Positions 1-64,000 of a DNA stretch of 64,000 bases are shown here, piece by piece (the first letter of the stretch is position 1; every line of letters starts with the position of its first letter). This DNA comes from Planoprotostelium fungivorum (Eukaryota > Evosea > Variosea > Cavosteliida > Cavosteliaceae). The stretch spans positions 62,001 to 126,000 of the forward strand of contig MDYQ01000048.1 of assembly GCA_003024175.1 (NCBI GenBank), written 5' to 3'. Made by a program: the position numbers and the translations under genes. Under the pieces are notes generated by a model. The model saw only the letters and a program-made list of their open reading frames with translations, was not told the origin of the DNA and did not search any database.

Positions 1-3000
1 CGTGTTGTTAGTCGGCACGGACAACCAAGGTCAGTACCAGCTGTGTCTGAGCAGCCCCTACGCAGGATCAGACGCCACTCTGAACATCAACAACGACATC
101 TACGTCTTAGCTCCCGACGTCAACATCTTGGCTGAACCTCTCAACGGAAACTATTTTATCTACGCTTACCGCTCTGGTTCAATGGTCGTCACCTACATGA
201 ACGTGTACACCAACTTTGGCCCCTGGAACATCACCCTGGACGGTCACAACTACAACCACATTGGAGATTACACTCAGTACAACCTGTGGAGGCTACCCAA
301 CGGACCTATCTCATACACCATCAACACCCCCCTCGGTAGTTACCCTGGTACATTCTCCATCAGTTACCAGGGACAGAGGGCCACTCTCTTGTCCCGTACT
401 GACAGCCAATTGGCCTTCGATTTGGCTTTCAATGGTCCGGAGAGATTCGTCCTGCCCGCTGGTACTACCGTTACCATGGTCAGTGGTAACACCGCGGTGT
501 CGGCGAACGTAACTTCCCAGGGAACCGTTACGTTTCCTTACGTAGGGCCTGTTCCCATTCAGGTGGATTTCATCAAGGTGGATCCCGACGTGGCCAAGTT
601 GGGCTGGCCGTCTTATTTCACACAATACTACAGCGTCCCGACGTACACTACGTACGCCGCTAGATCATCCCAAGCCATCGTGGGAGGCTACTACCCTCTC
701 TACCAGCAGACGATGGCTGTCATCAACAACGCACAGATTGTCGGTGCTGATCTGGGAAACGGTGACAAGCGATCCCTGTCTGACGTTTCCACGTTCACCT
801 CCACGAACGTTGCCCTGACAACTCCCAACGGACCCCAGACCGTAGGCCGTGAGTGATGACATCATCATACGTCATCTGACATCATCCCAGTCGATCCCTT
901 GAACTCTCTGTTCGTCGGACCCCTCGCCCAGGGTGACTACTCTGCCAACTTTGGTCCCTCTTCTCTCTCTTGGTCCGCCTACTCGCTTCGCGTGGATCCA
1001 TCATCTGTCACCATCTCTACTGCCGTAGATTCCTCCCTGAACATCGCCGTAAACTTCACCGTGAAGGATGTCGACGGGAAGCCTCTGTCTCCAGTGATGC
1101 TGGCGAGATTCTATCTGCAAACCTCCATCGTCCCACCACAGGAGGACCGTGAGGCGATCATCTCCACTGCCATCACCCCTGGTAACATCGTTTGGGTCGT
1201 ACCACACACCTACAACAACTTCACCGTCACCGTTTTGGCCACTGGAATCACTTACTACGCTCAATTTCCCTACCCCGTCACCATCTACAACGATGTAGTC
1301 AAGAGCCCCTTCTCTGGTAACACCGTGACACCCAAGATCTTGGGCATTGCCTCTGCTTGTACAGATCTCCAAGTGTACATCCCAGGTTACGCCACCTTCT
1401 CCATCTCTTCCTCTCCCCGGTTGCCATGGAACTTCACCAATGGAATCGCTACCGTTCCCAGGGAATATCTGGAACACGGTAAATACATCATCAGCGCGGG
1501 AGGATCTTTTGGCTTGGGACAGATCACGGTCACCATCGGATCGATTAACGTGGACATCTACCCTCAAGTGTACAACTTGCGTCCTTCAGACAAGACGATT
1601 TTCACTCCTACTTGGGCCAGCTGCAAGCCAGCTGGAGTCACTTACATGTGGTACCTCAACGAGGTCAACACATACAACGGCAGTACCTTCACCGTCGCTC
1701 CATTCAGCTTCCCCCTCGGCCGCAGTTATTTGTACTTGATGGTGATGAAGGGCAATCAGTATATCAGCGGGGCTGAGACAAGTTTCCGTATCTCTGCTGC
1801 CGCTCCAACGTTCTCCCTGACGAGTGGCATCGATAACTTCCAAGTCAGTGCAGCCCAAGCTTTCAAGTTGAACGCCTCCGCCTCCACCGACGTGGACGCT
1901 CCATCGGGAAGCGTCATCAATGCCGCATGGAGCTGCAGCTCCAACGGATCTCCTTGCTTGGATTCCCAGGGAAAGAACTTGTCTCTGGCCAGCCAGCTGT
2001 CCGTCACTGTTCCCGCCAACACCCTCTCCGTGGGTATCTACAACTTCCAAGTCCAATTGACCTCGAATTTCACCGGTCTGTACACCATCGGTAACGTCAG
2101 AGTCCAAGTCTTATCTGCCGACGGTGGTCTGGTCCCCCAATTCTCTATCACTTCTCACTCTGATTTGAGATACGTAGACGGTACGTACGCTACCACCCTC
2201 CAGGCAAGCCTCGACAAATCTCAGACCGGACAATTCTCGGCCTTCTCTTACGCTTGGAGCTGTGACCATTTGACCCTGGACACCATTAATACCAATGGTC
2301 TCTCTTCTTCCACCCTGACCGTTCGTGCCGGAGTCCTCTCTGATTGTAGAACGTATACCTTCACCCTCGCCGCCAAGGCCGCCAACTCCGCGAGATCACT
2401 CACGAACGTAACGGTCAGCACCACTTGTCCTCTACAGGGTAACCTCTATGCATCACGCACCACCGGTAGCTTCGTTGTAGATACATTCATCTTCACGCCC
2501 CAATTCCAGACGGCCGGCAACCCCAAGTTCTCCTATTACTACCAGCCTCTGAATGGTACCCTCGTTTTTGTCGACACCTTGTCGACACCCTTGAGCATCA
2601 GACTGCCTCCCTTATCCAGCCACACGGTCACCTTCATCGTAAACGTTTTAGACGATACGAACTCGAGGGGAAATGCTTCTGTCACCATCAACCTCACAAA
2701 CTACAATTCCACCAGCGCCGCCGACACGGCCGCACTGTTACTCTTCAACACTGACGGATCCGTCACCCTGGGCTCCATCAACTCTGCTCTCAGTGCCTTG
2801 AACGGCTCCACTCTCTCAGCCGCCGACGCCAACAGCCTCTCCGGTCACATCTTGGACGGTATCACCTCCTCTTTATCGGGACAGACCCAATCGGAGACGC
2901 AAGCCTCCTCTACCGTCCTCGCCCTCACTTCCACTCTGGACATTGTTCAGAAGAGCACGACAGTCAGCAAGACCTTCCTGTCTAAGCTGCTGTCTGTCTT

Positions 3001-3970
3001 CCTCAGCAGTGCTTCTTCTCTCGAGCTCCAGCCCGGTCAGACCTTATCTGCTTCCTATGCAAAGAACAACTTGTTGTTCATCACGAAGCTGTCCAGGAGT
3101 TCGAAGGCAAGTGGTAAGAGACAAGAGGGGCAAGAATTTGCTTTCCAGTTGGTGTCTGCCGTGAGATCACTCGCTCAGGCGACTCTGGTCAACAGAGGAT
3201 GTGGAGAGACCGCTCAGTCTGCCGACAGTGATGATTTTAGCATCTACACGGTGACTTCGTTGGGATCCACCGTGGGTGAGTCGAGTTTTCATCGAGTTTT
3301 CCAGATGTTACCGTGCGATGGTTGACAACTGTTAGGATCTCTGAAGACGAACGCTACGCATGGTTACGCTTCTCTGCCCTCTGATATACTGACTACATCC
3401 GGTGCAGCCGAAACGGACTGCTTCTCCGTCGTGTACGTACGTTACGCTTCCGACTTGGCAAACTCCGCCGCCCCGGCCGGACTGTCCCCTCTCAACACCG
3501 CGGCACCCGTCATCTCCCTCGAAGTCACCCCCGGTACGTACTCTACGTCTGGCCCCTCCACCTTCTCCATCGGCATCCCCTACGATGGATCCTCCCCTGT
3601 AGCCTGTGCCCACCGTAAAGACATCAACTCCACTTGGATCAGCGACAACACGTGCACTGTCTCCGTCTCTAACGGGGTGGCCACTTGCTCTTGCTCTCAT
3701 TTGACAGAGTTCACCGTCTTTGGCAACAACACGAACAATAACACGAACACCAACTCGTCCCAGTCTGAATCGAGCCCGAGCTCCGGTCTCTCTGCGGGAG
3801 CGAAGGCAGGTATTGCCATCGGTGTCATCGCATTCGTTGCACTCGTCGCCGGCATCATCGCCTTCGTTTTGATCAAGAAGAAGCAACAGAGAGTCTCGGA
3901 TGGTTCTAATTCCATCGAGCTGTCCACCAAGAAGGATACACCGCCCGCTTATTCTTCTCAGCAGCCTTAG
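1..3970 (+). CDS. Single-pass surface protein with REJ-like ectodomain and GPS motif (5' partial)
   Basis: The gene enters the window already in frame. Three exons join cleanly: introns at 849-890 and 3276-3335, both GT-AG and both phase 1. The visible protein is about 1,290 residues of Ser/Thr/Asn-rich beta-type ectodomain. The middle part (about 2100-2700) resembles PKD/REJ modules, with a Y-x-W-x-C pattern. Near the C terminus a Cys/Trp pattern ends in C-S-C-S-HLTEF (about 3640-3715), the signature of a GPS autoproteolysis site, where cleavage falls between Leu and Thr in known proteins. One hydrophobic helix follows (about 3805-3870), then KKK and a short cytoplasmic tail. The family (polycystin-1, adhesion GPCRs) usually has many membrane helices after the GPS; here I see only one. 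AATAAA lies 4 nt after the TAG. Adhesion or prey recognition is a guess. Confidence 0.85.
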
Positions 3971-4282
3971 ATGAAATAAACATTTGTCAAGCATTCGACT
4001 CATGATGTTGTGGCTGACGTCCGTATTGCTTCACTCCACGTTCGTTTCTTCTCTTCTACCACCGTCAATAATGAGCCCATCGACATCGTCGTGTTGCGGA
4101 CAAAAGCCCACAATATTACTATGTCTCTATCGTTCGCTGGTATGACTAGTCTACGATCTGTTCTCGTAGGTAGTGGAGATGGAACTCCCCGGCTGTGACA
4201 TGGTACTCGACGTGCATGTTTTAACTTTGGCGGTGTAGATCGCCATTTGACAAACGACATTGGCCCACCCATCGGCTCAGAT

Positions 4283-5841
4283 ATGAGCGTCAATCGAAAG
4301 AACACAGCGGTCAGGACACCAAGTGAGTTGTTCTGCCCATTCAAGACGTCTGATTCGATCAGTTTTGGAGGGATTCTTATGGAAGAGAGGCGAAGGCATC
4401 ACGGGTCTGCGCTGGAAGAAGAGATGGTTCACTCTGTTGGACGACAAACTGTTCTATTACGTTAAGAAGGGAGATGCCCCTTTGGGTAATGAATCATTTT
4501 CCATCGGATGGTTAATCGATGATGCAGGCAGCGTCGACTTGACGGCCTCTAAGAGGTTGACGATTCATGTTCCAAAGATCGATCCGTCTGTCGTCAAGAA
4601 ACCCAACACATTTAGCTTCTTCATACAGACGACAGAGCGCAGCTGGTCTCTTCTCGTGAGAAGATGATGGAAGAGCACGTGGTCTGATGTGAGCATAGGC
4701 AGAGGACCAGATGCAATTAGACTCTTGGGTGTCTGCATTACAAAAATATTCTACGAATCAAAGAGCTTCAGAGCCCGAACAGGTCTCATGTCAATCCACG
4801 ATCTCATACTGAAACTCTACAGATCGACGATCCTTTAATGCAAGAGAACTTGTTCACAGAACTCTCCGACGATGAGAGAATCAATCTAAAGAGACTCTTC
4901 CAGCACCCATTCAAAGTAATCGCCATCCGTATCATTTCCATCTGATCGTCTTCCATCAGATGCATGCCAGTGGTTTCGTTAGGATCTTCAAGTTTATAGA
5001 CATTCCAGCCCAGACGAAAGAGTTCCAGTGGACAGAGACGGGTGTCATCGGTGCTCTCACTCTCGTCGAGCAGACTGTAACTCGTCAATTTTCGTTCCGT
5101 GTTCTTGATCCAGAGGTATCTCGTTCTCTATCCATGTCATGCGGCTCATGTCTATAGACATCGGCTGTTTCATGGGTGTATCCAGTGGACATCATGAACT
5201 TGAATTACGAAGAAGAAACAGAGTACTTCCACTCGTTCGACGGAAACAAGGAAGACCTGGAGGAATCACAAGGCATGGACGCCCTGCAGAGGATGGAGGT
5301 GATTTCCCGCCCGAACGAGATTTCAAATTTTGAATCCTCTCGCAGACGGATTACCGCATCGGTCTGTCGTTCAGCTCCACCGTCGAATCTCAATTGATGT
5401 GCGACAAGGTGAGAGGTCGTGACAGACCTGCAGAGTGATTCTGTATAGGTAGTAGAATTGAGGGAGAGAGTGAGAGAAGACATGAATGCACCTCCCGTAG
5501 AGAGGGAGAGCCAGACGGAAGGTGTCCTTCAACAGATCACTGAACATCCGACGGGTGAGAGAATCAGATCTATACTTCATCTTTTTCTTCTCCACAATCA
5601 TATCGAAATAAAATCGATCTGTCAGAACCATCTTCAAATGACATACGATATCGAATGATTCACTTTGATTCAACTTTGATTCACTGATGCGAAACAGTTC
5701 GAAAGTATCTGAAGATCTTCCAAAAGAACATGGATGATGAGACAGAAGAAGCTCCTCCATCTGAAATCTCCTCTGTAGTTCCCGGCACCTTCCAACACCT
5801 CGCCCACGTCGGCGTCAGCTCCGAGGGAACCGTAGAGGTGA

Positions 5842-5883
<42 letters not shown>

Positions 5884-6552
5884 GATGCAAGTCGTGACCG
5901 ATCGACAGACGAGAGGACAATTGCCTTCGGAATGGATTTCCCAAAATGAAAAGTGGAAGGACTTTTTCATCGAAGCGGGTGCTGAACCTGCCGAACTGAA
6001 CGATGATGTCATGGCAAAAGATCTCATCGAGTCCACGACTCAGTTTCTACTCAACCTGCAGCCGACAGGTGTGTGACTTCTTCTCGCATCACATCGTGTC
6101 ATTCGATCGGATGGTGACATCAGTTCGGATGATGGAATGTCTCATGATGTGATGGAGCGACGTCGTTACAAGTGATGATGATGTGATCTGATGATGATGC
6201 AGTGCCCGAGAAGCAGACAGCCGATGAGATGAGAGAATCGAGGAGATCAAGCATGCTGTCTGGACACTCTACCGAATCACTCCAGGCCGCACTCGATTCT
6301 AAGAGTTATTCTTCACACGATGGAACACCTTCCTCTTACAACGGAAAGAGCTTTTCGTTTCGTCAAGTGCCTAATGCGGTGTGTGATCCGATCATCGTGA
6401 CGTCCACCGTGATGATGTGATGGGAGATCGCTGATGTGCTTCGGCAGATGCCAAAATTGAAGCCGAACGAAGAGAATGAACTGAAGAACAAGATCGGTAC
6501 CTTCATCCTCGATCGCAGGAAGTTGAAGGAGCAGCTGGCCGCGGAAGAATAA
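4283..6552 (+). CDS. PH and CRIB domain protein without a kinase domain
   Basis: The ATG at 4283 opens a protein with an immediate PH domain (GFLWKRG, then WKKRWFTLL, about 4363-4740; the C-terminal PH helix contains the usual Trp). A middle region of unknown fold follows. A CRIB motif (ISSVVPGTFQHLAHVG, about 5770-5810) is followed after an intron by LPSEWISQNEKW, as in the p21-binding domain of PAK-type proteins. About ten short introns are needed; one, at about 5835-5925, carries a (ATC)n run. The C terminus is a charged helix ending LKEQLAAEE. The likely role is an effector of a Rac/Cdc42-like GTPase at membranes. No kinase domain follows, unlike the PH-CRIB kinase at 16882-18974. The stop codon overlaps AATAAA (6548-6553). 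Splice sites were placed by eye. Confidence 0.8.
5838..5884. repeat. (ATC)n microsatellite inside an intron
   Basis: About fifteen perfect ATC units lie in the intron that interrupts the CRIB domain of the PH-CRIB gene. Trinucleotide ATC/GAT runs recur in other introns of the window. Confidence 0.95.
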
Positions 6553-6633
6553 AAGAGTGTTATCTGATAATCTTATTATTATTATCATCACGTTCGAGAG
6601 GAGACAAAAGAAGCTAATGGAATACAGTTCGTT

Positions 6634-7340
6634 TTATTCAAAATTGAGCCTCACAGCCTCGTCAGACACTCGCCTGCCTTCATCGTAGAGACTCTAAAGG
6701 GGTTGACTCGGCTGACAATGTCTACCTGTCTCTCTACTCTGGCCAGAATCAATCACGTTCGTGAATCATCTGTGCGGTCGATGCGAGGACGTTCGGTTTT
6801 CCGCCCGAAGGCGATACTAGCCGTACATCTTCCATCGGTTGTCGGTCTGACTCATGGTAGCAGCACCGTCACCTCACACCGCCAATTCAGGGACGACAGT
6901 GTGTGATCATCCTCGAAAGGAGAGCAGAAGCTACTTGTGATCACTGTCATTTGAGATGGTCGTTGAAGGTGGCTGGGGACACGTTCTTGTCTTCTCTCGT
7001 GCAAATGAGGGTCTTGTTGAAGGTGTTGTGCCCGTATGATAGTTCCATTGAAGATCTCGTCTCCGTCGGTGGGGCAGTGAGGGGATTGTCTTTCGAAGGG
7101 ATCCCAGTGAGGGCCAAAGAGGTCGTAAGGCCATATGCTCTTGATCAAATTGTTCTTGGAGCTCTTGTAGAGTGGCCGTTCAACCGTCGTCAGACCCGGT
7201 TGAACAGCCACTCTGGCCAAACACGGTTCCTGATCATTATCAATCGTGAGCATTCGGCTCCTGGTATCCAGAGTATGTTCTGTAACTTCTACAGCCGTGT
7301 TTGGCTGGTAGAGTTGTTTTTCGATCCTTACAGTCGAGTC
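6634..7340 (-). CDS. Hypothetical gene, exon structure unresolved
   Basis: The minus strand is open for about 160 codons from near 7330 to 6852, with balanced codon use. A second open stretch (about 6745-6850) and a likely last exon (6634-6690, ending NFE-stop) follow. The last stop codon overlaps an AATAAA signal, as in other genes here, which supports a real 3' end. I could not join these exons in one consistent phase and found no convincing start codon. The plus strand is open for 248 codons (6903-7649), but it runs across the C-terminal exons of the HECT ligase, so I treat it as a shadow. No family is recognised. The 18-bp inverted repeat at 7169-7214 lies inside the open frame. Confidence 0.35.
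7169..7214. repeat. 18-bp inverted repeat (hairpin) with 10-nt loop
   Basis: AGAGTGGCCGTTCAACCG (7169-7186) and CGGTTGAACAGCCACTCT (7197-7214) are reverse complements with one mismatch. It lies within the putative minus-strand reading frame. Confidence 0.9.
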
Positions 7341-7390
7341 CGCGAAGCAGCCACAAGATCATCGTTGGATTCTGTACACTCTTCTTTATC

Positions 7391-10300
7391 TCATACGAAA
7401 CCGAACCCCTCGCTTCCGTATCGTACGGCGATGAGAACATTCTTCTTCACTTCCTCAGCCGTTTTGTATTCTGGCAGCTTGAGCAGATTGAAACTGTTTG
7501 ATCATCAAAACCATCGCGTCCATACGATCGATCGCCATCATCAAGTCAAGATCAAGGTGATGAAGTCTCACCATGTGCTTGCAGAAGGCAATCTAGACTC
7601 TCCTCCATCGTGTTTAACTTTTGAAACGGTAAACTTCTGTGGGCCTTGAGCCCCAACCAGATTGACAAAGCCTCCCTTCATCCATTCAATCTCAACCCCG
7701 TACGTAATTACGCACCGCCGGTACAGAACCACACCCCGTACTGAAGCGTAACAAAAGGACCCGTTCGTCCTGCGACATCTCCTCCACCGTCTGAATGGGT
7801 CAAATTATCGCATTCGCAGATTTCAGTCACCTCCCAGAACCATCTGATGACGTCATCAGATGCAGTGTAGCCTCGGTAGAAAGTATTTTCCCGCCAATTT
7901 GTCCATTCTATGCACTGTACACCGGACAACATCAAGTCCAATTCGTTCTCATTGAAGATCTTTAATTTGTCGATGTCGACACACTCTCTGAAACCCTATG
8001 GTCGACATAAATGAGATGACGAACGCAGGAATTCACCTCTTTAAAGTATCTCATCTGTCGTTTGGATGAAGTCATCAGTTTGAAACGGACCATTTCTTTT
8101 ACGTAACTCTGTTTGTTGCTTTCCGTTACGTTTTTACGTCTCCCTCCCTTCACTAAATCGATAGATTCGATCTCTCCTGACGTTTCGTCCTCGATCTACA
8201 ACGCTTCAGATATCGGGAAATGCGCGAAATCTCACTGACATCTACGCTGAAGAACATATCCAAGTCGGTGACGTCATTGGAGAGGGCCCAGTGGAGTGAC
8301 TTGTACATCTCTGGTTCTATCTCTTCCAAGTCTTCAATGTCCACCGAAAGATCGAGGAAAACTCTGAGAAAAGCGCGGGAAAAGTGAAACGCTAGTGGCT
8401 GCATTTGAATCAACGACATCCAACGGAAAATAGAAAGACATGATCATGATATGAGAACCATGATGAGAAATAGATATTAATAATATCATTAATATTTAAT
8501 ATTAATATTGAATGTATTGCCTCACGTGATTATATCGTACACAGAGTCCAACAATAAATCCTACACTCTTCCACGTGTCACCATCTACAACGCTCGTGTT
8601 CACTTCGTAAGCTCCCGTCCTCCTACACAATCGAAAGAGGTTGCATTCGTTTGAGACCAATTCAGATGTGAGGCAAGAGAAGAACTCTCTCCTCACACCA
8701 GGCCCCCTTCCTTCTTCTCCTTCGAATGCCAGCCAGGGTAATTGGGACACCTATTGGGACTCACTCGATCTACAACGCTGTAGATGTCACCTTCAGATCA
8801 CCCCTCTCGTAGTGCCTCTGTGGTCGATGAGATGAAAATTCGAGGAAATTTCACCGTGAATTGGATGAATAGATTCTTTCTGTGAAACAACAGTACGTCG
8901 TGTGAGGTCACGTGACTTCTACTCAAGAGCTCAGCCAACCACCTCCTCTTGTTCTCAAAATCCAACAGCCGACCTGGTCTCAATCAATTGTGCCGCCGTA
9001 CCCTCCCCACCCTCTTCCAGTAAGAACGACAGGTTGCTCAGCAGCAGATTCGGATTCTTTCTGACGCTCTCGTTCAGCAGTGAGAAGCAGACTGGGTCAG
9101 TAGCGATAGTCCTCAATACCTACGACGTCTTCAATGACATCATACGTCTCTGTAGATGGACCTCTCCCGCCATTTTCTTTAATCTCCCTTCCACCATCAG
9201 GTTACCCAACAGTTCCAATTGATTGGGACGCATCTTCACCACGGTAACTACCAAGTCCCAATGTCGGTGAAAACTCGCATAAAACAGTGGTGGCCATCCC
9301 CCGCGATCCTGACGGAATTGAGACTTATGATGACGTCATCGTTCACCTTCTCTAGTACGTCGGCACCCGACTCGATGAGTACCCTGGCACAATCAATTGA
9401 TCCATTCGCCGAACAGATGTGCAAGGGTGTCTCTCCATCGTGTGATCGAACCCCGGGTGACATTCCTCTCTCGAGTAAAAATCGGACGGCCTGGAATTCG
9501 GTCAACTACAACGAGACGTTCGGAATCCCCAAAATACCTCGGAACTTCCGCCCTCGGCCGCGTGGTGCATGAGAGTGTACCCTCGGTAATTCCGAACGTC
9601 CAACAGGTGGGTTCGATGTTCTAAGATATCTCTCAAGACATCACAAGCACCTGCAGCGGCTGCAGAATGTACCGGTAAATCACCTTGATCATTCTTCTCT
9701 TTGGTACTGCCATTTCGTCACGAGATTTCTAGGAAATATCGCTACCCACTTATTCATCTTCTCTCTCACCGTGCGGTACGTATGTACGTTTCCCGTGGCA
9801 GAGTAGTGGAGCACCGTGGAGCCTTCTTCGTCGACGAGATCTAGATCGGCTCCGTTGTTGAGTAGCAATTGTATGATGTTCTTGTGCCCGTTTTGGGCCG
9901 CGATCATCAGAGGGGTGACGCCATCATTTTCCGCTTCGTCGACAATTTGTCGACGTTGTTCTTGTGAATTTCCGCGGAGTACTTCTAAGACACCATCGAT
10001 GTCACCTGTTGCGTGTGAAAATTCGGTGAAATTTCTGTCGTTCACCCTCGCTGCATGCCTGGTGGATGGCCTTCCGTACTGGTGCGTACTCTTCCACTGG
10101 ATCAGCTTTGTTCATGAGAAGACTCAGGGGAAGAGAATTTTCTCCTGAAGAATCTGAGCTGTACCTGTCCTTGTTCGAATCTGTCGACGGAGAAAATTCC
10201 ACGAAATGTCTCACCCTTCGGCTAAGTCCAGTTGATCGTCGAGGCCGATCTTATCTTCTCCTACGCCGATCAATTCTAAATCTTCTGTGTCGAGTTGTAG

Positions 10301-11151
10301 ATCCTGATTGAATCTTTTCAATTTACGATTTCATCTGATCAAGTGTGGACAGTGGAGAATCAAGATCACCTTTTTCTCTCTTTTCTCCTCCTCTACTTCT
10401 GGTGAAGAGACTTCCTCCACTTGATCATCATCCACGACGAATCCATCATCGTCACTCGATGTGTTTTCCTCCCTCTCACTATTGAAAGATGTCACTCTAC
10501 CATCAACAGTTCATCGTATGTATCACTTACGGTGAAGCATTGTATCGATTCTGACTGGTGAGATATTGGTTGATCGTCCTCTTTTTCTTCCTCTTATGGT
10601 TCACCTGTCGCGGTCATCTCAATATATCAACGTGGACATGTTGCTTCACCTCTACTGGTGAATTGGGCTCGTTGATGTCTCTGTCGTCAGGAGCATCGTC
10701 ATCGTCGGCTGGGCCTTCTGAATAGGATAATAGGGACAAGTGGCCGTCATCGGGCGAAGACATGAATCTCTTCAGTTTGAACGAAGGATCCACCACTGTC
10801 CTCTCTTCTGCACGAACATGGAGTATCAGCTGATGTCCATCAGGATTGATGAGATGACATCAAGACGTCACCAGGTCAGCAACTTCTCTCGATAACTTTT
10901 CTGCCGCGTTGGTTGCAATCTGATTGAATGTCGTATCTTCAGCGCTGACAAACAGGACGATTTGACCGTCTTGCGCGAAGACGGTTGGAAATTCGAGAGA
11001 AAGAGTCAACCTCCATCGATCTTCATCGCCTGTGATGGACTGGTGGACAGATGATGTGGCCACAATCTCATCATCATCCAACACTGAAAGAACCTCAATT
11101 TCTCATACTGTGATTACATAACAAACCTCTGAGTTTCTTACGTGGAGGCAT
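7391..11151 (-). CDS. Ankyrin-repeat HECT-type E3 ubiquitin ligase
   Basis: The gene starts at 11151 with a three-codon exon (MPP), then an acidic Asp/Ser-rich N-terminal part. Ankyrin repeats follow (about 9250-10000; DGVTPLMIAAQNGH is typical). The HECT domain is spread over small exons from about 8800 to 7391: FEGEEGRGPGVRREFF, SNDVTDLDMFFSVD, DDVIRWFWEVTE, then RLPSASTCFN and the C-terminal GFGFV. HECT ligases accept ubiquitin on the Cys of the TCFN motif before passing it to a substrate. Here that Cys codon is split TG|T by the intron at 7494-7571. Ankyrin repeats probably select substrates. Several introns carry the ATCTACAACG element (8194, 8583, 8768). Exon edges in the middle were set by eye. 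Confidence 0.85.
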
Positions 11152-11244
11152 GTGACAACACGGCTGCGTATGATGGTGGATGATCATTGGTTGTAGACGG
11201 AAGGTTTTTGTCAAACGATCGTTTTTATTCGAACGATGACCTCT

Positions 11245-12122
11245 TCATCTGCCGTTGTTGTTACCGTTGATCTTCTCGAACCTTCTACCAGATTCCAGAT
11301 AAGCCTTCAATCCCTTCTTGTTGCCAAGACGTTCGTAATGACTTCTGAGGATGGGGTAGTTCTCTAGGAACTGAGCGTCCAAGTTGACGTGATTGTCTAC
11401 GAGATCCCAGATGAGCGCATCGGCGAAGGTAAACTTTTCCTTTAAGAACCAAGTGCTGCCTCCATCTCCGTTGGCCTTGAGATGATTCTCCACAACCTTG
11501 GCATGGCGAGATCCATTGGATTTGAGATAGACAGACTTGTCTTGTTGCTGCACATCAATCAGATGATGAGATGAAGTGATAGGAGGACACGAGAAAATGG
11601 TACGAGGACGCACATAGTCTGAGCTTCGATAGATGAGAGCGTCGTATGCGTTCCTCCAGTCGTCGATGATTCCACAGAGGGAGTCGATGCGGTAATGATC
11701 GGGCTCGGTGGTGGACGTCAGATCTGATTATCGTCAGCCTCGATCTTCAGAGTCTCTGCCCACCATGCTTCCTCCCGAGATATCTCAGAATGGCTTGAGA
11801 TTGCGCGTATACCTTTATGGTTTTAGAAGAGAGTGTGTGATGCACCATGCTCAATCACCTGATCGCCAACGGCGAGGGAGGGGACCTGACCGAAAGGGAT
11901 GAGACCTTGAGCAACATATCTCTGTTTGTTATCGTTCCACGTAGCCAGAGGGATAGACACGTATTCGTAATCGATCTCAGCTGCTTCCAACAGTAGACGT
12001 ATAACTTCTGTTCATCTCGACATCAGCATCGGCATCGTCTTCCATGAGTATGATCTGTTCTCACCTCCCTTCCCGCGGAGATCAAAGTAATAGAGGGTGG
12101 GCTTCTGGCTTTCCGTAGACAT
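11245..12122 (-). CDS. Glutathione S-transferase, sigma-like (copy 1)
   Basis: Starts at 12122 with MSTESQKPTLYYFDLRGKG, the N-terminal thioredoxin-like fold with the Tyr used by sigma-type GSTs to activate glutathione. The next exon contains VIRLLLEAAEI; QVPSLAVGDQ carries the cis-Pro region. C-terminal helical exons contain YRIDSLCGIIDDW and STWFLKEKFTFADALIWD, where the FTFAD pattern is a GST fold hallmark. Five introns lie at the same places as in the plus-strand copy at 22462-23324, and the protein is near identical in the last exon. Expected length is about 215 residues, normal for the family. The role is conjugation of glutathione to electrophiles, or prostaglandin-type isomerisation. 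Confidence 0.93.
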
Positions 12123-12337
12123 GGTTTTAGATTGAAGTCGTTGAGAATGATTGAAATAGATTGGGACCTGTACCTGATGTCGTCATCCGTCGGGATCAAA
12201 ATCGTCATCTGACACACGATGATGAAACTACACAGATTTTATCCTCTTTACATACAATCATAGGCACTCTTTCTTTCGTCACGATGAAGAGCGACCATCT
12301 CATAGAGTCATGTTGGAGTGAAAACATTCAAACGAGT

Positions 12338-14588
12338 TCAAGTGATGATTCTATTCTTCTGGCTTCGAGCTAATCCAACCAGAAAGTGATATCTCTCTTT
12401 CAACTGCCCCGCGTCCTTCTTCTCATGAAACAGTTGAGACGTTGACAGCTGCACCCAGACGTCATGCGATGGCTCAGACTGCATCCTGGAGGCCAACAGA
12501 ATCTGTCTGTCTTCATCTCTCGTCCACGCGACCTTCTTCTCTTCCTTCTCCGTCTCTGTTGCAAGTGAGAAGAGAAAAAGAGGGCGTTGTAGATGACCTC
12601 GTCGGGCGTTGAGATCGTCTCCCTTCTCTTGTCCGTCGTGAGCGTATTGGCTCATTGTAGATAGAAGATTCTCCGTATTTTCCACGTCACTCAATATCTC
12701 GATCACGTTCGGTGAAATTTCATCGACCGCTTCCGGAGTTTTCTTCGAATTTTCCGGCTGTACGGACGTCAATACCTCGTGGAGAGAATAAAATGAAATA
12801 AAATCACCTCTCTTTTCTTCTTGTTTTTCGTCTTAGCCTTCTCTCCCTCTACAATGGCCTTGTTCAAATCGCAAGTGTACACTTCCTCCGTTCTCTGTCA
12901 CAATCAGTCATGACGATCATGATGAGCTTCCTCATCACCTGACTGATGAACTCCCTCAACTCTTGGTTACTCATGTGTTCCACGGAACAAGCTTCATCCT
13001 GCACGGCGTGTCTGTACAAGGTACGTACGTACTTGTGGTCCTTCCCTGGGAAGTAGAGGGATGCGATCAACATCCAGCTCTGCTTGTGGAGACGAACTGC
13101 AGCTAGGACCCTCTTTCTATCCGTAATGGTACCGTGTGTACTGATGTCCTTCGCTTCCTGAGAAATTGAGATGGCGCGTTGTAGATGGATGACGTCACCT
13201 TGAAGGTCTGGTTGCGACTCCAGTATCGATTTCTCTTCTTGATCTGCTCGATGGATTTACAAGGTAAAAACGCCTACCATGTTGTCAGAAAATCCATCTA
13301 CACCGTTGTAGATGACGATATCAGCTTCATACCTTTTGAATGCGGTCCCAATTTCGACCGTACATAGCGACCCCTCTGAAGAAGAGAGAGTCTTCTGCAT
13401 CCGTGAATATGGTCTTGGATTTGTATTTTGTAATGTCCGGTTTCGTCTTCACCGTGGACATTTGATTGGTGAAGCGTGACGTGATGCTTTCGGTGAGAGG
13501 CTTCGACTCTGGGGGTATACACAAGTTGGGTGAGAAATATTCTGAGAATATTCCAAAGTATCGAGCGATGCTGCTGTTATCTACAAGTGCTTTTGACTTC
13601 TTGATCTATTTTTAGATGTGAGCTGGATGTGTTCTTGATGATCGTGCATTCTTTTTAAAAAAAGAGGATCGCAAACGACAGCTGGATAGAATTCATTTCT
13701 CACCTTTTCTACATGTTTGAGTGAAGGGCAGTTGAAAACACTGGTTTCTGTCGATTCTTTTCTCTTGGCCTCAAGTTGTCTCAGAAAGCTCATGCTGTTG
13801 TTGAATATTCCCCATTTGTCTTGTTGTCCCCCCGACCACAAGCAATTCTATCCGTTCGATGAGAGACATGTGATGTCCATGTCCATCACCTGTATCAATA
13901 ATTGGATGTGATCGTTCATCTGGGCTTGGAGAGCCTCCCTCTGAGCGGTTGTAAATGGACTGCACTCGGTGACTGGATTGTCTTCGTTTTCGCTCGCGGT
14001 GAGATCAAAGTCTGCATCCAATTGATCCGAAGGAATGTCCAATGAGTTCTCGTTCAGAAAATGGAAATCGTGGACGTTGATGGGCTCTTGAAGTTGAAAA
14101 GCGATCTCATCGAAGATCTTGAGTTCGATCTCCGAAAATTGAATGTCCTTGAGAGATAGATGGGCTCGAGTTCGATTTGAAATGGGATCCTCTAAGGTGA
14201 CGTTACTTTCTGGTTCCGAGTGTTCCTGAGTTTGGATCACTTTTCGATTCAAAGAGTCAAAATGGACATACCAGAGGGGGTTCATGGATGGGATTGTTAT
14301 CACTCGGTGATGGCTCGTGTAGCTCTATTTCGTCAGCTTGTGTCGTGTGATTTGGAAGCTCAGATAAACGATTCAGATCTGAAAAATGATCAGTCTTGGA
14401 TCACACTGCATCTCTGTATTTTCGTTCATGTATTTACCGAATAGTTCGTGTTCATCTTCCTCCTCTTGAATGGGAAGATAGTCTTCATCATCTGAGTCTT
14501 GCTCTATAGAAGGTAGCCATTCGAAATAGTCTAATTTCCTTCTCTTTGGAGACTGTTCTACATCATGAAACTCTACAAGTCGGTCCAT
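12338..14588 (-). CDS. SANT/Myb-domain nuclear protein, GON4L-like
   Basis: Starts at 14588; the N terminus has a basic patch (KRRKLDYFEW) and an acidic stretch (EEEDEHELF). A SANT/Myb repeat lies at about 13340-13420 (FTDAEDSLFFRGVAMYGRNW) and a second at about 12390-12530 (VAWTRDEDRQILL, ending LKERYHFL). Between them is a helical stretch (about 12920-13080). Tandem acidic and SANT regions with this spacing recall GON-4-like or Cramped-type chromatin repressors, but I can only call the SANT domains firmly. Several introns contain CGTTGTAGAT (12585, 13177) or the full palindrome (13296). DNA or histone binding is inferred from the domain type. Confidence 0.7.
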
Positions 14589-14843
14589 TACTGCCTCATC
14601 TGTTGATGTTGTTGCGCTGCGCGGGAAAAAATTTGCGAGAAATCTGCTGAACTACACGTTGTATTCCTCACTCTCTTTTTCCTTTTATTTCCTTTTATTT
14701 TCACTCTTCCAAGCCCTTCAAACTCGCGAGACGTATCGTAAGGACACTCAACACATCGTATAAGAGAGTGCTGATAAAACGTCGCTGCAATTCCCTTTCT
14801 TCCTCACAGTGGAGGTCAGTGGTCCCTCGCTTGGAGTTTCATA

Positions 14844-15183
14844 TCAATATTCACTCTGTCTCGTGAACGCTACGAGGATGAAGTGTCCGTATGACACGTG
14901 GAGGTCAACACAGCCTCCACTCTCCCATTTCACCTTAGTATTGGTAGAAATGAACATGAAATCCCGCGGCGCCATCGCATTTCCACGGCCTGGTTCACAT
15001 TCGACCCTATTCGATCGAACCCTTCTCTGCGTTCTTTCGTTTGGGCGATATTTCACCTCCAAAGGCTGGTGAGGCAGTGACAGATCTACACTTAATTTCA
15101 AATCCATCTCCTGAAAGAGGAAACTGATCCTTCCACACCGATGTATGGTGGTTGCATTGAGGTCTAAAGTTGGGGGCAATCAT
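14844..15183 (-). CDS. Small hypothetical protein, divergent from the 15347 gene
   Basis: An ATG at 15183 followed by a 28-nt GT-AG intron (about 15109-15136) and an open frame to 14844 gives about 102 residues with no recognisable domain. The intron is shorter than its neighbours' introns, so the start is uncertain; an internal Met at 15107 is the alternative. Divergent spacing to the next gene is 164 bp. Confidence 0.35.
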
Positions 15184-15346
15184 TCTACGAAAACGATTCC
15201 ATCAGTCTCACGATACGCTAGATTACTGTCTCGCCCTCTTATATGTGCTGAAGAGGAGTGAGAAATTGTATTCACATCTGTACGATCATATATCACACCG
15301 CACATACCACAACATTAGAACCCTGTAACATTATTATTCCAAAGTC

Positions 15347-16727
15347 ATGCAATTCAACAACACCATCACCGAGGCCACACCATACTCCCTCAAGCACTCG
15401 ATAGAAGATGAGAACAATAGCATCCCGTGTCTGGACACCACATGGGATACCAGCTCGTATGAACTCTCCGATAACTGTGGAGAGCAACCCCAAGTCTGGT
15501 CTTTTCTCGACGCTGCAGCCGCCATCGCCGACTCCGTCAAGCGAGTCAAGACCGAACATCGCGAGAGTGAATGGGCGACACCCGTCATCGATCAACCTCC
15601 ACAGTTGGGTAGCGAGGTGAGCGTCCTCCATCTCACGTCACATCTTCGTTTAAGACTCCGGCTGACGTGATGTGAAGGTGCTTATGAGCCTGTTGGGTGA
15701 CGGTAACCTCTTTGCCAATACCAAATTCTTCGCTCCCCCTCCAGAGGACTATTCTCAATTGTCGAGAAACTATGATAGCGACTTCTCATCTCCATCTTCT
15801 ACTTCATCCGTGTGCTCCTCGCCCGCCAGCACCAGTTCGTACTTGGAAGAACCACTCGATACCGATTATTCTCTGGTCAGAAAACTCATCGAGGAGTTGA
15901 ATGGTCACAATCAAATGGATGGAAGAGGTGATTGAGGTGAAATGCATCGGAGGGATAACACCGCGCAGCGGCTGCTCTCTCTGCTTCTTCGACTTCCAGT
16001 CCTTACGTCGACCCGACAACTTATGATGAATCCAAAAACTGCTTCAAACTTATGTGAGGCACATCGACACCGTGCATCTTCTCACACGACGCAGGTATCC
16101 TCTCAATCCAGAGCAGAGAAAGTCTTATCACCGTGAGAACCGCTACCTCGCCCCAAATCCCATCGTCATCGGTCCAAAGGTGATAGTCATACGATTGTTG
16201 TCCATCAACATCGTCTCACACCATGCCAGGATGATGATTTCGTGGTTGAAACTGGAGTCGTCTCTGTCGAATTGGTGGACGAGAGAGGTCTACCTCTCAG
16301 CCAAGATGTGAGCGGCCGATCCAAATTCTTGGAGAGTGCCCCACCCGACCAGATGAAGCGTTGGATCCATTCGAAAGAACCCACGGCCAAGTTTACTCTC
16401 AAGGTGATGAAATAATGGATTGCAGTGTCGATTGACGTTGGATAGATCATGGAGAACTCTGGCCCGACCCGGTTCCGTCTAAAGTTCCTCGTGGACTATG
16501 TCGTACCTGATGGAACGACGTACAGTGAGGTGAGATCATGCATCTTCGACTCCCTTTGACATCAGAAGGTCATCTTCTCCAATGCATTCATCGTACACTA
16601 CAATAAGAAGAGGAAGGGATCGTTCTCCTCTTCTTCCAACCCTCCCTCCCTCAACAGCAGCACAGACAGCTTGGACAGCTACTTCTCTCCCATGTTCATG
16701 CAAAACTACAACTTTTCGCCCCTCTAA
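15347..16727 (+). CDS. Probable regulatory protein with a conserved C-terminal beta-rich domain
   Basis: Starts at 15347 and ends at TAA 16725-16727. The N-terminal 170 residues are Ser/Asp-rich and look disordered. The C-terminal half, after a short linker (YHRENRYLAPNPIVIGPK), is compact and beta-rich (VVSVELVDERGLPL, FRLKFLVDYVVPDG, NAFIVHYNKKRKG), with a basic end. This layout recalls Dictyostelium CudA-type nuclear factors, but that is a memory-based suggestion, not an alignment. Seven exons join in phase when introns at about 15617-15677, 15927-16010, 16050-16092, 16182-16227, 16404-16445 and 16529-16567 are removed. A DNA-binding role is inferred only. Confidence 0.7.
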
Positions 16728-16881
16728 AGATCTGACGGGCCTTCGAGTCGGGGAGCCCTCCTTCCTGCTCGATGCCGATAAAGAATGTGCTGCTGTTCGT
16801 TTTAATAATTTCTACTTTTTACGGCCTCGGAATCAAACAAACAGCCACCAGAGGCATAACCGCCACAACCCTGGGTAGAAC

Positions 16882-18974
16882 ATGAGCGAGGTAAGAAGAC
16901 CACCCCTGACATTCACTATTCTTCGTTGTCACAATCCGCTTTCTTTGTGCGATATCGGACGTTGTGTATCATAGCCCATCTCTTAAATGAGTCTGAGTCG
17001 ATCCCCACAGTTGGGCCTGTCCTCTGAGAGCTGGTCCAAGCCGGATAAAGAGGGGGAGCTCAAGAAGCAGGGACATGTGGTCAAGAATTGGAAGACAAGA
17101 TGGTTCATCATTCAGAACGACTATCTCTTCTATTTTAGAGCCAAAGGAGTAAGCCGAATCTCATTTCACTTCGTGTAATGATTCGATCTCACCGTTATTA
17201 AGGAAGGAAAGCCTCTCGGAGTCGTACCATTGAGAGGTGCTCACATCAAGACGGCCCCGAAAAGTTCAAAGACCTCCTGTCTCGAGCTATATTCACCTTC
17301 CATCGAGAAGACATTTTTGATTCAATGTGCGAACGATGCCGATTTAGAGGAATGGAAGCAGGCCATCGACAACGGATCTCAATATTCCACCGTATCTTCC
17401 CCGTATAATGTACTTCATCAGATCCATGTCGATTACAACTCTGCTACTGGTTTCTCTGTAAGTTCTGTCGTCCCAATCGTCCCTCTCTAACACTTCGACA
17501 GGGATTACCTTCCGAATGGGAGGTCATGTTGAAGACATCCGGTATCTCGAAGGACGACATTTTGGCCAACCCAGAGACGGCCCTGGAGGTGTTGGAGTTC
17601 TTTGAAGGAGAAGGAAAACCTGCGCACACCACCATCCCATTACCCGAGGAAGAGGTGCATTGTCCTCATACACCATCTTTCTCACGTTCTTCAGGTGGTC
17701 ACACTCCCAGATCTCGTTTCGAAGCAAGATCCGACGTCCATCTACTTGGACATGGACAAGATCGGAGAGGGGTGAGATGACTTTCAGAATCGTCAGACGC
17801 TGAGACATCACAGAGCCGCCGGTGAGGTCTTTGTCGCGAACGACTCTCGCACCCGACGAAAGGTGAGACATCCATCATCCACTCTTCATCTTCCATCATC
17901 ATCTCACCTCCTTCTAAGGTTGCCGTTAAGAAGATGGAGATCTCTCAGGACAACACAAAGTTGCTCTGCACCGAGATTGGAATCTTAAAGTCATGCCGCC
18001 ACCCCAACATCGTAGAGTACATCGACTCGTACATCGTGGACACCCGCAACCTCTGGGTGGTGATGGAGTACATGGGTGGAGGTGAAAATGGCGGGAAAAA
18101 TTTCCGCGAAATCTCACCCCTTCAGGTTGCCTCACAGACATCCTAGAGCTGTTCGACGATCTCAAATTGACCGAGCCACAGATCGCCTTCTGCTGCCGCG
18201 AGGTACGTTCCATTCGTCATCTACAACGTTGCAGATCGATGACCCTCCACAGACTCTCAAGGCCCTGAGCTACATCCACAAGCAGCACAGAATCCATCGC
18301 GACATCAAATCGGACAACATGCTCGTGTCCACCGATGGTTTCGTCAAAGTGGCCGATTTCGGTTACGCAGCACAGCTGACTGCCAAGCAAGAGAAGAGGA
18401 ACACCGTGGTCGGGACTCCCTACTGGATGGTGACTCATGAGACGTTAGACTCTTCTGAATCTGTCAGGCCCCGGAGCTCATCCGAGGACATGATTACGGA
18501 ACAAAAGTCGACATTTGGAGTTTAGGCATCATGCTCATGGAGATGGTAGAGGGAGAGCCACCTTACATGGAATTCCCTCCACTCAGGGTGAACTTGAGAT
18601 CCATTCCGTTCGATTTTGTTTCTATTCATTTGGGACCGAACGGTGTCGAACGGTGGACTCATGGGTTCCGCAGGCGTTGTTCCAGATCACGACGAAGGGT
18701 ATCCCACCTCTACGCGAGCCACACAAGTGGTCGAGAGACCTGAGCAACTTCTACGACAGATGTTTAGATAAGGACCCCGAAAAGAGAGCCTCCGCCGAAC
18801 AACTCCTGCAGGTGCGTCCCATCATCATGATGATCCATCTCGATGACGTCCACGATGAGAGTTGTAGAGAGACTCATTTCGATACAGCATCCATTCCTCA
18901 GATTATCGTGCGAGGCAAAGGACATGGTGGCAGTCGTTCGCAAAGCCAAGCAGCTTCGTGCTCGAATCGATTAA
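16882..18974 (+). CDS. PAK: p21-activated protein kinase (PH-CRIB-kinase)
   Basis: The best start is ATG 16882, giving a three-codon first exon spliced to 17012 (MSE-LGLSSES). Domains in order: PH (17040-17370, [10 protein letters not shown]), CRIB ([13 protein letters not shown], then LPSEWEVML, 17390-17520), and a complete Ser/Thr kinase (17740-18940). Kinase motifs visible after splicing are [24 protein letters not shown] and GTPYWMAPE. PAKs are switched on by GTP-bound Rac or Cdc42 through the CRIB and act on actin and myosin. The PH-CRIB-kinase order matches amoebal and fungal (Cla4-like) PAKs. Introns are typical; the one at about 18205-18251 contains ATCTACAACGTTGCAGAT, and the one at about 18081-18125 contains GGCGGGAAA. 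Confidence 0.93.
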
Positions 18975-20231
18975 ACCCACACTTGTGTGTAACATAATAG
19001 AGTAGAGTTATTTCAGTCTCTTCTCTTCTCTCTTCTCTGTCGTGCGTGATCGTCAGATGTTTGAAGATGAGATAGACAAATCGATGAGTTTTATTTGTTC
19101 ATCTGCTGGAGTGGTGGAGCGAAGACTGTTAGTGTGAGCCCAATGGAAGACAGTGGAGATACTCGGCCATATGCTGCGATCCTCGATTACAGTCCTACTA
19201 AAAGAGATCAAGGTCAACTGGGGGATGTGTGACGAGATCGTTAACAATCTCGTTTACGGATAGATGCGGCCCAGCCGGTCGACTGCGATGCTCGATTCAA
19301 TGAAATCATCCCTACTGGGCCGACCTTCACGATCTAGTTGAGCTCATTCACCACGGTGGAGTCTTTGAACAGAGGGGTCCGTCATTCCATCCGTTGTGTG
19401 TATGCGATCAACTCCAAGGCAAACCGAACCCCACATCAACCTTTTTGGGTCTGCCTTGTACCGGAAATCTCCATTTTTTAAAATCACAACTACAACGATT
19501 CACAGGGTGAGCGTAACGCGATGGTAATGTCCATGGTTGATCTCATTTTCATCGTGTGACTTTCTGTCGGAGAATGCAATACAGAATAAATCCTAGGGAT
19601 GCCGTCCACATTCATTTTCGTATGACGGTCCGGCCGAACAAAATGAGGATGTCGATGGTCAAGATGGAAGCTTCTGATTATGATAAATTGCTTTCATCCA
19701 TTCGAATTGTTTCTTCACACACTCTTGGGTCTGAATGACGTTGTCGAAGATGGGCGAGAGGCATCATTAAGTAGAAGATCAAGAGAGGTGTTGTTCTTTT
19801 TTTTATTACTATTCAGGAGTGTCTGTAGCCTTAGATGAAAACCTGCGCGACGAACGCAGGGAAAAGCGAGCCAACAGAATTTATCGTCTATGCACCTTAA
19901 AATCACTCAATAGTGTGCTCATTTGACTCCATCTTCATTGAAAAAAGATAACATTAGAATGAGTTGCAGAGTTGGGTATAATCAGCGGCGTCGAACGATT
20001 TATAGCCTGTAATATCATACTGACCGTTGACATTACCATCCAATCGTGATGGTAGGTCCATTGAATGGAAGAAGATCGACCGGACGATCTCTGAATCGGT
20101 ACTTACGGTACATCAATACATCTTCTTCACCCTGTCAGGCGCTTCATAGTTGTACATATGTTCTATAAAAGTGAAAATGCCAATATTGCAGATTTCGGCT
20201 CATCACACGAACGGCAGATCACATTGGAAAG
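18975..20231. other. Intergenic or unresolved stretch with possible minus-strand exons
   Basis: On the minus strand a possible last exon ends at 19091 (LQQMNK-stop) with AATAAA overlapping the stop, the pattern of true 3' ends here. Another minus-strand segment (about 19262-19345) has coding-like codon use but cannot be joined in phase. A short plus-strand ORF (19556-19738) is also open. I cannot build a convincing gene. A TATAAAA at 20164-20170 probably serves the gene at 20232. Confidence 0.3.
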
Positions 20232-20582
20232 ATGGAGGACTTGGAGTCTGAACGATCGATGTCATCAGTGTATTGAAAGATCGCATTCTAAATGTCATTC
20301 ACTTCTGAGACACGATGTAGGTGTCGACGTAGATCAATATCTATGGATGAAGGAGGATCCTCAGTCGATTGTCAAAGAGGTCAACAGAGTCTTTCGAGAC
20401 CTCTTGCACATCATCACCATCCAAGATTTAGCCCATTCGTATCACGCACGAGAAACCACACCGGGGCCGCGATCTCCACCACAATGCAGTCAGATCTTCA
20501 TCGCATCATCCAGAACACCGACAGCAATACAAGTACGAAGGCGAATCAGACACGCCGAGAAATAAGCAAGGATATCAGGTGA
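20232..20582 (+). CDS. Small hypothetical protein with a basophilic phosphosite
   Basis: ATG 20232 follows a TATAAAA box at 20164-20170. Removing an intron from about 20270 to 20319 joins MEDLESERSMSS to CRRRSISMDEGG and on to TGA 20580-20582, about 101 residues. RRRSIS fits a PKA/PKB-type phosphorylation consensus. The rest is His/Ser/Thr-rich with a short C-terminal helix. The donor (GTATTG) is not the usual GTGAG of this genome, so the exon join is uncertain. No family is recognised. Confidence 0.4.
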
Positions 20583-20930
20583 GATTGAGAACATTCAACG
20601 TGTTACAGATGAACATCGAGTCTGAGGGCGATCGGTACAATCGAGCGTGTGCTTGAGTTAATAAGCAGATAAGGTGTCACTCAACTCTCAACTCACTTTC
20701 TCCATCTTCGTAGAGATCTACGTCCGGAGATGTGAACCAACATCATCTGACTCGATGTCTCGCTGCAGACGCGTTCTCTTCTCTTTCATCTCATACGTTC
20801 TATATCTGCGTGTCTCTCACGTCATACGCCGTCGACCACATTACACATCGCATCGTCGCGTCCTTCACGTGTGACATTATCAATGCTCATATGTCGTCAC
20901 GACAGCCGCAAATGAAACCGCAATATCATT

Positions 20931-20938
20931 TATAAAGG
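20931..20938 (+). promoter_or_regulatory. TATA box upstream of a candidate ncRNA
   Basis: TATAAAGG lies 20-30 bp upstream of an ORF-poor, stem-forming region. TATA boxes are rare in this window, so its position is notable. Promoter activity is inferred. Confidence 0.45.
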
Positions 20939-20959
20939 ACGGAACGTACTTTCGCTCGC

Positions 20960-21110
20960 AATTCTCTCTCAAGTCCGCAGGGACGCAAAGTCAGACGGTC
21001 GACAAGAGGTCCACGTTCTCACGCTCTCTCGCCCGATATAGAAGGTTACGACTCGGTTTTGTCGACCGCTGGAACCTCCGTGAGCAAGACTTCCAGGTGG
21101 AAGACATGCG
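20960..21110 (+). ncRNA. Candidate structured RNA, family unknown
   Basis: CGGTCGACAA (20996-21005) pairs exactly with TTGTCGACCG (21059-21068), and GTCC-GCAG-GGAC just upstream forms a small hairpin. The stretch follows a TATA box and has no convincing reading frame. It matches none of the common RNAs I know (5S, snRNA, SRP, RNase P), so the ends are rough. Confidence 0.3.
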
Positions 21111-21772
21111 AGCGATGACGGTGGGTTGTGAACCTTAGCTTGACATTGTTAGAGGGACCTTTGTATATAGACTCCACCTCTTCGCTCTTCCGTGGAGGTG
21201 GAGGCACCTGAGAGACCTGTCACTACTCAAGTATGGGAGGAAATCAACCTGCCTGGGTCTGGTAGATTGAATTTTCGAGAGGAAGAGGAAGCCTGGTCCA
21301 GGGGAAGGAACTAGAGAGACAAGAGCACACGAACAACGTTCTAGCCACACAAAACACGAGCACGAAATATACAGCACACGAAATGTACGAATATGATACA
21401 GAGAAGACACGCACGGAAGAGGAGGGAATCGACACTCGTTGCATCCGTCGAGCACTTTGCATGCCGCCGTCAAGCACCACAAGTCTGGTGGAATTCGGAG
21501 GACATGAGAGAGAGCAGGCAGTTACAGGATGCGAACCAGCATTGTTATCAACAACAACACGAGAGAATGGGCCGAGGAGTCGAGGTCCGCGGAGGGAGGC
21601 CAAACAAGGCCGGGCGCGTGACAACATTAGAAAAAACATCATGAAAGAAGAGGTCAATACCTCAAATTGCAAAAACAATACAATAGTAGAAAGTAAGATT
21701 GTTCATTATCTTCACGAGCACCTTCCAGAGATGATCGTCTCCTTGCATTTTGTCCTTTACATGTCCTCGATC
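21111..21772. other. Gap without a supported gene
   Basis: Both strands have overlapping ORFs of 110-145 codons here (for example 21383-21799 plus and 21244-21678 minus), but none has a recognisable domain, a clear start context or a usable splice pattern. The plus ORF also overlaps the CKS1 coding exon. I see nothing firm. Confidence 0.4.
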
Positions 21773-22051
21773 TTATTTAGACACTGGTCTTCTGAATAAC
21801 AGAATGTGTGGTTCAGGTTTGTGGATATCATAATGGACCCAGCCTCTCGATTGTTCGACTCCCAAACTCCTCCATTCATCTTCGGTCATGCATCTCTTCT
21901 TATACGGGTTGACTTCGGCGATATCAGGGGGCAGAATCACATGTCTAGCAAAAATGTGAGCTTGTGAGAAGTGGTTGGACGATGCTCCATCACACCTGTA
22001 TTCATATTGATCGTCATAGTACTTCTCAGAGTATATGATGTCTTTGGCCAT
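21773..22051 (-). CDS. CKS1: Cyclin-dependent kinase regulatory subunit CKS1
   Basis: Starts at 22051 ([19 protein letters not shown]) and continues after an intron at 21945-21995 with [16 protein letters not shown], ending [20 protein letters not shown] and TAA at 21773-21775. The [13 protein letters not shown] block is diagnostic of CKS proteins. Total length is about 75 residues, normal for the family. CKS binds CDKs and reads phospho-Thr on substrates, promoting multisite phosphorylation in the cell cycle. An E2F-type site lies 50 bp upstream (22101-22113). Confidence 0.97.
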
Positions 22052-22100
22052 GTTTCTCGATCGGTGTTGTGCTGAATTTGAGTGATCCTGTTTTTTGAAT

Positions 22101-22113
22101 TTTTGGCGGGAAA
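22101..22113. promoter_or_regulatory. E2F-type site upstream of CKS1
   Basis: TTTTGGCGGGAAA, a perfect match to the E2F/DP consensus, lies 50 bp upstream of the CKS1 start. That fits cell-cycle control. Caution: the same string occurs in several introns of this window, so it may be a general sequence habit. Confidence 0.45.
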
Positions 22114-22461
22114 TCCTTCTTTGAATATTTTTCTCAACAGCGTGAACGAACTAACGTCACCACGACACCCTTTCTATTCGAAAATAATATAGATGTCTAT
22201 CGGTCACCGAATTTCAGTTGACGACCGTGATTTTTATGTTCCTCTCACAGTATATCGACCAGGCTTCTCGATCGGTGATGAAAGACTGAAGATCACATAG
22301 GACTGGCTCACACAAAGAGGAGACATCGATTCTCATCAGACAGAGACGGTGTGTCAGCTGACGATTTTCCCTCCGCTATTGATTCCGAAGGTGTTGACGA
22401 CATCCATCGTTCTTCATTCTGTATCTGAACATTCTCAACTACTCCAACAACAGAGAAGTCC

Positions 22462-23324
22462 ATGTCTACTGATACTCAAAAGCCCACCCTCTACTACTTC
22501 GACCTCCGCGGAAAAGGAGGTAAGTTCAGATCATGAGAACGCGACATCGGAGTTGACAATGACGACAGAAGTCATACGTCTTCTCTTGGAGGCAGCCGAG
22601 ATTCCGTACGATGAAGTGACGATCACTCATGCTACGTGGGACGACAATAAACACAAGTTTAATGAACAAGGTCTCCTCCCTTTCGGTCAGATACCCTCTC
22701 TCACTGTTGGTGATCAGGTGATTGAGCGAATGATGATGCATCACGAACCACCTTCTAAATCTCTCAAAAGGTGTATGCACAGTCTCAGGCTATCCTAAGA
22801 TATCTCGGTCGAAGATACGGTGACGTCCTCTCAGAAGATCGAATGAGCTGATGACAATCAGATCTGACGTCCACGACCGAGCCCGATCATTACCGCATCG
22901 ACGCCCTCTGTTCAATCATCGCAGACTGGAGGAACGCATACGACGCTCTCATCTATCGGAGCTCAGACTATGTACGTCACCCCCTCCTATCACTTGATCT
23001 CATCATCTGATTGATGTCCAGCAACAAGACAAGTCTGTCTATCTCAAATCCAACGGTCTCGGCCACATCACCGTTGTGGACAAGTTTCTCAAGGCCAACG
23101 GAGATGGAGGCAGCACTTGGTTCTTAAAGGACAAGTTTACCTTTGCCGATGTTCTCATCTGGGACCTCGTAGATAGTCACCTGCTTTTGGACGCTCAGTT
23201 CTTAGAAAGCTATCCCGTCACCCGAGGTCATTATGAACGTCTTCGCAACATGAGGGGAGTGAATAAGTATTTGGAATCGGGCAGAAGGTCGGAGAAGATC
23301 AACGGCAATGACAATGGAAGATGA
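22462..23324 (+). CDS. Glutathione S-transferase, sigma-like (copy 2)
   Basis: Starts at 22462 with MSTDTQKPTLYYFDLRGKG and ends at TGA 23322-23324. The five intron positions equal those of copy 1 (11245-12122), and the last exon (QQDKSVYLKSNG to INGNDNGR) differs at only about one residue in six. Substrate-site residues in the C-terminal domain differ slightly, so specificity may have shifted. The two copies lie about 10 kb apart in opposite orientation, which points to an inverted DNA-level duplication rather than retroposition. The protein is about 205-215 residues, normal for a sigma GST. Confidence 0.93.
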
Positions 23325-23483
23325 AGAGGCATCGCGAGAAATAAAGACATCAGATCACGAGAAGTTGCCGCACGTCATAACCGTCTATAACCATTCAAAC
23401 CTCTCATACGATCGACGGTCATGCTCCCAGGCCGCTCCATTTTTCATGTCACATGCATCTCATCTCATTTCCATCCAATGACT

Positions 23484-25666
23484 TTATGTCGCGCTCGTCG
23501 CGGGTGCCTTCGATCTGGCCGATGTCGGTGAGGTCCTCTGAACCGGTGGAGGAGTCGGTGAAGTGTGTCTTCGTGTGGGTGATGGAGGTGATGTCACGCG
23601 GGCTCCGCTCGCATTTGCAGGTTTCGGTGATGCGACGGGGCGAGGTGATGTGATCCCGGTGCGAGATGATGAAAGAGGGGTGCGAGGAGATACCAAAGGC
23701 TTCGGAGACGTCAGAGTGGTTCTCAAAGAAGGTGAACTGCGAGGTGATGGTGTTGCACTCCCAGCTGACACGTTCCATCAGACATGTTCCATCATCCAAT
23801 CATCTCATACCCTTCGAACTCCTCAGAGGTGTCTTCGTCGTGATTTTAACGGTCTCTCCCAATGTGGGAACAACGTCACTGTCCGTCTTCAAATCGAGCG
23901 ATCTCATGCCGAGGGGTGATGTGATCTTGGGCGTCATCGGTGAGCGTTTCACTCCAGTGGGCGACGTCTTCGGTGATGTCTTTGGAGAAGATGAAGTCGT
24001 CAGACGAACTGATGTAGGTGATGTCAGCCTGGTAGATACGGGGGAGGTGATGCGGGGTGGTGTCGGCGAGGTCAGTCGGGTGGACGCGGGGGAGGTGATC
24101 CTGGGAGAGGGAGGAGTGGCTGGTTGTAGTTTCGTAGTTGGGGTTCTGGGAGAGGATCTGGGGGAGATGTTGGGAGCTGAACTTCGAAGGGGAGTGGGGG
24201 ACTGAAGAGCGTCAGGTTGATGATGATCGTGATGATGATCGTCCATCATCGTGGTTGTGATGAAGATCGAATCTTCGATGCATGATGGAGGATCATGATA
24301 TAAATGCATGATGAGACGATTGATGTGTGCCGCGATGACGGGTGACAACAAAATCAAATAAAACCCACCTTCTTCAACGCATCTCTCTGCATCTTCGGTA
24401 CGGCTACCTTCACGTTCGTTTCTGCCGTTACTTTTGTCCACTGGTCCTCTTTATTTTCTGATTCTATTCAGTTTTGTCTCTCTACACGACTCACCCAAGT
24501 CCTTCTTGATGTCGCTCAGGTCCAAATCCGTTTCCGAATTCTTTTCCAAGAAATCTCTCATGCTCATCCAGCCTCCACCGACTCGAACTGTGACAAGGGG
24601 TGAGAAAAGTGGTGGAAAACTCGATGAAATCTACCTGCCAGGTGCCCGTTTACGCATTTGATCAAGACTCTCAGCGCACCCAACATGTACACACCCGCCG
24701 ATATCTATTCTTCCGTCATTTTTCCGGTTCACCATCATCACTACCCCCACCTTTTTCACGGAAATTTCTTGAGGTAAGGGTGTCGTCTCCATCAGCCGGT
24801 CGATGTCTTCCTCGTCCACTCGTACGTCATCGTGATCATCTTGGCTCGTTGTAGATAGATCGACCGATTTCAACTTCAAGTCGGCCGCCTCCAATTCCTT
24901 CTCAGAGAAGTTGACCTGATGACGTCATATTACGTCATCACACGATGTGGAGGGGACGTACCTTGTGATCGTCACCAGCCTGGATGTTGGGGTGGAAATT
25001 CCATTGGGATCTCGCATGTCTGTCCAACAGCAACAATGCGTTGATGACTTTGGGTAAGTTCTTCTTTTCGAATAAGTCTGTCGCTGTGAAGAGCTCTTGC
25101 TCATCAATGCCAGCTGATTTGAAAATGAGACGGAGGGATGGAATGGATGACGAGAGAGGACGGAGGATGTTACCTTTCGACTTGCAGAAATCGACAAAGA
25201 GATGGATGTTCTCCAGTTGGAAGAATGTTGCATTTTTACCCTTGTGAAAGTTTGGAATCGAGTTGGGAAGCATCTTGTTGGCCAGTTCGCACAGTTTGGT
25301 CTGTATAGACGTGAGTGATGGAAAATGGGCTCCTGTCGTCATTCACCCCAGATCGAAGTGAATCACAGACACGGTCGAGATCATCACTGTCAGCTCTTCC
25401 TATCGCTTCGCCTTCGAACACTTCGCACAGCCAGCGATAGACTTGATTCGTTCTGAGCAATGTTTAATGTTTAATGCAACGGTCAGACGCAGGGATTGTC
25501 ACCTCTGAAGAAAGAAGGAGGCAGATTGGTCTTGTCGCTTCATGGTAAAGAGAGAAACGTTCGTGTCCATCGTCTTACGCTCGGGCCTCGGGCGATGTTG
25601 TGTTGGTTCCTCAGAGGAAGATAGAGGGGGCTGCGCATGTCTCTTCAGAAGGTCGGGTTGCTCCAT
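23484..25666 (-). CDS. GAS2-like protein: calponin-homology plus GAR domain with Ser/Thr-Pro tail
   Basis: Starts at 25666 (MEQPDLLKRHAQPP). A single CH domain spans three exons (about 24965-25470: VYRWLCEVFEGEA, TKLCELANKMLP, FFQLENIHLFVDFCKSKG, LFEKKNLPKVINALLLLD), the type found in calponin and GAS2. After a charged linker comes LRVLIKCVNGHLAVRVGGGW (about 24570-24720), the end of a GAR (Gas2-related) microtubule-binding domain. The tail (23484-24200) is packed with TSP and SPR units, a likely target of proline-directed kinases and of microtubule binding. CH-GAR proteins crosslink actin and microtubules. Exons were joined by eye and fit in phase. Confidence 0.83.
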
Positions 25667-25866
25667 GTATCCGATGGCGTGTTGATCTGTAATTGCAGGT
25701 TGTCCGTAAAAATTTGAAGGAAAATACCTTTGGTGATTGTTGTGGAAGGGGGCACGCGTACCATCGCATGCCAAGCCTCACCTCGCTTTGCGAGCTTCAC
25801 CACATCACAGGATCGAATGAATAGCCTGTGCAGAAGAATCAACGCGAATCTGCGTCCTCGGTTTAT

Positions 25867-28823
25867 TTACAGTGTATCGATCTGTTGGTATAAGTTTGTG
25901 TACTGGTTCTTCGTCAAGACATCTACGTCTTCTATGTGAATCCTCGGAATCCTTCCTTCTCTTCTCAGCCCGTCTTCCATGATCATCTCCCCGTATAGCC
26001 ATTCTTCATCGGCGTCGAACATCTCTGTGGTGACCATCGTCTGCCCTCCTCTGAAGGACATGAAACCTGCCTCTACGGCTTCGTAACTGCGAACTGCTCG
26101 AACTGCAGACACCCACGAAGGTAGAGCCTCTAAGATGCGGGCTGGCACGCGTCCTACAGTCTGATCGGCGACCCTGTTGACATGAGATACGAAGCGTCTC
26201 GTCGATGATTCGTCACTTGATGCCAAGACACCATCCGTCTGAGAATTCCGCCACGATGCTGACAATGTCGTTCTCTTGGAGGTTCAATTGATCGGGCGCA
26301 CGAGCTCGGTGGGGTCTCGTCGCCACAGTCTTCATCAGAGATAGATCGTCCGTCTCATACTCGCTGCAACTGCAAGACATTCCGTCATTCCACGTTTCCA
26401 TCTCGTTTCGTGTCACCTCTCTAAGCTGATGGTTGTGAAGGCCCTCTTCGAGAAGAACTCCTCGTCCATTTCGTGTGACATTTGTGGATGGATGGTGGCA
26501 TTATCAACGTGTGTCGTCATGTTTTCGTGCTTCTCTTTGTGCTTCTCAATGCTTGTGAGTCATTCAACCCGGACACCAGCCGTGCGGCCTGCGAACTCAC
26601 ATCTTCCACCCGATCGAGGACGGGAGCAAACAATAATGTTGCGTTTTTTCCACAACCGATGGAAACCCAGACACCGTCATCATCACGCACATCAAATGAT
26701 TGTTTATACATGGACACGTCTTCAGGCACTCTCCGCATCGATCATCTTCTTCATGAACTTGATGCTGTGCAGCCACCTCTCGCTGGCGTCGCGAGATTCT
26801 GGTGCGAAGACGAACCTCTGGCTGTTGTTGACAATGGTGAAAGCATGAGGATGTTCATCGTCCGCATCTTTCGTGGGGAAAGTTGTATCCCAAATGCTAT
26901 CGTATGGAATGATTTCGTCTGGTAATTTAGAGCTCTGTCTAGAATGAACATGACGATCGTGATGGATCAGGAGAGGAAGATGTGAAGATGTGATGGTGAG
27001 TGATGCGATGGTATGGTCGATGTGATGCATCTGTTGAAAACGTGATGATGAGATGATTTGTAGTGTTTGATGTGATGATGATACGTGATGATGATGATAG
27101 CTCACCTGGTAAGTGAGTATCCCGCAAGTCTTCGCTTGTAGATAACAATCGGACCACGTGCTTGTAGAGTGATTCTGTTCGCGTCAGTCTCACATCTGCG
27201 AATGCGCTCACCCTGGCCTGCACCCAGCCCTGACACCAATTTCCACTCTTGGAAAATTCCACCTTGGAGGCATCGATCAGAGTATCTCCGTCGGTTGTGA
27301 CTCGTTGTAGATGGTGATCACCATGGTATTTGATTTCCTCGTCGGGTGTCTGTTTTCGATCAGTAGTGATGTGATGATGTGATGATGTGATGATGATGAT
27401 GTGATGATGGAGATGTTTTTCGTGATGATGATCAGGAGTGTGATCCTCACTTGTATCTCCACGAGATGTGGTGGAAATTTCCCTCGATTTCCGCTGAATT
27501 CTCCAAACAGATATCCCGAACTGTCTTCACCCGTGATAGTCATCACATCCCCGGCGTGAAACCTACCACCCCGTCAGCCCCACGATATCACATGAGATAT
27601 CATCACTTGAGGTCTCCCGCATCGTAATCAGATGTCGCCACAGCTTTCACGTTGCTTGTCTCCTGCTTCCATCTTTTCCTCTCCACGTGGCACGATCTGA
27701 CAAACAATTCGACCAATTTCTTCTCTTCCTCCGGTTTCGTCTCTCTACAACGACGCTCAGACCGTGAAATTTCTCGTAAAATCCGTCGTCGACGCCTCAC
27801 CTGGACAGGTGGAGTGTGATGAATGTGGCCGTATCGATGGAAACGAGAACGAAAGTCTTCGGTTTAGACATCAACACCAACTTCTTCGAGTGGAGGTTGT
27901 CCGTTCGCATGACATGATCTCCCTTCAGATCCATGATCATCTTGTCCTGATCGGACTCTGCATCGGAAGCCGGTGGATTGATGGTGAGAGTGACTGACGA
28001 TCGGTGAGAATAAAATAGAATAAAAGATGGAACGGACCTGTATCTTGCACGTCATCTTCTCCTGGAGAGGAGATCTCCACTCGAACTCGAGAGAGGATCA
28101 AATGAGGGGTGATGGATCTGGTGGTAGTGGTGATCTTCGTGGCAGTGGGTGTGGGGGCTGCTTTACTGTGAGAGGATCAGATGTGAAGTCGTGAAATCAT
28201 CGAATCACCGAGTCGTCTGAGGAGATGACACTGGAGTGGCCATTCTTCTCGATAACTTGGGCGATTCGTTGGCGGAAGTCATCATACTGTGATTTCACGT
28301 GAGAAGATGCACTTCAAACGTAAGGCCTTCACTCACACACGGCTCTTTCCTGCGCTTGGGATGTTTTCCTTCTCGGATCTGGGCTCTAATGGTGACCTGT
28401 AGAATGGTTAGCTGACATTGCGGTATCGGTGATGGCGCACCTGCAACCTGAAGCGTATACGCTGGTAGGTGATAGAGGTGATTGAGTGCCACTCTCTTTC
28501 CAGTCGTTGACCGGTGAGTCCGAGCGAGCCAGCTGTGGGCTCCTAATGATGACAGCTCCCTCACCGGTAGGTGATAGCAGCGGTGATAGGATGTTCTTCA
28601 CATTCTTGTCTCCAACAAGGGGAGGTGACGTGATGGTGCCAGGGGAGGCTGGCGACTTCCCATCCTGATCAGAGTTACTCTTCTTCTTTCTAAAAAAGTC
28701 CATCTCTGCTTGTGTGGATGATATCCTAGCCGAATAAAAGAATGGACGGCTCTTGGGCTGGATTCGCGTGGCGAAATTGGATGAAAAGTGGGGGGAATTA
28801 GACATTTGTAGACACTGCTCCAT
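25867..28823 (-). CDS. Multi-SH3 and PH adaptor protein
   Basis: Start at 28823 (MEQCLQMSN) or, less likely, 28703 (MDFFRKKK). The N-terminal part is Ser/Pro-rich. A first SH3 domain lies across two exons (about 27460-27660: VKAVATSDYDAG, MTITGEDSSGYLFGEF, GKFPPHLVEI). A PH-like domain follows (about 26730-27180, ending ASERWLHSIKFMKK). Two further SH3 domains lie at about 26240-26330 (DQLNLQENDIVSIV, SDGWCLG) and 25880-26100 (GFMSFRGGQTMV, EEWLYGE). The TAA at 25867 is followed within 5 nt by AATAAA. It is probably a scaffold that gathers proline-rich partners at membranes. The region 27700-28200 has no domain I recognise. Confidence 0.75.
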
Positions 28824-28857
28824 CGAGTGAGTGGATCACATCACATCACCTCCATAC

Positions 28858-29579
28858 ATGGATATCTTGAAGACATGGCTACCCGAGGGAGAGCAAGAAG
28901 TCGATACGGCCGTGTTGAACGCGTCTATCAGTGAATTGAAAGAGATCGTAACGTCGTATTGTGAGGTAACAACTATCGAAATCGAATCGTGACGAATTGT
29001 AACAGAATCTACGTATTCAACAATCGGAATACCATGTGACACAGGAGATGATTGATACTTTGGGCGCGGCATCAACCTTCGACACTGCCATCATAGACAA
29101 AGATTTCGGACGACTTCTCATCGAATGCTTCTTTCTCATGGCAGACAGTTGTTTGGATCACTCTACCTTCGAAGTTCGACCGTCACGACAGAGGTACCCT
29201 CCATTGTGATACCTAATAGACGTCTCACCATCGCAGCACATACGAATGGATATGGAAGCAATTGAGTTGCCTCTTATCCAGAGGAAATTTGTCTCCTGGA
29301 ATCACCGATCCAGAGATCAAGATGATGTTGGAGATTCAAGGGTGTAACAATGAGCTCAACGACATCATCGAGAGAGAATTAACCATCTCGATCGAAGAGT
29401 GTCTGAGACACATGCAGAGTCGAAGAGACTTGGGACTGGATAACACGTGGATACCTCCCGAGCAGTTCTCACTGTTGCAATCGCATGGACTGATGATGGA
29501 GAAGAAGGAAGTGGAAATAGAAAAGTTGAAGAGGATAGCTGCTCTTCTCAGACCACTGCAGGCGATGAACCGATCGTGA
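28858..29579 (+). CDS. Unrecognised protein with a C-terminal coiled coil
   Basis: ATG 28858 opens MDILKTWLPEGEQEVD; introns at about 28968-29001 and 29197-29237 join three exons in phase, ending NRS-stop at 29579, about 215 residues. The protein is helical, with a charged C-terminal coiled coil (MMEKKEVEIEKLKRIAAL). No family comes to mind; small subunits of microtubule or kinetochore complexes have this look, but that is only an impression. The start lies 34 bp from the divergent start at 28823, so both genes may share one promoter. Confidence 0.75.
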
Positions 29580-30002
29580 AGAATGATAAAGAGTATGTAG
29601 AGACATGAGATAGATGTTGACATCGTCTGTTCTTCATCTATTCATTTGTCGTCAATACATGTTTACATGATCACTGATCTTTTGTGGGTGAGAGCATCAT
29701 TTCTGTGAAAATACCCTTTGTTGCTGCTACAGGGTCAGACCGATGCGATCGTGAGCTGATTGAAGAGGTTTCCTCTTCTGTACGTCCTTCAAAGAGACAT
29801 GTTTGTCCCACCCCGCCGTTAAATCATCTTGGTTCGGTTCGATCCGTGTAGGAGGACGGTGAAGCATGCTCTATCGGTGATTTGCAAGATGAAGCTGATG
29901 ATTTGTTGTGAAGCAGTTGTAATCGTGAATCACATCTCAGATCACACCAGATCTTCAATCGCTGATCGTCTCAAAACCAACAGTACAGTGATTCCAGCGA
30001 TC

Positions 30003-30383
30003 ATGGGTCTATCAAAGTACTACTGCGACTACTGCGAGAGATACATGAACGATAATGTTCCTACTAGAAAGAAGCATAACGAGACCAGGTCGCATCAAAT
30101 GAATGTCAAGATGCATTTTGACTCCTACAAAGGTTCGTCAATAATTGGTAGTGATTCGCTCTAATCCCATTCAGATTCACGAACCATCATCATGGAGAGC
30201 ACTCGTCCTATCTGTCAGAATCTCTTACGATTTGGAGTTTGTGAATATGGAAGTCAGTGTCGCTTCTCTCATTCTCTCATGAGCGCAACACCGCCTCCGA
30301 CGTTGACAGATCAGCTACCGCCTTCCATGCAACAGCCACCATCAGGAGGTTGGCCGATACTTCCACCTGTACCATGGGGTTAA
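30003..30383 (+). CDS. ZMAT5: U11/U12 snRNP 20 kDa protein (ZMAT5)
   Basis: Starts at 30003 with MGLSKYYCDYCERYMNDN, a C2H2 U1C-type zinc finger. After an intron at about 30133-30175 comes CQNLLRFGVCEYGSQCRFSH, a CCCH finger. The C terminus, PPSGGWPILPPVPWG-stop, matches the GGWP..P.V.WG end of human ZMAT5. This protein belongs to the U11/U12 di-snRNP of the minor spliceosome, so its presence suggests that U12-type introns exist in this organism. The protein is about 112 residues, shorter than the human 170, mainly in the linker. The donor of its intron (GTTCGT) is unusual. The 5' region 29580-30002 shows no other gene. Confidence 0.93.
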
Positions 30384-30613
30384 TTCTTTACGAATACGAT
30401 TGTAAATACATGTACTTCTGATGAACATGATGTACCATCTTCGATTCCTAAGTCATCATCGAGAGAATTGACTGGTACCAGAAGATCACAGAGTTCAATT
30501 GAAACGATCGTTAGTATAACCATCGATGGTATGATGGAGTCGTTGCATCACGAACAGTAGGTGCAGTCATTCATCCATCCATCGTGTTGGACCTCGTCAT
30601 AGAAGTATGAAAA

Positions 30614-30732
30614 AGCTACGACACGATGGATTCCCGTGCGGTCTCCCATCACAGTATTAGCATCGCCCACAGTCGCTTACCTTACGAGTTCGGAATGGGT
30701 TCGTGGGTTTTCAACCAGGTATGATCGTAGCT
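30614..30732 (-). rRNA. 5S ribosomal RNA
   Basis: Read on the minus strand, 119 nt begin AGCTACGATCATACC and end GTCGTAGCT, so the ends pair as the 5S acceptor stem. Internal blocks CCCATTCCGAACTCG and GATGGGAGACCGC are classic 5S loop sequences and the internal Pol III control region. A T-run right after the 3' end is the Pol III terminator. It is a single copy here, not in a tandem array. Confidence 0.97.
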
Positions 30733-30899
30733 GTTTGAATGTCTTCGCGCAGTCTACGTAGATGATCAAAGACCAAGTGATGATGTGACGACGTTCGAAC
30801 ATCTGCAATTGATGAGCCCAAATCGATCGACGGAAGAATGGTTAAGGTCGAATGGAACGATATTCCTGCAGCTCCAAGTCAACGCGTGCACGATCTCAT

Positions 30900-31937
30900 T
30901 TATTCATCGAGATGAGACAGGTAACCCCCGATCAAGCTCTTCATGATCTCCGAATCTCGACTGTCTTCAAAGTCTCCCCTCTCCCTCCTCCTCTTGATGA
31001 TGTCTTCCGGATCAGCTCTGCCTCTTGCAGCTCTCCCCGGCCCGTTCACTTTGAATGGGAATGGCCAGTGGCTCGTCGTGTCTCCTCTCGTCCTCGCTTC
31101 CATCCTTCGCATGAGGGTCGATGTATCGGCCGAGCTCCCATCGAGCATGCAGATGAAAGCGACGCAGCGTGTGTTGCCTCCAGAAGAGGGTGCTCGATTG
31201 GCATGCACCGTCCTTGAGTCCCAGAGGAGGAGAGTGCCAGCTGGAACTCGTATGACTCTGGCATCTCGATGCGGAATGCAATCAGATGGGATGCGGTAGA
31301 ATTCGCGACCGAAGCGCGCTTTCGGATCAGATCGGGTCCAATCGATGTGATGGGTTCTCGGCCATACGAGGAGTCCACCATCGTTCTCGCCTCGGTTATC
31401 AGCAAGAGACACACTACCTTGAACACACAAGAGATCATTTCGAGTGGGAGCTTGATCTCTGTGAGGCCACAGTTCATCTTCTTGGAGGACGAAAGGGCCT
31501 TGAGGTCCACCAGGAGCTCCCACGGGGTAGATGCAGGCGCCATCGAAGGATGTAAGGAGATCTGTTGGATGGCACGACCAAAGATCGGCAAAGACTCGTA
31601 AGACGTTCTCATTGGTTCGGAGAGACCACATGAAGGGAGCTTGTCCGATTCCATAGCGCTTTAGAATACCTCTGATCTGTTCTGGCCACTGATTGGGTCC
31701 CCACGTGATGGGATCATGGCGTAAAACTCCAGAACCAAGATCCTCGATGAAGTCCCAGAATTGGCTGAGCAGATCGGCCGCTTCGTCTTCGGTCACGACA
31801 GATACGGCGGCCCATCCTTCATTTTGGAGGTGTTCTCGAATGTCATCCTTCTGATTCGGTTGGAATGGTTGAGGCGTGATGCTTGGGATAGACGATAGGA
31901 GAGTCTTCGACGTTGTGGTTCTCTGTCCTCTCGACAT
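30900..31937 (-). CDS. Phytanoyl-CoA dioxygenase (PhyH) family protein, intronless
   Basis: An uninterrupted frame of 345 residues from ATG 31937 (MSRGQRTTTSK); an upstream in-frame Met at 32021 would add 28. WPHRDQ supplies the His and Asp of the Fe(II) site and SRTVHANRA the distal His, with a following Arg (NTRC) for 2-oxoglutarate, as in PhyH enzymes. The family hydroxylates lipids or small molecules using oxygen and 2-oxoglutarate. The substrate is unknown. It has no intron although neighbours have many, which hints at recent gain, possibly by transfer. AATAAA lies just beyond the stop. Confidence 0.88.
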   Translation of the reverse strand: MSRGQRTTTSKTLLSSIPSITPQPFQPNQKDDIREHLQNEGWAAVSVVTEDEAADLLSQFWDFIEDLGSGVLRHDPITWGPNQWPEQIRGILKRYGIGQAPFMWSLRTNENVLRVFADLWSCHPTDLLTSFDGACIYPVGAPGGPQGPFVLQEDELWPHRDQAPTRNDLLCVQGSVSLADNRGENDGGLLVWPRTHHIDWTRSDPKARFGREFYRIPSDCIPHRDARVIRVPAGTLLLWDSRTVHANRAPSSGGNTRCVAFICMLDGSSADTSTLMRRMEARTRGDTTSHWPFPFKVNGPGRAARGRADPEDIIKRRRERGDFEDSRDSEIMKSLIGGYLSHLDE

Positions 31938-32329
31938 TGTCGTCTGTTCGTTTATGCTTATGTGTTGAATGTGTGTGAATTTCCCCAGCCCAAATTGACC
32001 TGGCCGTTCACCGAATGTCACATAGCTTCTGAGATTTTTTCGCTAACTGTGATTATCTACTCACCTTCTCAATGAAGTGAGGCACGAGACATTGTATGAG
32101 TGATGCTGCAGTAGTTGATTGTTGTGTCATTCTTCTCTCACGTGATGAGCCGTAATTCAGATCGATCGTTTACCACTCACCGACAACCTATGATTACATA
32201 CTCCAAGTACGCTTTGTTTTTGTCGATGATCTCTCTGATAGAGAGATGCTCATCTTGTCAGATAACCCACTACAACGGGTGGCACGTTGAAAACCGAAAT
32301 TTTTCTGCCGCTCATCATCTTCTATAAAG

Positions 32330-35155
32330 ATGGCGATGGAGTCACCCACACACTCTGACATCGATTCGGAAGATAGAGACGAATATAGCGATAGCAGCGG
32401 AATGGACGATGATCCTATCCCTAACCCTGTGGAAGAAATCAGATCTCCAACAGAGAATAATAAGCCCCCACCATTGAAACTCGTTCTTAAACTGAGAAAA
32501 CAAGGGGATGATGCGAATAATTGGTCCATCATAAAACCAGCGGCTGCCGTAGAGGATGAAGATTTCTATGACAGAAATAATCGAGGTGACTTACACGATT
32601 TCAGAGTCCCTTCGAAGATTACCTCATCTGATTTTATAACAGAATCCAATCAGATGGCTCAACCATCCATCGGAACACCACAGCCCAAACCAACTATCAA
32701 GTGAGTTCGTCGCTCACTATTCCTGTTGTTTCATGACATCTGATACCATTCAGAATCCGAGCTGGACAGTTGAAGAAGGCGACGGATGATGTTGCTTACG
32801 GTACACCGGTGAGCAGCAACAAGAGGAAGAGGAAGGAACCTACATCGGCCACGAGAGAGAAGAGTGCGAGGAAGAGGGACGTAAGTCAGAGGAGATCACA
32901 TCGTGCATCTCACACGTCTTCTCATGTTCTTCGATGATGATCATCATCTCATCTCCATCACAGAGCAAGAGACACATCGACATCGAAGGCAGTGATGATG
33001 AAGAGTTAGACATCGATGAGAGCGACGATGACATGGGAAAGAAGAAGAAGTCCCGATCGAAATCCACACCGAAGGTAAATAACATCACACGATGACACGT
33101 CACTCAAAGTGGAAGGGCTCTTCGTCTCTGCAGAGGGCACCCTCTAAGCTCATGAACTTGGACAAAGCCCTACAGCACGCCCTGCAACTTCTCATCCGGT
33201 GAAAATCGCGCGAAATTTCGCGTCGATTGACTCGTTGTAGAAAGGACACCATGGGATTTTTCTTCGAGCCCGTGTCAATTGCCATCGCCCCGGATTATTA
33301 TCAAGTCATCACACGACCAATGGACTTCACCACAATGAAGAACAAATTATCCGCGGGTAAATACTCTACCCTGGACGAGCTGAAGGTGAGACGTTTCGTG
33401 GAAATTTCGCGGAAATTTCTGAGACGTTTTCCAGGAAGATTTCGTTCTGTTGTGTAACAACTGCATGACGTACAATCGACCGGAGACACTCTACAACAAG
33501 GAGGCGAAGAAGTTGATGGGGTATGGCGTCAGCATGATCGAGGGGCTGAAGGGAAGGGTTAAGCCAGCGGCACCGCCTACACCAGAAATACCCACTCCAT
33601 CTACAACGACTGCGACGCCCAAGCCCATTGTGAGATCACACACGACGCCGAATGCAACGACTCCAAACGGTGAAATTTTCTCCACGATTTATTTCATTTT
33701 ATTTCATTTTGACGTCGAGCAGCGACACCTTCTACACCTACCACTCGACAATCGACACCCCAGGTGATCTAGAAATCTCGTCGAAAACTCACGATCGTTC
33801 AGCAGAACACACCCATGGTAACGAGAGGAATGAGACAGCAGAGTGCAGTGACGCCCATTCATTCACAGAAGGCTACATCCACTATCATCAGCAATCACAT
33901 TCAGGCGAAGAATTTGTTACTCGAGAAACAGAAAGCCAACGCAACACGATCGTTGGGAAGCATCAAGACCTCTCAGGTTCGTTCTTTCTCTTTTTTATTC
34001 ATAACTCTTCTCTTATTTCACTTTTTCCTTCTTTCTCTGTCTTTTCTTCTCTTTTCTTTCTATTTTTTCTTTTGAAGGACAGAATTTCTTCAAAATAATA
34101 ATCGAACAAATCGAGAGAAAAAAGATGAACGAAAACTCAATGAGAATTCATCAAGAAGTTGAAATCGACAGGTGACACCAACTAGACCCGTCAACGTCGT
34201 TGGGAAACCAATGATGACACCCACCACCCCTCCATCTGCTCCCAGCGTCATCTACAATCCTTACGTCCAATCGAAGACGAAAGAAGAACCCTCTTCCATC
34301 ACCCCCAAGGTGAAATCTCCTCGAAATCTCCTCGAAATTTCACTGAACTTTCCCAAGAAATTTCAGACCAAGTACACGACGTACACGAATTCGGTCTCGA
34401 ATTATCTCAATTACGTCACCAAGCAACCACCGACACCCGGACACCAGCCACCCGTTAGACAACCTCTAACGCAGAAGCAGATCGTACAAGCCATCGGCAC
34501 TGACAACCTCAACGCTGTGAACGACTTCATGACACAACTGAAAGAGAAGGCCAAGAGAATCGAAGAAAAGTGAGTGTGAGGTGTAGAGGTGGAAGATTGA
34601 CTCGTTGTAGAGAGGAAGGAAAGGAAGAAATGGAGATGTGGGGGGTTTATTTTGTTTTATTGTTTTTATCTGGCTGATGCGTGGACAGTGAAGAGGGAGA
34701 GGAGGCTATATCGAACGAGGAATTCAATGATATCATGAACTTTCTTACGACGTCACCCAAACAGTCCACAGACACGTACGTAGTCATCACCATCATCCAT
34801 TGATTTTATTCTATTTTATTCTTTCTCCGCAGGACTCTGAATTGACTCGATTTAATCTGTTTTATTCTTTTTCGTGAGATATCGACACACGAGTTGATTT
34901 CGAAACAGGGAAAGTGAAGGAAAAAAGATTCAAGAACAATTGGACAAGAATGCAAAGATATTGTATCACCTACAGATGGCTCAGTACGACAGAGCGGGAG
35001 GTCCCAGCTCAGACAAGGAGAACAAGTTGGGTGGGTCATGATGATGATGGAGATGATGAGACTGATGGACGGCAGCCGTCGAGTTTTCTCAAAATCTCAT
35101 CGAGCTGGTGGACCTGCTTCCTCCTTCAGTGTTGGTCAACACATTGCAACCATAA
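32330..35155 (+). CDS. Bromodomain protein, BRD7/BRD9-like
   Basis: ATG 32330 opens an acidic N terminus, then Lys/Arg-rich exons and one bromodomain (about 33240-33530: FFFEPVSIAIAPDYYQVI, RPMDFTTMKNKLSAG, CNNCMTYNRP with the acetyl-lysine-binding Asn). The PMDF-TM and EAKKL features resemble BRD7/9, subunits of SWI/SNF remodellers. The C-terminal half is Thr/Pro-rich and ends LLPPSVLVNTLQP at TAA 35153-35155. About a dozen introns were removed by eye, several of the GAAATTTC family (33202-33240, 33387-33434, 34311-34366). Two end in CTCGTTGTAG. Reading of acetylated histones is a family property. Confidence 0.85.
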
Positions 35156-35418
35156 ATTGTATCGCCCCGTGTGACATTCTTATCGAGTACTTGTGTTGGC
35201 GTCATCTCATCTTCTAAAGCGTCGATGTCGTTGTAGAAAGTTGAACAGCCGGAGAGAACATGAACTGAACCGGCTTGTCTGTTTCTATTGGTGGTACTGT
35301 CTGTGCAATCTGCTGATTACAGCATCAGGATGACGTACATCATTTGTTGTCATTCATCTTGCCGATAACGAGTGCGTCTCTGTGTGCATTCTCTTTATAT
35401 ACATAAATGATCCTTGGT
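35156..35418. other. Intergenic gap between bromodomain gene and the fossil element
   Basis: No reading frame of note. It holds one CGTTGTAGA copy (35229-35237) and AT-rich sequence before the element. Confidence 0.5.
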
Positions 35419-36908
35419 TTAGGCGACTTGATTGTTCGTTGTTTCAATGGTGAAACTTCCACTCTTCGCGACATTTTTTGCTGTTTTCGTTTTGAGCGGA
35501 TAGCTCCATAAATATTTCGAAAATGAGTCGACTATATACACTATATTCAGAATCCAATTATATCGACTATTTTGTGCTGACTCTGCACTCATATCAATTA
35601 GATCGCACTGTACAAGCTGTAGAGGATGGCGTGTCAGCACCGGCGTCATATGATCACTGATCTGCTGCTGAAGAAGAAGTTCAAATATGGTATAGTGTTT
35701 GCGTCAGCCGCGTTTAATGACGACTATGCGTGGCTCGATGACACCTCTGTACACTCAGAATATAATGAAAATATTCTGCGTGGACTGATAGATATACAGG
35801 TCGCGGCAAAGGAAACTGCTGGGGCATTCCCACCGTGTTTTGTGGTCTTTGACGACGTGTTAGGGTCAAATTTTGCCACGCCGTGGTTCGTAAATTTAAT
35901 TGGTAAGTACCGTCATTACAATATCACAATGCTTTTCGCCGTACAGCGGCTAAAGTCGCTAAAATCACCAATATTATATTCGTGTTGTAGATATGCAATT
36001 GTGTTTTACAACGAGTCAGAGTCTGACCTGAAAATATTATATGAAAATGTTGCAGGTGGCGTTGCGAAATCGTGGCGCGACCTAAAAACACTCATCGCTG
36101 CACAGTGTACAGACCATGCCTGCCTGATTGGAGACCGCGCGACTGCCGACAAGGGGGAAAAATGCCTGCGCTACCGAGCAGGGCGCCAAAAGAACATAAA
36201 ATTTGTATTTGAATAAATGATAAAATGAGACCATTCACAATTGTCTTTTATTCCCACTCCTCAGTGCCTCGAGTGTGGCTACACCATTCTTGAAGCTGTC
36301 CAGGGCAGCATCAAGAGCCAGGTCGATCTTGTTTAACCTCTGTTTGAAATCTGCATTATCCTTCTTGAGTTCTGCATTATCCTTCTTGAGTTCTGCATTA
36401 TCCTTCTTGAGTTCTGCATTATCCTTCTTGAGATCATCTATACTTTCGAGCTTCTGATTGAGGAGCGGAACTATGCTTGAATCAATCCTCATTTTCGTGC
36501 GTACTTATACTTATACTTACCATTTATCTTGTAGACGTTCTTGAAGACAGGTGTATTTTTGTCTCTGATGGCTCGAACAACCTCTACTGGGAAGAGGATC
36601 ATAGCAGATTCATCAGAGGAAGCAACACCCCTCAAATAAGATTCGGCTTCGGAAGGGGTGAGTTTGGTGATTACAGCGGTCGAGTCATCCTCCTGCTCTC
36701 TCTTCTGCTTCTTTCCGGTCTTGGTCTCTTCGTTATTCTTCTTGCCCAGTGTCTTCTTTGCATTACCTTTCTTCTCGATCCCTGATCTCAAAGAAATAAT
36801 GAGAAGGATTCGCAACATACCTTTAGCTGGACGCTCGTCGGCCACCTCGTTGTTTTTTCTCTTGGTGGACATGATGTGATCCGGTGAAAATGAGAAGTCG
36901 ACGCACAA
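35419..36908. mobile_element. Polinton/Maverick-like fossil
   Basis: A remnant of about 1.5 kb, richer in A+T than its surroundings. Parts: a retroviral-type integrase segment (minus, 35419-35649, resembling Polinton integrases), an A32/FtsK-like packaging ATPase segment (plus, 35626-36216, with a VVFDDV Walker B), a coiled-coil protein with 21-bp internal repeats (minus, 36235-36492) and a Lys-rich protein (minus, 36489-36908). No polymerase, protease or capsid gene is seen, so it is broken and incomplete, with at least several breaks. Frames are still fairly long, which suggests a moderately recent insertion. Terminal repeats were not found; the foldback at 37061-37198 may or may not be related. 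Confidence 0.75.
36348..36432. repeat. 21-bp tandem repeat, about four units
   Basis: The unit TTCTGCATTATCCTTCTTGAG repeats about four times inside the coiled-coil protein of the Polinton-like fossil, encoding a repeated ELKKDNA heptad on the minus strand. Confidence 0.9.
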
Positions 36909-37060
36909 TTTGAAGTCGCAGAATCCAGCAAGGAATCTCCCGCCAAAAAAGGTGCGCCGCGTTTTTCAAAATAAATCCACTCTCCCGCCAACACGCGTCT
37001 ACATCGCATTCGCCAACTTCTCCAATCGGCAATTTTTTCTCCACTTTGATGTCAACAATT

Positions 37061-37198
37061 ATTGTCCAGCGGGTTCGTTTTCAAACCATTTAAAATTAGT
37101 ACACAAAAACACGGTTGATATCGTGCCTGTTGCTATTAGCAACTCGGTTTGTTAACGTGAAAAATTTAAAGGTTATGAAAACGAACCCGCTGGACAAT
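37061..37198. repeat. 138-bp foldback element (MITE-like)
   Basis: ATTGTCCAGCGGGTTCGTTT at 37061-37080 is the exact reverse complement of AAACGAACCCGCTGGACAAT at 37179-37198. Pairing is perfect for about 23 bp and continues imperfectly inward past 30 bp. A non-coding centre of about 70 bp separates the arms. No obvious target-site duplication was found. Confidence 0.85.
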
Positions 37199-37268
37199 AC
37201 TTCGCAACCGCAAGATGTTTATTGGCCTGGCAAGGGCACGCCCTCCCCCATAACAGGTAGAGCCTATG

Positions 37269-37544
37269 TCATAGTCTGCGGCCGCAATCTACAACGCGCC
37301 ACAGCAGTCGAAACACGTGTAAATGCCGTGTAAACTGTGGCATGCACAGAGCCTGCTGCAGCGGGTCTAAACCAGCACACACACAGAATCCACTTGATCT
37401 CGGTTCAGGGAGAGGCATCGTAGGGTTGATGAAGGTGATACTGATCTTCACTCCATCTTTCGATGCAAAGAGGACGGCCCCCTCAGAAGACAAAGACAAG
37501 AGGGCTCCATCGTTGGGTGCTGGTGAAAAAACAGAGGCCCTCAT
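37269..37544 (-). CDS. Hypothetical or fragmentary ORF
   Basis: ATG 37544 opens 91 codons (MRASVFSPAPNDGALLS) downstream of DHX35 and next to the foldback element. The first 45 residues look beta-rich and coding-like; the second half looks random. It may be a gene remnant cut by the foldback insertion. ATCTACAACG occurs at 37287-37296. Confidence 0.25.
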   Translation of the reverse strand: MRASVFSPAPNDGALLSLSSEGAVLFASKDGVKISITFINPTMPLPEPRSSGFCVCAGLDPLQQALCMPQFTRHLHVFRLLWRVVDCGRRL

Positions 37545-37616
37545 TTAGACATGAGATGTAGACGATGACACGTGTTCGCAGGGTGCATACCCCCAGAACA
37601 AGAAGACTTGACAACA

Positions 37617-40705
<3,089 letters not shown>

Positions 40706-40871
40706 GTTGAAGATGGATGGTGATCACATCAGATCGCGATGTTACAGAAATTTCTGTGAACATATTGACGCCGGATAAACCATTCACCCGCCTGACGTCA
40801 TCAACAACGCCATCAATACCACCACGGGCCCGAGACAATAGAACTTCGGACATCGTCAGTATCACACGTGC

Positions 40872-42465
40872 ATGCTAAAGAGCGTCACGACATTATCTAG
40901 ATTTCATCCAAGGACATCAATCAACAAGAAACCAATCTTCTTCACCCGAACCATGAGTGCCATCCCACAGACTATGAAAGCTGCCACCGTCACAGCCGAT
41001 CATTGGATCAAAGTGACTGAGATCCCCACCCCTCAGCCTGGTAGCGGTGAGGTTCTCATCAGAGTCCACGCCGCAGGAATCAACCCTACCGATTGGAAGC
41101 ACGCGTGAGATCATCATCTTTGTGTCTCCCATACGTAGTAGGATGTTAGTGACGACATTGAATCACTCACACGACAATAGAAAGTACCTCAGCCCTCCCG
41201 ATGTCATCTCCGGTTGTGATTGGGCCGGAACCGTCGTGCAGGTGCAATCCAATCACATCACGATATTCCACATCAGACACGCACCCACCTTCTAAACCAC
41301 ATCTTCAGGTCGGAACCAACGTAGAGTCCGTCAAGACGGGAGACAGACTCGCCGGCACAGTCCACGGAGGAAAGTTTAAGAACCAAGGTGCCTTCTCAGA
41401 GTACACCATCGCGGACCCCCTCGTGTCTTTCAAGTTGCCCGAACACATCTCGTACGAGGAGGGAGCCAGTTTGGGCATCCCTCTCTTCACTGCCGCTCAG
41501 GCTCTCTACCACAGATTGGAACTGCCGGAGCCCAGCCTCAGATCCGGGTGACACATCGTGATGAACACGTCCATCATCTCCATCCCATGAAGACATCCGT
41601 CCCATCACGTCGTCGACATCATCTTCCAACTGTCATCCACATCCATCGTGTCCATCAAGATGGTGTCATCTTCTCATCATCGACAGAAATGGCAAGGCAG
41701 TTCTCATCTGGTCGGCAGCCACAGCCGTTGGAATCCACGCCGTGCAGCTGGCCAAGCTGAGTGGACTCACAGTCTACGCCACCGCCAGCCCATCCAACTT
41801 TGAATACCTCAAATCCATCGGTGCCGATCACCTCTTCGACTACAACGAGGCAGACGTAAGTCTGAATTTCGCGGGATTCTCTCTGACACGCGACAGGTAG
41901 GCCAGAAGATCAGAGAAGCTGCCGGGGACAGTTTGGCCCACGGCTTAGATTGTATCTCCACAGAGCAGACGGTGACATCAGCATTGACCGCATTTGGTAA
42001 AGAGGGTGGACAGCTGGTGACCCTTTTGGCCTTCCAGAAGGCTTCTCCCAGGCCCGAAGTCAAGGTGGAGAATCCGTGGGAAGCTAGTAGGTTTTGACAT
42101 GTGACAGGTGACACTTACGCTATTGTACACGGCGTTGGGAAAGGAGGTCGAGCTGCGTGGTACTACGTTCCCAGCTTCTCCGCAGGATAGAGCCTTCCAC
42201 GAGAGATGGGAGAGAGTGAGTGCATGTGACATTCATCGACACTCTCATCATCACATCATCATCATCACATGCCACGATCATCGTCTTCATCTTTCATCAT
42301 CACAGACTCACCTCGAGTTAGATCGTTGGGGAGGACTTATTGGTGAACAACAAGATCCAATTCATGCCCATAGAGAAGAGACAGGGATTAGAATCTATCG
42401 ACGGTATCTTCAAAGACGTCATCGATGGAAAGAACAGGAGACTCAAGTACATCGTCACTCTATAA
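40872..42465 (+). CDS. Medium-chain NAD(P)H-dependent oxidoreductase, zinc-free type
   Basis: ATG 40872 opens an Arg/Lys/Ser-rich leader without acidic residues (MLKSVTTLSRFHPR), a likely mitochondrial presequence; a second Met lies 28 codons on (MSAIPQTMKA). The GroES-like half (VLIRVHAAGINPTDWKH, CDWAGTV, GDRLAG) is followed by a Rossmann half (AVLIWSAATAVGIHAVQLAK). The Cys/His set for structural zinc is absent, as in quinone or enoyl reductases. The last exon ends YIVTL at TAA 42463-42465. It is probably an NADPH reductase of quinones or enoyl compounds; the substrate is not predictable. It is divergent from DHX35 with 166 bp between starts. Confidence 0.88.
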
Positions 42466-42665
42466 AGAATCATCGGACTGTAAGGGTGTTCTTCACTGTC
42501 ATCATCGCATGCATTGCATCTGATGTTCGTCCATCATCATCGTCTGACACGGACAAACGTTTCCATTTGTTGTTAGACAAGAGCTCGGTCATCATTACCT
42601 TGTAAGACACGGCAACTGTTCAAATTCAAGTGCATCATCACAAACAGTTACACACAGCTCTCGAT

Positions 42666-43607
42666 TTATACAGCACAGAGAGTCGATCTCACACGACTAT
42701 CTTTCAGAAGGAGTTCGACCACTTCTGCATGACCTCTACATGATGCCCTCCGGATGGCCTCATTATTCTCCGCCGATGGGTTGACGCGGTCATCCTTTAA
42801 GAGGAGACCGACGATGTCGATGTGACCTTCGGTGGACGCTCTGATGATGGCCAAGTTGTTTGCATCTGATGGGTCCGTCCTTGGGCTCGATAGAAGTAAC
42901 TTGACGATGTCCGTATGACCTCTGATGGATGCACCTCTGATGGCCTCATTGCATCCTGCGGCGGGATCGACTTGATGGTGAGATAGGAGGAGTCTGACGA
43001 GTTGGGTGTAACCTCCTGATGATGCCCATCTGATTGCATGATTATCCTTCACCGATGGGTCTACTCTATGGTCTCTCAAGAGTAACTCGACGGCTTCTGT
43101 GCACCAATTCACTCTGCTGATGACGTTCTTATACATGTCCGAGGGATCTAATCGACCGTCTTCGAGGAGTATCTGTAATATATCTGCTCTCTTAGATACG
43201 TCACGTGAAAATAACATGTTGATCACTCCAACACTTCCCGGTGTTGGATCGATCAAAGTGAGGAGGAAGCGAACAGAATGGGTGGAACCTCTACGGATGG
43301 CTTCTTCCAAGTATGAAGGTCTCATCAGGTGAGAGAGTGAGTCAACTGGTGGGCTTTAGAAGATGGTGTTGTATGACGTCAGCCGATCACCCATCTCTTT
43401 CCATTTTCTGCAGGTTCTCCGAAGACAAGCAAACTGGCTGTTCTGCTCAGTCGTTCCGCCCTTTTTGATCAAGTCTGTCAGGATGGTCCTGGTGATGTCG
43501 TGACTGCTAATGATCCCGTTGTGAAGGGATCCATCTGATGGGATGTGCAAGTTGGTCATGTTTGTTGGATAGATTGAATGGTTTCTGTTGTCCAAGTGCG
43601 GTCGCAT
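42666..43607 (-). CDS. Ankyrin-repeat protein with an F-box-like N terminus
   Basis: ATG 43607 opens MRPHLDNRNH; after about 60 residues an F-box-like helix set appears (LRRTCRKWKEMGDRL). A 53-nt intron (about 43332-43384) joins GDRLT to PSYLEEAIRRGS. Five to six ankyrin repeats follow (VRLLLSHHQVDPA, NEAIRGASIRGH), the VDPS-N-AIR type common in large amoebal ankyrin families. Ends at 42666. Such proteins may feed substrates to SCF ligases; the F-box call is weak. A fragment of this gene is repeated in the right-hand duplication arm (63505-63640). Confidence 0.75.
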
Positions 43608-44815
43608 AGGATGCAGTGTCGGTGACTCGTACCCAATTTCTACTCGGAATTCCGAATCATTGTGGCGTTCCAAATGTCACTCCGTTCCAAATTATTTTGG
43701 TCGCGCGAGAACGAGAAGGAAAATGCTCACACCGGTTCAAACACACATGTCTGGGGTCATCGTCGCCATCCTCTATCTCTTCTCCATTTGCCTTGGGCAA
43801 AGTGATCGCACCCACACGTTGACGACTGACTTCGATCAGAATGCACCGACATCGACATCCAAGACGATTGTGGACGTTGCAAACCATCGACGGGATCTTA
43901 TGTGTATGCTTGTATGTGGGTTGAATGTTCGACGTTTCAGAATGCAACCCAATGTCCACCACGAGGCAGATGTGTGACAAACGATTTCAATCAAACGGCT
44001 TACAATAAGACCCCTCAATACTGGCAGTGAGCATCGATCGTTGGTGTCTGATTGATTGACATCCAATCAGAAACGTGATGCAATGCGCGGAGAAATGTGA
44101 CCATGTCGAAACGACCGCCTGGTGCGATAATGGAGAAGAAAAAACGTATGCAGAATTACCGAGAGAAGAGTGAGACCCATCTCGATATATGATCGTCATC
44201 AACTCGAGATCAGAGCACACATCGACCGAATGACTTGGATCGGTATTGGATTGGGCTCTTTCTTCGCCATCACAGCTCTCATCGTCCTCTCCTCCTATCT
44301 CATCTACAAACACATCATGAGGAGAAGACATCGTCAATATCATGCGATCCAATGACCTCGACCTTCTTTATTTCTACTTGTCTATTCGATGACCCAGTCT
44401 TGTCCTGCCGTTCTCAGACGGTCGATGAACGTGGGGCCGTAAGCCGCCGCGGGCGTGCGGAAACCTCCCTTAGCGCATCTACAACGAGTCAGACACGAAC
44501 GTGACAGGTTGTAGATGCTCACTTGTCTCGGCTGAGGGCGAGATGTACGGCAGACTCGCTGAGCATTCTAGCAGTATCACCGTAGCCGAATATCCGTGCT
44601 CTTCACCCAGTAGGGCGGCAGTTCGGTAAGCGTGAGCCTTCTGAGAGAACTCGACGAAATTTCGTTCACTCCAGAAGACTTGACGGTTGACGGGAGCCAT
44701 CATGAAGGGTGCCGTCCATGACTTCTCTTCATCGTCGTAGAAGGGAAGGAGGGTGTCTTTACTCTTCGGGGCGGTGGCAGATTTCGGGCTGGGGCAGAGG
44801 TTATGGGGTTCGACA
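43130..44815. repeat. Left arm of an inverted segmental duplication
   Basis: This arm carries part of the ankyrin gene, the membrane protein gene and a broken SCCPDH copy. The reverse complement matches 62343-63640 almost base for base in shared blocks (for example 44071-44560 against 62990-63490). Each arm has lost different internal pieces. Introns are shared, so the copying was at DNA level. Confidence 0.9.
43723..44355 (+). CDS. Small type I membrane protein with Cys-rich ectodomain
   Basis: Start at 43723 (MLTPVQTHMSG) or 43747. A signal peptide (VIVAILYLFSICLG) precedes a short ectodomain with several Cys (TQCPPRGRCV, QCAEKCDHVE, AWCDNGEE). After introns at about 43913-43941, 44028-44068 and 44169-44209 comes one membrane helix (IGIGLGSFFAITALIVLSSY) and a basic tail ending YHAIQ. 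About 130 residues. The last two exons are duplicated at 63217-63490. Function unknown; a surface receptor or adhesion role is possible. Confidence 0.7.
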
Positions 44816-44820
44816 TCAAT
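44382..44820 (-). pseudogene. Truncated copy of the SCCPDH-like gene
   Basis: The minus strand matches the intact gene at 61551-63190 from its fourth coding block (CPSPKSATAPKSKDTL) onward. The first half is absent. An internal deletion joins GEEHGYS directly to the STITV-region exon, removing the membrane-helix exons. The last exon and stop (44382-44384) survive, and the final intron with its hairpin (44475-44518) is intact. Frame through NRQVFWSERNF is open here, while the intact gene has one extra base at that point. It is unlikely to make an active enzyme. Confidence 0.85.
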
Positions 44821-44957
44821 CATGCTGCTTCTCTTCGTGCAATTTGAAGAATTTGTTGTACAAGGAAAGTTTCACAGGAAAATAAATCACAACAGAATTT
44901 CTCAATTGTCGTGTGATGTTACCATATTTGAGCGATCGTGATTCACCCCCGTCACTT

Positions 44958-45028
44958 GGCTCTGTAGTTCAGTGGTAAAATACTACCTTAGGGTGGTAGT
45001 GCCTCGGGTTCGATTCCCGACAGAGCCC
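44958..45028 (+). tRNA. tRNA-Pro (AGG)
   Basis: GGCTCTG (44958-44964) pairs with CAGAGCC (45021-45027). The anticodon stem CTACC/GGTAG encloses TTAGGGT, anticodon AGG, reading CCU. Box A (TAGTTCAGTGG) and box B (GGTTCGATTCC) are perfect. No intron. A T-rich run follows downstream. Confidence 0.97.
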
Positions 45029-45193
45029 CTCCTTTTGCTGTCCTTATACCAATTTTGGGGTAGATTTCATCACCTACGCAACCTCGTTGTAGAGGAATAT
45101 TTCCCACGTCTCTCGCTCATTATATGTATCACATTGTTGGAACAGTTGGCCTTGACACAAAAGATAGATCAAGATTGTCGTTTCGTTTATTGA

Positions 45194-45693
45194 TCAATTG
45201 CAACATCTTAGTCTTTCAATTCGTATGGCTACGGTATATCTGAAAGAACCCGCACTCCTCACTGATGATCGAATGTGATTCAGACAGTCACCTTTAAGTG
45301 GGGCCGCCGGTCTGATCAGTTGATAATGTGAGGATCCCTCAGTTCTGAAAGCTATCACAGGCCCTCCACGTAGCATGCCCTCAGCTCTCTTTGCCGGCCT
45401 CTTTTGGACGATGGGCGAGATCTGATCATCGCAATCGTCCTTCGTGAGGTCTATCGTGGCTCGATCTGTACTCGTCACCTTCTTTGTTTCGTCCGATGTG
45501 ATCTTGATGATCTTGCCGTCCACAGTTGCCCTCGTTTTAGAGGCCTGGCTCTAACGGCTTTCTTCGTGGTGTTCGCTCGCATGCACCTGCACCAACTGCA
45601 TGACTCGTGGGCTTTCTGATGGATTTGAGCGTGAGAGAACTCTTTCGCGATGACCGTGGTGTGACTGTTGTGTGTGCGATTTGATGACGGCAT
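45194..45693 (-). CDS. Small basic hypothetical protein with a SUMO-interaction-like motif
   Basis: A first open part from ATG 45693 (MPSSNRTHNSH) is His/Lys/Arg-rich. A second part (45194-45523) contains TIDLTKDDCDD, a hydrophobic core followed by acids that fits a SUMO-interaction motif, then basic sequence (VQKRPAKRAEG). The two frames need an intron whose edges I could not fix. A nuclear role is a guess. No family recognised. Confidence 0.45.
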
Positions 45694-45725
45694 GTGTGTC
45701 TTGTGTGATTTCGTTTTCGTTCAGA

Positions 45726-46320
45726 ATGAGTGGGGTTCCAGGCGAATGGTCGGCAGACGACTCAGATTGTCGACACTTACGTATCCAGGAGAAATTTCGT
45801 GCTTGAAATTTACGTCATCTTGTGAGAGGAATTTTGACGAGCCTCAGTTACGGCAACATCGCGATTATGGTTTCTCATGTTTCAGTTCGAGACTATCAAT
45901 ACCCTTCATTGTGAGCGAACCTGGGAGGAGAAGTCATCACTGGAAGATACAGGAGAATAATCGTCACGATAGGCTACATCCACAGAATGTAAGCCCGTAG
46001 ACCCTTCAAAGTCGACATTAGACGCATCGTGACGTGATGAAGCCTCGAATCTTCTCAATATAGCGATAATCAACATCAGGGACGGCATTGCGGGTCCTCT
46101 CTCCTTCAAGATATGGAATGTGATGGCCGAAACGCTGTTTGAGAAACAGGGGGAGGAGGACCGTAATCCGCTACACATCGATGGATCGCGCGGAGTTAAT
46201 ACTCGCACACTTGAACAACGACAGAACAAATGGTGCGATGATGTTCATCCTCTTTATCTTTACAAGTCATCTTCGTCGGGTAGAGGCACGTTCACCAGTT
46301 CCTCCTCGATCTTCCTCTGA
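45726..46320 (+). other. Possible small gene, exons unresolved
   Basis: ATG 45726 opens MSGVPGEWSADDSD; further coding-like blocks lie at about 45887-45965 and 46050-46235 (MAETLFEKQGEEDRN). They could not be joined in one phase. The 3' end would overlap the Ran 3' exon on the other strand. Confidence 0.3.
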
Positions 46321-47017
46321 TGTTCGAGATCGATGGGCAGATCGGCCGGTAATTTCGCCGGCTCTGCCGTCAACTCCAAAGTCGTGTCTCTACCCCATCG
46401 TCAATCACACATCATCATCATCTCAGACCCACCCCGTCAACTTTCTGGCCAGATAGAGGAATGGCTTCTCGTAGTTGTAATTGGACTTGGCCGATATGTC
46501 GTAGTACTGCAGGTTCTTCTTTCTGTGGAAGGTGATCATCTTGGGCTTGACCTTCCTGTCCTTCACGTCCACTTTATTTCCACAGAGGACAATGGGGATA
46601 TCAGGGCAGATGCGAACGAGATCGCGATGCCAGTTCGGGACGTTCTTGTAGGTGGCTCGAGCGGTGACGTCGAACATGATGATGGCTGCTTGACCTTGTA
46701 TGCTGCATGAGGTGAGAAGATGGAAGAGATGGAGACGGTGCTCACTAGTATGCATCGCGTAGACCTCCGAATTTCTCTTGACCAGCGGTGTCCCAGACGT
46801 TGAAGACGATGGGCCCTCTCGTCGTGTAGAATTGTAGAGGTCGCACCTCCACGCCGAGTGTTGCTGCCATTCGAATGAGAAAATGAGATCGATGGATGAG
46901 CTCACCGATATACTTCTTCTCGAACTCTCCCGTCAGATGTCTCTTGACAAAAGTGGTCTTGCCAGTGCCTCCGTCTCCTACGAGGACGAGCTTCAAGTTG
47001 GGGGCTTGTTGGGACAT
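46260..47017 (-). CDS. RAN: GTP-binding nuclear protein Ran
   Basis: Starts at 47017 ([20 protein letters not shown], the P-loop). It continues [33 protein letters not shown] (switch II), [12 protein letters not shown] and [20 protein letters not shown]. The C-terminal acidic tail ends VPLPDEDDL at TAA 46260-46262, the Ran hallmark that distinguishes it from Rab proteins. About 210 residues with four exons. Ran drives nuclear import and export and spindle assembly. It is divergent from GCN5 with 557 bp between starts; I see no other gene in 47018-47574. Confidence 0.97.
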
Positions 47018-47574
47018 GATGATTGATGTCGAGCTCTGTTGTTACTTGCTTTGTGTGTTTGATTGTGGAATGATGGGATCGTGTCGAGAAGGGCAGAGAA
47101 AGTGCAAAGAAGTTGGCTGGCGGATTCCCGGAAATCGCATGGACGATGGCGATGCAGATGGAAAAGCCAGGAGGCACACAGTGATTGGATCTTCGTGATA
47201 TCTGTATCAGGTTGTTCATCGTACGAAGTCTCTTAACGAAATGAGATGCTGAACTGAACAGAGATGGAAATTGGAGTTGGAGACTATCCTTATCGATGGT
47301 TCAGATGTATTATAAACGAGGGAACCCTGTCAGTGTCCAGTCTTCGGCTCACAGCCAATAAATGCATCGCAAAACCTATTTGAAGTTTCCATATCATTAT
47401 ATTTCACACATCGGTCGACCCAACCAAAGGGCATCACATCGAATATAGAAGATGCACATCTTTGGGTGTTTGATGCCACGAAATTCGAAATAAAAGATTA
47501 AAACAAAAAATCAGATCACCCACACCGATCACGCGCGAAACCGAAAGAGGCAGTGATACGCAAACGTCACCAAG

Positions 47575-51429
<3,855 letters not shown>

Positions 51430-51839
51430 AATTTTGAAAAGAAATGATGATCATGTCAACGTCATTACACAGTGCGATATTGAACCTCTCTGATGTGACG
51501 CCTGATGGACGATGGTGGAACCCCTGATCCTCTTTACAACCACCATCATCATCGAAGGCCCCGCACGAAGAGGGGGTGTCGGGTATCTGGCAGCTGGTTT
51601 CGGTGTTTCCATGAATTCCACAGACAAACCTTACTGTACCCGCAGATTACAAACCTCTTTAGCGCTCGACCTTATTCGATTTAACGCGGCCTTCACGGTA
51701 GTGAGGTTCTTTCTTACGGTTTCCGGGCTGACTTATTCTACCTTCTTAAGGCGTGACATCCTTTAAAAAGGAAAGAGAGTCTTCCAGTATATAGACCAGG
51801 ACAGAAGAGTAGGCTCTTTTGTCATTTTAAAAACACAGG
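51430..51839. other. Intergenic region upstream of the chitosanase
   Basis: An 84-codon ORF from ATG 51512 has no domain and is probably chance. A TATATA at 51788-51793 lies about 50 bp upstream of the chitosanase start and is the likely core promoter. Confidence 0.5.
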
Positions 51840-53406
51840 ATGAAGGTCGCCTGCACTCTCCTCCTTCTCTGCGCTACCATCGTCTTAGCACAGAACTGTG
51901 GCTGTTCCTCTTCCGAGCCTTGCTGCAGGTGACCACTCGATATCGGCAAACATTTATGGATATCTGATCGTGATGTAGCCAGTGGGGTTACTGTGGAACC
52001 ACCGCCGACTACTGCGACAAGAACAAGGTGAATCGCACGCTCTTAAACGCTCGAGATGTGTAGCTTACATTCCAAAGGGATGTAAATCTGGATGCTGGGG
52101 AGGCAGTTCTTCATCTGGCTCAGGTAGCTCCACCTCGAGCTCTTCTGGTTCCTCTNCGAGCCTTGCTGCAGGTGACCATTCGATATCGGCAAACATGTAT
52201 GGATATCTGATCGTGATGTAGTCAGTGGGGTTACTGTGGAACCACCGCCGACTACTGCGACAAGAACAAGGTGAATCGCACGCTCTAAAAACCACGAGAT
52301 GTGTAGCTGACGTTCCAAAGGGATGTAAATCCGGATGCTGGGGAGGCAGTTCTTCATCTGGCTCAGGTAGCTCCACCTCCAGCTCGTCTGGTTCCTCTGG
52401 AGGCTCATCTTCATCGACCAGCGGAAGCAGCTCTTCCGGTCTGACCGATTGCCAGCAGGAAATCATCTTCCGTGTGACCAGTGTCTTCGAGACGGGAAGC
52501 CAGAACCTCAACTTTGACTTCTGTGATTACGAGAACGATGGACAAGGTACGAGACGGCGGTCATCCATCGATCCATTTCTGATAGACATCGATAGGATAT
52601 GACGCTGGTTTCATGAGTGCTACCAGCCACTCCGGAGCCATCTTGGGTATAGTGAAGAAGTACTGTGCCAAGGTTTCCAACGCAGGCATCTGCTCCATGA
52701 TCAACCCCCTCCAAAACGTAACCTCTCTCATCCACCTCTTCATCTTCTCTCATCGTCCATCCATACCGACGTCAGACGACTCCATCATCTTCCATCATCT
52801 TGTGTCTGGTGACTCATTAGACGAACAGGCCGTTGGCTCTGCCACCAAGAACGGACTCGGACAGCTGTGCAGCCTGTGGAAGCAAGCCTCTAACGACAAG
52901 AAGTTCCACGATGCACAGTGGCAATACACCGTCGAGAATTACTTCTCCCCCGCCACTCGTCACGCCAAAGAGGTAGATGAGACGTTTCAGACGAACATGA
53001 GATCTCATATGACATCAGATCGGACTCACATTGCCCCTCGGTCTCGGTCAATTCTACGACACCAGCATCCAACTCGGTGATGGTGACGACCAGAACTCAT
53101 TGGGAGGCATCATCAACACCATCAACCGAAAGGTGAAGACCATCTTTCCATCACATGATGTCTGACTCTGAATAGTTGGGCAAGCCCGGATCTGCCGGTC
53201 AAACCAAGTGGCTCGCCGCTTTCATGCAGGAGAGAACCCAAGCCGAGTACAGATTAGGAGGAGCTTACCCCGGCACCCTCTACCGCATCAAGAGCTACCA
53301 GCACGTTCTTAACGCAGGACAGGCCGACATGAAGAGCAAGACCGTGTCTTTCTTGGACAACAGCGGCGGCGTCATGTCCGTGACCTGCTCGGGCAACCTG
53401 CATTAA
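51840..53406 (+). CDS. Secreted GH46 chitosanase with chitin-binding domains
   Basis: ATG 51840 starts a signal peptide (MKVACTLLLLCATIVLA). A hevein-type chitin-binding domain follows (CGCSSSEPCC, SQWGYCGTTADYCDKN, GCKSGCWGG), then a Ser/Gly linker. This block appears twice (see 51913-52398). The catalytic domain is GH46: VTSVFETG with the catalytic Glu, YENDGQGYDAGF with the Asp region, then HSGAILGIVKKYC. It ends VTCSGNLH at TAA 53404-53406. The enzyme should cut chitosan in fungal walls, fitting a mycophagous amoeba. Introns at about 52550-52598, 52720-52808 and others join in phase. One undetermined base (52156) sits in the repeat. Confidence 0.9.
51913..52398. repeat. 243-bp tandem duplication of the chitin-binding domain block
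   Basis: Two direct copies (51913-52155 and 52156-52398) differ at a few bases. The unit includes two introns and one hevein-like domain plus part of the linker. The only N of the window, at 52156, lies exactly at the junction. Confidence 0.9.
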
Positions 53407-54012
53407 ACTGTCTGTACTCTAAAGAGAAATAAAACGAGCCACGGGCGTATTAAAACTGATCCTTATTGTGCAGCCCAAGCAAATAGTTACCTTTCTCTAA
53501 CACGCGGTATGTTAACGTGACATGACCATGGATACTCGTCTTCTTAACGCGCTGAGGTGAATACTTGCTTGGGTCGCACCATAGGGCCACTTCTGCCATT
53601 TGCTCGAAGCTTTTTCGGTACATCCAGGCGACAATTTAAAGTGCGCCCTGATATCCTTTGCAGAATTCTACGCTACCTACACAAGAATCTACGAACCGAT
53701 CACGCAGCATCACGAGACGCACTACTTCCAGAGGAGAAATCTGACCTCACGAAAAGATTCGATCGACTTGCGACGATTCACTATCTCATCAACTCAGTGT
53801 CATTCTACGAAAGAGAAGATCGCTTAACAGACACCGTATGGAATATAACAAATAGACCAGGTTGAATGCGGACCGGCATCAGATCTTTTCTGTGGCCAGC
53901 GGATCGGCAATTGGTGTGTTTTTTTCATCAGCTGGACACCTTTACCTCTAAGTGCATATCTCATTCACTATATTGCGGCGGTGTGGCGCTCATTCTTTGG
54001 CGCGGAAGCAAG
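53407..54012. other. Intergenic region with a long hairpin
   Basis: Besides the hairpin at 53468-53579, an open frame without ATG (53557-53865, about 100 codons) is present and has no recognisable domain. I do not call it a gene. Confidence 0.4.
53468..53579. ncRNA. Candidate small-RNA precursor hairpin
   Basis: GTGCAGCCCAAGCAAATAGT (from 53468) pairs with the 25 nt ending GCTTGGGTCGCAC at 53579. The stem is 25 bp with three mismatches and two wobbles; the loop is about 62 nt. Shape and pairing resemble a miRNA precursor. Strand unknown. Confidence 0.35.
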
Positions 54013-55686
54013 ATGCAGACGAGAGCCTTCCTCTTCCTCTTGGCAGTGGTAGCCTCCGTCTTCGCTGTAGACGTGGGTCCATACCTCAGCATCACCGTCT
54101 GACGCTCTTCAGTCGTATTCCTTCCCGTATGTTCCAGTCAGTGGTGCCTTCATTCCGCCATACATCACGGACGACATCACCTACTACTCCATAGTTTACA
54201 ATTATGCCTCTCCCGTCCAATTCAAGCACGTCTGCGATGGAGTGCCCAGCTCTTCACTCCCGTCTTCCGTCGCTTGCAGACATCTTGAAGTAGCGGCTCT
54301 TCCTCACATCTTCTATCTCGGGGCACAAGCCAATTTGACCATCAATATCACTCGATTGAGTAAGTTTGAGAGTCGCCATCGGATCTCTTATTGGACATCA
54401 CAGACTTTGTGCAAGCCTCTGAGGGTCAGTTATACTATCGATAGACCGACCTACTTTCAGTACAATACCTCTCATTTCCGATCCGTCTACGTCAATAGTT
54501 TACCCATCTCGAGTCTATCCAATCCAACCTCCTTCTTCTATATAGCCACACAACCTGGCAACTATAACTTCACAGAATCATCGGGTGCGCTCTCATACGT
54601 GTAATCATGTAGGTTGAAGGATAGACTATGATGATCCGACAGATAAGCCACTCACCATCGCTCCAAAAGCAGCCATGAATGCTCGTGCTGGGTTCTATAC
54701 TTACACTCGAGAAGCTGGTACCATGGCTAACGACGATGGTGTCTGCACGTGAGAGGAGCCGAACACCATCATCATCTCACATCGTCTAGTACATCTGCCT
54801 CTTCCGGATATCTCACCCTCGCTTCTGAAATGTCCTATTATCGTGAGTTCGACACCATCACCGTCCAATCATCATCCGATCTGATGACACCATCCAGCAT
54901 GTGCCGTGGTCAACGGTTACGCCAACTCGACCGCTTTGAATCCCTCTTCCGCTAACTCTTTCTTCTACCTCGTACAACCACCCAAGGCCACCTGCCTCTA
55001 CATCAACACGTCTGAATCCACCGGTCGCTTGTTCTATTCCGGCGGCGGCGTCTCCACAATCTTGCTCAACCAGGTCTACCTCTTCTGCCAAACACAGACT
55101 GTCCAAATTTACGGTGGCGCTTTCACCTTCCGTGTCGCCCGCGTCGACAGATTCGGACAGTGGGGACAGAACTACACGTCCAATGGGTTGTCTCTCGTCG
55201 CATATCCACCCTCTAAACTGTCTCTGTCATCTGTTACGACCGTCGCCAGCAACGGCACGAACGTATACGGTTTCTATTCGAATAACATCTGGCCGCTTCC
55301 TGTGGATCTAACGAGGGTCACTTATCAGAGCCCGGCGGTTGCATACGGTGCGATTAAGGTGAACAATCCGACTGCCTTCGTACAAGTCATCGTTGGAAAT
55401 GGAACATTTGTGTCCACCTTGAACAACGGTGAGATGATCATCATGATCACGATGATGGAGCTGACGAGGAGAAGGTCTGGGAACGAATGCGGGGTACGAT
55501 GATACGTATTACACTTGGCCTGCATCCGATACGCAGACAGGATCGAATAGCATACAAACCAACACGCAGACGGGATCGAATGCCGTACAACCCAACACGC
55601 AGCCAGGAAAACCCATCACGGGCTCTGCTGCTCGACTGGCCCTCGGGTTCTTCTCTATGGCCCTCGCATTCTTCTCCCTCGTGTGA
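54013..55686 (+). CDS. Secreted, probably GPI-anchored surface protein
   Basis: ATG 54013 starts a signal peptide (MQTRAFLFLLAVVASVFA). The mature part is rich in Tyr, Ser, Asn and Thr with many N-glycosylation sites and few Cys, a beta-sheet-like composition. The C-terminal end (QTGSNAVQPNTQPG then SAARLALGFFSMALAFFSLV-stop) is a small-residue site plus hydrophobic tail with no basic end, as in GPI-anchor signals. Four introns (about 54070-54109, 54561-54600 region, 54750-54795, 54842-54899) and one near 55430-55480 join in phase. Composition resembles the large surface protein at 1-3970. Function unknown. Confidence 0.75.
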
Positions 55687-56010
55687 TAAACTCCAATCGA
55701 TTCGTTACTCTATATATTAACGTCATTCTTTCTCTTTCTTCAGAATTTTTGAAGACATTAGCCAACAATCATCATTCGTACACTCCCGATATCGACGGGC
55801 CCAAACTGCAGTCGGTTCTGAACGTCATATTAACTCAGCCAAGGACTGTGTGTCACTGATCATCTGGGGAGAAGAAATGATGATGTGATGATTCTCTCCC
55901 TCATGGGCATCCACTGCACTCTTTTGTTCTTACGCAACGTTCCTCTCTGCTCGGCAGATGGTTTGAAGATGAGCACGTTCATCACACAACACGTCGAATG
56001 CGATCTCATT
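55687..56010. other. Short gap before a convergent gene
   Basis: A coding-like patch at about 55745-55850 (FLKTLANNHH) has no start or domain and may be part of an unrecognised small gene or a UTR. Nothing else is evident. Confidence 0.35.
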
Positions 56011-59000
56011 TCACACAACACGATCTATTACGGTGCTTTTCTCTTTCCCAAGCCAATGTGGTCCAACCACCCTTGCAGTCGATCCAATTGGTGGAAAGAT
56101 AATCCTCTGCCGCGTGAAGTCGAATAACTGAGGGCGGGGAGACTCTCGTCTTGTGTTGTGAGAGGCGGCCTCTTTGGACTGGGGGGTGGACTCCACGTCC
56201 ACGGTGCCGGCCTCCTCCTTCTCTCAGAGATACTCTTTCTCTGCGCGATTTTCAGTGTCCATCATCATCATCTGTGTGGTCTTGTGATGCGATCGTGTGA
56301 GGCAATCATCATGTGATGATGATGTACTGCGATGATGATGTGACGATATCATGTGGAGAACTGATGATGTGATGATGATATCATGTGATGTATACATCAG
56401 ATCTGCATGATGTGATGATCATGATCATCACCTGCACCGGTTCTACTTCTTCGTCCGACCCAGACGACTCCTCGTTGTCATGACGATCACGAGGTGTCTT
56501 CTTTTCCACCTCACGGTGCGGTCTCTTACTCTCCCCCCTCCCTGCCGTCGGCGGATCGATCTTTGTCTGTATTCTCCTCCTCTTCGAAGTTCGAATTGGC
56601 CTCGAAAGAGTTGTCACCTCTCTCACTTTCTAACGTTACGGTGAGTTTAGTGTATCATCAATCTGTACACCTTCTCTTTCGGTCGCTGCTTGTCTATGGC
56701 TTTCTGTTTGTTCATGAGATCGACGAGAGAACTGTGGAAATTGAGTGGAGGAGGTCGTGTGTGGATCATGCGAAATGTGATGATGATGGATGATCGTGAT
56801 GATCATGTTTGATCATTGTGATGGTGATGATGTTCATGATGTTCGTGTGATGATGATGATGGACTGTCCGATCACATCGTGTCGATGACATCAAACTCTC
56901 ACCCCGTATCATCCACCGCAACCTGCTCATCATCAGCACCTCCCCTCTCCATCCTCTCACCCCTCTCAATTTCCAGAAATTCATCTTGTCTACAACGACT
57001 TTTTCGAAATAATTCCGTCCCAACTGACCTGACATGAGAGCAGCGATCCTCCTGGTGAGATTTTCCTCGGTGAGCGTGTATTCATCGCGTAGCTCGAATG
57101 CGATTTGTTTCGCGGTCACCACCATTCCCATCTCTCTCACTTTCCTCGCAATTCTCTGCATGTCCGCGAGGGACTGATTGTCGATGTTCGGTCCATCTAC
57201 ATCAGATCCGTCCGAATCGTCCGAATGGGTCTCGATGTGGGTCACCGGCTCCCTCGCGATCTCTTCTCCGTCGACATTCTTTCTCTTGTCGACGTCGATG
57301 TCGCCTTCGTGGAGGGGTTCTATTCTGACGATCTTCTTCGATGTGGTGACCCGTGATGAGATGATGATGGGTTCATCGATGATGTTGCATGATGTGTGTC
57401 CGGTGCCCTCTGATGTCTCTCGTTCGTTCTTCATGGTAGTCTGTATCTCACAAATCACGTCTCGGTGTGACGCGTCGGGACTGTCGACGTTGTTTCGTTT
57501 CTCCCCTGTAGTGTCGACACTTGGTTCGGTGGAGGTCGTGGGACTGGAAGGCTTGTCCCTTGTCGTGGAGTCCGTCATCTTCTGGACCGTCTTCTCGGTA
57601 ATGTCGACAGATCGTATGGACGGGGTAGACTTCCTCTTGTCGACGTTCTCTCTCGTTCCTTTCCTTGGTCTGTCGACGGATTCGACGTTCACATGGCCAT
57701 GAACTTGTGTGGATTTCTCTGAAATGTCGACGGGGGAGGGTACTGAAGGTGAATCACCATTGTAGCGTGCGGCTCCCTTCTCAGAAACGTCGACGGGCAC
57801 CTTCGTACTCCTCTTGTCCCTCGCCCTCTTTGCAGCGGCTCCTGCTTCACCACCATTGTCGACATTCTTTACAGAAGGGGCTACGCTCTCAGCTGCGGTA
57901 CTGTTGGTCTCGACTACGGTGTCTACGTTCTTTCGTTCGTCGACACGTCGTGTGTTCGTGTTGTTTTCTCTCTGTCCCTTCGTTGTCTCTTTCGATGGAA
58001 GGCTCGCGTTGGTCTGGCTGTCGACGTTTCGGCTGTCGACATTTCTGAGTGGCTCTGTGGGTGGAAGTCTCAGCCCGTTACCCGCTGTAGACTCTTCCTC
58101 ATGATCTCTGCTCGGATCATCATCACGGCATGAGACATTTGATGATGGACGATCAGTGTTCGGATGCACATGATGAACCAAAGTCTCTTCCACAGGAGGA
58201 GGTGTTGTTCGTTTGATTGACACTGCTGACTTTCTCCTCACGACATCACCTCTGATGACATCCTTCAATTTCATATGTTTTGTCTTCCTCTGTGTCGGCA
58301 ACGGAGGTTGTACATCTCTATCTACGACAACATTGTCCGGGCCGGGTGCCGCCGTAGCTTCATCTATCTTCTCCTCCTCTTCTTCTCAGCGAAATTTCAC
58401 TCGATTCTCCCACCTTGACTCGTTGTAGTGCGATGTCGTTGCCTGTCGTTTCTAATTCTTTGATTCCCAGGGCCCTGAGTGAACTTTCGTCGCTGCCACT
58501 GGTCCAGAAGCTGGCGCCGCTGTCTATGTCGACGTGGATCCAGAGGTGATGGTTCCTCACGCCGATGACTGTTCCTGCTCCTGATAGAACGTTGAGTCGT
58601 TGGTGATGTCTGATGATGTATGATGATGTCTGATGATGTCTGATGTTTGATGATGTCTGATGATGTATGATGATGTATGATGAAAGATGACGCTTCAGGG
58701 AGTGGAATGTGCGTGCGGAGGATGAAGATGGTGAGACGATCACCTCTCGGAGTTATCACGCGAGAATTTGGTTGGAATCCAAATTTCTTCCATTCCACTG
58801 GTGTCACATCGAATTGGTGCCTCAATCCACTCTTGGTTCTATTGACATGTGTCATCACCATCATCTTCTAATGGAAGGAGGTGATGTCTGTAGACAACGA
58901 CTCACAGGTACGTTGTGTACTGATGATCCGGGAGGACGATGGTGGCGGTTGTCTTTGGTCGAGGTGTGTCGATTCTCTTTCCTTCTCTTGTGATTTGTTT

Positions 59001-59257
59001 CTGATGTGAAATGAGAAGAGATGATGTGAAGCACAAAGGGCATGATTAGACAGTGGAAAGTGAGAATGGGTGAAAAAGAAGATTGGAAATGTGACAAGAT
59101 GTTCTCTCACAGGAGTCGATGTCTTCTCTGTGTTAGGTGTGGCTATTGATGGATTATTTGGGGTTGATTTCTGGAAATTCCTGGACGTCTTGCGTGCAGT
59201 TTTTATAACTCTCGAGGTCCCCATCGTGCCACTGAGATCGTCAATGATGTCATACAT
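56011..59257 (-). CDS. Large disordered protein with Val-Asp repeats and a conserved N-terminal domain
   Basis: ATG 59257 opens MYDIIDDLSGTMG. A folded segment follows (FGFQPNSRVITPRG joined to TVIGVRNHHLWIHVDIDSG, about 58490-58830), of unknown family. The main exon (56766-58301) encodes about 450 low-complexity residues, with a loose repeat of VDxxEK, RKNVD and NVDS that places GTCGAC every 40-60 bp. A short helical domain (RIARKVREMGMVVTAKQIAF) and a basic, acidic stretch follow. The last exon ends FPPIGSTARVVGPHWLGK and stops at 56011. It is probably nuclear. The intron at about 58595-58690 is a GATGAT-rich repeat. Exon joins are partly uncertain. Confidence 0.6.
58597..58683. repeat. GATGATGTCT/GATGATGTAT tandem repeat in an intron
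   Basis: About eight irregular 10-12 bp units based on GATGATGT(C/A)T lie in an intron of the large disordered-protein gene. Confidence 0.9.
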
Positions 59258-59579
59258 AGATAGAGTGTCGAGTATAGTTCTATAAAGTGATCCAATTTAC
59301 CTGATCTGTTGACTTCCAGTGATAGAAGGAGATGGTGCAACGCCATCTGAGATGAGGGGCGGAGGCTGTGCTTGAGGTTGTGAAGAAGATTCCATCGAGA
59401 AATGCCTTCTTCGATCGTATGATTCAATTTGTATGTGATGTCGCACCGACTACAACCACTCTCGCAGGGTGCACAGAATCCAAGACTGAGCCGTATTCTT
59501 TATTGCATCGCGACGACTGTAAGCTTCAACCTAACCGGCAGTGTGAATCGACCCAAGGCGAGTGGTCTCAATAACTTAG

Positions 59580-60640
59580 CACTTCACCACCAGTAGATGA
59601 TTGCATTGTCTTGTGAGATCGTGAAGGTACCCGAGCTTATCACGAATGGCTCACCGTTCGTGGCCTAGCTAACCTCTATACCCACCATCCCTCACCTCAT
59701 GGTTCCAACCAAAGTAGTACCACACCCGTGCTCCTCCAGGCTAAACCCTCTTAGATCGCAGTCTCCGGTACACGGTGCACTTAGAGGTCCCACCATCCCA
59801 GGCACGCGTGGTGCTCGTGTGTCCTCCACAGCTCTCCAACTCCTGCTCCATAGGCATCACGTCTACTCGTCGTCCGGGTGATTCGTAGGGCCAACACGAT
59901 CTCAGACTTACGCGCAGCAGCCTTCTCCATTTTTGTGAAAGAACGGAAATAGAGCTTCCAGTCAACGCACTTCCCGCTAGTTTCTCACAAACTTTACGCC
60001 CAGTGCATCACACACTACCCCACACCTGTCGATTGTCTGGAAATAAGAGAACCCAGGTGACCTCACCGCATCGATCTGTGTCCACTGATAGAGTGCGACT
60101 TTGGAGGTACCGAATGAGATAGGGCCACGCTGGTCGTAGCCCTCTTCCTATCGATACAAGAACAGCGGAGGGCTTTATGCTCGAATGCTCCACACAACCA
60201 TCAGTCGTTTGTTTAAAGAGATCGCGTATGTTTCAATTCTGACGTTCAGCCCTTTTCTTGGTCCTTTCGTAACACCTTAACCCTGTGACTTTTCAACCAG
60301 TTTACCACCTCCACCGTTATTTCTCAGAAAGGTCCCCAGGCACGCAAACTGCCTCCCAGGCCCATTTCCACCCATATCCAGGAGAAGGAAGACGCAAGAG
60401 ACAGTCTAACCGACACTCATCATCAGACGAGCGGCTCATCTAGAGGAACTACCAGGAATCTCTGAATATATATCGCGTTGCTACCCCCTAAGGCAGAGCG
60501 AGCATAGATTTCCTTCAATTTTCTGGCACAAAATCGGAGCCAACCCCAACACGAACTCCGGCAAGGATCACAACCACTTCGTACGAATAGAAGGCAGTCG
60601 CAGGACCTACCCTAGTTAGGCCACTTTAAGAAGGAGAGAT
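59580..60640 (-). other. ORF-poor region with LSU-rRNA-like signature
   Basis: Neither strand has a convincing gene for about 1 kb. On the minus strand, 60275-60236 reads TTACGAAAGGACC, then GGCTGAACG and CAGAAT. These resemble, in order, the sarcin-ricin-loop flank and the GGCTGAACG..AGTCAGAAT block near the 3' end of large-subunit rRNA. Spacing is shorter than in known eukaryotic 28S, and I see no other clear landmarks. It could be a diverged rDNA fragment, an organelle-derived rRNA piece, or another structured RNA. Confidence 0.35.
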
Positions 60641-60667
60641 CAGAGATCCCCAGTACAAACAGACACC

Positions 60668-61060
60668 ATGCCATCACTTTTACTCTTAGAACCTGAGCTT
60701 CTCCCCGAATTCGAGTGCGAGAGACGATTTGGAAGAGAGTCGTACAGTTTCTTCAACCCCATCGAAGTGGGAGACAACTTCGTGGTCAACGTCTGGACTC
60801 GTGGGCCTTTGGAGGAGAGAGACCTCGTATGGAGGATGGATCGACACCACGCCAACTTGGGAGGATCACACTTCTTACGTAGACCGATCAAATATGCAAT
60901 CAACATCTACGAGAATGGAACACCCATTTCGGTCAGGGATTATCGCTTTTCCCACCTCCCTTGGGCCATCAAGCTTCAGAAGAGCTGGTCAGACGAGATC
61001 TTCTCCAGAGAGGAGATCGAGAGGATCCTGGTGGACCTCAAGAACATCGACCACCAGTGA
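60668..61060 (+). CDS. Hypothetical intronless protein
   Basis: ATG 60668 to TGA 61058-61060, 130 residues, MPSLLLLEPELLPEF. The composition is balanced with many charged residues and Trp, so it looks like a real globular protein (FNPIEVGDNFVVNVWTRG, SWSDEIFSREEIERIL). No family recognised and no signal peptide. It is one of the few genes here without introns. The following 490 bp (61061-61550) hold no gene; a 9-bp inverted repeat, CGGATAAAC/GTTTATCCG, lies at 61471-61498. Confidence 0.7.
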   Translation: MPSLLLLEPELLPEFECERRFGRESYSFFNPIEVGDNFVVNVWTRGPLEERDLVWRMDRHHANLGGSHFLRRPIKYAINIYENGTPISVRDYRFSHLPWAIKLQKSWSDEIFSREEIERILVDLKNIDHQ

Positions 61061-61550
61061 GAGGAACATGTAGAGTGGAGGAGAAGAAACTCCTCTTGGA
61101 GGAATCAATATCAACATCAAGGAGCTACCTCGCAGGGCGCGCGGTGGACGTTTGCAGGATCAACAGGGGAAAAATGAATTTTTGTCTGAAGAGAGCTCGT
61201 TTTATTCTTCTTTTTCCTACGCTTTCACTCCACGCGATGATCTCTCGTCTTCTGTCTGTGCGTCGATCGTGTCCATCATGAGAGTTTTCGTCTTGTTTTC
61301 TTCCTTCCATCCGTGCCCAAGTCTCACGCTCTGAAACTTCCGCTTACATCACACGCACACGCAAGAGACTCTTGAGATCCTATAGACATATAGTGTACGT
61401 TGTTCACGTCTATATTAGGCTCCTTTGACCGTATCGTTATTAACGGCTCTTTATAGACTTCGCGGGTGTACGGATAAACTTTTGAACCTGTTTATCCGAT
61501 CACGGGGAAAGACGTCACCCCATCACAAACACACGAACAAGTTATAGACA

Positions 61551-63190
61551 ATGAGCCAACTGAGAGAGAGAAAGCACAAGGATAGAGAGTACGATATCGT
61601 CGTATTCGGAGCAACGAGCTTCGCTGGAGCGCTGGTCACAGAGTACCTCTTGAAGCATTACAATCAGTCCACTCTGAAGTGGACCATCGCAGGCCGCAGC
61701 TCATCCAGATTAGAGGATGTGAAGAAGAGAGTCAGACAGTACTCGGTCACTGCTGACGTAAGTATCTTGGATTGCATTTCCTCTTCACGCCTGATGGATT
61801 CTGCAGGAATTACGTCCCATCGTGGCAGATTCCTCAAACAAGGCCTCGCTCGACGCCATGACATCCAAGACGAGAGTGATCATCAGCACCGTGGGCCCCT
61901 TCGCCCTCTACGGATCCCTTCTTGTTCAATCATGTCTAGAGAATGGAACCGATTACGTCGACATCACGGGAGAGCCCCACTGGGTGAGCGAGGATCACCA
62001 ACGCGTGAGAATGACGGTCTTTCGCAGGTTAGAAAGATGATCGATCAACACAATCAGAAGGCGGAGGAGAACGGTACCCTCTTTGTCAACATGAGCGGTT
62101 TCGATTCCATCCCATCCGACATTGGAACTCTGATGGTCGTCGATCATCTCAAGAAGAAGGGAGCCATCGCCTCCGAAGTCAAGTCTTTCTTCGTTCTTCG
62201 CGAGACGAAGGTAAATCATGTTCCATCATCATATCATACGACATCGTCTTTGCACCTTCTCACGTTCGACGACAGGGTGGAGCCTCTGGAGGCACCATCG
62301 CCTCCGCCATCGAGGCCGTAGAGAGCGGCGGCCTCGGTTCCATGTCGAACCCCCATTACCTCTGCCCCAGCCCGAAATCTGCCGCCGCCGCCGCCCCGAA
62401 GAGTAAAGACACTCTCCTTCCCTTCTACGACGATGAAGAGAAGTCATGGACGGCACCCTTCATGATGGCACCCGTCAACCGCCAAGTCGTCCGGAGGTGA
62501 ACGAAATTTCATCGAGTTCTCTCAGAAGGCTCACGCGTACAGAACTGCCGCCCTACTGGGTGAAGAGCACGGATATTCACAGAAATTTCAGTACACAGAG
62601 GTACTCAGCACACCCAATGTCTTTGTGTCGGGTGTCGTCTTTGTCGTCATGATTGTGGCCGGTCTCCTCTTGTCGGTGTCTTTCTCGAGGAATATCATCA
62701 AGAAGTTCGTTCCCGCCCCAGGTGAGGTTTTGGCGGGAAAATGGCGCTGAAGGTTGTACAGGTACTGGACCCACGCGTAAGATCATCGAGACTGGAAAGT
62801 GGGCGACTCATTACATCGCCAAGGGAAGAACTCCGGTGAGAATCTTCTTTGAATATTTTCCCGCCACATTTTCCCGCCATTTTCTTCTGCGAAACCTCCA
62901 CGGAATTTCATCGATTTTTCTCACACACGGTAGGACGGAAGAGAGGTAACTGTCCGTGGTAGAGCTAAGGGCCACCAGGACCCTGGCTACGGTGACACTG
63001 CCAGAATGCTCAGCGAGTCTGCCGTACATCTCGCCCTCAGCCGAGACAAGTGAGCATCTACAACCTGTCACGTTCGTGTCTGACTCGTTGTAGATGCGCT
63101 AAGGGAGGTTTCCGCACGCCCGCGGCGGCTTACGGCCCCACGTTCATCGACCGTCTGAGAACGGCAGGACAAGACTGGGTCATCGAATAG
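61551..63190 (+). CDS. SCCPDH: Saccharopine dehydrogenase-like oxidoreductase
   Basis: ATG 61551 opens MSQLRERKHKDREYDIVVFG, a Rossmann start (FGATSFAGALVTEYL). AGRSS, STVGPFALYG, CLENGTDYVDITGEPHW and MSGFDSIPSDIG are family signatures of SCCPDH. A hydrophobic segment (FVSGVVFVVMIVAGLLLSV) follows, then GYGDTARMLSESA and CAKGGFRTPAAAYG, ending VIE-stop at 63190. The enzyme is NAD(P)-binding and lipid-droplet associated in animals; its reaction is unclear. The final intron (63052-63092) contains an 11-bp inverted repeat built from the intron element and uses CTCGTTGTAG as its acceptor. The junction near 62495-62511 does not fit a clean intron; the broken copy has one base fewer there and reads through. 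Confidence 0.88.
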
Positions 63191-63640
63191 ACAAGTAGAA
63201 ATAAAGAAGGTCGAGGTCATTGGATCGCATGATATTGACGATGTCTTCTCCTCATGATGTGTTTGTAGATGAGATAGGAGGAGAGGACGATGAGAGCTGT
63301 GATGGCGAAGAAAGAGCCCAATCCAATACCGATCCAAGTCATTCGGTCGATGTGTGCTCTGATCTCGAGTTGATGACGATCATATATCGAGATGGGTCTC
63401 ACTCTTCTCTCGGTAATTCTGCATACGTTTTTTCTTCTCCATTATCGCACCAGGCGGTCGTTTCGACATGGTCACATTTCTCCGCACATTGCATCACGTT
63501 TCTGACGTTCCTTCTCGATCCAACATCGGGAAGCGTGATCAATATGTTATTTTCACGTGAAATATCTAAGAGAGTAGATATATTACAGATACTCCTCGAA
63601 GACGGTCGATTAGATCCCTCGGACATGTATAAGAATCATG
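62343..63640. repeat. Right arm of the inverted segmental duplication
   Basis: The reverse complement of parts of 43130-44815. In order it carries the SCCPDH 3' half (intact here), the last exons of the membrane protein (minus) and an ankyrin-gene fragment (plus). About 800 bp present in the left arm between the last two is absent. Confidence 0.9.
63217..63490 (-). pseudogene. 3' fragment of the small membrane protein gene
   Basis: Nearly identical to 44071-44355 in reverse: the Cys-rich exon, the intron and the membrane-helix exon ending YHAIQ. The signal-peptide exons are missing, so no secreted product is expected. Confidence 0.85.
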
Positions 63641-63665
63641 TGTATGATTTATTCTTTCATTTAGA
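63505..63665 (+). pseudogene. Fragment of the ankyrin-repeat gene
   Basis: Encodes INMLFSREISKR and ILQILLEDGRLDPSDMYKN, nearly the same as residues in the 42666-43607 gene, then diverges and stops. It is fused directly to the membrane-protein fragment, marking a deletion in this arm. Confidence 0.8.
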
Positions 63666-64000
63666 GTAGAGCGACTGCGAATACAAAGAAGACGGCGGGG
63701 AGACATCTGGTAGCTGATGAAGTCGTCTGTCCCCTCTCCTGAGTGTTCGATACTGTAAAAGTCCCCGTGTCGTCCTGCCCGGCGCTGCTCGTGATCGCTT
63801 CTGTTACTGCAGTAGAACCTCTAGAGCTCGTTGGAGTAACGGAAAGTGTAGCCGTCGTCTCAGACGAGATCCCACCGCTGCTGGTGGGGTTTGCACTTGT
63901 CGTTCCACCGTTCTGAACTGTCGAAGTTGTGCTGGTAGCTGCTAGCGAGCCGATGCCCCCAAAATCACAAGCAGAAGCTCCCTGAGCCACGTTGTCGTGG
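63661..64000 (-). CDS. Ser/Thr-rich, probably GPI-anchored protein (5' partial, runs off the window)
   Basis: The minus strand is open from the window edge to TAA 63661-63663, about 112 residues visible. The visible protein is Ser/Thr/Gly-rich mucin-like sequence (TSSGGISSETTATLSV) ending with a small-residue site and a hydrophobic tail (CLPAVFFVFAVALL-stop), typical of GPI-anchor signals. The N-terminal part lies beyond the window. It is probably a glycosylated surface protein. Confidence 0.65.
   Translation of the reverse strand, partial: HDNVAQGASACDFGGIGSLAATSTTSTVQNGGTTSANPTSSGGISSETTATLSVTPTSSRGSTAVTEAITSSAGQDDTGTFTVSNTQERGQTTSSATRCLPAVFFVFAVALL

Follow-up and report, generated by a model that had tools for sequence, protein, structure and literature searches.

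What is the short DNA word that recurs, mostly within introns, across a 64,000-nucleotide stretch of the Planoprotostelium fungivorum genome (contig MDYQ01000048.1, positions 62,001 to 126,000; hereafter the window)? The earlier note on this stretch had offered an introner-type mobile intron, a splicing enhancer or a binding site carried by introns. We found no description of the motif in the literature at the level of titles and abstract openings.

Abundance and placement of the motif in the window

The window contains 39 copies of the 8-mer CGTTGTAG, against an expectation of 1.01 and a maximum of 4 over 100 shuffles, and 31 of CGTTGTAGA against 0.25, confirming the over-representation described in the earlier note. 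Genome-wide (36.9 Mb), CGTTGTAGAT was counted 7,984 times compared to 62 for the reversed-word control, which is ~130-fold rarer. Of the 33 coordinates listed in the earlier note, 31 fit CGTTGTAG sites within a few bases, whereas the sequence at 44508 and 63054 lacks the leading C and reads GTTGTAG; a further eight sites are missing from that list, namely 1285 and 2473, which lie outside its range, and 9506, 19490, 32270, 33601, 41840 and 49936.

Gene models placed 24 of the 39 copies in introns (five of which coincide precisely with the intron's 3′ end), 10 in exons and 5 outside predicted genes, in agreement with the claim that most copies are intronic. Introns of an ankyrin-HECT gene carry copies at 8196..8203, 8585..8592 (inside the HECT match) and 9506..9513, all on the minus strand; introns with copies antisense to the gene follow at 12585..12592 and 13177..13184 (both plus). 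Further intronic copies were located in a DEAH-helicase gene (37930..37937, minus), at 38692..38699 (plus, antisense) and in a GCN5/PCAF-like gene (49320..49327, plus; 50906..50913, minus, antisense). Two direct pairs are likewise intronic: 38315..38322 with 38338..38345 (minus, 23 bp apart), and 51099..51106, inside a bromodomain match, with 51121..51128 (plus, 22 bp apart). One copy, 44479..44486 (minus), belongs to a partial inverted copy of the SCCPDH gene. Exonic copies occupy a K319L-like gene at 1285..1292 (minus) and 2473..2480 (plus), and lie antisense at 24847..24854, 27303..27310, 38150..38157, 39650..39657 and 58421..58428 (plus) and at 33601..33608, 41840..41847 and 49936..49943 (minus). 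Outside predicted genes, copies were found at 19490..19497 and 32270..32277 (minus) and 45085..45092 (plus), with 35229..35236 (plus) just outside a predicted gene and 37289..37296 (minus) just outside a predicted DHX gene. A Pfam check of 13 motif introns from four window genes located 6 of the 13 inside a domain match.

The motif is enriched in introns and scarce near gene starts

The distribution was quantified on our own ab initio gene models, which cover 304 kb and 1,018 introns, 659 of them 36–50 nt long; the gene finder called no intron shorter than 36 nt, and the models are without RNA support, so that some longer introns may be wrong. By the earlier note's own criterion, a count without intron enrichment would have refuted its observation; over these 304 kb the enrichment held: 160 of 231 motif copies fall in introns, 63 in exons and 8 between genes, corresponding to ~2.75, 0.36 and 0.12 copies per kb and to an intron density ~8 times that of exons. 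Removing the intron-content model left densities of 2.19, 0.38 and 0.13 per kb for introns, exons and DNA outside genes, and scrambling the motif before gene finding gave 2.20, 0.34 and 0.16. The motif is not strictly intronic; exons also carry copies, at lower density, and relative to synonymous shuffling exonic CTACAACG was observed 52 times versus 15 expected and exonic CGTTGTAG 11 times versus 0.4.

Only 8 of the 231 copies lie between −300 and +450 bp of start codons, no exon copy occurs in the first 27.3 kb (0–300 bp), and motif density plateaus beyond ~900 bp from the start codon. Among introns, 5 of 244 located less than 450 bp from the start codon contain the motif, compared to 134 of 774 later ones (p = 7e-12). 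Promoter distance fails to account for the low density outside genes, because convergent intergenic DNA, which is far from starts, holds only 2 copies in 13.3 kb. Plant intron-mediated enhancement motifs (TTNGATYTG in Arabidopsis) are likewise short intron-repeated words, active within transcribed DNA; unlike the amoeba motif, they are enriched in promoter-proximal introns (PMC6760150, in part). An intron-mediated-enhancement signal by gene ordinal was rejected, the gradient being opposite in direction. An apparent 300-kb one-strand run along contig 1, which would have indicated strand polarity, was a listing artefact, as shown by C1:140001-340000.

A sharp word, used in both orientations and in spaced pairs

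Sequence constraint on the motif is tight. Genome-wide, the 30 one-letter variants of CGTTGTAGAT average ~419 copies against 7,984 for the exact word; in introns, each single-letter variant of CGTTGTAG is found 0–8 times per orientation, compared to 65 sense and 50 antisense exact copies with splice-site copies excluded. Non-palindromic internal intron copies number 47 sense and 30 antisense; sense copies thus exceed antisense copies in introns even without those at splice sites, and both introns and exons contain many antisense copies.

Copies also combine in preferred arrangements. Five near-palindromes were identified in window introns: ATCTACAACGCTGTAGAT (8768..8785, ankyrin-HECT gene), ATCTACACCGTTGTAGAT (13296..13313), ATCTACAACGTTGCAGAT (18219..18236, kinase-like gene), ATCTACAACGGTGTAGAT (37772..37789, DEAH-helicase gene, inside an OB-fold match) and GTCTACAGCGTTGTAGAT (50252..50269, GCN5/PCAF-like gene, inside an acetyltransferase match). 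The first four had been reported as full palindromes, and each has one mismatch; the palindrome ATCTACAACGTTGTAGAT that headed the earlier note has 0 exact copies in the window. Across the genome, this exact overlapping form is present 287 times, with 0 for the control. Head-to-head pairs with gaps of 1–30 bp number 193 versus 38 in the control, whereas tail-to-tail pairs remain at control level (55 versus 48). At gaps of 8–18 bp the head-to-head counts are 69 versus 13, and among the 50 such pairs listed, 31 have a gap of 13 bp and 7 a gap of 14 bp. Direct repeats overall are not above control (659 versus 806), and the one spacing among them that is conspicuous is 22 bp (25 of the 100 matches listed).

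A sharp consensus, use of either orientation and fixed pair spacing are features of a site for a sequence-specific DNA-binding protein, and the motif has all three. In addition, one pair of paralogous introns, in genes C1_65 and C1_66 (proteins 49% identical), has retained CATCTACAACG in both members, the introns being otherwise dissimilar. Sequence constraint, orientation independence and pair spacing thereby lend support, at the DNA level, to the putative binding site among the readings offered previously. We consider it probable that the motif is a genome-wide gene-body DNA element, the site of a putative sequence-specific DNA-binding protein able to dimerise. Such a protein would bind duplex DNA at a single-site consensus of approximately TGRCTCGTTGTAGATGGA, and could bind as a dimer at paired copies, which either overlap to form a palindrome or face each other head to head across a 13-bp gap. 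Once bound, it may act on transcription or chromatin inside genes, making the motif an intragenic regulatory or chromatin-structuring element. Copies would be selected against near promoters, and short introns would house most of them as the freest DNA within genes; their use to provide both branch point and 3′ splice site (TGACTCGTTGTAG|AT) would be secondary. With sites this sharp and this abundant, such a protein should be easily isolated; the word for a binding assay is TGACTCGTTGTAGATGGA, alongside the 18-bp palindrome.

Splice-site copies and a possible role in RNA splicing

The motif might instead act in RNA, as a pre-mRNA word that recruits a splicing factor or folds into a hairpin and so aids very short, promoter-distal introns. 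We judge this unlikely, although the ~8-fold intron excess and the motif-poor convergent intergenic DNA would both agree with it. The share of introns bearing the motif also barely varies with length, from 24% at 36–40 nt to 15% at 121–400 nt (for introns lying 750 bp or more from the start); because of this near-independence, the link between motif and introns is closer than a free DNA site would require. Furthermore, CGTTGTAG is the exact 3′ end of 34 of the 1,018 introns, where it is the commonest terminal 8-mer, and these introns have a branch-point-like TGAC 10 nt upstream, inside the usual 10–13 nt peak. In the window, such copies end introns at 33233..33240 (bromodomain-like gene) and 34603..34610, both plus and both as TGACTCGTTGTAG, with next exons from 33241 and 34611, and the last SCCPDH intron (63050..63093, plus, 44 nt) ends in the 3′ splice site CTGACTCGTTGTAG, with the next exon from 63094. 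The gene models thus back the 3′ splice sites proposed at 33240, 34610 and 63093 and add two on the minus strand, 27745..27752 and 56990..56997.

Other observations are at odds with a role in splicing. Antisense copies are frequent, exon copies lie no nearer to splice sites than would be expected at random (80 nt observed, 80 expected, 61 sites), and within long introns the copies show no clear preference for the ends (p = 0.19, 17 sites). Early introns lack the motif although they are also spliced. In the 31 pairs with a 13-bp gap, 3.19 of 6 inner-arm positions are pairable compared to 3.70 in shuffled arms, and none of the 31 has fully pairing inner arms as RNA; RNA stems are therefore not what is conserved, and the hairpin reading was rejected for these pairs. 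What stands of the proposed splicing enhancer is the splice-site part, in the 34 introns; a general role is not supported, because the motif occurs in both orientations, is enriched in exons and is lacking from near-start introns. Motif introns have mostly GTGAG-like donors. No good match emerged for pairing between the motif and the branch-point region of U2, a possibility weighed in principle only. For this genome, 265 minor introns have been noted (PMC10639083, in part).

Selfish, mobile-intron and compositional explanations

A transposase-derived or recombination protein might spread or maintain the motif without benefit to the host gene. Copies in the thousands would fit such a selfish site, and the palindromic and head-to-head layout would resemble transposase-like dimer sites. 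We nevertheless hold this to be quite improbable, as no conserved sequence past the motif and no target-site duplication was detected, and copies are tolerated in coding sequence and even used as splice sites. One-letter variants are so scarce, moreover, that decayed copies are not seen.

It is very improbable that the motif is the terminal repeat of an introner, a mobile element creating introns upon insertion. Intron enrichment and the 3′ splice sites supplied by some copies had suggested this, as had the last SCCPDH intron, whose 11-bp inverted repeat at both ends (GCATCTACAAC, 63054-63064; GTTGTAGATGC, 63087-63097) is real. However, the only two 11-bp cases are this intron and its duplicate, and shuffled partners yield similar longest end-to-end inverted repeats, and similar direct repeats at the flanks, to those of motif introns; neither terminal inverted repeats nor target-site duplications are in excess. 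Outside the motif, 139 motif introns share 41 12-mers, compared to 71 in 139 motif-free introns. For three motif introns (four pair comparisons, from 10 gene pairs), a paralogue has an intron at the same position that lacks the motif, a small test because 8 further motif-intron instances are without a counterpart.

DNA-transposon introners bear target-site duplications and/or terminal inverted repeats, and introners without such marks also exist (PMC9860276, in part). Introners resemble the motif in having thousands of mainly intronic copies that at times form the 3′ splice site; motif introns differ in that neither a conserved body nor terminal repeats nor target-site duplications were detected in them, in having same-position counterparts without the motif, and in that copies also occur in exons (PMC9860276, in part).

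Finally, that the motif merely reflects codon use or simple composition (ATC TAC AAC G reading Ile-Tyr-Asn, with 28 of the 52 exonic CTACAACG copies in the Tyr-Asn frame) is scarcely credible, since the excess sits in introns and survives both Markov and synonymous-shuffle expectations, and since the reversed-word control is ~130-fold rarer.

The putative protein site compared with known elements

Periodic An/Tn clusters of C. elegans are concentrated in introns. Like the motif, they are a signature of non-coding DNA, and they act on DNA or chromatin in expressed genes; the clusters are periodicities of A/T runs, whereas the amoeba motif is a sharp word (PMC7725773, in part). Animal intragenic or exonic enhancers and loop-anchor motifs, such as the CTEP-bound motif of ctenophores, are recurrent, intragenic and promoter-distant, as is the putative amoeba site; unlike them, the amoeba sites lie in ~40-nt introns of a compact genome (PMC12221973; PMC13216554, both in part).

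A wider version of the DNA-protein reading is possible, and we advance it tentatively. A dedicated dimeric architectural or regulatory protein with ~8,000 sites of the strongest form might mark gene bodies past their first ~500–900 bp; much of the sequence-specific regulatory DNA of this compact genome would be intragenic and away from promoters, mainly in 36–50-nt introns, and the small size and large number of introns might be maintained in part because they accommodate such sites, some of which were co-opted as 3′ splice sites. If the DNA-protein reading holds, an organism that is neither animal nor plant would have a regulatory or chromatin element acting genome-wide from gene bodies instead of promoters, and very short introns would gain a DNA-level role.

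The exact palindrome was absent from the viral collection searched and present in 15 stretches of a prokaryote collection. Two other intron words were also followed: TGACGTCA is present in 4 of the 88 earliest introns, and GAAATTTC is enriched upstream of genes too (10 versus 1.5), so that other intron words belong to the motif's class only in part.

A sharply defined word, present in either orientation and paired at a fixed spacing

The window contains 39 copies of the 8-mer CGTTGTAG (other orientation CTACAACG) where 1.01 are expected, and 31 copies of CGTTGTAGA against 0.25, which bears out the earlier note's claim of an excess far above chance. Across the assembly (36.86 Mb, 471 contigs, rich in introns), the longer word CGTTGTAGAT occurs 3,973 + 4,011 times, compared with 27 + 35 for the same word read backwards, our control. 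A passage in PMC10639083 states that this NCBI genome really belongs to Protostelium aurantium. The 18-bp palindrome ATCTACAACGTTGTAGAT has 287 exact genomic copies (control, 0); exact copies are absent from the 64-kb window, where the sites previously described as full palindromes are instead near-palindromes, each one mismatch off.

The motif is a sharp word that is independent of orientation. Excluding splice-site copies, introns contain 65 internal CGTTGTAG and 50 CTACAACG, and single-letter variants of the 8-mer number 0-8 per orientation. Allowing at most one mismatch in CGTTGTAGAT gave 20,545 genomic matches (control, 2,606); its 30 one-letter variants, averaging about 419 copies each against 7,984 exact ones, were scarce yet exceeded their control counterparts (about 85), some being first-position changes (3,234; control, 460). 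Single copies tend to lie in the context TGRCT-CGTTGTAG-ATGGA, and the upstream half of the site is either of this TGRCT type or CTACAA, which produces the palindrome, with few intermediates. By itself, TGACTCGTTGTAG was counted 966 times (control, 2).

Copies also pair with a fixed geometry. Head-to-head pairs, CTACAAC-N(1-30)-GTTGTAG, numbered 193 (control, 38) and those with gaps of 8-18 numbered 69 (control, 13), compared with 55 tail-to-tail pairs (control, 48). Among the 50 pairs listed with gaps of 8-18, the gap was exactly 13 in 31 and 14 in seven. The inner arms of the 31 gap-13 pairs were less alike than shuffled arms (2.61 versus 3.16 of six letters identical), and full RNA pairing of these arms occurred in none of the 31. 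Direct repeats were not raised in number (659; control, 806); among 100 matches listed, 25 had a start-to-start distance of 22 bp and 17 more a distance of 24 bp, the latter largely from runs of neighbouring repeats. Judging from this arrangement, we read the palindrome and the 13-bp-gap pair as putative dimer sites on DNA.

The motif occupies gene bodies and is scarce near gene starts

Gene models came from a small, purpose-written ab initio gene finder applied to 304 kb: the window with 10 kb of adjoining sequence, 200 kb of another contig and three more 10-kb pieces. It predicted 122 genes with 1,018 introns of median length 46 nt, which have GTGAGT-like donors and for the most part CAG acceptors; 659 of these introns are 36-50 nt long, the finder's minimum being set at 36 nt. 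In four window genes, Pfam matches (DEAH-helicase OB fold, GCN5-like acetyltransferase, bromodomain, ankyrin and HECT) enclose six of 13 motif introns, and the reading frames of those genes therefore run on across these introns.

The motif sits in gene bodies, above all in short introns. Introns held 160 of the 231 copies of CGTTGTAG in the 304 kb (2.75/kb), exons 63 (0.36/kb) and DNA outside predicted genes eight (0.12/kb); 139 of the 1,018 introns carried the motif. The intron preference proposed earlier persisted under both gene-finder controls, with densities of 2.19, 0.38 and 0.13 per kb without any intron-content model and 2.20, 0.34 and 0.16 per kb when the motif was scrambled ahead of gene finding. 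Exon copies likewise exceeded synonymous-codon shuffling (CTACAACG, 52 versus 15.0; CGTTGTAG, 11 versus 0.4). Gene-to-gene variation in motif use went beyond chance (only 0.8% of simulations were as extreme), and the richness of genes in sense and antisense copies was correlated (rho 0.34, p 0.004; 69 genes >1.5 kb).

Near gene starts the motif is scarce: it was present in one of 117 first, three of 105 second and 14 of 48 ninth introns, and in 5/244 introns that begin the first 450 bp after the start codon versus 134/774 further on (Fisher p 7e-12). In all DNA, only eight of 231 copies fell from -300 to +450 bp around the nearest start codon, and density past +900 bp was 1.0-1.4/kb; no clear gradient was seen on approaching the stop codon. 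Convergent intergenic DNA held just two copies in 13.3 kb; the element is therefore a feature of gene bodies, and avoidance of promoters alone does not account for its distribution. We infer a putative dimeric DNA-binding protein that may act in transcription or chromatin within genes, although the share of introns carrying the motif barely grows with intron length, which counts against a DNA site.

Splicing signals and mobile introns as alternatives

The earlier note also considered a splicing enhancer, and a subset of the copies does serve splicing. CGTTGTAG forms the exact 3' end of 34 of the 1,018 introns, the commonest last 8-mer; 12 of the 34 read TGACTCGTTGTAG, whose TGAC falls in the 10-13 nt range typical of branch points. 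Some copies thus provide both the branch point and the 3' splice site. In orientation and position the other copies are at odds with an RNA signal: those in exons lay at chance distance from splice sites (80 nt, 61 sites), and those in introns of at least 80 nt showed no clear bias towards the intron ends (p 0.19, 17 sites).

An introner-type mobile intron was not supported: neither terminal inverted repeats nor direct repeats at the flanks gave such a signal, nor did the 12-mers that introns share. Across ten pairs of paralogous genes, three motif introns were matched in position by introns lacking the motif, and at one position both paralogues kept CATCTACAACG in otherwise unlike introns. 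Positions were shared for 6/14 motif-intron instances (eight unshared) and for 111/203 other introns, numbers too small for a comparison.

Separately, a 521-bp inverted duplicate (44067-44587 and 62985-63505, 99% alike), extended by the shorter stretches I5, I6 and I7, takes in the end of the SCCPDH gene with its motif intron; the SCCPDH copy near 44 kb looks partial.

Other intron words and window features

TGACGTCA, GAAATTTC and TTTCCCGCC, which we take to resemble CRE, heat-shock and E2F sites, are likewise enriched in later introns. Among palindromic 8-mers, TGACGTCA (50 versus 3.7) and GAAATTTC (28 versus 1.1) stood out in introns at least 900 bp from the start codon in the 304 kb, and 24 of 25 TTTCCCGCC sites were intragenic and no closer than 427 bp to the start. 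Their likeness to the motif is only partial, because TGACGTCA occurs in 4/88 earliest introns and GAAATTTC is also enriched upstream of genes. E2F-like TTTCCCGCC words in later introns lie at 62731, 62856 and 62869 of the window and in two further sampled loci (L026:9211, 9225; L027:3249, 3262); several form close pairs 13-14 bp apart. The genes concerned are the two SCCPDH-type genes and one other.

A pair of oppositely oriented glutathione-S-transferase-like genes (11245-12122 and 22462-23324) encodes proteins that are 77% identical, and the introns of both lack the motif. A 242-bp tandem duplication (51914-52398, 95% alike) lies within a predicted gene (51840-53406) whose predicted protein repeats EPCCSQWGYCGTTADYCDKN. 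Tandem repeats of 21 bp at 36344-36448 lie in a coding-like frame, and an imperfect 12-bp TCAACATCAACA-like repeat at 49640-49834, inside the GCN5/PCAF-like gene, was called exon by the gene finder and is probably mis-modelled. The window also carries a 5S rRNA gene (30613-30732, minus strand) and a tRNA-Pro (AGG) gene (44958-45029).
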